Source of the DNA: Sciurus carolinensis
Taxonomy: Eukaryota; Chordata; Mammalia; Rodentia; Sciuridae
NCBI RefSeq assembly: GCF_902686445.1
Contig: NC_062222.1
Location: 38,253,792-38,317,791, forward strand
Direction: 5' to 3'
DNA: 64,000 nt
Below are positions 1-64,000 of this stretch, piece after piece. The stretch's first letter is position 1; every line of letters starts with the position of its first letter. The notes beneath the pieces were generated by a model. The model had not been told where the DNA came from, ran no database searches, and saw only the letters and a program-made list of their open reading frames with translations. Both the position numbers and the translations under genes were made by a program.

Positions 1-564
1 TTAACAGACTCACCATGCATGGTGGAACCACCACATTTGTGGGAATGAGGATGGAAGATGATAGGAAACGTTTCATTGAAATCCATTCGTGAAACTTTCT
101 CAGAAAAGCAACTTCAATTTCAGCCCTATCCAACCTGCAGGTTACAGTACTGCAACAGCAAATCATAAGGGGCTTCTCTAGAAAAACTGGAGGTAGAGTG
201 CTCAGATGTTGGGGGCAGAGTGGTAATGAGGGAAAGAGAAAATACCCAGAGTTTCATGGAAATCCAAAAGTTCAATTGCTCAGAAAACGCAATTTAGTTG
301 CTGCCTAAAGCTGCGTGCATAGGGAAAGCTCAATTCATGGAAATCGAAAGACTTTGTTATAACCGAATCACCTAGCATGGTGGAATCACCACATCTGTGG
401 AGCAAAGTGGGAATGAGAAGGGGACATGAAAGGCCAAATTTCATTGAAATCCATTCGTGAAACTTTCTCAGAAAAGCAACTTAAATTTCAGCCATATTCA
501 ACCTGCACGTTAGAGCACTGAAAGAGCAATACATAAGGGGCTTGTCTAGAAAACGTGGAGGTAG
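1..564. repeat. Satellite array A (366-bp dimer), left block
   Basis: This is tandem satellite built from two related half-units of about 183 bp. Half 1 carries the core gtttcattgaaatccattcg followed by ctttctcagaaaagcaac. Half 2 carries gggaatgag, agagaaaatacccagag, tttcatggaaatcca and catgcatggtggaaccacca. The block runs up to the LINE-1 insertion, and its last 15 bases are the left copy of that element's target duplication. No gene is present; short reading frames here recur with the satellite period. Confidence 0.9.
550..564. repeat. Left target-site duplication of L1 copy 1
   Basis: The 15-mer aaaacgtggaggtag matches 7547-7561 exactly. It comes from the satellite segment normally read as gaaaacctggaggtagag. 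This fixes the L1 start at about 565. Confidence 0.9.
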
Positions 565-570
565 GGGTGG

Positions 571-583
571 GCCAAGATGGCGG
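571..583 (+). promoter_or_regulatory. YY1-type site at the L1 5' end
   Basis: The sequence gccaagatggcgg lies within the first 20 bases of the element. Its reverse complement contains CCGCCATCTTGG, the classical YY1 motif. YY1 sites at this position set the start of transcription in primate L1s. Function here is inferred from sequence and position only. Confidence 0.7.
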
Positions 584-873
584 ACTAGAGGGCGGCTGCA
601 TTTCACGTTGCTCCAGGATGCAAGATTCAAAAGAGGAGATAGTGAGAGACTTGGGACCAACTCAAAGCTGCTGGTGAGTCTCTCCTGTTGGGGAGGCGTC
701 CCGGATGGGGTGGTAGCCCCAGAACGCAGGGAATTTGTGAAGTGGAGTTGCTTGGCGAGACGCCCCTCCCCCCACTGGAGCGGTAAACACAGACAACTGG
801 GATCATCATAGAAGAGGCGGCTCAGCACAGCGCTTGGATTCGAGCAACCACTGGGGCTCTGGGCGTCTGCCTG

Positions 874-1640
874 AGGAGGAGCTGTGTGGCGAGCTGTTTA
901 GACCCAAAACGACCGCTTCTAAACACTGGGGGGTTGCCCGGAGGAAGAGGAGAAGCACGGCGGGTCGCTTGGTCTAGGAGTGACTGCATCAGAGCCACAG
1001 GCGATTACCAGAGGAGGAGCTGCGTGGCCAGGTGTTTGAACTCAGAGCAAGTGCTCCTGAACACCGGGGTACTGCCCAGAGGAAGAGGAGGAGCGCCGCG
1101 GGATGCTTGGTCTAGGAGTGACTGCATCAGAGCCACAGGCAGTTGCCAGAGGAGGAGCTGCGTGGTGAACTGTTTGAACTCAGAGCGAGCGCTCCTGAAC
1201 ACAGGGAGGTTGCCTGGAGGAAGAGGAGGAGCGTGGCGGTTGCTTGACCTAGGAGTGACTGCATCAGAGCCACAGGCAGTTGCCAGAGGAGGAGCTGCGT
1301 GGCGAGCTGTTTGAACTCTGAACAACTGCTCCAGAACACTGGTGGCCTGCCTGGAGGAGGAGAGTGGTGGGACACTTGGTCTAGGAGTGACTGCATCAGA
1401 GCCACAGGTGGTTGCCAGAGGAGGAGGTGAGTGGTGAGTTGATTGGAATAAAAGTGACCGCTCCTGAACACCGGTGGCCTGCCTGGAGGAGGAGCGTGGT
1501 GGGTCACTTGGTCTTGGAGCCACCAAACCTGAACACCCGGGGGGCTACCCCAAGGAGGAGGAGGAGGAACAGGACGGGTCACTTGGACTTGGAGTGACTG
1601 CCTAGGGCTATGGGTGGTTGGCGGGAGGAGGAGACCAGAA
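874..1640 (+). repeat. Tandem 132-138-bp monomers in the 5'UTR of L1 copy 1
   Basis: GC-rich units begin with aggaggagctg at 874, 1012, 1150 and 1287, with a variant at 1419 and further decayed units to about 1640. Each contains gtttgaactcagagc, gctcctgaacac, tggtctaggagtgactgcat and cagagccacaggc. The spacing is 138, 138, 137 and 132 bp. Repeated 5'UTR units of this kind act as promoter monomers in mouse L1s; the same role here is inference. Reading frames on both strands across this stretch follow the repeat and are not called as genes. Confidence 0.85.
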
Positions 1641-2398
1641 GTAAGTTGTTTGGACTCCTAGTGCCTGTGTCAGAAACCGGGTGGCTGTCTGGAGGAGGAG
1701 GTGTGTGGCAGGTCTCTGGGTCTCGGAGCTATTGTATGGGGCTCCAGGTGGTGCCTCAGAGGAGGGGCTGCATAGCCAGGCAATTGGTGCAGAGCAGGGT
1801 CCCAGGAGCTAGGTGGCTTCTTGCTGGAAGAGCCGCACAGAGACACGCCTAGGGGCGGAGCGAAGTTTCCAGGGCGGCGGGCAGATTCTCTGGGAGAGGC
1901 AACCTAAGGAAACTTGCCTGCGAAGGGTGAGGCTCCCAGGCCCAGGACGTAGGTCCGGGCCCCTGGGATCGTTGCAGAGGAAGACAGACCAGCCCAGGTG
2001 GTAGGTGTAGATTGAGGGGAACCTCTAGGAGGGCAACTGACCAGTGAGACGTACCCACCGAGTGAGTCTTCCCGGCGGGGGGAGGTTTTCCCACAGGGAC
2101 GGTAAAACCAGAGACAGAGGCACAAACAGGCCTTGCCTCAGCCCACAGTCTAGTTCCCCATTGGATGACCATTGGTCAACAAGTGGAGGCACCTCTGCCC
2201 ACTAGCAGGGAATATACACCACCTGAGGGTCACCACCCCTAGAGAGGCAGCTTCTTCGTGGAGCTCTGCATTATCAACCTCCTCCAAGACTTCAGGCTAC
2301 TGAAGGATAAGAGGGGATATACTAGCAATCTTCAGGGACATTATAAGTCGATAGAGGAAATCTGCAATATCTTAATGACCCACTGATTCCTGAACAAT

Positions 2399-3412
2399 AT
2401 GAGAAAACAAGGGAAGAAAATGCCCCAAACACATCTAGATGTTACATCAATAAAATCCAACGACAGCATGGCAGAAGAAATGACAGAAAGGGAGTTCAGA
2501 ATGTACATAATTAAAATGATTAGGGAAGCAAACGATGAGATGAAAGAGCAAATGCAGGCATTGAACGATCGCACCAATCGACAGTTAACAGAGCAAATTC
2601 AGGAAGCAAAAGATCATTTCAATAAAGAGTTAGAGATATTGAAAAAAAACCAAACAGAAATCCTTGAAATGAAGGAAACAATAAACCAAATTAAGAACTC
2701 CATAGAAAGCATAACCAATAGGATAGAACAGCTGGAAGACAGAACTTCAGATATTGAAGACAAAATATTTAACCTCGAAAACAAAGTTGAACAAACAGAG
2801 AAGATGGTGAGAAATCATGAACAGAATCTCCAAGAACTATGGGATATCATGAAAAGGCCAAATTTGAGAATTATTGGGATTGAGGAAGGCTTAGAGAAAC
2901 AAACCAAAGGAATGAACAATCTATTTGAAGAAATAATATCAGAAAATTTCCCAAATCTGAAGAATGAAATGGAAAATCAAGTCCAAGAGGCTTACAGGAC
3001 TCCAAATACACAAAATTACAACAGACCCACACCAAGGCACATTACAATGAAAATACCTAACATACAAAATAAAGACAGAATTTTAAAGGCTGTGAGAGAA
3101 AAGAACCAAATCACATTCAGGGGGAAGCCAATACGGATATCAGCAGATTTTTCAATCCAGACCCTAAAAGTTAGAAGGACCTGGAACAACATTTTTCAAG
3201 CTCTGAAAGAAAATGGATGCCAACCAAGAATCTTATACCCAGTAAAACTTACCTTCAAATTTGACGAGGAAATAAAATCATTCCATGATAAACAAAAGCT
3301 AAAAGAATTTACAAAAAGAAAGCCAGCATTACAGAACATTCTCAGCAAAATATTTCATGAGGAAGAGATAAAAAACAAAGAAGAAAATCAGCAAAGGGAG
3401 GAATTATCCTAA
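2399..3412 (+). CDS. LINE-1 ORF1 protein, intact (337 aa)
   Basis: ORF1p is the RNA-binding, trimeric nucleic-acid chaperone that coats L1 RNA in the retrotransposition particle. The frame is open for 337 codons, near the usual length of mammalian ORF1p. Residues about 30-150 form a long coiled coil rich in E, K, I and L. The RRM starts at about 153 with the motif NLRIIGIEEG, and the basic C-terminal domain covers about 250-320, including the segment FHDKQKLKEFTKRKP. The start ATG at 2399 follows the 5'UTR and matches the decayed ATG at 17977 in L1 copy 2. ORF2 begins 58 bases downstream. No damage is visible. Confidence 0.93.
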   Translation: MRKQGKKMPQTHLDVTSIKSNDSMAEEMTEREFRMYIIKMIREANDEMKEQMQALNDRTNRQLTEQIQEAKDHFNKELEILKKNQTEILEMKETINQIKNSIESITNRIEQLEDRTSDIEDKIFNLENKVEQTEKMVRNHEQNLQELWDIMKRPNLRIIGIEEGLEKQTKGMNNLFEEIISENFPNLKNEMENQVQEAYRTPNTQNYNRPTPRHITMKIPNIQNKDRILKAVREKNQITFRGKPIRISADFSIQTLKVRRTWNNIFQALKENGCQPRILYPVKLTFKFDEEIKSFHDKQKLKEFTKRKPALQNILSKIFHEEEIKNKEENQQREELS

Positions 3413-3470
3413 AGGAACTGTCAAATAAAGGAGGAACCAAGATGTGTCAAAAATTTTAAGTATGAACCAA

Positions 3471-4226
3471 ATGACTGGGAATACAAATCATATCTCAATA
3501 ATAACCCTGAATGTTAATGGCCTGAATTTATCAATCAAAAGACATAGACTGGCAGATTGGATTAAAAAGAAAGATCCAACAATATGTTGCCTGCAAGAGA
3601 CTCACCTCATAGAAAGAGATACCCATAGACTAAAGGTGAAAGGATGGGGAAAAACATACCATGTACACGGACTCAGCAAAAAAGCTGGAGTATCCATCCT
3701 CATTTCAGATAATGTGGACTTCAAGCCAATGTTAGTCAGAATGGATAAAAAAGGACATTACATACTGCTTAAGGGAAGCATAAATCAGCAAGATATAACA
3801 ATCATAAACATCTATGCCCCAAACAGTGGCTCATCCATGTATGTTAAACAAATCCTTCTCAATTTTAGAAACCAAATAGACCATAACACAATAATACTAG
3901 GTGATTTTAACATGCCTCTTTCACCACTGGACAGATCTTCCAAACAAAAATTGAACAAAGAAACCATAGATCTCAATAACACAATCAATAATTTAGACTT
4001 AACAGACATTTATAGAATATACCATCCAACCAAGAGCGAATACACTTTCTTCTCAGCAGCACATGGATCCTTCTCTAAAATAGACCATATATTATGCCAC
4101 AAAGCTAATGTCAGCAAATACAAGAAGATAGAGACACTAACTTGTATTCTATCAGATCATAATGGATTGAAGTTACAAATTAATGAAAGAGTAAAAAACA
4201 GAAACTCTCCAACACCTGGAGATTAA
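3471..4226 (+). pseudogene. LINE-1 ORF2, endonuclease segment (frame 1 of 3)
   Basis: The N-terminal APE-type endonuclease of ORF2p nicks target DNA to start reverse transcription. The likely start is the ATG at 3471 (MTGNTNHISI), matching the usual ORF2 N-terminus, although the frame is open from 3444. Catalytic motifs are present: LNVNGL, QETH, GDFN and SDHN. The frame ends at 4224-4226 in a stop caused by a one-base loss near 4204. L1 copy 2 has an extra t at the corresponding place (aacttctcc against aactctcc here), and the same protein continues in the next frame at 4232. Confidence 0.92.
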
Positions 4227-4231
4227 ACAAT

Positions 4232-6115
4232 ATGCTACTATATGATGAATGGATAACAGAAGATATTAGGAAGGAAATTAAAAAATTCTTAGAGGTAAAC
4301 GAAAACAAAGAAACATCATATCAAAATCTCTGGGACACTATGAAAGCAGTACTTAGAGGAAGATTTATTTCATGGAGCGCATTTAATAAAAGAAGTAAAA
4401 CTCAAAAAATAAATGACCTAACACTACAGCTCAAAGCCCTAGAAAAAGAAGAACAGACCAACACCAAAAGTAGTAGAAGACAGGAAATAGTTAAACTGAG
4501 AGCTGAAATCAACGAAATTGAAACGAAAGAAACAATACAAAAAATTGACAAAATAAATAGTTGGTTCTTCGAAAAAATAAACAAAATTGATAAACCTTTA
4601 GCCACAGTAACAAAGAGAAGACGAGAGAAAACCCAAATCACTAAAATTCGGAATGAACAAGGAAATATAACAACAGACACGACTGAAATACAAAACATAA
4701 TTAGAAGCTATTTTGAAAATCTATACTCCAACAAAATAGAAAATTTCGAAGACATCAACAGGTTTCTAGAGACATATGAATTGCCTAAACTGAACAAGGA
4801 GGACATACACAATTTAAATAGACCAATTTCAAGTAATGAAATAAAAGAAGTCATCAAAAGCCTTCCAACAAAGAAAAGTCCAGGACCAGATGGGTTCTCA
4901 GCCGAGTTCTACAAAACTTTTAAAGAAGAACTCATTCCAATACTTCTCAAAGTATTCCAGAAAATAGAAGAGGAGGGAACTCTCCCAAACTCATTCTATG
5001 AAGCCAATATTACCCTGATTCGTAAACCAGACAGAGACACATCGAGGAAAGAAAATTTCAGATCAATATCCTTAATGAACATCGACGCAAAAATTCTCAA
5101 CAAAATTTTAGCAAATCGCATACAAAAACATATTAAAAAGATAGTGCACCATGATCAAGTGGGTTTCATCCCAGGGATGCAAGGTTGGTTCAACATCAGG
5201 AAATCAATAAATGTCATTCACCATATCAATAGACTTAAAGTCAAGAATCACATGATTATTTCGATAGATGCAGAAAAAGCATTTGATAAAATACAGCACC
5301 CCTTCATGCTCAAAACACTAGAAAAAATAGGGATAGTGGGAACATTCCTTAACATTGTAAAGGCCATCTACGCTAAACCCATGGCTAATATCATTCTAAA
5401 TGGTGAAAAACTGAAAGCATTCCCTCTCAAAACTGGAACAAGGCACGGATGCCCTCTTTCACCACTTCTATTCAGTATCGTCCTTGAAACTCTAGCCAGC
5501 GCAATTAGACAGACCAAAGAAATTAAAGGGATACGAATAGGAAAAGAAGAACTCAAACTATCCCTATTTGCTGATGATATGATGGTATACTTAGAGGAAC
5601 CAGGAAATTCCACCAGAAAACTTTTAGATCTCATAAGTGAATTCAGTAAAGTAGCGGGATATAAGATCAATGCACATAAATCTAAGGCATTTTTATATAT
5701 AAGCGATGAATCTTCAGAAAGAGAAATTAGGAAAACTACCCCATTCACAATAGCATCAAAAAAAATAAAATACTTGGGAATCAATCTCACAAAAGAGGTG
5801 AAAGACCTCTACAATGAGAACTACAGAACACTAAAGAAAGAAATTCAAGAAAACCTTAGAAGATGGAAAGATCTCCCATGTTCTTGGATAGGAAGAATTA
5901 ATTTTGTCAAAATGGCCATACTACCAAAAGTGCTATACAGATTCAATGCAATTCCAATTAAAATCCCAATGATGTACCTTACAGAAATAGAGCAAGCAAT
6001 TATGAAATTCATCTGGAAGAATAAAAAACCCAGAACAGCTAAAGCATCCTTGGCAGAAAGAGTGAAGCAGGGGGTATCGCAATACCAGATCTTCAACTCT
6101 ACTACAAAGCAATAG
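4232..6115 (+). pseudogene. LINE-1 ORF2, reverse transcriptase segment (frame 2 of 3)
   Basis: This continues ORF2 after the frameshift near 4204. It holds the linker and the reverse transcriptase, which copies L1 RNA at the nicked target. Visible motifs include [46 protein letters not shown] and the active site FADDMMVYL. Changes from the usual family sequence include RKPD for PKPD, FRSIS for FRPIS, and TRHGCPLSP for [10 protein letters not shown] second frameshift near 6065 sends the frame to a stop at 6113-6115, and the homology carries on in another frame. Confidence 0.92.
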
Positions 6116-7293
6116 TAACAAAAACGGCATGGTATTGGTACCAAAATAGAAAGGTGGATCAATGGTACAGAATAGAGGACATGGACACAAACCCAAATAA
6201 ATACAATTTTCTCATACTAGACAAAGGGGCCAAAAATATGCAATGGAGAAAAGATAGCCTCTTCAACAAATGGTGCTGGGAGAATTGGAAATCCATAAGC
6301 AACAGAATGAAACTAAACCCATATCTCTTACCATGCACGAAACTAAACTCAAAATGGATTAAGGATCTCGGAATCTGACCAGAGACCTTGCATCTTATAG
6401 AAGAAAAAGTAGGTCCAGAGCTTCAACATGTCGGCTTAGGACCAGACTTCCTCAACAGGACTCCCATAGCACAAGAAATAAAAGCAAGAATTAATAACTG
6501 GGATAGATTCAAACTAAAAAGCTTTCTCTCAGCAAAGGAAACTATCAGCAATGCGAAGAAAGAGCCTACAGAGTGGGAGAAAATCTTTGCCAATCATACT
6601 TCAGATAGAGTGCTAATCTCCAGAATCTATAAAGAACTCAAAAAACTCTACACCAAGAATGTAAATATTCCAATTGACAAATGGGCTAAAGAAATGAATA
6701 GACACTTCACAGAAGAAGATATACAAGCAATCCACAAACATATGGAAAAATGTTCAACATCTCTAGTAATAAGAGAAATGCAAATCAAAACCACCCTAAG
6801 ATTCCATCTCACCCCAATTAGAATGGCGATTATCAAGAATACAATCAACAACAGGTGTTGGCGGGATTGTGGGGAGAAAGGTACACTCTTACATTGCTGG
6901 TGGTGCTGCAAATTAGTGCAGCCACTCTGGAAAGCAGTGTGGAGATTCCTTAGAAAACTTGGAATGGAACCACCATTTGACCCAGCTATCCCACTCCTTG
7001 GCCTATACCCAAAGGACTTAAAATCAGCATATTACAGAGATACAGTCACATCAATGTTCATAGCTGCTCAGTTCACAATAGCCAGATTGTGGAACCAACC
7101 TAGATGTCCTTCAATTGATGAATGGATAAAGAAAATGTGGTATATATATACAATGGAATATTATTCAGCCATGAAGAATGATAAAATTATGGCATTTGCA
7201 GGCAAATGGATGAAACTGGAGAATATCATGCTAAGTGAGATAAGCCAATCTCAAAAAACCAAAGGAAGAATGATATCGCTAATAAGTGGATGA
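6116..7293 (+). pseudogene. LINE-1 ORF2, C-terminal segment (frame 3 of 3, one internal stop)
   Basis: This is the C-terminal part of ORF2p. It includes [19 protein letters not shown], the region around [12 protein letters not shown], and the cysteine-rich segment [16 protein letters not shown] near 6858-6905. The tail WYIYTMEYYSAMKNDKIM is followed by the end at 7293. A TGA at 6376-6378 breaks the frame after KWIKDLGI, and homology continues from 6388 in the same frame. With the two upstream frameshifts this makes ORF2 non-functional. Confidence 0.9.
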
Positions 7294-7546
7294 TGACACA
7301 TAATGGGGTGTGGGAAGTGTTAGTGTTGGGGTTGGAGTTGGGTTTAGGAAGGAGGGCAGGAATGGAGGAAGGAAGGACTGTATAGATGGAGGGGAAGGGT
7401 GGGAGGGGTGGGGGGGAAGGGAAAAAATGGCAGAATGAATCAAACAACATTACCCTATGTAAATTTATGATTACACAAATGGTATGCCTTTACACCATGT
7501 ACAGACAGAGAAACAACATGTATCCCATTTGTTTACAATTAAAAAA
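7294..7546 (+). other. LINE-1 3'UTR with G-rich tract and A-tail
   Basis: The short 3'UTR carries a G-rich run at 7388-7421 (ggggaagggtgggaggggtg and neighbours) with at least four G-tracts of three or more, enough to form a G-quadruplex. It ends with atgtatcccatttgtttacaatt and an A-tail that merges with the right target duplication at 7547-7561. G-rich 3'UTR tracts are common in mammalian L1s. Confidence 0.85.
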
Positions 7547-9340
7547 AAAACGTGGAGGTAGAGTAGTCAGATGTTGGGGGAAGAGTGGAAATGAGGAAAA
7601 CAGAAAATTGTCAGAGTTTCATGGAAATCTGGTCGTTCATTTGCTTAGAAAATGCTCTTCAGTATCAGCGTAAGTCTGCGTGCATAGGGAAAGTTCAATT
7701 CATGGAAATCAAAACAGTTTGTTATAACAGAAACTGCATGTATGGTGGATCTACCACATTTGGGGTTAAAGTGGGTATGAGGCTGGGAGATGATAGGCAA
7801 AGTTTCATTGAAATCCATTCATTAAACTTTCTCCGAAAACCAACTTCAATTTGTGCCCTATTCAACCTGCATGTTAGAGTACTTCAACAGCAATATATAA
7901 GGGGCTTGCATGGAAATCCTGCAAAAAGAGTGCTTACATGTTGATTTTAGAGTGGGAATTAGGAAAAGAAAAAATACCCAGTTTCATGGAAATCCAGTCG
8001 TGCATTTGCTCAAAAAATCTTTTGTGTTGCATCCTAACTCTGCATACATATTTTAAGTTCAATTCATAATAATCAAAACAGTTGCTTATAACAGAAGCAC
8101 CATGCATATTGGAACCATCACATGTACCAAGCAAAGTGGGTATGATCAGGGGAGATTATAGGCAAAGTTTCATTGAAATCCATTTCTGAAACATTCTCTG
8201 AAAAGCTACTTCAATTTCATCCCTATTCAATTTGTATGTTAGTGTATTGCAACAGCAGTACATACGGGGCTTGCCTAGATACCTGGAGGTAGAGTGTGCA
8301 GATGTTGGGGGAAGGGTGGGAATGAGCAAAAGAGAAAATACCCAGAGTTTCATGGAAATCCTGTAGTGCATTTGCTCAGAAAATGCTCTTCAGTTGCAGC
8401 CTATCTCTGCTTGCATAGGGAAAGCTCAATCATAGAACTTGAGACAGATTGTTATAACAGAATCACTGTGCATGGTGTAACCACCACATCTTCGGAGCAA
8501 TGTGTGTATAAACACAAGACATGATAGGCGAATTTTCATTGAAATCCCTCTGTGAAACTTTATCAGAAAAGCAACTTCAATTTCAGCCCTATTCAATCTG
8601 CATGTTAGAATAGTGCAACAGCAATACATAAGGATCTTGACAAAAAAAACCTGCAGGTATTCTGCTCAGAAATTGGCCACAGAGTGCTTATGAGGAATAG
8701 AGAAAACACAAAGAGTTTCATGGAAATTCAGTCGTGCATTTGCTGAGAAAATGCTCTTCAGTTGCAGACTAACTCTGCGTGTATAGGGCAAACTGAATTC
8801 ATGGAAATCTAAACAGATTCTTATAATGGAAGCACCTTGCATGGTGGAAGCACAATATGCTCAGATCACACTGGATATGAAGAGGAGAGATTATAGGCAA
8901 AGTTTCATTAAAATCCATTCTTAAACTTTCTCAGAAAAGCAACTTCAATTTCAGCCCTAATCAATATGCATGTTAGAGTATTTCAACAAATATACATAAG
9001 GGGCTTGCCTAGAAAACATGGAGGTAGAGTACTCAGATGTTGGGGGTAGAGTGGTATGAGGAGAAGATCGAATACCCAGAGTTTCATGGAAATCCAATCG
9101 TGCATTTGCTCAGAAAACGCTCTTCATTTGCAGCCTAATTCTCTCTTCATAGGGAAATCTCAATATATGGAAATCGAAACAGATTTTTATAACAATAACA
9201 CTGTGCATGGTGGAACCACCACATCTTTGCAACAAAGTATGTAATTGTAGTAGAGACGATAGGCAAAATTTCATTGAAATCCATCTGTGAAACTTTATCA
9301 GAAAAGCAACTTCTTTTTCAGCCCTATTCAATCTGTACTT
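7547..9340. repeat. Satellite array A, second block
   Basis: The dimeric satellite resumes in register after the L1. The half-1 core agtttcattg falls at 7801, 8166, 8532, 8901 and 9267, giving spacings of 365, 366, 369 and 366 bp. The matching half-2 core is at 7980, 179 bp after the first. No gene is present. Confidence 0.92.
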
Positions 9341-9750
9341 TGATGCTGTCCAACAGAGTCAATTTCACACTCAAAACAAACGGACAACAAGACTCTTGAA
9401 TTTGATGCAGTTTATTGATGATTCAGGAACCCAGAACCCGGAACACCAGCATTTAAGGAGAGCCGACTTATATTCCCTCCAAGAGTGGAAGGGTAGAGCA
9501 AATGCTAGTTAAGCAAAGATCAGGCCAGTTGCTAGCTGTCCAGTCATGGTAAACATCAAACAGGCAGGAGCTGGAGCACTTGGGAATACCTGTGCACACA
9601 TTGTGTGCATTGACTTATTTGAATTCAGCCAATGATAAAGCACTTGGGTATGACTATGTTAACTGACTTCCTCATCACTGATGTGATCAAAACTACTTCT
9701 AGCTTGTTGCTAGGCGCCATCTTGGCGTAGTCTGCATGGCACAGCCCCCA
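9341..9750 (-). repeat. ERV-A 3'LTR
   Basis: About 410 bp alignable to 12473-12875. Shared blocks include gactcttgaat, cttatattccctccagaag and ccaatgataaagcactt. It starts with TG at 9341 and ends at ccccca (9750). Many scattered differences from the other LTR point to an old insertion. Confidence 0.85.
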
Positions 9751-9842
9751 TCATCTCCCACTTCCTTATATGAAATGAAAATGAGCCTGTCAGGAATTGT
9801 GTCTGTCTTAGGTCCTGGGAATCAACATCCTGTCCTTACCCA

Positions 9843-11030
9843 TCAAGAAAGGATACCAAAACATGTTTGACCCTTCTGTCTTAGGTTGGTACAATGTTTT
9901 CCCATGGTTACCCATCTTTGACTACAAATCCAGCATACTAAACCATATGTTGGGAGATTGTCCTGCTTCAAGGTTGGCCATGGCCTGTTTTTGATCACAT
10001 TATGAGTCTGTTGACTGGTTTTGTGGCATTTGTAAATGTAGAATAGAATTAACACAAGCACACCCAAGCTTATTAGTGTGAGACTTAAGAATCCCACAAA
10101 TTTGGTGCCAAATTGTGTTAGTTTATTTAATGCTCCTGTGATAAGTTCTCCCAGTTTGACTTCCACCTTCGTGGCATTTATGGTGAGAATTTGTTGTCGA
10201 AGTCTTGTTACTAGCTTGTTGAATCCATCTGTCCATTGTTGTGTGATCTGTGAAGATAACTGTCTAGAGAGGTTCTCATTAGAAGTCACAAAAAGGAAAG
10301 GGAGAGCTAGGCACACAGAAGCATATGAAAAACCAATTGTTTCACTCTCTCTACATATTTCAGTATTAACTCCATTAACCTTTTGATCAGTGCATTTTCC
10401 TTTACTTATAGACCCTCCTTTTACAAAAGCCAGGGTACTTATATCCATACATGCCTTAGGCCCACATAAGGACCAGATGGATAAGGGGTTGAAATTTGAA
10501 ATTACCTTTATATTCCAAATTTTCTATAAAATCTTCTGTGTTTGAGATGTGATATATATCTGATTAGCTAAATACCAAGGTCCAAAAGCCAGATTAGTGG
10601 AGACCTTTTTATCAGGTCCTAGGTGCTGACAAGCTTCTCATAAAGGAGGCCAAGTAATAGGCTTTTTGAAGGACTGGCAATGGCCATACCAATGGATATG
10701 AAAATCAGTCTTATTACTAATAGCTTTGGGCATGTAACCAGTGACATTTGTATTGGAGTTTTTTCTTTATTTAAGGTAATACCTGCCAAAGTATGATTAA
10801 TCAATTGTATACAAGGTGTGCCATTGCTAAAGATGAGGCATAATGTATTCTTTAGTGATAAATTTAGGGTAAATTTGGAGTCCAATGGTGGTGTGTACCT
10901 AAGGGTAGCTTGCCCAGTGGATTCATTAGTGGAAAAGAACTGAGGAAAGACTGTACCATTTTGAGAGACTGGAACTAGTTAAGGCAGTACCTTGACTATT
11001 GTCCAGAACTGTTCACCTTGGATGAAATTC
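9843..11030 (-). pseudogene. ERV-A env remnant
   Basis: Decayed betaretrovirus-type envelope gene. The best frame (10448 down to 9843) holds part of the transmembrane subunit: an N-terminal hydrophobic stretch near SYASVCLALPFLFV, a heptad-like ectodomain, a membrane span near FVGFLSLTLISLGVLVLI, and a short cytoplasmic tail. A separate frame at 10885-10619 is surface-subunit sequence with several N-linked glycosylation motifs. Frames are separated by stops, so no complete Env is encoded. Confidence 0.75.
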
Positions 11031-11059
11031 ATTATCATCATCAATAGTGGCAGGATCTT

Positions 11060-11260
11060 CAGAGGGCTCAGTTACCTCTTGATGAACCATTTTAACTGCT
11101 TGGACTAGTCTTTCTGGAATCCAAATTGGCATTTTTTTCTTCCTGTGGAAATACACACACATGCCCTCTTCCCAAAATCAAGACCGGGGAATGTCCATTC
11201 CATTCTCCTGTTACAATATCTTTCCATAAAACTTGTGGCTTTATGTCGATGTCAACTGCA
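11060..11260 (-). pseudogene. ERV-A pol remnant: integrase C-terminal domain
   Basis: The minus strand reads VLWKDIVTGEWNGHSPVLI then LGRGHVCVFPQ. This fits the C-terminal DNA-binding domain of betaretroviral integrases, which lies just before env. The zinc-binding and DDE catalytic core regions are not present between here and the RNase H remnant. Confidence 0.75.
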
Positions 11261-11363
11261 GCATGTCAATCCACTGCTGATTTTCCTTATTTATCCAAAT
11301 TTTAAAAAATTAAGGTAAAAAGGACTATGGGTCCAGCCAATTCTAATTTTGGAATCACCTAAG

Positions 11364-11603
11364 TCATGCAATCACTATCAGCAAAAAGATCTGTTGCTCC
11401 TTAAATTCTACAAGGGCTGTGACAGCTGCTTCCATTTCCACCAATTGAGATGATTTTTGAGATGTAATCTGAATGATAGTATCTTGGTGAGTAACTACTG
11501 CAGAAGTACCATTAGAAGAAACATTCAGGGCCTTAGAAATAGGTTGTTTTTTATGGGTAGAAAGGATTGTGACAACGAACCATCTGAATATGTGATCTGA
11601 CAT
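11364..11603 (-). pseudogene. ERV-A pol remnant: RNase H region
   Basis: The minus-strand frame contains NVSSNGTSAVVTHQDT and SQLVEMEAAVTALVEF, the pattern of the retroviral RNase H N-terminal half. It follows gag almost directly on the minus strand, so protease and reverse transcriptase have been deleted. Confidence 0.7.
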
Positions 11604-11639
11604 TGTTCCCCTCTAAAGCTCCGTACATTTATGGGTCCC

Positions 11640-12300
11640 AAGGCAAAGGGCCCTGTGCACCATTTCTTAAATGATTTTGTAACATCTTGCCCTCAACATC
11701 AGTAACTAATCTGCACTCATTAGCCCAATGTTTTCCTTTTCTGCACTTTGGGTGAAGACCTGGGGGTTGAGGGGTCTTAGGTTTGTCAGTACTGCTCCCT
11801 GACCCCTGTTAGGACATTGTCTCTTTGCCGCTGTATATATCTGTGCATACACTCCAGGATTATATTGATTTTGATTATCTATTGAAGCGTATTGGCCTTC
11901 TCTTGTTAATATGTCAATATTTCTATCAGAAAATCCTGCTGTTACGTTTCTGTGAGCAGTTTCAACAGCTATTTTTTGCCACTGAGTTCTCAAAATCAGA
12001 TATTATCCTCCAGATAACACTGCTCTGCAAAACTATTCATTCCCATGTTGATCCCATTGAGGAATGTTCATTAAGAATTCTTCTAAAAACCAAGGACTCA
12101 CCCTCTGTAGGATCTGTACATAACACCTTTACAGTTTTTTTGTTTTACTAGTGTGCCATTTTCCTTTAATAATTTTAAATCCCCTTTCAGGCTGATTTTG
12201 TGGTATTTCTGAACCCATCTTTTATTGCTAAATAAGTTCGATACAGGACAAACAAAGACCACACTAACAGTAGTACAAACACATAAGCAAAACAAAATAC
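11640..12300 (-). pseudogene. ERV-A gag remnant (capsid and nucleocapsid)
   Basis: Decayed gag on the minus strand. The frame at 11993-11706 contains capsid sequence (TQWQKIAVETAHRN, REGQYASID) and runs on into nucleocapsid. The last zinc-knuckle-like segment can be read only by changing frame. Several frameshifts and stops are present. Confidence 0.7.
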
Positions 12301-12452
12301 ATGCACTCCAGAGCTCATTTACTATCCTATTTATTTTTGTATTTCACTACCTGGCCAGATATCCTGAGCACCTAACTGCCTTAGAGACAGGGGCTGCAGC
12401 TTACCTCACTACGTACCATATGGGTTCTCGGGAGGGGAGACAAATGCAGAGT

Positions 12453-12470
12453 TCCCCGTAGGGGCCACCA
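12453..12470 (-). promoter_or_regulatory. ERV-A primer-binding site (tRNA not assigned)
   Basis: On the minus strand TGGTGGCCCCTACGGGGA follows the 5'LTR end after a two-base spacer. This is the same arrangement as in ERV-C. The TGG start and position fit a primer-binding site, but I cannot match it to one tRNA with confidence. Confidence 0.55.
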
Positions 12471-12472
12471 CT

Positions 12473-12875
12473 TGACGCAGTTCAGTGGACTCAATTTGGC
12501 ATGGGAGACAAACGGGCAGTGAGACTCTTGAATCTGAAGCAGTTCATTGATGATTCAAGAACCCAGAAAGCCGGCGCTCAAGGAACACCAGCTTATATTC
12601 CCTCCAGAAGGGGAAGGGTAGGGCAAACGCTAGTTAAGCAAAGAACAGGCCAGGTACTAGCTGTCCAATCACGGTAAAGGTCAAATAGGCATGAGCAGAA
12701 GCACTCGAGTATAGAGGTGCACACGTTTTACGCTTGGACTTATCTGAATATGGCCAATGATAAAGCACTTGAGTATGTCTATGTGAACCGACTTCCTCAC
12801 CACCCAGGTGATCAAAACACATTCTGGCTTGTTGCCAGGCACCATCTTGGTGTAGTCCCCATGACATAGCCTCCA
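12473..12875 (-). repeat. ERV-A 5'LTR
   Basis: About 403 bp homologous to 9341-9750. It starts at tgacgcagttcagtgg on the plus strand and ends at catagcctcca. The satellite resumes at 12876. Confidence 0.85.
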
Positions 12876-15800
12876 AAAGTATGTTAGAGTAGTACAAAAG
12901 CAATAAATAAGGGGTTTGCCTAGAAAACATGGAGGTACAGTGCTCTGATGTTGGGCACAGAGTGGGAATGAGGAAAAGAGAAAAACACAGAGTTTAATGG
13001 AAATCCAGTACTGCATTTGCTCAGGAAATGCTCTACAGTAGCAGCCTAGTTCTGCATGCATAAGGAAAGCTCAATTCATGGAAATCAAAACACTTTGTTA
13101 TAACAGAAGCAGCAAGCATGGTAGAACCACCACAACTGCAGAGCAAAGTGGGTATGAGGAGGGGAGATGACAGGCAAAGTTTCATTGAAATCCATTTGTG
13201 GAACTTTCTCAGAAATGAAATGTCAATTTCAACCCTATTCAGTTTGCATATAAGAGTAGTGCAACAGCAATATATAAGGGGCTTGCCAAGACAACCTGGA
13301 GGTAGAAGGCTCATATGTTGGGGAAATAGTGGGAATGAGGAATGAGAAAAGCCCAGAGTTTCATGGAAATCAAGTCGTGCACTTGCTCAGAAAAAGCTCT
13401 TCAGTTGCAGCCTAACTCTGCGTGCATAGGTAAAGCTCATGTATATTGAAACAGATTGTTATAACAGAAGCACCATGCATGGTGGAACCACCACATCTTT
13501 GAAGCAAGGTGGGTATGAGGAGGACAGAAGATAGCCAAAAATTCATTGAAATCTGTTCATGAAACTCTCAGAAAAGCATCTTCAATTTCAGCCCTATTTA
13601 ACATGGACGTTTGAGTATTGCAAATAAATACATAAGGAGCTTGCCTAAAAAACCTGAAGGTAGAGTGCTAAGATGTTGGGGGAGGAGTGGAAATGAGCAA
13701 AAGAGAAAATACCCAAGGTTTCATGGAAACCCATCGTGCATTTGCTCAGAAAACCCTCTTCAGTTGCATAATAACTCTGTGTGCATAGGGAAAGTTGAAT
13801 TCATGTAAATCAAAATAGTTTGTTTTAACAGAAGCAGCGAGCCTTGTGGAAAGACCACATCTGTGCAGCAAAGTGGGTATGAGAAGGGGAGTTGACAGGC
13901 AAAGTTTCATTGAAATACATTTGTGAAACTTTCTGAGAAAAGCAACTTCAATTTCTGCCCTGTTCAAATTGTACATTAGAGTACTGTAAAATCAGTAAAT
14001 AAGGGGCTTGCCCAGAAACCTGGAGATAGAGTGCTCAGATGTTATGGGCAGAGTGGGAATGAGGAAAAGAGAAAATACACAGAGTTTCATGGAAATCCAG
14101 TCGTGCATTTGGTCAGAAAAAGCCCTTAAGTTGCAGTCTAAATCTGGGTGCATAGGGAAAGCTCAATTCATGGAAATCAAAAGAGTTTGTTATAACAGAA
14201 GCAGCATGCATGGTGGAACCACAACATCTGTGGAGGAAAGTTGGTATGAGGGGTGCAGATGATAGGCAAAGTTTCATTGAAATGCATTTGTGAATCTTTC
14301 TCAGAAAAGCAACTTCAATTTCTCTCCCTTTCAAACTGCACTTTAGAGTACTGCAACAATAATACATAAGGGACTTGCCTAGAAAACCTGGAGGTAGACT
14401 GCTCAAATGTTGGGGGCAGAGTGGGAATGAGGAAAAGAGCAAATACCCAGAGTTTCATGGAAATCCGGTCATGCATTTGCTCAGAAAATGCTCTTCAGTT
14501 GCACAGTAACTCTGTGTACATAGAGAAAGCTAAATTCATGGAAATCGAAACAGTTTTTTATAACAGAGCAGCGTGTATGGGGGAACCACCACATCTACAG
14601 AGCAAAGTGGGTATGAGGAAGGGAGATGACAGGCAAAGTTTCATTGAAACCTATTCGTGAAACTTTCTCAGAAAAGCAACTTCAATTTCAGCCATATTCA
14701 CCATGCACGTTAGAGTACTGCAACAACATTACCAAACTGGATTGCCTAGAAACCTGGACGAAGAGTGCACGGATGTTGGGGCAGAATGGGAAAAAGGAAA
14801 AGAGAAAACCCCATACTTTCATGTAAATCCAATCGTGCATTTGCTCAGAAAACGCTCTTCTGCTGCATGGTAAATCTGCGTGCATAGGGAAAATTCAAAT
14901 CATGGAATTCGAAACAGTTTGTTATAACAGAAGCAGTGTGCATGGTGGAACAACCACATCTGTGGAGCAAAGTGAGTATGAGGAGGACAGATGGTAGGCA
15001 AAGTTTCATTGAAATCCATTTGTGAAACTTTTTCAGAAAGGCAACTTCAATTTCTGTCCTATTCAACCTGCACGTTAGAGTAGAGCAACAGCAGAATATA
15101 AGGGTCTTGCTAGAAAACCTGCAGGTAGAGTGCTCTGATGTTGGGAACAGAGTGGTAATGAGATAAAGAGAAAATACCAAAATTTCATGGAAATCCAGTC
15201 GTGCATTTCCTCAGAAAACACTCTTCAGTAGCAGCATATATCTGCATGCATAGGGAAAGCTCAGTTCATGGAAATCGAAACAGTTTGTTATAACAGAACC
15301 ATCGTGCATGATGGAACCACCACATCTGTGGAGCAAAGTGGGTATGAGGAGGGGAGATGATAGGCAAAGTTTCTTTGAAATCCATTTGTGAAATTTTCTC
15401 AGAGAAGCAACTTCAATTTCAGCCCTATTCAACTTGAGGAGATAGATGGATGTGAGGAGGAGAGATGATAGGCAAAGTTTCTTTAAAATTCATTGGAGAA
15501 TCTTTTTCAGAAAAGCAAATTCAATTTCAGCCCTATTCAACCTGTCTGTTAGAGTACTACAGCAGAAATGAAATAGTGGTTTGCCTAGAAATAATGGAGG
15601 TAGAATGCTCAGTTGTTGGGGGCAATGGGAATGAGGGAAAGAGAAAATATCCAGAGTTTCAGTTACATCCTTGCGTACATTTGCTTAGAAAACTTTCTTA
15701 GGTTGCAGCTTAATTGCATGCTTACGGACAGCTCAATTAATGGAAATCGAAACAGTTTTTTAAACAGAAGCACCAGGCACGGTCGAACTACCACATCTTT

Positions 15801-16954
15801 GGAGCAAAATGGGTACGAGGAAGGGAGATGATTTGCAATGTTTCATTGAAATCCATTTGTGAAACATCCTCAGAAATGCAACTTAAATTTCAACCCTATT
15901 GAACCTGCATGTTAGAGTACTGCAACAGCAATTCACAAGGGGCTTGCTTTGAAAACTTGGAGATAGAGTGCTCAGATGTTGGGGGCAGAGTGGGATTGAG
16001 GCAAGAGAAAATACCCAGAATTTCATGGAATTCATTTAGTGTATATGCTGAGATACACTCTTAGGTTGCAGCCTAAATCTGCATGTGTAGGGAAAGTTCA
16101 ATTCAGAAAAACCACACAGATTGTTATAAGAGAAGCATCATGCATGGTGGAAGCACCAAATGTCTAGGGTCTCGTAGGTAGAGGGGGCGAGATGATGGAC
16201 AAAGTTTCATTGAAATCCAGTCGTGAAACTTTCTCAGAAAAGCAACTTCAATTTCAGCCCTTTTCTATCTACACGTTAGAGTACTGCAACAGCAGTACAT
16301 GAAAGGCTTGAATAGACAACCTGGAGGTAAAGTGCTCAGATTTTGAGGGAAGAGTGGAAATGGGGAAAAAAAGCAAATACCCAGAATTTCATGGAAATCC
16401 ATTCGTGCATTTTCTCAAAAAACTCTCTTAGGTTGCAGGCTAACTTTGTGTGCATAGGGAAAGCTCAATTCATGGAAATCGAAATAGATTGTTATAACAG
16501 AAGCACTGTGCATGGTGAAACCACCACATCTTCAGAGCAAAGTGTGTATGCATTGGACAAATGATTTGCAAAGTTTAATTGAAATCCATTCGTGAATCTT
16601 TTTCAGACTACATCTTTAATTTGAGCCCTATTAAACCAGCACTTTAGAGTACTGCAACAGAAATTAAAAAATGGGATTGCCTAGACAACCTAGAAGTACA
16701 GTGCTCAGATGTTGGGGGTAGAGTGGTATTGAGGAAAGAGAAAATACCCAAAGTTTCTTGGAATTCCATTCTTGCATTTACTCAGAGCCCTCTCTTATGT
16801 TCCTGCCTAACTCTGCGTGCATAGGGAGAGCTCAATTAATGAAAAACTAAATAGATTTTTATAACAGAACCACTGTACATGGTGGAACCACCACATCTTT
16901 GGAGCAAAGTGGATATGACAAGGAGAGATAATATGCAAAGTTTCTTGAAATCCA
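12876..16954. repeat. Satellite array A, third block
   Basis: Dimeric satellite of about 366-bp period, about 11 dimers. At about 15430 a half-1 unit is cut short and followed directly by another half-1 unit, which breaks the dimer order. Many short frames with the same repeated protein pattern occur and are not genes. Confidence 0.9.
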
Positions 16955-17129
16955 AGAAAGAACTATAGAGTTCTATAGAGACTATAGATGGCGGACTATA
17001 GAGTGACTGCATCTCCTATAGCTCCAGAACTGGATTCAATGAAGGGAAGTATTGATAGACTTGTACCAACAAAGAGCCATGTGGTAGTCTCTCCCACCAG
17101 GTGAAGTTCAACTGGGCAGCAGACCCAGA

Positions 17130-17830
17130 CAGGGGCAGCTTCTCGGAGCATGGCAGGGCAGCAAATGACTTCCCCTAGCAACCCTGCTCTGACCATTCTC
17201 AGGCTCGATCCAAAGCCAACTTCTAGGGGAAGGCCTGCCCAGTGAGAGCTTTTCCACACAGAGTCAACCTCAGCTCAGAACCCAGCAGCAGGCCCTGTCT
17301 CCCAGGAGGCTTCTGGGACCAGGGCAGGGCAGTGAGACACTTCCCCAAGCAGCCCTGCTCCCTCCCATGGCAGTCGGGGTCCACAGTCAGGTTCCCAGAG
17401 CAGGCCCGCCCAGTGAGATCTTTTGCACATAGAGCCAACCCCAAGCCAAGGACCCAGCTGCAGGCCCTGGCCGGCAGGTGGCTTCTGGGACCATGGCAGG
17501 GAAGCAAGAGTCTTCCCCAAGCAGCCCTGCTATCTCTGGCGGCACACGGGGTCAACAGCCAGCTTCTTGAATAGGCCTGCCCAGTGACATCTTTTCTGCA
17601 CAGAACCAAGCAAGCCCCACAAGCCCTAAACCCAGTGGAGGGCCCCAGTCCACAGGCAGCTCCTGGGACCAAGGCAGGACAGGGAGAGGCTTTCCCCAAG
17701 CAGTCTGTCTCCCTCAGGCAGGGGCAGGTCCTGTCTATAGCCAGTTTCTGGGAGCAGGACCGCCTAGTGAGAGGATTTCCATGCAGAACCAGCCCAAAAC
17801 CCTGGACCCAGTAGCAGGCTAGGGGAAGCT
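17130..17830 (+). repeat. Tandem 172-178-bp monomers in the 5'UTR of L1 copy 2
   Basis: GC-rich units share cttctgggacc (17310, 17482 and, as ctcctgggacc, 17660), cttccccaagcagccctgct and gcccagtgagatctttt. At least three to four units are visible. They show no clear similarity to the monomers of copy 1, so the two L1s carry different promoter-like 5'UTRs. A short segment near 16985-16995 (agatggcggac) resembles the YY1-type start. Confidence 0.75.
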
Positions 17831-17976
17831 TTCTTTGGAAGCAATGAATTATCAAGTTCCTCCAAGACTTCAGGCTACTGAACACTGGGAGGTGATTTAC
17901 TGGAAATCTACAGGGACATTATAAGCCAATAGAGGAAATCTGCAATATATCAGAGTCCCACTGATATCTGACCAAT

Positions 17977-19017
17977 ATGAGAAAACAAGGGAAGAAAATG
18001 TTCCAAATAAACCTAGATACTATATCAATAATCCCAATGAAAGCACAGCAGAAGAAATGTCAGAAAGGGACTTCAGAATGTACATAATTAAAACAATCAG
18101 TCAAGCAAATGAGGAGATGAAAGAGCAAATGCAGGCATTGAAGAAAGAGATGAAAGAGCAAATGAAGGCATTAAATGATCGCACCAATCAACAGTTAAAA
18201 GTGCAAATATGGGAAGCAAGAGATCATTTCAATAAAGAGTTAGAGATACTGAAAAAAAAAACAGAAATCCTTGAAATGAAGGAAACAATAAATGAAGTTA
18301 AAAACTCCATAGAAAGCATAACCAATAGGATAGAACACCTGGAACACAGAATCTCAGACATTGAAGAAAAAATATTTAATCTTGAAAACAAAGTTGACCA
18401 CACAGAGAAGATGGTAAGAATCATGAACACAGTCTACAAGAATTATGGAATATCATGAAAAGGCCAAATTTAAGAATTATTGAGATTGAGGAAGGCTTAG
18501 AGAAACAAACCAAAGGAATGAACAATCTATTCAATGAAGTAATATCAGAAAATTTCCCAGACTGAAGAATGAAATGGAAAACCAGGTACAAGAGGCTTAT
18601 AGGACTCCAAATATACAAAACTACAACAGACCCACACCAAGGCACATTATTATGAAAATACCTAACATACAAAATAAAGACAGAATTTTAAAGGCTGTGA
18701 GAGAAAAGTATCAAATTACATTTAGGGGGAATCCAATAAGAATATCAACAGATTTTTCAATCCACACCCAAAAAGCTAGAAGGGCCTGGAACAACATTTA
18801 CCAAGCCCTGAAAGAAAACAGATGTGAACCAAGAATCTTAGACTCAGCAAAACTTACTTTCACACTTGACGACGAAATAAAATCCTTCCATGATAAACAA
18901 AAGCTAAAAGAATTTACGAAAAGAAAGCCGGCATTACAGAACACTCTCAGCAAAATATTCCATGAGGAAGAGATGAAAAACAATGATGCAAATCACCAAC
19001 AGGAGGAACTAGCCTAA
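17977..19017 (+). pseudogene. LINE-1 ORF1 of L1 copy 2, frameshifted
   Basis: It is homologous to the intact ORF1 at 2399-3412. The original ATG is at 17977 (MRKQGKKM), but a base loss near 18030 ends this frame. The coiled-coil part is open at 18057-18458, and a second base loss near 18424 (agaatc against agaaatc) stops it. The RRM and C-terminal domain lie at 18574-19017. The coiled coil has an extra 10 codons relative to copy 1 through a duplication of the segment reading MKEQMQALKK (about 18115-18175). Confidence 0.88.
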
Positions 19018-19072
19018 AGGAACAGAAAATAAAGGAGAAACCAAGTCATGTCAAAAAACAAAAATGAGTCAA

Positions 19073-21767
19073 ATGACTGGGAATACAAATCATATCACAA
19101 TAACAAACCTGAATGTTAATGGCCTGAACTCATCAATCAAAAGACATAGACTGGCAGATTGGATTAAAATGAAAAATCCAACAATATGCTGCCTGCAAGA
19201 GACCCAACTCATACAAGAGATACCCACAGACTAAAGGTGAAAGGATGTGAAAAAACATACCATGCACATGGACACAGCAAAAAAGCTGGAATATCCATCC
19301 TCATTTCAGATAATGTGGACCTCAAGCCAAAACTAGTCAGAAGGGATAAAGAAGGACATTACATACTATTTAAGGAAAGCATAAATCAGCAAGACATAAC
19401 AATCATAAATATCTATGCTCCGAATATTGGCTCATCCATGTACGTCAAACAAATCCTTTTCAATTCCAGAAATCAAATAGACCACAACACAATAATACTA
19501 GGCAATTTTAACACACCTCTCTCACCACTGGATAGATCTTCCAAATAAAAATTGAATAAAGAAACCATAGATATCAATAAAACAAACAACAATTTAGACT
19601 TAACGGACATATATAAAATATACCATCCAACAAAGAACGAATACACTTTCTTCTCAGCAGCACATGGATCCTTCTCTAAAATAGACCATATTTTATACCA
19701 CAAAGTACTGTTAGTATATAAAAGAAGATAGAGATACTACCTTGTATTCTATTAGATCATAATGGACTGAAATTAGAAATAAATAACAGAATAAAAAACA
19801 GAAACTTCTCCAATACCTGAAGATTAAATGATATGTTATTATATGATGAAAGGATAACACAAGACATCAGGAGGGAAATAAAAAATTCTTAGAAGTAAAC
19901 AAGAACAAAGACGCATCATAACAAAATCTCTGGGACACTATGAAAGCAGTACCTAGAGGAAGATTTATTTCATGGAGCACATTCAACAAAAGAAGTAAAA
20001 ATCAACAAATAAATGACTTAATACTACAGCTCAAAGCCCTAGAAAAAGAAGAACAGACCAACACCAAAAGTAGTAGAAGACAGGAAATAGTTAAACTCAG
20101 AGCTGAAATCAACGAAAATGATATAAAAGAAACAATTGAAAATATTAACACAATAAAGAGTTGGTTCTTTGAAAAAATAAACAAAATTGATAAACCCTTA
20201 GCCGCACTAACAAAGAGAAAGAGAGAGAAAACTGAAATTACTAAAATTTGGAATGAACAAGGAAATATCACTACAGACATGAGTGAAATAGACAACACCG
20301 TTAGAAGCTATTTTGAAAATCTACACTCCAACAAAACAGAAAACCTTGAAGACATCAACAAGTTTTTAGAGACATATGAATTACCTAAACCTATGTGATT
20401 TGAGGACTAAATATTCATACCATCCAAATTTATATTAACTGTAAAAGCTTACGCATCGAAAACACAATTAAACTGTAACATACATCCATGAAGAAAAGTG
20501 TTAGTGGCATTAGAAAACAATTCATGGTTCTAGAGACATATGAATTACCTAAACTGAACGAGGACATACACAATTTAAATAAATCAATTTCAAGCAATGA
20601 AATAGAAGAGGTCATCAAAAGCCTACCAACAAAGAAAAGTCCGGGAACAGATGGGTTCTCAGCTGAGTTCTACAAAACCTTTAAAGAAGAGCACATTACA
20701 ATACTCCTCAAAGTATTCCATGACATAGAAGAGGAGGGAACACTCCTAAATTCATTCTGTGAAGCCAATATCACCCTGATACCTAAACCAGACAGAGACA
20801 CATCGAGGAAAGAAAATTTCAGACCAATATCCTTAATGAACATCAACGCAAAAATCCTCAACAAAATTTTAGCAAATTGCATACAAAAATATATTAAAAA
20901 TATAGTACACCATGATCAAGTGGGTTTTATCCCAGGGATGCAAAGTTGGTTCAACATTCGGAAATCAATAAATGTCATTCACCATATCAACAGACTTAAA
21001 GTTAAGAATCACATGATTATTTCGATAGATGCAGAAAAAGCATTCGATAAAATACAGCATCCCTCCATGCTAAAACACTAGAAAATATAGCAATAGTGGG
21101 AACATTCCTTAACATTGTAAAGGCCATCTATGCTAAGCCCATGGCCAATATAATTCTAGACGGTGAAAAACTGAAAGCATTCCCCCTACAAACTGGAACA
21201 AGGCAGGGATGCCCTCTTTCACCACTTCTATTCAACATCATCCTTGAAACTCTAGGCTGAGCAATTAGAAAATCCAAAAAAATTAAAGGGATATGAATAG
21301 GAAAAGAAGAACTCAAACAATCCCTCTTCACTGATGACATGATTATATATTTAAAGGAATCCGGAAATTCCACCAGAAAACTTTTAGAACTCTTAAGTGA
21401 ATTCAGTAAAGTAGCAGGTTACAAGATCAATGCTCATAAATCCAATGCATTTGTATACATAAGGATGAATCTTCAGAAAGAAGTTAGAAAAACTAACCCA
21501 TTCACAATAGCCTTGAAAAAAATAAAATACTTGGGAATCAATCTAACAAAAAAGGTGAAAGAGCTCTACAATCAGAACTACAGAACACTAAAGAAAGAAA
21601 TGAAAGAAAATCTTAGAAGATGGGAATATCTCCCATGTTCTTGACTAGGCAGAATTAATGGCCATACTACCAAAAGTGCTATACAGATTCAATGCCATTC
21701 CAATTAAAATCCCAATGGTGTATCTTACAGAAATAGAGCAAGCAATTATGAAATTCATCTGGAAGAA
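19073..21767 (+). pseudogene. LINE-1 ORF2 of L1 copy 2, multiply broken and truncated
   Basis: The likely original start is the ATG at 19073 (MTGNTNH). The endonuclease segment has frameshifts after LQETQ, and the catalytic GDFN reads GNFN. The reverse transcriptase part is split by a 140-bp insertion at 20391-20530. Its active site reads FTDD instead of FADD (near 21329), and an in-frame TGA replaces a tryptophan codon near 21642. The C-terminal third has been deleted at the junction near 21767. Confidence 0.88.
20391..20530. other. 140-bp insertion in L1 copy 2 flanked by a 24-bp direct repeat
   Basis: The L1 segment of 24 bp at 20367-20390 (starting tagagacatatgaa) is repeated exactly at 20531-20554, with 140 bp of unrelated sequence between. 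L1 copy 1 has the segment once and no insert. The insert has no A-tail and matches nothing I recognise. The layout looks like an insertion with target duplication, or duplication during break repair. Confidence 0.75.
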
Positions 21768-21968
21768 GGAAGGACTGTACAGAAAGAAAAGAGGTGTGGG
21801 AGGGGTGGGAGGTAGGGCAAAATGAACAGAATGAATCAAACAACATTACCCTATGTAAATTTATGATTACAAAAGTGGTATGCCTTTACTCCATGTACAG
21901 AGAAACGACATGTATCATATTTGTTTACATTAAAAAAATAAACAAATAAGACACAAAACAAAACAAAA
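21768..21968 (+). other. 3'UTR end of L1 copy 2
   Basis: This is homologous to 7370-7546 of copy 1: ggaaggactgta, a G-rich tract (gtgtgggaggggtgggaggt), and atgtatcatatttgtttac, followed by an A-rich tail interrupted by other bases. It joins directly to ORF2 sequence because of the internal deletion. Confidence 0.85.
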
Positions 21969-24900
21969 AAATCCATTCATGAAACTTTCTCATAAAACAA
22001 CTTCAATCAGTCATATTAAACCTCCATGTTAGAGTTCTGCAACAGAAATACTTAAGTGGCTTGCCTAGAAAACCAGGAGGTAGAGTGCTCAGATGTTGGG
22101 GGCAGAGTAGGAATGAAGAAAAGACAAAATACCCAGAGTTTCAAGGAAATATATTTGTGCATTTGCTAAGAAAACTATCTTAGGTAACAGACTAACTATA
22201 CGTGTATAGGGAAAGCTCAGTTCATGGAAATTGAAAGAGATTTTATAACAGAAGCTCTGTCGATATTGGACCACCACATCATCGACACAAAGTGGGTATG
22301 AGGAGGAGAGATGATTGGCAAAATTTTATTGAAATCCGTTTGTGAAAATTTCTCAGAAAAGCAACTTCAATTTCAGCCCTATTCAACCTGCACGTTAGAG
22401 TCCTGCAACAGCAATACATAATGGGCTTGCTAGAAAACCTGGAGGTAGAATGCTCAGATGTTGCAGTGAGAGTTGGAATGAGGAAAAGAGAAAATGCCCA
22501 GTGTTTGATGGAAATCCATTCAGGCATTTACTCAGAAAACTCTCTTAGGTTGCAGCCTAACACTACAAGCATAGGGAAAGCTAAATTCAAGGAAATCAAA
22601 ACAGATTGTTGAAACAGATTGTTATAACAGAAGAACTGTGCTGCTGAAACCACCACATTTTCGAGCCTAGTGGGTATGGGAAGGAGAGATGACAGGCAAA
22701 GTTTAATTGAAATCCATAGGGGAAACTTTCTCAGAAATGTAACTTCAATTTCAGATCTATTCAACCTGCACATTCGAGTACTGCAACATAAGTACATAAG
22801 GGGCTTGTCTAGATAAACTAGAGGTAAAATGCTCAGATGTTGGGGGAAGAGTAGGAATGAGGAAAAGAGAAAAAACTCATAGATTCATGGAATCCACTCA
22901 TGCATTTACTCAGAAACGATCTTATGTTGCAGCCTAACTCTGCATGCATAGGGAAAGATCAATTAATGTAAATCAAAACAGATTGTTATAAAGAAGCACC
23001 ATGCATGGTGAAACCACCACATCTTCAAACAAAGTGGGTATGCGTTGGAGAGATGATAGACAAGGTTTCATTTAAATCCATTGATGAAACTTTCTCAGAT
23101 ATCAACTTCAATTTCAGCCCTATTCAACCGGCTGTTAGAGTATGAAAAAGGCAATATGTAAGGGAATTCCCTACATAACTCGGAGGTAGAATGCTCAGAT
23201 GTTGGGGACCAAGTGGGATGTGGAAAAGAGAAATTGCCCAGCATTTCATGGAAATCCATTTATGCACTTGCTCTGAAGCTCTCTTAAGTTGAACCCTAAC
23301 TCTGCATGCATAAGGAAAGAGCAATTCATGGAAATCAAAACAGATTGTTAAACCAGAAGCACCATGCATGGTGGAAGCACCACTTCTTTGGAGTAAAGTA
23401 GGAATGAGGAGGAAAGATGATAGGCAAAGATTCTGTGCACTCCATTCGTGAAACTTTCTGAGAAATCAACTTCAATTTCAGCCCTATTCAATCTGCATGT
23501 TAGAGTACAGCAAGAGAAATACATAAAAAGTTTTCCTAGAATACCTGGAGGTGGAGTGCACAGAAGTGGGGGTCAGAGTGGGAATGAGGAAAAGACAAAA
23601 TACCCAGAGTTCATGGAAAACCATTCCAGCATTTTCTCAGAAAACTCTCTTATGTTGCAGCATAACTCTTCGTGCATAGGCAAAGATGTATTCATTGATT
23701 TTGAAATAGATATTTATAACAGAATCACTGTGCATGGTGGAACCACCACAACTTCCGAGCAAAGTGGGAAGGAGGAAGAGAGATGATAGGCAAATTTCCC
23801 TGCAATCCATTTGAGAAACTCTCTCAGAAAAGCAACTTCATTTTCAACCCTACTCAACCTGCAAGGTAGAGTACTGCAACAGCAAATCATAAGGGGCATA
23901 CCTTGAAACCTTAGAGGTAGAGTGCTCAGATGTTGGGACAGTTGGGAATGAGAAAAAGAGAAATTACCCAGAGTTTCATGGAAATTTATTCATCCATTTG
24001 CTCTGTAAATTATATTAGATTGTAGACTTACTCTGCATGGGTAGCAAAAGATCAATTCATTGAAATGAAAACAGATTTTTGTAACAATAGGACCGTGCAT
24101 AGCTGCAGCACCACATCTTCAGACAATGTGTGTATGAGGAGGAGAGATCATAGGCAATGAGTCATTGAAATCCATTCGAGAAAAATTTCAGGAAAGCAAC
24201 GTCAATTTCAGCCCTATTCAACCTGCAATTTAGAGGAAAACAACAGCAATACATAATGGGCTTGCCTAGAAAACCTTGAGTTAGAGTGCTCAGATGTTGG
24301 GGGCACAGTGGGAATGAGGAAAAGAGGAAGTACCCAGAGTTTCATGGAAAGTAATTCGTGCATTAGCTCAGAAAAGTTTGTTATGTTGCAGCCTATCTTT
24401 GCATGCATAGTGAAAACTCAATTCATGGAAATCGAAAGAGATTGTTATAACAATAGTACTGTACATGGTGGAACCATCTCTAGTTCGAGTAACATGGGTA
24501 TGAGGAGAGATGATAGGCAAAGTTTCACTGAAATCACTTAGTGAAACATTACCAGAAAACCAACTTCAATTTCAGCCCAATTCAACTATGCAAGTTAGAG
24601 AAGTGCACCAGGAATACATTAGGGGCTTGCCTAGAAAACCTGTGGGGAGAGTGCTCAGAAATTGGAGGCAGAGTTGGAATGATGAAAAGACAAAATACCC
24701 AGAGTTTCATGGAAATCCATTAGTGCACTTGCTCAGAAAATGCTCTTCAGTTGCACACTAACTCTGCATGCATAGGGAAAGCTCAATTCATGGAAATCGA
24801 AACACAATGTTATAACAGAAACTCTGAGCATGGTGGAACCACCACGTCTTCAGAGCAAAGTGTGTATAAGGAGGAGAGATGATAGGCAATGTTTCATTGA

Positions 24901-27900
24901 ATCCTTTCATGAAACTTTCTTAAAAAAGTAACTTCGTTTTCACACCTATTCAACCAGCATATTTGTGTACTGCAACAGCAATATATAAGGGGCTTGCCTA
25001 GAAAACCTGGAGGTAGAGTGCTCAGATGTTGGGGGGCAGAGTGAAAAAGAGATAATACCCAAAGTTTAATGGAAATACATTTGTGCATTTCCTCAGAAAA
25101 CATGCTAAGGTTTAAGCCTAACACTGTGTGCATAAGGAAGCTCAATTCATGGAAATGGAAACAGATTGTTATAACAGAATCACCATGCATGGTGGAACCA
25201 CCACATTGTCGGAGCAAAGTGGGTATGAGGAGGTGTGAGGATAGGGAATTTTTCACTGAAATACATAGGTGAAACATTCTTAGAAAAGCAAATTCAATTT
25301 CATCCATATTCAACAAGCATGTTAGAGTAGAGCAACACAAATACGTAAGATGGTTGCCTAGAAAACCTGGAGGTAGAGTGCTCTGATGTTGGGAGCTGAG
25401 TGGGAATTAGAAAAAGAGAAAATACCCAGAGTTTCATGGATATTCAGTCATGAATTTGTTCAGAAAATGCTTTTCAGTTGCAGCCTAACTCTGCGTGCAT
25501 AAGGAAAGCACAATGCATGGAAATCGAAACAGATTGTTGTAACAGAAGGACCGTGCCTGCTGGAAGCACAACATCTTCATAGCAAACTGTGTATTGGGAG
25601 GAGAGATGATAGGCAAAGTGTCATTGAAATCCATTTGAGAAACTTTCTCAGAAAAACAACTTCAAATTCAGCCTACTCATCCTGCAATTTAGAGAAATAT
25701 AACAGCAATATATAATGGGTTTGCCTAGAAAACCTGGAGGTAGTGTGCTCAGATGTTGCAGGCAGTGTGGTAATGAGGAACAGAGATAATACCCAGAGTT
25801 CCATGGAAATTCATTTGTGCAATTTCTCAGGAAACTCTGTTAGGTTGAAGCCTATCTTGGCATGTATAGGGAAAGCTCAGTCCATGGAAATCCAAATAGA
25901 TTGTTATAACAAAAACAGTGTGCATGGTGGAACCACCACATCTTTGGAGCAAAGTGAGTATGAGGAGGAGACATAAGTTTCATTGAAATCCATTTGTGAA
26001 ACTTTCTCAGAAAAGCCACTTCAATATTAGCCCTATTAAACCTGCACGTTTGAGTACTGCAACAGAAATACAAAATGAGAGTGCCTAGAAATTCTGGAGG
26101 TAGAGTGCTCAGATGTTGGGAAAAGAGGGGGAATAAGAAAAAGAGAAAATACCCAAGTTTCATGGATATCCATTAGTGCATTTGCTCAGAAAACTGTCTT
26201 GGGTTGCAGGCTAACTCTGTGCAGAGAGAAAGCTCAATTCATGGAAATCGAAAGAGAATGTTATAACAGAAACACCATGCATGGTGGAACCACCACATCT
26301 TTGGAGCAAAGTAGGTATGAGGAGGAGAGATGATAGAAAAGGTTTCATTGAAATCCTTTCGTGAATCTTTCTCAAAAAAGCATCAACAATTTTAGCCTTC
26401 TTCAACCTGCACATTATTGTACTACAACAGCAATAAATAAGGGGCTTGCCTAGAAAACCTGAAGGTAGAGAGCTCAGATGTTGGGGAAAGGGTAGGAATA
26501 AGGGAAAAGAGAAAATACCCAAGTTTTATGGATATACATTTGTGCATTTGCTCAGAAAACTCGCTTGGGTTTCAGCCTAAGTCTGTGTTTTTAAGGAAAG
26601 CTCAATTCATGAATATGGTAACAGAGTGTTATAACAGAATCACTGTGCATGGTGGAACTACCACATCACCAGAACACAGTGAGTATGAGGAGCAGAGATA
26701 ATAGACTACATTTCATTGAAATACATTTGTGAAACATTTTCAGGAAAGCAACATAAATTTCATCCGTATTCAACCTGCACATTAGAGTAGTGCAAAACAA
26801 ATATATAAGTGGATTGCCTAGAAATCCTGGAGGTAAGTGCTCAGATATTGGGGGCAGAGTGGGAATGAGGAAAAGAGAAAATACCCAAATTTCACGATAT
26901 CCATTTGTGTGTTTGTTAAGAAAACTCTCTTAGGTTGCAGCCTAACTGTGCGTGCATAGGCAAAGATGAATTCATGGAAATCGAAATACATTGTTATAAC
27001 AGAAGCACTGTGCATGGTGGGACCACCATATCTTTGGAGCCGAGTGGGTATGAGGAGGAGAGATGATAGCCAAAATTTCACTAAAATCCATTTGAGAAAC
27101 TTTCTGAGAAAATCAACTCCTTTTTCAGCCCTATTCAACCTGCAAGGTAGAGTACTGCAATACCAATACATAAGGGGCTTGCATAGAAAACCTGGAGGTA
27201 GAGCGCTCAGATGTTGGAGGCCTAATGAGGAAAAGAGAAAATACCCAGTGTTTCATGGAAATTTATTCGTGTAATTTCTCAGAAAACTCTGTTAGGTTGC
27301 AGATTAACTTTGCATGTATAGGGAAAGCTCAATTCATGGAAATCGAAAGAGATTGTTATAACAAATACCCATGTATTTTGGAACCACCACGGCATCGGAG
27401 CAAAGTAGGTATGAGGAGGAGAGATAAGTTTCTTTGAAATCCATTTGTGAAACTTTCTCAGAAAAGACACTTCAATATTAGCCCTATCCAACCTGAACTT
27501 TTAAGTACAGTAACAGAAATACATAAGGGCCATGCCTAGAAAACCTAGAGGTAGAATGCTCATATTTTGGGGGCAGAGTGGGAATGAGGAAAAGAGAAAA
27601 TACCCAAGTTTCATGGATTATCCATTAGTACAATTGCTCAGAAATCTCTCTTGTTTGCAGCCTAAATCTGCATGTGTAGGGAAATCTTAATTCATGGTAC
27701 TCAAAACAGATTTTTATAACAGATGGACCGGGCATGGTGGAACCACCACATCTTCAGAGAAAAGTGGGAAGGAGGATGAGAGATGATAGGCAAAATTTTA
27801 CTGAAATCAATTTGAGGAACTTTCTCAGAAAAGCATCTTCATTTTCAGCCCTATTCAACCTGCAAGGTAGAGCACTGCAACAGCAATACGTAAGGGGCAT

Positions 27901-30900
27901 GCCTAGAAACCCTGGAGGTAGAGTGCTAAGATGTTTAGGGCAGAAACGGAATGAGGAAATGAGAAAATACCCAGTTTCATGAAAATCCATTCATATATTT
28001 GCTCAGAAAATGCTCTTAGGTTGCAGCCTGACTATGTGTGCATAGAGAAAGCTCAATTCATCAAAATCGAAACAAATTGTTGTAACACAATCACTGTGCA
28101 TGGTGGAACCACAACATCTTCAGAGCAAAGATGGTATGAAGAGGACAGATGACAGGTAAAGTTTCATTGAAATTCATTAGTGAAACTTTCTTAGAAAAGC
28201 AACTACAATTTCAGCCCTATTCAACCTGCATATTAGAGGATTGCAACTGCAATAAATATGTGTCTTGCATAGAACAACTGGTTATCGAGTGGTTATATTT
28301 GTGGGACCAAGAGGGAATGAGGAAAAGAGAAAATACCTAGAGTTTCATGGAAATCCATTATTGCATTTTCTCAGAAAATCTTTATTTGGTTGCAGCCTAA
28401 CTCTTCATGCATTGGTACAACTCAATTCATGGAAATCAAAAGAGGTTGGTATAACAGAAGCACCGTGCATGGTGGAACCTTCACATCTTCGGAGCAAAGT
28501 GGGTATGAGGAGCAGAGACAATAGGCAAAGTTTCACTGAAATCCATTAGTGAAACTTTCTCAGAAAAGCATCTTGAATTTCTGACCCATTCAACCTGCTC
28601 ATTAGAGTACTACAACAGCATTACACAAGGGGCATGCCTAGAAAACCTGGAGGTAGAAAACTCAGATATCAGTGCAGAATGGTACTGAAGCAAAGAGAAA
28701 ATACACAAAGTTTCATGAAAATCCATTCTTGGCTTTTGTCAGAAAACCCCATTAGTTTGCTGCCTAATTATGGGTCCATAGGGCAAGTTCAATTCATGGA
28801 AATCGAAACAGTTTGTTATAACAAAAGAACCATGCATGTTTGAAAAACCACATCTTCGAAGCAAATTGGTATGAAGAGAAGAGATGTTAGGCAGTTTCAT
28901 TGAAATCCACTCGTGAAACTTTCTCAGAAAAGCAGCTTCCATGTATGCCCTATTCATCCTACACATTTTGATTACTGCAACAGAAATATATAAGAGACTT
29001 GCCCTGAAAACCTGGAGGTAGGATATTCAGATGTTGGTGGCAAAATAAAATGAAGAAATGAAAAATCACCCAGAGTTTCATAGAAATCCTTCCACGCATT
29101 TGCTCAGAAATCTCTATTAGGTTGCTGCCTAACTCTGCATGCATAGGAAAGCAAAATTCATGGAAATCAAAACAAATTGTTATAAAAGAAGAACTGTGCA
29201 TGGTGGAACCACCACATCTTCTGAGCACACTGTTTATGAGGACCAGAGATTATAGCCAAGGTTCATTGAATACCATTTCTGAAACTTTCTCAGATAATTA
29301 TCTTAAATTTCAGACCTATTCAACATGCAATTTAGAGTAATGCAAAAAGAATACTTAAGGGCCCTGCCTACAAAATCTGGAAGTAGAATGCTCAGATATT
29401 GGGTCAGAGTGGAAATGATGAAAAGAAAATACCCAGAGTATCATGGAAATCCACTAGTGCATTTTCTCAGAAAACTGTATTACGTTGTAGCCTATCTCTG
29501 CGTGAATAGGGAAAGCTCACTCCATGGAAATAGAAACGGAATGTTATGACAGAAGCATCAAGCATGGTGGAACCACCACATCTCGGCTGCAAAGTGAGTA
29601 TGAGGAGTAGAGATAATAGTCAAAGTTTCATTGAACTCCATTCATGAAATTCTCCCATAAAAGCAACCTCAATTTCAGCCCTATTCTACTGGCAAGTTAG
29701 AATAGTGCAACAGGAATTCAGAAGGGAATTACCTAGAAAATCTGCCTATAGAATGCTCTGATGTTGAGAGCAGACTGGGAATGATGAAAAGAGAAAACAC
29801 CCAGAGTTTCATGGAATTCCATTAGTGCATTTTCTCAGAAATCTTTATTAGGATGCAGCCTTTCTCTGTGTGCTTAGGTAAAGCTCAATTCATGGAAATA
29901 GAAACAGATTGTTAAAAGAGAAGCACCCTGCATGGAGGAACCACCACATCTTTGTGGCAGAGTGCTTGTGAGGAGGAGATAAGATAGCCAAAGTTTCATT
30001 GGAATCAATTAGAGAAACTTTCTCCCAAAAGTAACTTCATTTTGAGCCCTATTCAACCTGCACTTTAGAGTACTGCAACAGCAATACATAAGGGGCTTGC
30101 CTAGAAAACATGGAGGTAGAATGCTCAGAGGTTTTGTCAGACTGGGAATGATGAAAACAGAAAAAGCAAGAGTTTCATGGAAATCCAATCGTGCATTTTA
30201 TCAGCAAACCCTATTAGGTTGCAGCTTTACTCTGCATGCATAGGGAACATTCAATTCAGGGAATTAGAAGCATATTGTTATAACAGAAGAACCTGCATGT
30301 TGGCACCACCTCATCATCAAAGCAAAGTGAGTAAGAGTGGGAGAGAAAATACCCAAAGTTTCATTGAATTCCATTCTTTAAACTTTCTCAGAAAAGGTAC
30401 TTCAATATCAGCCCTATTCAACCTGCATGTTAGAGAATTGCAGCAGGAGTACATAAGGGGCTGGCCCCCACAACCTGGAGGAAGAATACCCTGATGTTCG
30501 GGGAAGAATGGGAATGATGAAAAGAGAAAATTCCCAGAGTTTCATGTAAATCCATTCGTGCAGTTTCTCAGAGAACTGTAAAATATTGCCACATTATACT
30601 GCATGCATAAAAAAGTTCAATTCAGGGAATTAGAAACAGATTGTTAAAACAGAAGCACCAGGCATGGTGGAACCACCATATTTCCCAGCCATGTGGGTAT
30701 GAAGAGGAGAGATAATACCCAAAGTTTCAGTAAAATTCATTCGTGAAACTTTCTCAGAATTGAAACTTCAATTTCAGCCCTATTCAAACTGCATGTTAGA
30801 GTACTCCAACAGGAATACATAAGGGGCTTGCCTATATAACCTGGAAGTTGAATACTCAGATGTTGGGAGCAGAATGGGAATAATGAAAAGAGAAAATACA

Positions 30901-33900
30901 AAGAATTTCTTGGAAATCCATTCATGCATTTTCTCAGAAAACTCTATTAAGTTGTAGCTTTACTCTGTGTGCATAAGGAAAGTTCTATGAAGGAAATTTG
31001 AAACAGATTGCTATAACAGAAGCACTGTGCCTTTTGGCACATCCACATCTTCATAGCAAAGTGGGTATGAGAAGAAGGGATAGTATGCAAGGTTTCATTG
31101 AAATCCACGGGTGAAACTCTCTCAGAAATGGTATTTCAATTTAAGTACTATTTAACCTGAACATTACAAATCTGCAACAGGTATACATAAGGAACTTGCA
31201 CAGAAAACCTGGAGGTAGAATGCTCAGATGTTGGGGGCAGAGTGGGAATGACGAAAAGAGAAAATGCCCATAGTTTCATTGAAATCCATTAATCCAATAT
31301 ATCAGAAAAATATATTTGTTTGCATCTTTAAACTGCAAGCATAGGCAAAGGTCACTTCATGGAATTAGAAACAAATTGGTAAAACAGAAACACCGTGCAT
31401 GGTGACACCACCAGATCTTCAAGCAAAGTTGGTAAGAGGAGGAGTAATAATACCCAATGTTCATTGATATACTTTGCTGAAACTTTCTCAGAAGAAAAGT
31501 TCAATTACATCCCTATTGAACCTGCACTTTTGAGTTCTGCAAAAGGAATTCAAAAGAGTTTTCCCAATAAAAACTGGGTAGAATGATAAGATTTGGGGGG
31601 CATAGTGGGAAAGAAGAAAAGAGAAAATTCCCAGAGTTTCATGGAAATCCATTAGAGCATTTTCTCAGAGTACTGCATTATGTGCCAGCTTTAATCCACG
31701 AGCATAGGGAAAGATCAATTCAGGGAATTAAAAACAGATTGGTATAACAGAAACACCATGCATGGTGGCACCACCACATCTTCACAGTAAAGTGGGTATG
31801 AAGAGAGATAATACTCAAAGTCTTATTGAAAATATTCGTGAAACATTTTCAGAAAAGGAACTTCAATTTCAGCACTATTCAACCTGCATGATAGAGAACT
31901 GCAACAGGAATACATAAGGGGCTTTCCAAGAAAACCTGGAGGTAGAATGCTCAGATTTTTGGGGTAGAGTGGGAATGATGAAAAGAGAATGTATGCAGGG
32001 TTCCATAGAAATCCATTAGTTCATTTTCTCAGAAAACTTTTTTAGTTTGCATATTTAATGTGTTTGCATATTTAATGTGTGTGCATAGGAAATCTCAATT
32101 CATGGAGTTAGAAACAGGTTGTTATAACAGAAGCACTGTGCATGGTGATACCACCACATCTTTGCACCAATGTGGGTATGAGGAGGAGAGATTATACCCA
32201 TTGTTTCATTGAAATAAATTCGTAAAGTTTTCTCAAAAGTGGAATTTCAATATCAGCCATATTCAACATGAACTTTAGAAAGCTGCAACAGGAATACATA
32301 AGGGGATTGCCTACAAAACCTGGAGTTAGAATGCACAGATGTTGAGGGCAGAATGGGAATGATAAAAAGAGAAAGTATTCATAGTTTCCTGGAAATCCAT
32401 TAGTGCATTTTCTCAGAAAATTGTATTAAGTTGCACTTTTACTCTGGGAGCATAGGGAAAGCTCAATTCAGGGAATTAGAAACAGATTGCTATAACAGAA
32501 GCACCATGAATGTTGGCACCACCACATCTTCAAAGCAAAGTGGGCATGAGGTGGGGCAATAATACCTGAAGTTTCATTTAAATCCATTCGTGAATCTTTC
32601 TCAGAAAAGAAAGTTCAATATCAGCCCTATTCAACCTGCACGTTGGAGTTCTGCAGCAGGAATACACAAGGGACTTGTCTAGTAAACCTGGAGGTAGAAT
32701 TTTCAGATATTAATGTAGAGTGGGAATGATGAAAAGAGAAAAAAACCCAGAATTTCCTTGAAATCCATTCTCGTATTTTCTCAGAAAAATATATTATGTT
32801 TCAGCTTTGCTTTACATACCTCACAATAGATAAATTCAGGGAAAAAGAAACAGGTCGTTATAGCATAATCCCTGTGCATGTTGGCACCACCACATCCTCA
32901 GAGCAAAGTGGGTATGAGGAGCAGAGATAACAACTAAAGTTTCATTAAAATCCATTTGTGAAAATTTTTCAGCAAAGGAATTCACTTTCAGCCCTATTCA
33001 ATCTGCACTTTAGAGTGCAGCAACAGGAATACATAGGAGTGCATAGAAATCCTGGAGGTAGAATGCTCAGATGTTGGGGGCACAGTGTGAAAGCTGAAAA
33101 GAGAAAAAATCAGAGTTTCATGAAAATCAATTAGTGCATTTTCTCAGAAAACTGTATTAGTTTGCAGATATAATCTGTGTATATACGGAAAGCAAAATTC
33201 AGATAGTTAGAAACAGATTGTTGTAGCAGAAGAACCGAACATGGCTGCAGAACCATATAATTGCAACAAATTGGATATGACAGGAGAGACAATACCAAAG
33301 TTTCTTTTAAATGCATTGGGGAACAGTATTAGTTTGCAGATTTACACTTTCTGCATAGGGAAAGCTCAATTCAGGAAATTGGGAAACAGATTGTTATAAA
33401 CAGAAGAACCGTGCATGGTGGAACCACCACATTTTGCATCCAAGTTGATATGAGGAGGAGAGATAATATCCACAGTTTCATGGAAATTATTCGTCATACT
33501 TTCTCAGACAAGGAACTTCAATTTGAGCCCTATTAAATTTGCATGTTAGAGATCTGCAACATAAATACATAAGGGGCTTGCCTAGAAAAACCTGGAAGTA
33601 GAATGCTCGCAGGTTGGCGGCAGAGTGGAAAAAGTGCAACAGTGGAAAAGAGAAAATACCCACAGATTCATGAAACTCATTAGTGCATTTTTCTGAAAAA
33701 TGTTTTAGATTGCAGCTTTATTCTCCGTGCTTAGGGAAAGCTCAATTCAGGGAATTAGAAACAGTTTGTTATAACAGAAGAATCCTGCATGGTGGCAATA
33801 CCACATCTTCATACTAAAGTGAATATGAGGAGGAGAAATAATATGCAAGGTTTCATTGAAGCAAATTTGTGAAATTTTCTCAGAAAGGACTTTCAATTTC

Positions 33901-36900
33901 AGACATATTTAACCTTAACTTTAGAGTACTTCAACAGGGAAACATAAGGGGCTTGCCTAGAAAACCTGCAGGTAGAATGCTCAGATGTTGGGGACAGAGT
34001 GGGAATGATGAAAAAAGAAAATACCCAGAGTTCCATGGATATCCAATAGTGCATTTTCTTAGAACACTGTATTAAGTTGCACTTTTACTCTGTGAGCCTA
34101 GGGAAAGCTCAATTCAGTGAATAAGAAACAGATTCGTATAACGGAAACACCATGCATGGTGGTGCCACGACATCTTTGCAAAAAAGTGGGCATGAGGAGG
34201 AGAGATAATATCCACAGTTACATTGATATCCATTGCTGTAGCTTTCTCAGAAAAGAAACTTTAATTTCATCCCTATTCAACCTCACTTTTGAGTTCTGCA
34301 ACAGGAATACAAAAGGGTTTGCCACGAAACCTGGGGGTAGAATACTCATATGTTGGGGGCAGAGTGGGAAAGTTGAAAAGAGAAAATATACAGAGTTTCA
34401 TGGAAATCCATTAGTGCATTTGCTCAGAAAACTCTAGAGGGGGCATCTTTACTCTGTGTACATAGGGAAAACTCAATTTAGGGAAATAGAAACAGATAGC
34501 TAAAAGAGAACCACCAGGCATGGTGGCACCAAAACATCTCCACAGCAATGTGTGTATGAGGAATAGAGATAATCTCCAAAGTTTCATTGAAAATCATTCG
34601 TGAAACTTTCTCAAAAAAGCAACTTCAATTTCAGCCCTATACAACCTGCACGTTAGAGTACTGCAACAGTACAACATGAGGGGCTTGCCTTGAAAACCTA
34701 GAGATAGAATGCTCAGAGGGTGGGGGCCGAGTGGGAACTATGAAAAGAGAAAATACCCAGAGTTACATGGACATCCATTAGTACATTTTCACAGAAAAAT
34801 GTATTTGGTTGCAGCTATAATCTGCATGCACAGAAAAAGTTCAACTCACGGAATAATGAACAGTTTGTTATACAGAAGCACAATGCATGTTGGCACCACG
34901 ACATACTGGGAGCAATGTGGATATGAGGTGTAAAGATAATACCAAAAGTTTCATTGAAATCCACTCGTAAAAATTTTGCAGAAAACTATCTTCAACTTCA
35001 GCCCTATTCAACCTGCACATTAGATATCTGCTACAGGAATACATAAGGGTTTGCCTAGACAACCTGGAGGTAGAATGCTCACATGTTGGGGGCAGAGTGG
35101 GAATGATGAAAAGAGAATATACTCAGTTTCTTAGAAATCCATTTGTTCATTTTCTCAGAGAAATGTGTTAGGTGGCAGCTGTACAATGTGTGCATTGGGA
35201 ATGCTCAATTCTTGGAATTAGAAACAGTCTATAGAGATGCACCATGTTTTTTCGCACCACCACACCTTTGGAGTAAAGTGGGTATGAGGAGGAGAGATAA
35301 TACCCAAAGTTTCACTGAAATGCATTGGTGAAACTTTCTCAGAAAAGGGTCATCATTTTCAGCTCTATTCAACCTGCATTTTACAGTTCTGCAACAGGAG
35401 TATATAAGGGGTGTACCTTGTAATCCTAGAGGTAGAAAACCTGGAGGTACAATGCTCATATGTTTGGGGCAAAGTGGAATGATAAAAAGAGAAAATACCC
35501 AGAGTTTCATTGAAATCCATTCGTGTGTCTTCACAGAAAACAATATTAGTTTTCATCTTTAGTCTCTATGCATAGAGATAGCTTAATTCAGGGAATTAGA
35601 AACAGATTGTTATAACAAAAGCACTGTGAATGTTGGCACAAAGAAATCTTGGGAGCAAAGTGGGTATGAGGAGGAGCAATAATATCCAAAGATTCATTGA
35701 AATCCATTTTTAAATCTTTCTCAGAAAAGGAACTTCAATTTCAACCCTATTCAACTTTCACATTAGAGTTCTGCAACAGTATACATAAGAGGATTGCCCA
35801 GAAAACTTGGAGGTAGCATGCACAGATGTTAGGGGCAGAGTAAGAATGATGAAAAAAGAAAACACACAGAGTTTCAATGAAGTTCATTCATGCATTTTCT
35901 CAGAAAATGTATTAGGGTTCAGCTTTAATCTGCGTGCACAGTAAAATTTCAATTCAGGGAACTAGAAAGAGATTGTTATAGCACAAGCACCATGTTTGGT
36001 GGCACTACCACATCTTTGAAGCAAAGAGGGCATTATGTGTAGAGAAAATCACCAAAGTTTAATTCAAATACGTACTTGAAACTTTCTCAGAAATGGAGAT
36101 TCAGTTTCAGCCCTATTCAACCTGCACATTAGAGTACTGCAACAGCAATACATAAGGGGCATGCCTTGAAAACCTGGAGATAGAATGCTCAGAGGGTGGG
36201 GCAGAGTGGGAATGATGAAAAGAGAAAATACCCAGAATTTCATGGAAAATCCTTTCGTGCATTTTCTCAGAAAAATGTATTTGTTGCAGCTTTACTCTGC
36301 GTGCATAGGGAAAGGTCAACTCAGGGAATTAGAAGCAGATTGTTATAGCAGAAGCACCTTGCATGGTGGTACGACCCCATCTTTACAGCAAAGTGGGTAT
36401 GAAGAGGAAAGCTAATACCCAAAGATTCACTGAAATCCATTATAGAAACTTCCTTAGAAATGTAACTTAAATTTCAGCACTATTCAACCTGGACTGTAGA
36501 GTACTGCAACAAGAACACATAAGAGGCTTGCTTAGAAAACCTGGAGGTAGACTGCCCGGCTGTTGGGGTCAGAGTGGGAATGATGATATGAGAAAATACA
36601 CACAGTCTCATAAAAATCCATACTACCATTGTCCTGAGACTGTATTAAGTTGCAGCTTTACTCTGCATGCATAGGGAAAGCTCAATTCTGAGAATTAGAA
36701 ATAGCTTGTTATTGCAGAAGCACCATGCTTGTTGACACCAACAAATCTTGGGAGCAAAGTGGGTATGAGGAGGATAGATAATACCCAAAGTTTCATTGAT
36801 ATATATTTGTGAAACTTTCTCAGAAATGTATGTTCACTCAGCTCTATTCAACCTGCACATAACAGTTCTGCAAAAGGAACACATGGGGAGAGCTTGCCTA

Positions 36901-39745
36901 GAAAATCAGGAGGGAGAAAACCTGGAGGTAGAATGTTAAGAATTTGGGGGCAGAGTGGGAAAGACGAAAAGAGAAAATACCCAGAGTTTCATGGAAATAC
37001 ATTCGTGCATTTTCTCAGCAAACTGTATTAGATTGCAGCTTTACTCTGGTTGGATACAGAAAGCTCAATTCAGGGAATTAGAAATAGATTATTATAGGAA
37101 AAGCACCTTCCATGTTGGCACAACCACATCTTCAAAGCAAAAGGGGTATGAGGAGGAGTGATAAGACAGAACTTTCATTGAAAAGATGAAACTTTCATTG
37201 AAAGATCAAAAAAGGATCTTCAAATTTTACCTGTATTCAACCTGCACATTACAGTACTGCAACAGGTACACATAAGGGGCTTGCCTCAAAAACCTGGAGG
37301 TAGAAAACCTGAAGGTATAATGCTCAGATGATGGGGGCATAGTGGGAATGATGAAAACAGAAAATACCCAGAATTTCATAGAAATCCATTAGTGCATTTG
37401 TCAGAAAACTATATTAGATTTCAGCTATACTCTGAATGCATACAAAAGCTCAATTCAGGGAAATAGAAACAGATTGTTATACCAAAAGCAACGTGCATGT
37501 TTCTAGGCTTGCATAGAAAATCTGTGGTAGAATTTTCAGATGTTGGGGACAGGGTGGGAATTAAGGAAAGAGAAAATACCCAGTGTTTCATGTAAATCCT
37601 TTTGTGCAATTTCTCTGAAAACTCTTTTAGTTGCAGCTCTACTCTGCATGTATACTGAAAGCTCAATTCAGGGAATGAGAAAGAGAGTGTTATAGCGGAA
37701 GCGCCATGCGTGTGGCACCACCAAATCTTGGGAGCAAAGTGGTTATGAGGAGGAGAGATAATACCAATAGCTTCATTGAAATCCATTCGTGAAACTTTCT
37801 CAGAAAAGGGAAATTCAATTTCATCCCTATTCAACCTGCATGTTATAGTTCTGCAACAGAAACACATAAGGGGCTTGCCTAGAAAACCAGGAGGTAGAAT
37901 GCTTAGATATTGGGTGAAGAGTGGGAATGATGAAAAGAGAAAATACCGAGTTTCATGGAAATCCATTCGTGTCTTTTCTCAGAAAATGTATTAGGTTGCA
38001 GCTTTGCTCTGCTTGGATATAAAAAGCTCAATTTGGGTAATTAGAAACAAACTGTTATAGCAGAGAGACTGAGCTTTTTGGCACCGCCACAACTTGGGAG
38101 CAAAGTGGGTTTGAGATGGATAGAAAATACCCAAAGTTTCTTTGAAATGCACTGGTGAACCTTTCTCAGAAAGAATCTTAATTTTCAGCTCTATTCAACC
38201 TGCACATTACAGTTCTACAACAGGAAAAAATAGGGTTTTGCCTAGAAAACCTGGAGGAAGAAAACCTGGAGGTATAATAATCAGAAGTTTGGGGCAGATT
38301 GGGAATCATAAAAGGAGAAAATACCCAGAGAGTCATGGAAATCCATTTGTGCATTTTCTCAGAAAATTGTATTTTGTTGCTGCTTTACTTTGTGTCCATA
38401 CAGAAAGCTCAATTCAGTGAATTAGAAACAGATTGCTATAGCAAAATCAACGTGCATGGTGGCACCAAGAAATCTTGGGAGCAAAGTGGGTATGAGTAGG
38501 AGAGATAATAACCAAAGTTTCATTGAAATCCAATTGTGAAACTTTGTCAGAAAAGGAACATTCATTTCAGCTCTATTCACCCTGCACATTACAGTTCTGC
38601 AAGAGTAACTCATAAAGGGCTGCCTAGAAAACCTGTGGTACAATGCTCAGATGTTGGGGGCAGTGTGGTAATGATGAAAAGGCAAAAAGAACAGAGTTTC
38701 ATGGAAATCCATTAGTGCATTTTCTCAGAAAACTGTATTACGTTGCAGCTTTACTCTGTGTGCATGAGGATAGCTCTATTCTGAGAATAGAATCAGCTTG
38801 TTATAGCAGAAGCACTGTGCTTCTTGTCACCACCAAATCTTACTAGCAAAGTGGGTAAAAGGAAGAGAGATAATACTGAACGTTTCACTGAAATCCATTG
38901 TTGAAACTTTCTCAGAAAATTATCTTCATTTTCAGCCCTATTCCACCTGCATGTTAGAGTACTGCAACAGATATACTTAAGGGGCTTACCTAGGAAACCT
39001 GGAGGTAGAATGCTCAGATGTTGTGGGGCAGAGTGGGAATAATGAAAAGACATAATAACCAGAGTTTTCTGAAAGTCCATTCGTGCATTTTCTCAGAAAA
39101 GTGTCTTAGATATCTGTGCTACTCTGCATTCATACAGAAAGCTCAGTTCAGGGAATGAGAAACAGATTGTTATAGAAGAAGCACCATGCAAGTTGACACC
39201 ACCAAATGTTGGGAGCAATGTGGGTATGAGGATGAGAGATAATACCCAAAGTTTCATTGAAATCCATTTGTGAAGATTTCTCAGATAAGGAACTTCAATT
39301 TCAACTCTATTCAACCTGCACATTACAGTTCTGCAACAGGAACACATAAACTGGCTTGCCTGGGAAACCTGGAGGTAGAATGTTCATTTGTTTGGGGCAG
39401 AGTGGGAATAATAAAAAGACAAAATACCCAGAGTCTAATGGAAATCTATTCGTGCATTTTCTCAGAAAACTGTATTAAGTTGCTTCTTCTCTCTGCTTAC
39501 TTAGGTAAAACTCAATTCAGGGAATTAGAAACAGATTGTAATAACAAAAGCATGCTGCATGTTGGCACCACTAAATATTGGGAACAAAGTTGGTCTGAAG
39601 AGCAGAGATTATACCAAAAGTTTCATTGAAATCCATTCTTGATACTTTCTCAGAGAAAGATCTTCAATTTCAGTTCTATTCAACTTGTACATTATACTTC
39701 TGTAGCAATAAATCATAAGGGGCTTGCCTAGAAACCTTGGAGGTA
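21969..39745. repeat. Satellite array A, main block
   Basis: About 17.8 kb of 366-bp dimers, near 48 copies. The consensus changes along the block. To about 29 kb half 2 reads gggaatgaggaaaagag, ggaaatcgaaacag and ggtggaaccacca. From about 30.3 kb it reads gggaatgatgaaaagag, ggaattagaaacag and ggtggcaccacca, with a mixed zone between. Irregular units occur near 33320 and 37497. No gene, RNA or foreign insertion is visible in this stretch. Confidence 0.9.
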
Positions 39746-40795
39746 TGCTGGTGTACAATCTTACAGGCTTTGGGAGTCCTAGGTGGATGGGAGGCTTCAG
39801 CCAGTGTAGAGACAGCACACAGAGAAACCAAGTGTTCTGAGTCTGAATCTGTCTTTATTTTTTCTGTCAGTTTTTTAAAATATTTTTCTTTAGTAATGAT
39901 CATATTATTTTATGATTAGTTTAAAAGAGATAAACCTTCAAAAGTACAATCTATGCTTCTTCTCAAAGTACACATTCTCTCTGTATGACAGCCCAGACCA
40001 AAACAAACTTATTTCCCACCTAGATTAAAGTAACCTTGTCTACCAGTTAAACTGAAACAAAATTGTGTCCCAGTTAAAATGAGGGCACCATGATCTACCA
40101 AACTGTAACCTTCAGAACAAACATGTTACTAGATTTTCTGAGAAACCACTCCCACCATGAATTCCAGTGTTTAACTGTGGAAATTTTTTACTATTATTAA
40201 AGGGCAAAAAAGCAACTTATAGTTTATATTTATTCTATTTTAATTTCATATAATGGAAGACTACAATCTTATTTTGATTCTCAATTAATTAGACTAAACA
40301 TAGGAAAAGCACAAATTATATTTATGACTAACTTAAATTTTTATTATGTAAAGTATCTCTAGAACCAAGTATTAAATCTAGGAAAACAACAAAGGCTAAA
40401 CACCGAGTCCAAGCTCAGAGGAATGTTCTTTATCCATCTAATATTATACTAAAACAACCACAGCCTCCTTTTAAATCAAGCACAGCTACAATTATTTATT
40501 TTCAAATATTTTATCTATGTATTACTGCTAAATTTTCATTGTGCACTATTTTGTGTCCCAATATGGTAAAAACATCCCAATGTTTTTCCAATGAGTTTCT
40601 AATGATATGTTGATTATTAATATTAAAAAGCAACTACACATGGTGACATGCCACGCCTATGGCCCCCAAAGTGAGGACAATCAACAGAACTGTGTCAAGT
40701 GTTGAGTCCTCTATACCTACAGACCGTTTCAAGTTGTCAGATCCTCTGCTCCAATACAGCCATGTCAAATGTTGGAGTGGCAGGAAGTAGATGCA
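39746..40795 (-). repeat. ERV-B 3'LTR
   Basis: About 1050 bp, homologous to 45633-46685. Shared segments include tttttctttagtaatgat, acaatctatgcttcttctca, gtacacattctctctgtatg and taaaaagcaactacacatgg. It starts with TG and ends with CA on the plus strand. The differences are frequent enough to suggest a much older insertion than ERV-C. Confidence 0.88.
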
Positions 40796-40830
40796 GCATT
40801 TCCCCCCTTTTTATTTTATTTTTTTTTATT
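40796..40830 (-). promoter_or_regulatory. ERV-B polypurine tract
   Basis: The minus strand reads a purine-rich run ending aaaaaggggggaaatgc directly before the 3'LTR. Retroviruses start plus-strand synthesis at such tracts, so it confirms the minus orientation and the LTR edge. Confidence 0.75.
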
Positions 40831-41007
40831 TACTACTTTGATGGTTTTAATTTGAATACATAGATTATGGATACTTTTCCAAATTTGACGGAGGATGACT
40901 GGAAAGATAAATAACAATATCAGAACACAAAATATCCCTATTTCAATTTGAATAATAAATGTCAAAAAGGTACGATTTTCAATTATACTCTTGATGTTAT
41001 TATAAAT

Positions 41008-41223
41008 TTATAGTGCCAAATTACCAATAGGAGACATTTGTAAATTAGCCTGAGTTAAATCTTTAATTTTATTTTGTAAAGTATCAATATCAGGAGTTAT
41101 ATTGTAATTATTCCAAATTCCCTTTAAATGAGTTTGTACATTCTGCCATGAGGTTTGTTCCTCATCGTGTTTTAAAGGGGTAACAAAAATCCACTTATAA
41201 TTAGCAAGACATCTAGTACTCAT
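41008..41223 (-). pseudogene. ERV-B env fragment (transmembrane subunit ectodomain)
   Basis: A 71-codon minus-strand frame contains NYKWIFVTP, HLKGIWNNYNI and IDTLQNKIKDLTQ. This resembles the C-terminal ectodomain of betaretroviral transmembrane Env. The preceding fusion peptide and following membrane span are in other frames or lost. Not a functional gene. Confidence 0.55.
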
Positions 41224-41804
41224 TTCATTTTATATTTTGAACTTGATTGCCAATATAAAGAATATCTTCCTGTAAGGCTTTGATGCGTGTTTCTAATGTT
41301 TTGTCTATCTTTTTCTAAATTGTTAAAGTCAATCTTTTTTTTTCTAACACCACAGGTAACATTAAGAATGATGGCTGATGTACTATCAAAAGAACAGTAA
41401 GTTTTTTTTTGAAATGAGGAATTAATACATTTAGTTATATGTAATGATCAAATTGTATAGAATAAGATTTCTTAGTTTTAGAAATAATTAAATAACACAA
41501 AAATGTTTAGCAAATTGATCAGCAGTCTATCACCAGGGGTGTAGAGAAATGGTGGATATGACTGGGGAAGAGTCCTCCTGCATGGAGGGCCCATGATGTC
41601 AAATCAGTAAATCAGGAATTCACAATGGAGAATCAGCATCCATTACATTTACTTTGGAAAACAAAAGCTTGATAAAAACATTCTTTCAGATTTTCTGCTT
41701 AAAAGACTTTTGTACCTGGAAAATATAAACCCATCTAATATACAAAGAAGAGTAATAGTACCAAAATTGCATTAATATTTTATATTAACCAAGTTTAGTT
41801 TCTA

Positions 41805-43310
41805 AAAGAAAACTCAGACTCCAACATAGTACAATACTTTAACATTTGTTGTTTAATGATAATTATAAAAGTCCCAATTTCTTAAGATTAATTGCTCTGA
41901 AGAATAAAATTTAAAAGACACAATGTTAAAAGCAAATTAGTGTTCCAAAGAAATCCTTGTCAGTTTAACATAGAGATTAAACCTTAGTTTTATATCAGTA
42001 CAATAGTATTTGACCTTAGTGAAAAACCTTAAATGACTTTAACTGATGGTCTCACACATATATAAGCAACTTAGTTAAACACAAACTTGTTGAAATTTGT
42101 CTTTTACTTACACAGACTTTCTTAGCATTTACTTAAACCCTCATGTATTTCATCACATAAGCACTTTGTTACCCAGAAACATTTTCTTTTCCCTTCTACT
42201 AAATATATTTTCATACAAGAACCATTTATTTTCTCTTTCCTATCTGTTGACCCCTTTTTGTTTACATTCTGAAACAACCCTTATGAAATTTCTGAACATA
42301 GATAAATTTCTCCATTTTAATAAGATTAAATATTTTAATATTTATAGTACTCTAATTGAAACACAGTCAAAACTTTAAAACCCTCTGTACATAAAATTTT
42401 ATCAATATGTTTACCAATTCATGAAAACACAAACAACGTTTTAGTACATTATTTCATGGAATCCAAGAAGTCAGGAGTATTGATGCTATATTAACTTTTA
42501 ACATTTTAACTTTACAAATTAATCAGATGTCTCTAACAAACACATTTGAGTAATCTTATATATGTTGCCTATTTTATTTATTTTACTGTAAAACCAAGTT
42601 ATCAAACAAGAGTATGGAACAGTATTCGCTGGTTATTTCCTGTTGAAGAAAAGACCTAGAAACAATTGATATTAGACATTTATAAACATCAATGTTTTAT
42701 TAGATTGACCACCTAGAGACTTCCGAGTTATTTTGAAAGACATTCGATGTTTATTAGTTTTCTCAGTTTAAAAAAGTTGAACCTTTTAAAATCACGTGAA
42801 TTGAAAGTATTTGGATCCATTTTTTAAATTTTAATTTTATGCACGCTTAATTTAAATATCATGTACATAGACAAATGACATCAGACAACAGGATATACAC
42901 ATAACACAAAAGTAAAGGCCTTGTAAAGTTTATCTCCATTGCAAAGTAACAGATGTTCAAGAATAACTCTAAAGTTAGATAAAAAAAATAGGACTGATCA
43001 ACTAATCATTAACCTAGGTATGTATAATCAAAATTGGGAGTTCAAAAAATATAGCATTTAAGAAAAACAAGACAAAACAAGAATCCTAGAAAAAAATGAT
43101 AATGACCATTAATTATAGCATGAGAGAGTGAGAAAGAGGAAGGAGGAGAGAAGGGGTGAGAGAGAGGGAGAGAAAGAGAGAGCATGAGTTAGTTCTGTGT
43201 TGCAGCCCAGGAGAAGTTTAAAATGGACACTTTTTTTTTTCTTTAGTCTCAGGTTGGTCCCTTGCTGAGCCTGCTGTATTCTACATTTTCAGTGGAATGG
43301 GAGCAGATAC
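41805..43310 (-). repeat. Non-coding block shared with ERV-C (copy in ERV-B)
   Basis: AT-rich, without long frames, lying between the reverse transcriptase and env remnants. It aligns through its length with 52940-54410 in ERV-C. Common segments include aagaaatccttgtca, acttgttgaaa, caattgatattagacat, gtatttggatccattttt, cattaacctaggtatg and aaaacaagaatcct. The two ERVs otherwise have different LTRs. I do not recognise its origin. Confidence 0.8.
43121..43187. repeat. Purine-rich GA simple repeat
   Basis: A run of gagag, gaaag and gggag motifs within the non-coding block of ERV-B. The corresponding place in ERV-C lacks this expansion. Confidence 0.85.
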
Positions 43311-43559
43311 AGAACAGGGCCTATAATTCAACATTAAATGATAACACACAAGTCCCTAATAAAATTTGTTATATTTACAAGTTTAAAATTACCAATACAG
43401 AGAAGTTTAGTTTGGAGAACAGCAGCCTGAAAAATTTTCTGCTTTAAAGACTTGTATCCCTGGAACATGAACACATTTAATATACAAAGAATGACCATTA
43501 CACAATTACCTTGATACTTTTGTATTATAAGTATTAATTATTCTTTCCAGATAATTATA

Positions 43560-43905
43560 GGATAGGTTAGTTTGAATTTTTTTCTGGTGCCACATTGAGT
43601 TCCCACTTTTGTAATTGTTCTATTAATTCTTTTAGTATAATTTGTAACATATCACTGGAGTAATGAGCAAGTAAAAACTCATCCATGTAAAGAATCATAT
43701 ACAAATCTGGAAACTGTTGTCTAATAGGTTCAAGAGTCTGATCAACAAACTTTTGACATAACTTTTGATTTTTTTCTTATAACTTGAGGCAAAACCTTCC
43801 ATTGATGTCTTTGGTAAGGTCTCTCTGTAGGTTTAAGGATGGTAACCTAAATGCAAATCTTTTACAGTCTTGAATTGCCAAAGGTATAGTAAAAAAATAA
43901 TCTTA
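43560..43905 (-). pseudogene. ERV-B pol fragment: reverse transcriptase
   Basis: The minus strand shows retroviral reverse transcriptase in two frames: a stretch with QRHQWKVLPQ, then QKLCQKFVDQTLEPIR followed by the active-site region YMILYMDEFLLAHYSSD. The second aspartate of the YMDD motif reads glutamate (YMDE). Frameshifts and the lack of the rest of pol make it inactive. Confidence 0.78.
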
Positions 43906-43909
43906 TGAA

Positions 43910-45366
43910 TCAGAAACAATGGCTATTTTTTGGAATTGCCACAACTCCTGCAAAAGTGGCCACTTCGTCCATAAGAGAAACAATTCCCTCCAACCGATGT
44001 AAAGGGTTTGGCCTTATTGGAAGGATCAGAATTTTGACCCACATTTTTAATGAACTGAGAATAAGTCTTTCCTGGTAAAGCTGCAGCCATGGCCATTTCT
44101 TGAATATGGGCAAGACTTCAATCCAAGCAGGCCTTAATAAAATCAGACAATGTTCCTGTTTGCCTTATAGGTCTAAGCGAGGTTTGACAGGTTGAATTTG
44201 CATTTTGAAAAGACAATTGTTTTAGTAAAATATCAGCAACTTCAGGATTAGTTATCATTTTTGAAATATTTTCTTCCATTTTCACCACAAATTTCACATA
44301 TAGTTCCATGGCCATCTATTTAATACTACTGAGAAAAGTAGTTTTAGTCTCAGAGGACGGTAATTGTTTTTAAACTATAATTGTAAGTTTAAAAACTTCC
44401 TCTAGTAAAGTCTTAGGTAGAAAAAGTTGTACCTAAGGAGAAGAATAATCCTCAGTTCTCTGTAACATAGACATAGATATTTAATCTAGAGTTTTCTTTA
44501 CAATCTGTTTTCATATTACAGCCTTAGCTAATTCCCCATATTTAGTTTTCCATAATAAACATTGTCCAGGTGATAAACAAGAATGAGCAGTCTGTTGCCA
44601 ATCAAAAGGTGTCATCAATTTACTTGCAATTGTATCTAATAATTATATTGTGTATGGAGACAAAGGACCAAAGTCCTTAACTGCTGTTTTTAATTCTTTT
44701 ACTAATTTAAATGGAAGAGGTTCCAATATGGAAGCTGTATCTTGTTCTCCAAAAGATGCCACAGGGAAAGAAAAAGAAGTATCACCTTGAGCATGAGGCT
44801 CAGTAATAACTCCCAAAAATCCTATCTTAATTGGAGTTTGACTTTTTTTTTTTTTAACTTGGCTTTGGTATAGGTGGAGCAGAGGTTACCACTTTAACAG
44901 CCAGTGGCCAGTGCTCAGTATGATATTCAGCAGTTGCCCGGTCTAAATCTGGTTTATCTTGTAGAGAAAGTGACTCCCTATCTTCCTTCTCTGAGTCAGA
45001 TGAGCTCTCAGAGGAGGAGGTAACCTGCTAATTTGTATCTTAGAAGAGGATTTTAACAAAGGTGTTTCCAATGGAGAAGATTCTTCCCGGAGAAGAGGCA
45101 TATTCACTAAGATGCATAATTTCAGGATTTGGGTCTAGTGCATCTCTAAAAAGATTAAAAAGGGTAAAAGAATCAACAGGCACTCTTTCATCTCCATGAT
45201 GTTGATAATATAATCTCATTTCATCCCCTAAATTTTTCCATATCATCAAATTTAAAGTACCTTCCTCAGGAAACCGCGTAGAATGTTCTTGTACAAAATG
45301 AAAGAGATGTCTCAACTGAGAAGATGAGACAGAAATTCCTCTTAAAAGTAAGCATACTTTTAGCAA
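43910..45366 (-). pseudogene. ERV-B gag remnant (matrix, capsid, nucleocapsid)
   Basis: Decayed gag in several frames. Matrix is the 45366-45040 frame (SSQLRHLFHFVQEH, FPEEGTLNLMIWKNLGDEM). Capsid sequence is visible near 44560-44730 (MTPFDWQQTAHSC) and at 44315-44118 (LRPIRQTGTLSDFIKACLD). A degenerate zinc knuckle, CFSYGRSGHFCRSC, lies near 43930-43990 with one cysteine replaced by tyrosine. The arrangement is that of a class II (betaretrovirus-like) ERV. Stops and frameshifts break it throughout. Confidence 0.8.
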
Positions 45367-45610
45367 TGTCTATGAATAATCTTCTTTCTTTAGCTTCTGA
45401 GTTACCCATTTTTCTCACTGACTTTATAATGTTCTGTGATTACTTATATTTTTTTTTACTTGGCCTTTTTCTCTTCCGAGTGTCCTACTAACTTCTCAAA
45501 ATTCTGTGATTACCTGTCCTTCCTCATTTGGCCTTTTCTCTACCAGGGGTCTGCAGCACCTTAGACAGAATCCTAGTCTCCCAAAAATGTGATTTACATA
45601 CCACTCTTTG

Positions 45611-45629
45611 AGCCCTACATTCGGTGCCA
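45611..45629 (-). promoter_or_regulatory. ERV-B primer-binding site, possibly tRNA-Lys type
   Basis: On the minus strand TGGCACCGAATGTAGGGCT follows the 5'LTR after three bases. It differs at about four positions from the complement of the tRNA-Lys-1,2 3' end, so a degraded lysine site is the best guess. Confidence 0.5.
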
Positions 45630-45632
45630 ATC

Positions 45633-46685
45633 TGCCAAGGTCCAACCCTAGCAGGGGTCGGGGATCCTCGATGGATGGGAGGCATCAGTGCAGTGGAGAA
45701 ACAGCACACAGAGACACCAATGTTCTGAAACTGAATCTGAATCTTTATTTTTCTGCCAGTATTTTTATAGATATTTTTCTTTAGTAATGATTATATCATT
45801 TTTGGTTAGTTTAAAACAAGAAAAACCTTCAAAAGTACAATCTATGCTTCTTCTCAAAGTACACATTCTCTCTGTATGACAGTCCAGACCAAAACAACCT
45901 TATTTCCCAGCTAGATTAAAACAAACTTGTCTACCAGCTAAACTAAAACAACCTGTCTTCCGATAAACTGAGGGCACCATGATCTGCCAAACTTTAACCT
46001 TCAAAACAAACAAGTTACTAGATTTTCTGAGAAACCACTGCCACCATGAACTCCAGTGTTTAACAGTGAAAAGTGTTTACTATTATTAAAGGGCAAATAA
46101 ATCAACTTTAATTAATATTTAGTCTATTCTAATTATATATAATGGCAGATTAAATCTTATTCTGATTTTCAAAGAATTAGACTAAACATAGGAAAAGCAC
46201 AACTTATATTTATGACTAACCTAAATATTTTTATTATGTAAAGTATCTCTAGAATCAACCATTAAAACTAGGAAAGTAACAAAGGCTAGACACCACATCC
46301 AAGCTCAGAGAAATGTCTCTTTATCCATCTATTATTATACTAAAGCAATCACAGTCTCCTTTAAACAAAAGCACAGCCACAATTGTTTATTTTACATGTT
46401 TTATCTATGTATTACTGCTAAATTTTCATTCTGCACTATTTTGTGTCCCAATACATAAAACCTTCCCTATGTTTTCCTAACGTTTCTAATGATATATTGA
46501 TTATTAACATTAAAAAGCAACTACACATGGCAACATGCCACACCTATGGCCCCCAAGAGGGGGACCATCAACAGAACCATGTCAAGTGTTGAGTCCTCTA
46601 TTCCAACAGGCGGTGTCAATTGTTGGATCCTCTACTCCAACAGAGCCATGTCAAATGTCAGTGTGGCAGGAAATAGATATGGCAG
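45633..46685 (-). repeat. ERV-B 5'LTR
   Basis: About 1053 bp with TG at 45633 and CA at 46685 on the plus strand. It is homologous to the left LTR. The terminal 240 bp (45633-45872) is also repeated in inverted form immediately to the right. Confidence 0.88.
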
Positions 46686-46917
46686 AGAATGTGTACTTTG
46701 AGAAGAAGCATAGATTGTACTTTCGAAGGTTTTTCTTATTCTAAACTAACCATAAAATGATATAATGATTACTAAGAAAAATATCTATGAAAAGACTGGC
46801 AGAAAAAATAAAGACAGATTCATCCTCAGAACACTTGGTGTCTCTGTGTGTTGTTTCTCCACCACACCAAATGCCTCCCCAAGGATCCACAATCCCTGCT
46901 AGGGCTGGACCCTGGCA
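46686..46917 (+). repeat. Inverted fragment of the ERV-B LTR
   Basis: The reverse complement of this segment aligns with 45633-45872 (ends tgccagggtccagccctag, then cacagagacaccaagtgttc and acaatctatgcttcttctca). It therefore lies in opposite orientation to ERV-B and abuts its LTR edge. The terminus tggca at 46917 joins array B. It makes a 230-bp-armed inverted repeat with a loop of about 0.8 kb. Confidence 0.88.
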
Positions 46918-49755
46918 CTCATTTTCATTGAAATCCATTATTGAAACTGTTTACAAACGTTCACTTTGAGTTAAACAGTTCTTGGCCTATGTATACAAAG
47001 CAAAGTTGAGGAATTTTTTAAATTTACTGTGCTAGCTATAACCCTGCAAGATAGGAAAACCAAACTTTGGGAGAAAATTGGGAATGATGGGTAGAGAAAA
47101 TACCCAAAGTTTAATAAATCCATTAGTGAAACTGTTAAAAAAAAAAAAAACATTCAATTTGTGTGCAACTTTTCTGTGCCTGCATATAGAAAGCAGCACA
47201 TTTGAGGAATATGTTAATTTACTGTGCTACTAGTCAACCCAGTAATATAGAAACACCATATATTGTGAGAAAAGTATGAACAATGGGCATAGAATATACC
47301 CAACGTTTCACTGAAATCCATTAGTGACATTGTTTAAAGGGTTCAATTTGAGTACAGCTATTCTCCACCTGCATACTGATAGCACAGTTGAGGAATTTGG
47401 TAATTTACTGTGCTCCCAGTGAACAATGCAATGTAGGAACACCAAAGTTTGTGAGAAAATTTGGACTGATGGTCAGAGGTAATACCCAAGATTTCATTGA
47501 AATCCACTGGTGAAACTGTTCAAAAACTTTCACTTTGAGTGCAGGTATTCTCAGCCTATGTTTAGAAAACACAGTTGAAGTATTTGTTAATTTATTGTGC
47601 TACTTTGTGAACCCTGCATGATAGGGACACCAAACTGAGGAAGAAATTTGGGAATGTTGGGTAGAATAAATACACAACTTTTCATTGAATTCCATTATAA
47701 AGTTTTTATAAATTTTCACTTTGAGTGCAATTATTATCGATCTATATATAGAATACACTGTTTAGGAATTTTTTCATTTACTGTACTAGGTGATGAACTC
47801 TGCAAGATAGGAACACCAAAGGTTGGGAGAAACTTGGGAATGATGGGAAGAGAAAATACTCAGGGTTTCATTGAAATCCACGAGCGACACTGTTTAGAAA
47901 TGTACACTTTGAGTGCGGCTATCCAGGCCTTTGTATAGAAAGCAATTGAGGAATTTGTTAATTTACTGTACTAGCTGGTGAAGATAGAAAAACCAAACTT
48001 TGGAAGAAAAGCGGAAATGATGGGTAGAGAAAGTCTACAAGTTTTCATTGAAATCCCTAGTGAAATTGTTTAGAAACATTCAATTTGAGTGCAGGATTCT
48101 TGGCCTGCATATAAGAAGCACATTTGAGGATTATGTTAATTTACTGGACTACCAGTGAACCCTGCAAGTTAGAAACACCAAACATTGGGAGAAAAGTAAG
48201 ATGATAGGTAGAAAAAAATCATCCAATGTTTCATTGAATTCCACTAGTAAAACTATTTGAAAATGTTCACTTTGACAGTAGCAATTCTCAGACTATGTAT
48301 AGAAAGCACAGTTGAGGAATTTGTTAATTTACTATGCAAGCCAGTGATCCTCCAAGATAGGAACAACAAACATTGGGAGAAAAGTCGGAATGATGGATAG
48401 AGAAAATACCTAGTTTTATTGAAATCCATTAGTGAAACTGTTCAAAAAAAAAAAAGAGTTCAATATTTGTGCAGCTATTCTCCGCCTGCATAGAGAAAGC
48501 ACACTTGAGGAATGTTAACTTACTGTGCTACTGGTGAACCCTGCAAGATAGGAACACCAAACATTGGGAGAAAAGTGGAAATGATGGGTAGAGAAAATAC
48601 CAAAAGTTTCATTTACATCCATTAGTGAAACTGTTAAAAATGTTCAATTTGAATGCAACTATTCTCCACCTGCATATAGAAAGCACATTTGAGGAATATG
48701 GTAATTTACTGTGCTACTGGTGTACCCTGAAAGATGGAAACACCAAATATTGGGAGAAAAGTAAGAATGATGGGTAGAGAAAATATCCAAGGTTTCATTG
48801 AAATCCAATAGTGAAAATATTTAAAAATGTTCAATTTGTGTGCATTCTCCACCTGCATATACATAGTATAGTTGAAGAGTTTGATAATTTACTTTGCTAC
48901 TGATGAACACTGAAAGATAGGAACACCAATGTTTTGGAGAAAATTGGGACTGATGGACAGAGAAAATAGGCAAGGTTTCATTGAAATGCACTAGTGAAAC
49001 TGTTTAAAAATGTTCACTTTCAGTGCAGTTATTATTGGCCTACATATAGAAAGCACAGTTGAGGAATTTGTTAACTTACTGTACTAGCTGGGGAACCCTA
49101 CAAGAAAGGAAAACCAAATATTGGAATAAAAGTGAAAATGATGGAAAGAGAAAATACTCAAGGTTATATTGAAATCCATAGTGAGACTCTTTAAAAACAT
49201 TCATTAGAGTGCTGCTGTTTTTAGATAGAACAGTTGAGGAATTCAATAATTTACTGTTTTATTGGTGAACCCTGCAAGATAAAAACACTAAATTTGGGGA
49301 AAAAATTGGAATTATGGGAAGAGAAAATCACCAGGATTTCATTGAAATCCATTATTGAAACTGTATAACAACATTCACTTTGAGTGTAGTTATTCTCCAA
49401 CTATGTATAGAAAGCATAGTTGAGGAATTTGTTAATTTACTATGCTAACCGGTGAACCCTGCAATATAGAAACACCAAACATTGGTAGAAAAGTAAGAAT
49501 TATGGACAGAAAAAAATACCCATGTCTTATTTAAATCCATTAGTGAAAGTATTTAAAAACGTTCAATTTCATTGCAGTTATTTTCCCCCTGCATACACAA
49601 AGCACAGTTGAGTAATTTGTTAATTTACTGTGCTAGCCAGTAAACCCTGCAATATAGGAACAACAAACTTTGGGAGAAAAGGGTGAATGATAGGTAGAAG
49701 AAATACACAGCTTTTCATTCAATTCCATTAGTGAAACTTTAAAAATGTTCACTTT
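46918..49755. repeat. Satellite array B (185-bp monomer), first block
   Basis: Monomers of about 185 bp read ggtttcattgaaatccatta, gtgaaactgtttaaaaacgt, tcactttgagtgcagctatt, ctcggcctgcatatagaaag, cacagttgaggaatttgtta, atttactgtgctagc, gaaccctgcaagataggaac, accaaactttgggagaaaag and tgggaatgatgggtagagaa. They share the cores tttcattgaaatccatt, gtgggaatga and agaaaatacc with both half-units of array A. About 15 monomers; no gene. Confidence 0.92.
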
Positions 49756-49919
49756 GGTGGAATGAGATATACATCATTACCGTATGTACATGTATGATTA
49801 CATGAATGGTATGAATCTACATTGCGTACAACCATAGAAACAAAATGATGTACCCCATTCATGTACAATGAATCAAAATGCAGTCTGTAAAAAAAAAAAT
49901 CTAAATAAAAAAAATTTTT
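49756..49919 (+). mobile_element. Short LINE-1 3'-end insertion
   Basis: About 164 bp with an A-rich tail, flanked by the 13-bp duplication aaatgttcacttt (49743-49755 and 49920-49932). The body (acatgtatgattacatgaat, ggtatgaatctacat, gtacaatgaatcaaaatgca) looks like the 3' end of another squirrel L1 subfamily. It is 5'-truncated and has no coding content. Confidence 0.75.
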
Positions 49920-50880
49920 AAATGTTCACTTTAACTGCAACTATTCTCAGCCTGCATATAGAAAGCACATTTAAGGACTATGTTAATTTACTGTGGTACA
50001 GGTAAAACGTGCAAAATAGAAATGCCAAATTTTGGGAGAAAAGTGGGCATGATGGGAAGAGAAAATACCTAAGGTTTCACTGAAATCCAATAGTAAAACT
50101 GTTTAAAAACGTTCATTTTGAGTACAGCTATTCTCTGCCTGCTTATAGAAAACAGTGAGGAGTTTGTTAATTTACTGTGCTATGGGTGAACCCTGCAAGA
50201 CAGAAACACCAAACTGGGAGAAAAGTGAGAATGACAGTTAGAGAAAATACCCAGGATTTCATTGAAATCCATTAGTGAAACATTTTAAATACTTTCACTT
50301 TGAGTGCAGCTATTCTTGGTCCCTAAATAGAAATCACAGTTGAGAAATTTGTTAATTTATTGTGCTAGCAGGTGAACCCTGCAAGATAGGAACATGAAAA
50401 ACTGGAAGAAAAATGGGAATGATGGGTAGAGAAAATACCCAAACTTTCATTGAAATCCATTAGTGAAACTGTTTAAAAACGTTCAATTTGAGTGCAAATA
50501 TTTTCTGCCTGTGTATAGAAAGCACATTTGAGGCATATATTAATTTACTGTGCTAGCTGATCAACCTTGCAGGAAACAAACACCAAACATTGGGAGATAA
50601 GTGGGAAAGATGGGTAGAGAAAATACCCAAAGTTTAATGAAATCCATTAGTGAAACTGTTCAAATTCCTTCAATTTGATTGCAGCTATTCTCTACCTGTA
50701 TATACATAGCACAGTTGTGGAATTTGTTAATTTACTGTGCTAACAGTGAACCGTGAAAGATAGAATCAAAAAAATTTGGGAGAAATGTGGGACTAATAGG
50801 AAGAGAAAATACCCAAGGTTTCAATGAAACCCACTTGTGAAACTGTTTAAAAACATTCACATTGAGTGCAGCTATTCTCA
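49920..50880. repeat. Satellite array B, second block
   Basis: About five 185-bp monomers, ending within the monomer segment gagtgcagctattctcagac, where the CASD1 retrocopy begins. Confidence 0.9.
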
Positions 50881-51261
50881 GACATCGGAAGAATAAGCCA
50901 TGTACCGATTTGGAAAGTGGAGAGGAAAAGAAAAATATTATCAATAACTCTGCATCTCCATTAGAAATACTTTTGCAGTCTTTCTGCAAACTTGGTCTGA
51001 TTATGGCTTATTTCTACATGTGCGACCGTGCAAATCTGTTTATGAAGGAAAACAAGTTTTACACACATTCATCTTTCTTTATTCCAATTATCTACATCTT
51101 GGTTTTGGGAGTATTTTACAATGAAAATACTAAAGAGACTAAAGTATTAAATAGAGAACAAACAGATGAATGGAAGGGCTGGATGCAACTTGTGATTTTG
51201 ATTTATCATATCTCTGGAGCAAGTACTTTTTTGCCTGTGTACATGCATATTCGAGTTCTGG
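50881..51261 (+). pseudogene. CASD1: CASD1 processed retrocopy, 5' part of retained coding region
   Basis: CASD1 is the Golgi sialic acid O-acetyltransferase, which moves acetyl from acetyl-CoA to sialic acid. This intron-less copy begins inside the CDS at RKNKPCTDLESGEEKKN. It contains the first membrane spans of the C-terminal multi-pass domain (LGLIMAYFYMCDRANLFMKE, FFIPIIYILVLGVFY). The N-terminal luminal catalytic domain is absent, so it could not be an active enzyme. The frame is open to RVLV at 51261, where ERV-C is inserted. The frame open from 50862 begins in satellite and has no authentic start. Confidence 0.93.
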
Positions 51262-51615
51262 TGTCGCTCTCGCCAGCAAGAACGACCCGGGGACGTGATG
51301 GGTGGCAAACTTCTTTATTAACAGCAGCTTCTTCTTCCTCCTTTAGGGAAGTTATTGTCACTTATATAGGTTATATCAACTAATTAGAATATTCATGATA
51401 TGTGGGGAGAAGATAGACGTATATGGGTATAACTTGAAGCACCTAAGAATCACGCAAGAATCATGCAGAGGCCCTGACCAATTACTGAGACTTCCTCAAG
51501 GTGAAGTTAGTTGTATACGTGCAGAATAGCAGTTTTTCAACCGCACTGGCAGCTTGCCAGGCACCATCTTGGCCAGGCTCCACCTAGGGCCAGGGGTCCG
51601 GCCAAAACCCCGACA
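51262..51615 (-). repeat. ERV-C 3'LTR
   Basis: 354 bp with TG at 51262 and CA at 51615. On the minus strand it has a TATA-like tatataag (51361-51368) and an AATAAA signal (51314-51319), in the order expected for U3 and R. It differs from 55584-55937 at three transitions. Confidence 0.95.
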
Positions 51616-51640
51616 GTTCCCCCTTTTTTCTTTTAAAAGA
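51616..51640 (-). promoter_or_regulatory. ERV-C polypurine tract
   Basis: The minus strand reads aaaagaaaaaagggggaac immediately upstream of the 3'LTR, a typical plus-strand primer tract. Confidence 0.85.
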
Positions 51641-51772
51641 AAAGCTCGGGACCAAGCCTGTCTTAGGCGGAGTGGTCAACTACCATCCTTACCCGTCATC
51701 GGATAACTGTAGAGCATGCTACAGCTCCTGTCTTAGGTCAGTACGGAGTCACCGCCTTCCTTACCCGTCTGG

Positions 51773-52525
51773 TCAATGGTCCAGCCTCGCGAGCCACACT
51801 TGTGGGGAGCAGCCGGCCTCTAGGGCAGCCATGGCCTGATGGAAGATGATACGATCTCTCGCTTGACTCTGGCGCACACGCATGATAGTGCGTGAGAGGA
51901 AGATAACAGCAATGATCATAAGCATGCATAATGCTCCCGTACCAGCCCACTGTTTAATAAAACTGAAAGAAGAGGATAACCAATTTAGCACTTCAGACAT
52001 TGGAGCTACATCAACTCTAGTAGCATTAAGGCTAACAATTTGAGATCTAAGAATAGTTGTAAGATTATCAAATTCATAAGACCGGTTAGCGCGTAACTGA
52101 ACAGACAAGCTTCTAGACAAATTTGCTGCATAGTTGAAGTTATGGTAAGCTACAGGTGTAACGCACAGTCCCGCCAGATGATAAATACATCCCACGTTTA
52201 ACAGTTCCTGTAAAATGTCCATTTGTTTTTGAAGTAAGTCCACTCGCTGGTTCACTAAAAGAATCCCTGCTTTGAAGTGTTGATCCACTGTCTGTTGAGT
52301 AGATAAGGCAGTAGCAGTCTGTTGAACCACCTTATTGATTGTGGCTGTAGATTGTACAGACGTAGTTAAGGCTACAGCTACCGCAGTGGCTGCTGCCGCT
52401 GATGTAACTATGGCGGTAATGACTGCTGCGGTGATTCCAAAGTCTCTCTTGTTTTTAGAAAGCAATACTGGCAATTCATCATCTGTAACATAGACTGGGA
52501 CTGGTAGGAAGGTAGGAACACACAT
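51773..52525 (-). CDS. ERV-C env frame, transmembrane subunit only (250 aa)
   Basis: Open frame of 250 codons matching a betaretrovirus-type Env transmembrane subunit. Near residues 23-28 is a basic furin-like site, SKNKR. It is followed by an alanine-rich hydrophobic fusion-peptide-like stretch (about 29-55), a heptad-rich ectodomain with a cysteine pair (about 70-190), and a membrane span near GALCMLMIIAVIFLS (about 198-216), then a short tail. The surface subunit is missing apart from a few residues. An upstream stop near 52556 precedes the frame, and the ATG at 52525 is probably not a natural start. No functional Env can be expected. Confidence 0.8.
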   Translation of the reverse strand: MCVPTFLPVPVYVTDDELPVLLSKNKRDFGITAAVITAIVTSAAAATAVAVALTTSVQSTATINKVVQQTATALSTQQTVDQHFKAGILLVNQRVDLLQKQMDILQELLNVGCIYHLAGLCVTPVAYHNFNYAANLSRSLSVQLRANRSYEFDNLTTILRSQIVSLNATRVDVAPMSEVLNWLSSSFSFIKQWAGTGALCMLMIIAVIFLSRTIMRVRQSQARDRIIFHQAMAALEAGCSPQVWLARLDH

Positions 52526-52939
52526 TAAGTCTGTCAGTAGGAACCTAGAAGCATTTTAACATTGAGAGCACAAATCTGAAGTACAATTGAAAGAAGCAGT
52601 TGTTTTGTTACATAGTTGAACTGTTCCTCCTAAGAGACTAAAAAGAGGTTGTAAGTTAGTTTATTCCGTGGAAACACACAAACTGAGCCGTAGCTCCAGT
52701 AAAGCACCGGGTTACCCTTATTTCCCAGAGTTAAAAAACCCCAAACAAAGAGACAAAGAGAAAGTTTATCTTTAGGGGACCTGAAGGTCTCCTCTATTCC
52801 CCCTTTTTGTTTATAAAGAGTATTTTTGAGGGTGAGATGTGTATGTTCGACAATACTTTGTTTTTGTGGGTTATAAGGTACATCTGTGGTTAGAGTTATT
52901 TTAATTTTAGTGAGGAATTGGTTTTTACCAATTTTAGTT

Positions 52940-53323
52940 TTTAGAGAAAAATTTAGACTTTATAACGTAGTACAATTTTTAACAGTTGCTTAACCATAAT
53001 TGTATAAACCCCTATTTTTAAGACAAATTGTTCTAAAGGATAAAACTTAATAGACACAAAGTTAAGAGTAAATTAGTGTTTCTAAGAAATCCTTGTCATT
53101 TTATCATGTCCTTTTACCATGTAGATTAAACTTTGGTTTATATCAACACATTAGTATTTTACCTTAGGAAAAATCTTAAATAGCTTTAGCTGTTTTACAT
53201 ACATACAACCAACTTAGTTACACACAGACTTGTTGAAACTTATCTTTTGTTATACACAGACTTTTTTATCCAGAAACATTTCCTTTTACCTTTTACTAAA
53301 TATATTTCTATACCCAGAACCTT

Positions 53324-53362
<39 letters not shown>

Positions 53363-54410
53363 TTTTTTATCTGTTGACACCTTTTTGTTCACATTTTGAA
53401 ACAACTCTTATGAAATTTCTGAATTTAGATAAATCACCCTATTTTAATAAGATTAAATATTTTGTTGTTTATAGTACCCTTAATTGAAACACAGTTGAAA
53501 CTTTTGGGACCCTTTATATATAGAATTCCACTTGTTAGGACATAACTTTTAGTAACCTTGTTTTTGGTTTAGTGATGACACAAAGCAAGTTTAAACCCTT
53601 TTTATTTACCAACCTATGAAAACACCAATAATGTTTAAGTATGTTACCCCATGTAATTTAAGGAGTTAAAAGTACTTGATGTTATTTAACAATTAGCATT
53701 TTAACCTTGTAAATTAACCAGACGTCTCTACAAACACATTTGAGTAATCCCATACATGTCAACTCCAATTTATTTATTTTATAAAAACCAAGATATCAGA
53801 CAAGTGTCCTGAACAGGATCCGTTGCCTCTTTCCTGCTGAAGAAAAGTCCTAGAAGCAATTGATATTAGACATTGTTTAACATTAACATTTCATTAGTTT
53901 GACCACCTGGAGACTTGTAAGTTATTTTTAAAGATATTTTACTTTCATTAGTTTGCCCAATTTAAATTGAACCTTTTTTAAATCACGTGAATAAAAGTAT
54001 TTGGATCCATTTTTAAATTTTAATTTAAAGAGCGCTCAGTTTTGACAAAACATGACATTAGACAGTACAACATAACACATAACACAAAATCAAAGGCCTT
54101 GTAACTTTATAGGTAAATGTTCATTGCAATGAAACAGCTGTTCAAAAACTCTAGTTGAATAAAAAATAGAACTGATCAAAAAAAAATCATTAACCTAGGT
54201 ATGCAAGATCAAAATTATGAGCTCAAAAATACAGCATTAAAGAAAAAACAAAACAAGAATCCTGAAGAATAAGTTAGTTTTTTGTAGCGGCCCAGGAGTT
54301 TAAAACGGACACTTCTCTTTTTTTTTTTTTTTTTTCTTTTTTTTCTTATCTTCAGGCTACCCCCCTTTTCTCCTTGAGACGCTGTAGTTACATTCCAATG
54401 GCTTCAGCAA
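52940..54410 (-). repeat. Non-coding block shared with ERV-B (copy in ERV-C)
   Basis: AT-rich sequence without long frames, occupying the place of pro-pol between gag and env. It aligns with 41805-43310 of ERV-B in the same orientation relative to the provirus. It contains an expanded TTTA microsatellite that ERV-B lacks. Confidence 0.8.
53323..53368. repeat. TTTA microsatellite
   Basis: About eleven copies of the tetranucleotide ttta inside the non-coding block of ERV-C. It produces an artificial plus-strand frame rich in YLFI repeats. Confidence 0.95.
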
Positions 54411-54660
54411 GGCCAGGCAGGGGGAGGAAGGATTACCCAGGACTTTTTAACCCTTTTTCTTCCTGGTTGAGAAATCAGGTTAGGTTTGAATGCAGAAAAT
54501 CATGAAACAATTATCTCTTACAATATTAAGAATTGATCCAAGACACAAACAAGCCACACAACAAACACAAAAATAACACACCACACACACAATTTGGTAC
54601 CCCTTTACAAATTGAAACTAACTAATTTTATCGGGCAACGAATCTGCCTTTTGTGAACTT

Positions 54661-54760
54661 TTACCGGGCTTTCAGTCTATTAACCTCTCTCTGTTACCGG
54701 GCTTAAAGCCTATTAATCTTTCTCTGTTACCGGGCTTCCTAGCCTTACTTATTTTATTAC
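54661..54760. repeat. 33-bp tandem repeat in ERV-C leader-distal region
   Basis: Units starting ttaccgggctt lie at 54661, 54694 and 54727, with a decayed copy upstream (tcgggcaacg at about 54631). The period is 33 bp. No coding role is visible. Confidence 0.8.
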
Positions 54761-54929
54761 TTTATTGTTTTATTATTTTATTACTTTATTACTTACCACT
54801 TATTTTACCCTTGTCTGTGAAAAATTATTGTTCTTATGAAATTTTTGAATTTAGCCTAGTTTTAGACAGTTCTATTCCTATGATTAAATCTTACAGCACT
54901 AAGAGGTAGTTTACTAGTTTAAACACACA

Positions 54930-54982
54930 AACAAAAGACAGGCGCGCACACGCACACACGCTCACTCACACACGCACACAGT
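54930..54982. repeat. CA-rich simple repeat
   Basis: A run of cacaca, cgcgcacacgc and cactcacacac at the junction between the gag-like region and the non-coding block. Confidence 0.85.
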
Positions 54983-54997
54983 TTGGTACCACTTGAC

Positions 54998-55130
54998 TCG
55001 TCCCTCCTATGGGGAACCTTTTGTGATGAATCGTCCCTCCTCTGGGGAACCTCTTGTGATGAATCGTCCCTCCTCTGGGGAACCTCTTTTTATGACTCGT
55101 CCCTCTTACGGGGATCCTTTTGTGACTCTT
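54998..55130 (-). repeat. 11-codon tandem repeat in ERV-C gag region
   Basis: Units beginning tcgtccctc on the plus strand occur at 54998, 55031, 55064 and 55097, exactly 33 bp apart. In the gag frame on the minus strand each unit encodes 11 residues of the type VPQRRDDSSQ plus one acidic residue. A TAA in the gag-proximal unit ends the matrix frame before the others. Confidence 0.85.
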
Positions 55131-55410
55131 CTTTTACCTTTTTCAATACTTCCTCTCCCTGTGTAACTGCCTTTTGTAAAGCCTCCCGAGGGGAATGCAA
55201 ACAAGTTCTGACTAATGACCAAACTGCTAACGTCCCTGGGAGCGTTACCGGACAGCGCTTTAAATCTTCCCCCGGGTGTTCCCACTGTGGGATAGTTAGC
55301 AATCCTTCCTCCAGAAACCAAGGTGAAATCTCCTCTACCTGCTTTAAAAATGCTTTAAGAATTTCTTTCAAGGGACCTTCCATTCTACATCTAGCAACCT
55401 CGTTCCCCAT
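55090..55410 (-). pseudogene. ERV-C gag, matrix region (106 codons)
   Basis: The minus-strand frame starts at MGNE, where Gly2 fits N-myristoylation of Gag. It contains a matrix-like region (VEEISPWFLEEGLLTIPQW). ERV-A gag carries a similar PWFLEE motif near 12100. It stops at 55090-55092 within the 33-bp repeats. Capsid and nucleocapsid are absent, so this is a truncated Gag. The ATG lies about 150 bases after the primer-binding site, a normal leader length. Confidence 0.8.
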
Positions 55411-55563
55411 TTTTTGAGGAAACTTTAACCTCTCGTTCCTAGGAACTTTATCGCAATCACAATATTCTCGTCTCTAGGAAACCTCCCTGTCCACTGACAG
55501 ATCTGGGTGCACACTTTCACGGATCGTTGCTCACCTCACTCACCTCTCCGCGGCACGTAAGAT

Positions 55564-55581
55564 TCCCGGGTTTCGGCACCA
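55564..55581 (-). promoter_or_regulatory. ERV-C primer-binding site for tRNA-Phe
   Basis: The minus strand reads TGGTGCCGAAACCCGGGA two bases after the 5'LTR. This is the complement of the 3' end of tRNA-Phe, the primer also used by rodent IAP elements. Confidence 0.9.
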
Positions 55582-55583
55582 CT

Positions 55584-55937
55584 TGTTGCTCTCGCCAGCA
55601 AGAACGACCCGGGGACGTGATGGGTGGCAAACTTCTTTATTAACAGCAGCTTCTTCTTCCTCCTTTAGGGAAGTTATTGTCACTTATATAGGTTATATCA
55701 ACTAATTAGAATATTCATGATATGTGGGGAGAAGATAGACGTATATGGGTATAACTTGAAGCACCTAAGAATCACGCAAGAATCATGCAGAGGCCCTGAC
55801 CAATTACTGAGACTTCCTCAAGGTGAAGTTAGTTGTATACGTGCAGAATAGCAGTTTTTCAACCGCACTGGCAGCTTGCCAGGCGCCATCTTGGCCAGGC
55901 TCCACCTAGGGCCAGGGGTCCGGCCGAAACCCCGACA
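55584..55937 (-). repeat. ERV-C 5'LTR
   Basis: 354 bp, matching the other LTR except at three sites (including tgttgc against tgtcgc at the edge). It is followed by the second copy of the ttctgg target duplication. Its transcription would run leftward, antisense to CASD1. Confidence 0.95.
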
Positions 55938-56947
55938 TTCTGGTTGCTGCATATCTGTTTCAGACAGGGTATGGGCATTTCTCATACTTCTGGATCAAAG
56001 GAGACTTTGGAATCCATAGAGTATGTCAGGTCTTATTTCGTCTCAATTTCCTAGTAGTGGTGTTATGTATAGTAATGGATCGACCTTATCAATTCTATTA
56101 CTTTGTTCCCTTGGTCACTGTATGGTTCATGGTCATATATGTTACTTTAGCACTGTGGCCACAAATAATCCAAAAGAGAGCAAACGGAAATTGTTTCTGG
56201 CATTTTGGCTTGCTGTTGAAACTAGCCTTTTTACTGTTATGCATATGTTTTTTGGCATATTCTCAGGGTGCATTTGAGAAGATCTTTTCTCTTTGGCCAT
56301 TGTCCAAGTGTTTTGAACTGAAAGGGAATGTATATGAATGGTGGTTCAGATGGCAGTTAGACCGTTATGTAGTCTTCCATGGAATGCTATTTGCTTTCAT
56401 TTATTTGGCTTTACAGAAGCGTCAAGTACTTTCTGAAGGAAAGGGTGAACCTCTTTTTTCAAACAAAATTTCAAACATTCTATTGTTTATTTCAGTAGTT
56501 TCTTTCTTGACCTATTCCATCTGGGCTAGCAGTTGTAAAAATAAAGCAGAGTGCAATGAGCTCCACCCATCTGTTTCTGTGGTACAGATTTTAGCCTTCA
56601 TCTTAATAAGGAATATCCCTGGATATGCCCGTTCAGTTTACAGTTCATTTTTTGCTTGGTTTGGAAAAATTTCATTAGAGCTGTTTATTTGTCAGTATCA
56701 CATATGGCTGGCAGCTGACACAAGGGGTATTTTGGTACTCATACCCGGAAACCCTATGCTCAACATCATTGTCAGCACTTTCATCTTCGTTTGTGTGGCA
56801 CATGAAATTTCTCAGATCACTAACGATCTTGCACATATTATTATTCCTAAAGATAACTCATCTCTCTTGAAAAGGTTGGCATGTATAGCTGCATTTTTTT
56901 GTGGACTACTCATCTTATCGTCCATTCAAGATAAATCAAGACATTAG
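55938..56947 (+). pseudogene. CASD1: CASD1 processed retrocopy, 3' part of coding region
   Basis: This continues the CASD1 reading frame from the ERV-C insertion point to the normal stop after SSIQDKSRH (56945-56947). About 335 codons are open with no stop or frameshift. They carry the multi-pass C-terminal domain, with spans such as FVPLVTVWFMVIYVTLALW and YVVFHGMLFAFIYLAL. The target duplication lets the frame be followed across the insertion. An ATG at 56057 could start a 296-residue fragment, but there is no promoter evidence and the catalytic domain is absent. Confidence 0.93.
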
Positions 56948-58142
56948 GTTCCTAAAATCCCAAAAAACTTAAACTCTTCAGGCTTACTTTGTGTCTGCCT
57001 GGAGGAGAAAAGGATCTATCTGGAAATATAATTGTCTCTGTAAATATAAACGTGGCAAAAGGACAGTGTAGTGATGTCTGTTGAACAGTGTGGTTGTATA
57101 TATTGGCAATGTACATATCTGATGTGAAATACTAAGAAAAAATTGATGAACCAGAATGCGACATAGGATTGCATGTGAAAAGTCTTTTCTACTGGATCTA
57201 TATTTCCATTTATAAATGATTTTAAGTTAACATATGAAGTCAGGGAAATGATTAGCTTTCCAGTACAAAGTATAGATAATTTAATTAGCCTAGTGACACC
57301 ACTGTTTTGATATTTACTAAATTTGTGGTAATAAGATTGTCTGTGCCTGTCTTCAGTGTGGAACTTCCTACTTCATTGAAAACTTTTTTACTCCAGAATG
57401 ACTTGCAGTGTTGTGTTCTTATGTGCAATGACATGGAATGATGAACAGTATGCCTTTAATTTATATGTATTCATGTTCTGGTTGTTCATGTTTGCTGACA
57501 TGATTTTTGTCCTGACTGTGGTTTTCAGGTATACAAGTCTAAATCTTTGTAGTCTTCGTCTCTCAAAGTTGTTCTAAGGCTCCATGACAGGGTTCTACAT
57601 TGTTGATGTTGTCATTGCTTCTTTTTATAAAAAGGCCAAATTTTCCTTTCAGTGCAAACATTCACCCATTTTTTTTTCCTTGTTACCCTGTGGATCCATT
57701 TAATGTTTTCCCTTCCCTAATTAATTTTTGTATATTATTTCCAATGTTTGGAAAGTTCTTTATAACCATTTTGGTATTTCCTATTATCCCCTCCCATTTA
57801 AAAAAATATTTATCAATCTAAACATGTGCAGTGTAGTAAAGATTCAAGTTGTTATGATTGAGATGTATGACCATAGTAGAATTTTAAGTAAACTGGTGAC
57901 TTGGGCAATAAATGTTTCTGTTTGTTTGTTTTTTTTTTTTACAAGCTAACTGTTAGAGGTATATGTTTATTTATCTGTTGTACAGATTTGATTATGATTT
58001 TTAATGTTTGAAAGATTGCACTTATTTGCTTTTACTATGTGTGAGGTAAAATATATATTTTCTGTTCACGGTATGTAAAAATATGGAGTAATTTAAACAG
58101 TAAATAAACATTCTGTGGATGCTTAAAAAAAAAAAAAAAAAA
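56948..58142 (+). pseudogene. CASD1: CASD1 retrocopy 3'UTR and poly(A) tail
   Basis: About 1.2 kb of 3'UTR follows the stop. It includes two AATAAA signals (near 57908 and 58102), and an A-tail from 58125 comes about 20 bases after the second. The tail and the lack of introns identify LINE-1-mediated retrocopying. The satellite resumes at aaagtatagttgagg. No clear target duplication is visible, and about eight satellite bases seem to be lost at the insertion site. Confidence 0.88.
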
Positions 58143-61100
58143 GAAAGTATAGTTGAGGAATTTGTTAATATACTATGCTACTTAGTGAACCCTGCAAGAC
58201 AGGAACACCAAACTTTGGGAGAAAGGTGGGAATGATGGATAGCGAAAACCCACAATTTTCATTGAAATCCATACTGAAACTTTTTATAAATGTTAAGTTT
58301 GAATGTAGGATTCTCAGCCTGCATATAGATAAAACAGTTGAGGTATTTGATTATTTACTGTACTATTGGTGAACCATGCAAGATAGGAGTACCAAAGTTT
58401 GGGAGAAAATTGGAACTGATAGGTAAAGAATATACTCATGGTTTCATTGAAATCCACTAAAGAATCTGTTTAAAAATGTTCACATTGAGTGCAGTTATTC
58501 TTGACCAATATATAGAAAGAACAATTGAGGAATTTGTTAACTTACAGTCCTCGGTGGTGAACCCTGGAAAACAGGAATACTAAACTTTGGGAGAAAAGTG
58601 AGAATGACGAGTACAAGAAATACACAACCTTTCCTTAAATTCCATAGTGAAACTGTTTAAAAACATTCACACTGAGTGCAGCTATTTCTTGGTCTGCATA
58701 CAGAAAGCATATTTAAGGAATATGTTAACTTACTGTGATACAGTGAACACTGAAAGATTGAAACACCAAACTTTGGTAGAAAATTGGGACTGATAGGAAG
58801 AGAAAATACAAAAGGTTTCATTGAAATTCATCATTGAAACTGTTTAAAAACGTGCAGTTACTTCAGCTATTCTCTGCCTGCATATAGATAGCACAGTTGA
58901 GAAATTTGTTAATTTACTCTGCTACCAGTGAACCCAGAAAGATAGAAAAAACAAGCTTTAGGAAAAGTGGGAATGGTGTGAAGAGAAAATACACAACTTT
59001 TCATTGAAATCCACTAGTGAAACTGTTTTAAAATGTTCACTTTAAGTGCAGGTATTCTCGGCCTGCACATAGAAAGCATATTTAAGAAATATGTTTACTT
59101 ACTGTGCTACCATTGAACCTTGTAGACAGAAACACCATAAATTGGGAGAAAGGTAAGAATGATGGGTAGAGGAAATACTCAAGGTATCATTGAAATCCAT
59201 CAGTGAAAGTTTTTAAAAGTGTTCACTTTAACTTCAGCTATTCTCTGCCTGCGTATAGACAGCACAGTTGAGGAATTTGATAATTTACTGTGCTGCTGGT
59301 AAACCCTGCAAGATAGAAATACCAAATTTTGGGAGAAAAGTGGGAATGATGGGTTGAGAAAATACCCTGGTTTCATTGAAATCCACTAGTGAAACTGTTT
59401 AAAAAAGGTTCACTTTGAGTGCAGCTACTCTCTTGGCCTACGTAATAGAAAGCACACTTGAGGAATTTGTTAATTTACTGTTCAAGCCAGTTAATCCTAC
59501 ATACAGTAACCCCAAACATTGGTAGAAAAGTGGGAATGATGGGTTGAGATAATACCCAAAATTTCTCTGAAATCCATTAGTGAAACTGTTCAAAAAGGTT
59601 CACTTTGAGTTCAGCTATTCTTGGCTTATGTATAGAAAGAACAGTTCAGGAATTTGGTAATTTACTGTGCTCCTGGTGAACCTGCAAGACAGAAACACCA
59701 AAATTGGGAGAAAAGTGGGAGTGATGGGTAGAGAAAATACCCAAGGTTTCATTGTAATCCATTAGTAAAACTGTTTAAAAATGTTCAATTTGAGTGCAGT
59801 TATTCTCGGCCTGCATATAGATAGCAGAGTAGAGGAATGTGATAATTTACTGTGCTCCTGATGAACCCTGCAAGATCTTAACACCACAGTTTGGGAGAAA
59901 ATTGGAACTTATTGGTAGAGAAAATACCTAAGATTTCATTGAAATCCATCAGTGAAACTGTTTAAAAATGTTAAGTTTGACTACAGCTATTAGTCTATGT
60001 AAAAGAAGCATAGTTGAGGAATTTGTTAATTTACTATGCTAGCCAGTGAACCCTGCAAAATAGGAACACCAAACATTGGGAGAAAAGTGAGAATGATGGG
60101 TATAGTAAATCTACAACTTTTCGTTGACATCCATAGGGAAACTTTAAAAATGTTCACTTTGAGTGCAGCTATTCTCGGCCTACATATACAAAGCACATTT
60201 TCAGAATATGTTAATTGACGGTGCTGCCACTGAACCCTGCAAGATAGAAACAACAAACTTTGGGAGAAAAGTGGGAATGATGGGAAGAGAAAATACCCAA
60301 GGTTTCATTGAAATCCACTAGCAAAGCTGTTAAAAACATTCACTTTGAGTGCAACTATTCTCGGTCTATGTATAGAAAACACTGTTGAGGAACTTGTTAA
60401 TTTACTGTGCTAGCTGGTGAACCCTGCAAGATAGGAACATGAAACTTTGGGAGAAAAGTGGGAATGACTAATAGAAGCAATACCCAACTTTTCATTGAAT
60501 TCCATTAGTGAAACTGTTTAAAAGCATTCACTTTGAGTGCAGCTACTCTTGGCCCTCATATAGAAAGCACATTTAAGGAATATGTTAATTTACTCTGCTA
60601 TTGATTAAACCTGAAAGATAGAAACACCAAACTTTGGGAGAAAAGTGGGAATGATGGGAAGAGAAAACACCCAAGGTGTCATTGAAATTCACTAGTGAAA
60701 AGTGTTTGAAAACGTTCACTTTGAGTGCAGCTATTCTCGGTCTATGTATAGAAAGCACAGTTGAGGAATTTGTTAATTTACTGTGCTAGTTGGTGAACAC
60801 TGTCAGATAGGTACCCCAAAGTTTTGGAAAATATTAGAAATGATGTGTATATAAAATAATTAGTGTTTCATTGAAATCATTTAGTGAAACTGTTTCAAAA
60901 TGTTCAACTTGAGTGCAGCTATTCTCTAACTATATATATAAAGCACTACTGAGGATAGTGTTAATTTACTGCGCTAGGTGGTGAAGTATGCAAATAAGAA
61001 CACCAAACATTGGGAGAAATTTGGGAATGCTGTTTAGAGAAAATGAACAACTTTTCATTGAAATCCATAGTGAACTTTTTAAAAACTTTCACTTTGCATG

Positions 61101-63154
61101 CATTTATTCTGTGCCTCCTTATAGAAAGAACAGTTGGAGATTTTATTTATATATTGTGCTAGCTGGTGAACAATGCAAGATAGGAACACCAAACTTTTGG
61201 AGAAATGTGGGAATGACAGGTAGAGAAAACACCCAAAATTTTATTGAAATCCATAGTGAAACTGTTTGACAATGTTCTTCGAGTGCAGCTATTCTCCATC
61301 TCCATATAGAAAGCACAGTAGAGGATTTTGTTAATTTACTGTGCTAGTCAGTGAACCTTGCCAGGTAAAAAACAAAAATGAAACTGAGAGAAAATTGGAA
61401 ATGATGGGTAGAGAAAATATCAAGGGTTTCATTGACATCCATTCGTGAAACTGTTTAAAAACATTCACTTTAAGTGCATCTATTTTCCTCCTGTATATAG
61501 AAAGCAAAGTTGAGGATTTTGTTAATTGACTGTGGTAGCTGCTGAACCCTGCAAGATAGGATCACCAAAGATTGGGAGAAAATTGACAATGAAGGGCAGA
61601 GAAAATACCCTGGGTTTCATTGGAATCCATTCGTGAAACTGTTTGAAAATTTTCACATTGAGTATAGCTATTCTCCACCTATAAATACAAAGCACAGTTG
61701 AAGAATTTGTTAATTTATTGTGCTAATCAGTGCACCCTTCAAGGCAGGAAAATGAAACTTTGGGAGAAAATTCAGAATGATGGTTAGAGAGAATACCCAG
61801 GGTTTCATTGAAATCAATTAGTGAAACTGTTTAAAAATGTTCACCTTGTGTGCAGCTATTCTCTACCTATATAGAGAAAGCACAGATGGGATATTTTTAA
61901 TTAACTGTGCTAGCTGGTAAACCCTACAAGATAGGAACACCAAAGTTTGGGAGAAAATTGGGAATGATGGGTAGAGTAAGTACCCATTATTTCATTGAAA
62001 TCCATTTGTGAAATTGTTTGAAAACGTTCACTTTGAGTGCAGCTATTCTCCACCTCCATAAAAAAAGGACAGTTGAGGTGTTTTTTAATTTACCGTGCTA
62101 GCCACTGAACCTTGCAAGATAGGAACACCATACTTCGGGAGAAAAGTGGGAATGATGGGTAGAGAAAAATCCCAAAATTTCATTGAATTCCATTCCTGAA
62201 ACTGTTTAAAAATGTTCACTTTGAGTGCAGCTATCCTCTGCCTTCATATAGAAAGTACAGTTGAGGATTATGTTAATTTTCTGTTCTACCTACTGAACAC
62301 TTCAAGATAGGAACACCAAACTTTGGGAGAAAAATGCGAATGATGGGTGGAGAAAATACCCAATGTTTCAATGAATTCCATTCGTGAAACGTTTTAAAAA
62401 TGTTCACTTTGAGTGCAGCTATTCTCCACCTCCTTATAGAAATCACAGTTGAAGAATTTGTTAATTTACTGTGCTAGCCACTGAACACTGCAAGATAGCA
62501 ACACCAAATTTTGGAAGAAAATTTGGAATGCTATCTGGAGGTAATATCCAGGGTTTCATCTAAATCCATTGATGAAACTGTTTAAAAGCATTCACTTTGA
62601 GTGGAGCTAGTCTCACCTCCATATAGAAAGTGCAGTTGAGGAATTTGTTATTTTACTGTGCTAGCCAATGAACCGTGCAAGACAGGAACACCAAACTTTG
62701 GGAGAAATTTGGGAATGATGGATAGAGTAAACACCCAATATTTCATTGAAGTTCATTAGTGAAACAGTTTAAAATGATTCTCATTGTGTGCCACTATTCT
62801 CCATCTCCATATAGAAAGCACAATTGAGTATTTTGTTAATTTACTGTGCTACCTGCTCAACCCTGCAAGATAGTATTACCAAACTTTGGGAGAAAAGTGG
62901 GAATAATGAGTGGAGAAAATACCCAATGTTTCAATGAATTCCATTTGTGAAACTGTTAAAAAGTTCACTTTGATGCAGCTATTCTCTGCCTCCATATAGA
63001 AAGCACAGTTGAAGAATTTGTTAATTTACTGTGCTATCCCATGAACCCTGCAAGATAGGAATACCAAATGTTGGAAGAAAAGTGGGAATGATAGGTGGAG
63101 AAAATACCCAATGTTTTAGTGAAATCCATTAGTGAAATTGTTTAAAAACGTTCA
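58143..63154. repeat. Satellite array B, third block and array end
   Basis: About 27 monomers of near 185 bp. Cores of the tttcattg segment at 59934, 60119, 60303, 60490 and 60677 give spacings of 184-187 bp. The array stops within a monomer at gtttaaaaacgttcaaa, and the sequence then becomes non-satellite. No gene is present. Confidence 0.92.
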
Positions 63155-63298
63155 AACTATGTTATTACTTCACAAGGTTTGTGCCTTTAAGGGGCACCCA
63201 AAATAGTGTGATACCCCAAGTATGAGCTATGTACCAAATGTGTGAACAAAGATTAAGTACACTAAATCAACTTTATTCCTATAAAGGCGATATTAGAA
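63155..63298. other. Non-satellite flank before the SINE
   Basis: Single-copy-like sequence with no frame, promoter or known repeat that I can identify. Its last 18 bases (ataaaggcgatattagaa, 63281-63298) are the left target duplication of the next SINE. Confidence 0.6.
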
Positions 63299-63499
63299 CC
63301 AGGTATGATGACTCACATCTGTTGCCCAGCAGCTTAGGAAATCAAGGCAGGAGTATCACAGGTTGGAAACCTGCCTCATTAATTTAGTGAGACTCTGAAT
63401 AACTTAGTGAGACTCTGTCTCTAAATAAAAAATACAAAGGGCTGGTGATGTGGCTCAGTAGTTAAAAACCCCTGGGTTCAATTCCTGGTATAAAGAAAA
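63299..63499 (+). mobile_element. Composite B1 + ID SINE (squirrel type)
   Basis: The left part is B1/7SL-like (gccagcagcttaggaaatca-type core, gtgagactctgtctctaaat). The right part is ID-like (gggctggtgatgtggctcag, ctgggttcaattcctggta). It ends in an A-rich tail. The target duplication is diverged: 63281-63298 and 63500-63519. Such B1-ID fusions are typical of squirrels and support the organism call. Confidence 0.88.
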
Positions 63500-63519
63500 A
63501 TAAAGGTGATATTGGAGAA

Positions 63520-63908
63520 CGTGACCTAGATTTGCTTTCACCTGAACTTTCTATTAATGTTTCCCAGAATCTGCAGACTTATCCACCTAGCAGGGCTGTG
63601 TTGAGACATGACAAAGGCCAAGGACTGCAATGCATACCTATCTGCTGTCTACTGAAGGAGTCCTGTCTCCGTGTGCCTAAATGAAAGTAATTTCTTTGCC
63701 AAGGGCTACCACTGTAACAAGAAACAGTGTTTCAGGACAACAATTCTTCAGGTGAACAAATATCCCTTGACATATTGCACACTCATCACTTGACTGGCTG
63801 AAGCTATAATTTTTTTATATGTCTCAAGGAGCAGTTTGTATTGAGAGTCTCTCAATTCCTAAAAATGAGTGATGGCAATGGCAGATCATCTTATAGAAAG
63901 GGATTGGT
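63520..63908. other. Non-satellite sequence between two SINEs
   Basis: Apparently unique sequence. No convincing frame, splice pattern or repeat is visible. Confidence 0.5.
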
Positions 63909-64000
63909 GGGGCTGGGGTTTTAGCTCAATGGTAGAGCACTTCCCTAGCACATGTGAGGCAGCTCACACCACATAAAAAAAATAAAATAAAGGTATGGTT
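63909..64000 (+). mobile_element. ID-type SINE with damaged B box
   Basis: ggggctggggttttagctca and atggtagagcacttccctag match the tRNA-Ala-derived ID family, with a good A box (tagctcaatgg). After catgtgaggc the usual B-box segment (ggttcaatcc) is missing and the sequence goes directly to cacaccacataaaa. The A-rich tail begins near 63975 and continues towards the window edge. Confidence 0.85.

What the first reader, a model, noticed from the sequence alone, without database searches (positions are those of the whole stretch)
1..63154. One satellite family in two states: 366-bp dimer and 185-bp monomer
Array A alternates two half-units of about 183 bp that are clearly related to each other (both carry a tttcat-gaaatcca core, a gtggga/tatgag segment and a ctcagaaaa segment). 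Array B uses a single 185-bp unit with the same cores. This is the relation seen between higher-order and monomeric alpha satellite in primates, but in a squirrel. Roughly 66 dimers and 47 monomers are present, with nucleosome-sized units. I do not recognise the family.
Basis: partly seen in the sequence, partly recalled or inferred. Interest (0 to 1): 0.85.

Follow-up and report, generated by a model that had tools for sequence, protein, structure and literature searches.

The report
Layered centromere-type satellite, apparently not alpha
The window is the outer edge of a centromere-like repeat block in which one family of DNA repeats lies in layers, the least alike outside and the most alike inside, an arrangement described for primate alpha satellite but built here from what looks like an unrelated repeat.

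Summary
Array A strictly alternates two related half-units (A1 187 bp, A2 181 bp); array B is a 187-bp monomer array of the same family. The window's own genome (unnamed, 2.8 Gb) shows the setting. An exact 26-base A2 word occurs 531 times (reversed control 0), with one main cluster on each of large contigs C1-C7. Matches to related monomers lie within 0.3 Mb of A on eight large contigs, and on both sides on C4 and C9. On the window's contig A runs into an assembly gap. Mean dimer identity is 0.86-0.89 beside the gap and 0.77-0.82 in the window; then comes B, then non-satellite DNA. Flanks elsewhere are irregular mixtures of A1-like, A2-like and B-like monomers that attach to the stems of the core A1 and A2 clades. 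So three arrangements coexist: one-type monomers, irregular two-type mixture, regular dimer, as published for human alpha satellite layers. Homology to alpha is not shown, and no exact CENP-B box occurs in about 346 kb. Dimers are too unlike each other for a fresh higher-order repeat: the window is a decayed flank. Centromere function, species and other genomes were not tested. New member of a known kind.

The parts
2..583 (+). Array A (A1/A2 dimer), domain L
584..7546 (+). L1 (ORF1 and reverse transcriptase domains) inserted in an A2 monomer; a flanking duplication of about 12 bases seen by eye
7547..9357 (+). Array A, domain L
9358..12872 (.). LTR element inserted in A; two LTRs, K2P 0.216; one open fragment searched, no Pfam match, so its strand is not shown
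12873..16940 (+). Array A, domain L; partial A2 duplication near 15.4 kb
16941..21968 (+). L1 inserted in A, 87-90% alike to the first L1 over two stretches
21969..29500 (+). Array A, domain L
29501..39750 (+). Array A, domain R (consensus closer to B and to flank monomers); the switch falls at about 29.0-30.2 kb
39751..46923 (-). LTR element with a Gag_p10 fragment at the A/B junction; no matching flanking duplication seen by eye; LTRs K2P 0.125
46924..49708 (+). Array B, 187-bp type-1 monomers
49709..49915 (+). Insertion with an A-rich end inside B, read by eye as a retroelement tail
49916..50886 (+). Array B
50887..58141 (+). Retrocopy with poly-A end inserted in B (Pfam Cas1_AcylT; the name CASD1 is recalled), interrupted by an LTR element at 51262-55937 (LTRs 99.2% alike)
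58142..63155 (+). Array B, outermost satellite found on this side

Best explanation
The window is the outer right-hand flank of the centromeric satellite block of the 141-Mb contig C10. One family with two old monomer types (type 1: A1 and B; type 2: A2) was arrayed as type-1 monomers and as irregular mixtures. A regular type-1/type-2 dimer (A) arose, spread to many chromosomes and was re-expanded at the block's interior by unequal exchange, so older forms (A domain R, then B) were displaced outward, stopped being homogenised and gathered mutations and transposons. Shown: the order of forms on C10, the tree, the gradient on C10 and the recurrence beside A on other contigs. Inferred: which forms are older (it rests on the flank consensuses, see evidence), that the gap is or was the kinetochore site, and that exchange there drives the expansion.
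For: Place: window = C10:38253792-38317791. A starts at 38,140,374 on the minus strand, runs on that strand into N at 38,191,692 and is on the plus strand from the next piece sampled, 38,193,792. Gradient: mean dimer identity falls with distance from the gap on the right (12 pieces, rho -0.78, p=0.0026) and on the left (8 pieces, rho with coordinate +0.86, p=0.0065). Right-side A1 copies beyond 15 kb, not used for the core consensus, match it at 0.880, 0.863, 0.850, 0.813, 0.788, 0.760 going outward. Tree: core A1 and core A2 are tight clades (each 100/100, stems 0.18 and 0.15); all 13 flank A2-like rows lie in the type-2 clade outside core A2; 12 flank rows join core A1 (100/97), 11 of them as a weakly supported sister group (80/72). 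Flank A1-like and A2-like consensuses are more alike (0.807) than window A1 and A2 (0.723); domain R is nearer the flank consensus than the core is (A1 0.809 vs 0.775, A2 0.835 vs 0.793). Recurrence: C1-C7 have one main A cluster each; nine large contigs have both A and flank-type matches, eight within 0.3 Mb. Neighbour order: 9 same-type and 628 different-type pairs in A loci, 32 and 30 in five flank pieces.
Against: No CENP-A, FISH or Hi-C data. No A array with nearly identical adjacent dimers was found, so the active core is unassembled or another sequence. B is not more diverged than A in the window (0.137 against 0.124-0.154). Single A copies show no significant trend in identity to the flank consensus with distance (A1 rho 0.10, p=0.25; A2 rho 0.17, p=0.07), and the rise in identity to B along the window is significant for A1 (rho 0.45) but not A2 (rho 0.14, p=0.29). 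No B was found left of A on C10, though only 2 kb in each 10 kb was sampled over most of that stretch. An LTR element without a visible flanking duplication fills the A/B junction. On C7 the flank-type matches lie about 2 Mb from the main A cluster. Strays occur at C3:40.39, C4:69.43, C4:124.35, C7:131.07 and C10:20.16 Mb. The tree is unrooted and its bootstrap had not settled.
Confidence: 0.78

Rival explanations
1. A pericentric satellite that never carried the kinetochore; the active centromere uses another, unassembled repeat and A and B are its neighbours.
For: No homogeneous A array was found; no CENP-B box.
Against: A runs into the gap from the left, is present 2 kb to its right and is most homogeneous near it; one main cluster on each of C1-C7.
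Confidence: 0.16
2. B is not a layer on C10: recombination between two copies of the LTR element joined a B array from elsewhere to the end of A.
For: The element sits exactly at the junction, its left end matches the right LTR poorly by eye and no flanking duplication is visible; no B was found left of A on C10.
Against: Flank-type matches lie near A on eight other large contigs, within 0.3 Mb on seven; on C1 three flank-type monomers run into regular A without interruption. The consensuses of domain R, next to B, are shifted towards B and the flank forms.
Confidence: 0.12
3. A deeply diverged relative of primate alpha satellite.
For: Against a recalled alpha consensus, A2 scored above all 300 shuffles, p=0.002-0.008 with loose gaps, and its profile p=0.006-0.010.
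Against: In one search the A1, B and both joint profiles gave no match. With the other two scoring schemes A2 gave p=0.06-0.13. Flank consensuses, which should be nearer a common ancestor, gave p=0.03-0.26 (A2-like), 0.03-0.08 (A1-like), 0.05-0.31 (B) and 0.04-0.46 (all), uncorrected. B against mouse minor satellite also reached 1 of 300, so such scores arise elsewhere. PMC4053949 reports no similar repeat in tarsiers or prosimians (passage).
Confidence: 0.03

Closest known systems
Human alpha satellite layers: SF4 (one M1 class), SF5 (R1/R2 irregular) and higher-order families, as described in PMC2729386
   Same: One-type monomers, irregular two-type mixture and a regular multimer; decayed, transposon-broken arrays outside; forms shared between non-homologous chromosomes. 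Published within-layer monomer identities run 0.71 to 0.84 inward (Table 3); here dimer identity runs 0.77 to 0.89.
   Different: No demonstrated homology, no CENP-B box found, unit 181-187 bp, no nearly identical higher-order array found; both-sided flanks seen only by matches on C4 and C9.
New World monkey 343-bp dimeric repeat (PMC4053949, section 11)
   Same: A dimer with weakly related halves became a dominant unit.
   Different: Another family; here monomeric and mixed arrangements still lie beside the dimer.
Higher-order tandem repeats reported in 76 of 171 species with Sanger data (PMC4053949, section 11)
   Same: A1 and A2 cluster separately; the multimer period is the one TRF reports.
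   Different: Those were called within single Sanger reads, without chromosomal position.

Membership tests
Layered centromeric satellite (kind) | One main place per chromosome | tested here: met
   C1-C7 in the 100 of 531 places listed, with single strays on C3, C4 and C7; C8 had none; places after the start of C9 not listed
Layered centromeric satellite (kind) | Homogeneity rises toward the interior | tested here: met
   C10 only: (both sides)
Layered centromeric satellite (kind) | Order along the chromosome agrees with branching order | tested here: met
   C10 right side, by consensus and tree; single copies show no trend to the flank consensus
Layered centromeric satellite (kind) | Layers on both sides of the core | tested here: inconclusive
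   flank-type matches on both sides of A on C4 and C9; only the right side on C10
Layered centromeric satellite (kind) | CENP-A chromatin at the core | not testable with these tools
   no chromatin data
Higher-order repeat | Multimer period beats the monomer period in TRF (criterion of PMC4053949) | tested here: met
   A: 365-369 bp and no monomer row; B fails it, 188 bp scoring 3074 against 1973 for 374 bp
Higher-order repeat | Nearly identical multimer copies (PMC2729386) | tested here: not met
   adjacent dimers 0.77-0.88 on C10
Alpha satellite | Sequence homology to the 171-bp unit | tested here: not met
   joint profiles no match; weak scores for A2 and for some flank consensuses, not robust to scoring; alpha consensus recalled
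Alpha satellite | CENP-B box in one monomer type | tested here: not met
   window: 48 sites with up to 2 mismatches, 43.4 expected, 28 of 100 shuffles as many; 0 exact in 353 kb of fetched DNA and window, about 346 kb without overlaps, both strands; box recalled

The most novel reading that the evidence does not exclude
The alpha-like succession (one monomer type, irregular mixture of two, strict two-type dimer, in ordered layers) evolved independently in a satellite with no CENP-B box. Two-type alternation at centromeres would then not need CENP-B, and layered satellites could serve as a phylogenetic record beyond primates, which PMC2729386 raised as a possibility.
Probability: 0.5. Interest if true: 0.8.

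Novelty: new member of a known kind. Interest (0 to 1): 0.62.

Why it matters
Alpha satellite layers are a main model of how centromere DNA turns over. A second, apparently unrelated family with the same arrangements in the same spatial order would turn that into a comparison. PMC2729386 describes the class B monomers of alpha as CENP-B binders; here two-type alternation occurs with no CENP-B box found, so the two can be separated. The ordered forms can be compared between related species.

Tried and rejected
B as an A1/A2 recombinant: permutation p=0.10. Present selection on the 60-column block: within-class conservation does not differ inside and outside it (A1, A2, B p=0.64-0.79). Short-range order in B: no lag stands out, largest |z| 1.8. 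A 4-mer in A: only a weak excess at lag 4, z about 2 in several sub-arrays. A divergence trend within each sub-array: none significant. Exact patterns elsewhere: 0 matches for two in viral contigs and one in genome contigs. Rfam at gathering score and tRNA search: none. Rodent check by counting an ID-like SINE word: not completed. Absolute dating was not attempted; PMC2729386 (section 9) argues that abandoned arrays mutate abnormally. Literature: the listings showed no paper whose title or abstract opening describes a sciurid satellite of this kind, and none on layers in a rodent satellite; only listings were seen, in an open-licence library.
Full report
Observation. A is a head-to-tail alternation of A1 (187 bp) and A2 (181 bp) at 2-39750; B is a 187-bp monomer array at 46924-63155. 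TRF reports 365-369 bp over A and 188 bp over B. nhmmer assigns 67 A1, 68 A2 and 49 B hits; 64, 62 and 46 reach 85% of full length and were used, the rest dropped. Neighbours under 40 bases apart: A 1 same-type and 128 different-type pairs, B 46 and 0; two further same-type pairs in A fall just beyond the cut. Satellite makes up 32,351 of 64,000 bases.

One family. Consensuses share 57% (A1-A2), 66% (A1-B) and 61% (A2-B) of aligned columns, score far above shuffles, and each class is one side of a branch among 172 monomers. Identity is concentrated in 60 columns across the monomer join (44 of 60, p=0.002), which are not better kept within classes now.

Two domains in A. A1 switches from form L to R at about 30.2 kb and A2 at about 29 kb, by ten and two diagnostic sites. 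R consensuses are slightly closer to B than L consensuses (A1 0.687 vs 0.667, A2 0.627 vs 0.605, against B1). By single copies the rise in identity to B along the window is significant for A1 (rho 0.45, p=0.0002) but not A2 (rho 0.14, p=0.29).

The genome. The window is C10:38253792-38317791 of a 2.8-Gb genome in 752 contigs. Fetched were eight loci of 3.3 kb, 20 pieces of 10 kb, 17 of 2-3 kb, one of 8 kb and five flank pieces of 1.5-3 kb. On C10 the satellite begins at 38,140,374 on the minus strand and runs into N at 38,191,692; the last bases before the N read as A2 by eye. It is on the plus strand in the next piece, 38,193,792. The N run reaches the end of its piece, so it is at least 100 long; the next 2 kb was not sampled. 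No satellite was seen in the nine pieces sampled between 38.054 and 38.136 Mb (one of 10 kb, then 2 kb in each 10) or in five 10-kb pieces right of the window. On C1 the A2 word also changes strand, 23 places on plus then two on minus.

Gradient. Using contiguous dimers of 340-395 bp (321 in all loci and the window), mean identity within a piece is 0.868-0.890 in the two pieces right of the gap, 0.825-0.829 at 12-62 kb and 0.774-0.816 in the window. On the left it is 0.841-0.851 at 23-48 kb, 0.852-0.856 at 13-18 kb and 0.862-0.882 next to the gap. Spearman rho with position is -0.78 (12 pieces, p=0.0026) and +0.86 (8 pieces, p=0.0065); pieces hold 4-15 dimers. Against a core consensus from L042-L045, right-side A1 copies beyond 15 kb, not part of it, fall 0.880, 0.863, 0.850, 0.813, 0.788, 0.760 outward; A2 goes 0.853, 0.843, 0.825, 0.812, 0.796, 0.803. 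Identity of single copies to the flank consensus shows no significant trend.

Flank forms. A B query gave 128 matches, on C10 and on C3, C4, C5, C6, C7, C9, C13, C25, C27, C30 and small contigs. A mixed flank query gave 217, of which only the best part was listed. Five flank pieces (C9 twice, C13, C6, C27) hold 68 assigned monomers, 18 of them A2-like, with 32 same-type and 30 different-type neighbours, against 9 and 628 in the A loci (Fisher p=5e-30; neighbours are not independent and some loci are duplicates of each other). Several monomers score about equally with the A1 and B profiles. Flank-type matches on C3, C4, C5, C7, C12, C25 and C30 were not fetched. On C1 (L025) three flank-type monomers run directly into regular A.

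Branching. The tree has 153 monomers: 72 sampled from the window, 24 A monomers sampled from six other loci (one on C10), and 57 flank monomers at least 80% long (of 68). Type 2 holds the 36 core A2 and 13 flank A2-like (100/99); type 1 holds the other 104 (100/99). Core A1 and core A2 are each 100/100. The flank A2-like rows attach outside core A2; 12 flank rows (7 by A1 profile, 5 by B profile) join core A1 at 100/97, 11 of them as a weak sister group (80/72). Of 37 flank rows assigned to B, 27 join the window B (99/95), five are among the 12 just named, and five attach elsewhere in type 1. The tree is rooted at its midpoint only, and the bootstrap had not settled. That flanks keep older forms is inferred from their greater mutual likeness: A1-like to A2-like 0.807, window A1 to A2 0.723.

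Places. The A2 word occurs 531 times (184 forward, 347 reverse; control 0). The 100 places listed cover C1-C7 and the start of C9: one main cluster each on C1-C7, single strays at C3:40.39, C4:69.43 and C7:131.07 Mb, none on C8. Large contigs with both A and flank-type matches: C3, C4, C5, C6, C7, C9, C10, C12, C30. The distance is under 0.3 Mb on all but C7 (about 2 Mb, with one A match near the flank array). C4 and C9 have them on both sides.

A fresh core? A central A dimer from a small contig finds 92-99% matches, one or two dimers per contig, on small contigs; all other listed matches are at 89% or less (352 matches, listed in order of E-value down to a cut). So no homogeneous A array was found. 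It may be missing in gaps, or the centromere may use another sequence.

Comparison. PMC2729386 (abstract, outline, introduction and section 9 read) describes human SF4 as one monomer class, SF5 as two types alternating irregularly and higher-order families at active centromeres with older layers outside, and suggests that such layers could be analysed in non-primate taxa. PMC4053949 (found passages and section 11) reports higher-order repeats in 76 of 171 species and the monkey 343-bp dimer. The arrangements here match in kind. Alpha membership is not supported: joint profiles find nothing, A2 and some flank consensuses give weak scores that depend on the scoring, and no exact CENP-B box occurs nor an excess of near matches in the window.

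Insertions and time. A carries two L1s and an LTR element (K2P 0.216, 379 bases); B carries a Cas1_AcylT retrocopy with a nested LTR element (LTRs 99.2% alike); an LTR element lies at the junction (K2P 0.125). Half of 0.216 is 0.108, against 0.124-0.154 for satellite copies from their sub-group consensus. With CpG-like sites left out it is 0.066 against 0.129-0.165. So the outer arrays had probably stopped homogenising before that insertion. No absolute dates are given.

Shown and inferred. Shown: family unity, the three arrangements, their order on the right side of C10, the gradient on C10, the tree and the recurrence. Inferred: relative ages, that the gap is the centromere, that unequal exchange there makes new layers, and that flank forms were once centromeric. 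Not tested: species, chromatin, other genomes, gradients on other chromosomes. On checking the draft against the calls I lowered the main confidence from 0.80 to 0.78, because single copies show no trend to the flank consensus, and raised two rivals (pericentric only, alpha relative) by 0.01 each.

Noticed in passing
50887-58141: Retrocopy with Pfam Cas1_AcylT (CASD1 by recall) inserted in B, with open stretches of 180 and 345 codons on either side of a nested LTR element whose LTRs are 99.2% alike; it looks recent.
   Followed up: partly
39751-46923: LTR element exactly at the A/B junction without a visible flanking duplication: a possible rearrangement breakpoint.
   Followed up: partly
L043 2901-3000 (C10:38191692-38191791): Satellite orientation changes from minus to plus across an assembly gap of at least 100 N; on C1 the A2 word also changes strand between 87.214 and 87.219 Mb.
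   Followed up: partly
C96, C71, C38, C46, C98, C249, C441, C331, C197: Small contigs share one A dimer at 92-99% identity while other dimers match the same query at 85-89%: recent duplication of a pericentromeric block, or separate haplotypes.
   Followed up: no
L025 4247-5295 (C1): Uninterrupted junction from flank-type monomers to regular A dimers.
   Followed up: partly
C10:20155239-20155604 and C4:124348912-124349213: Stray A (89%) and flank-type (79%) matches far from the main clusters; possible old centromere sites or moved fragments.
   Followed up: no
63267-63500 and 63890-63970: SINE-like sequences read by eye as B1/ID-like (recalled), which would fit a rodent.
   Followed up: partly
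L003 and L008 1315-3125: TRF scores a 732-733-bp period slightly above 366-367 bp: a hint of a four-monomer unit.
   Followed up: no
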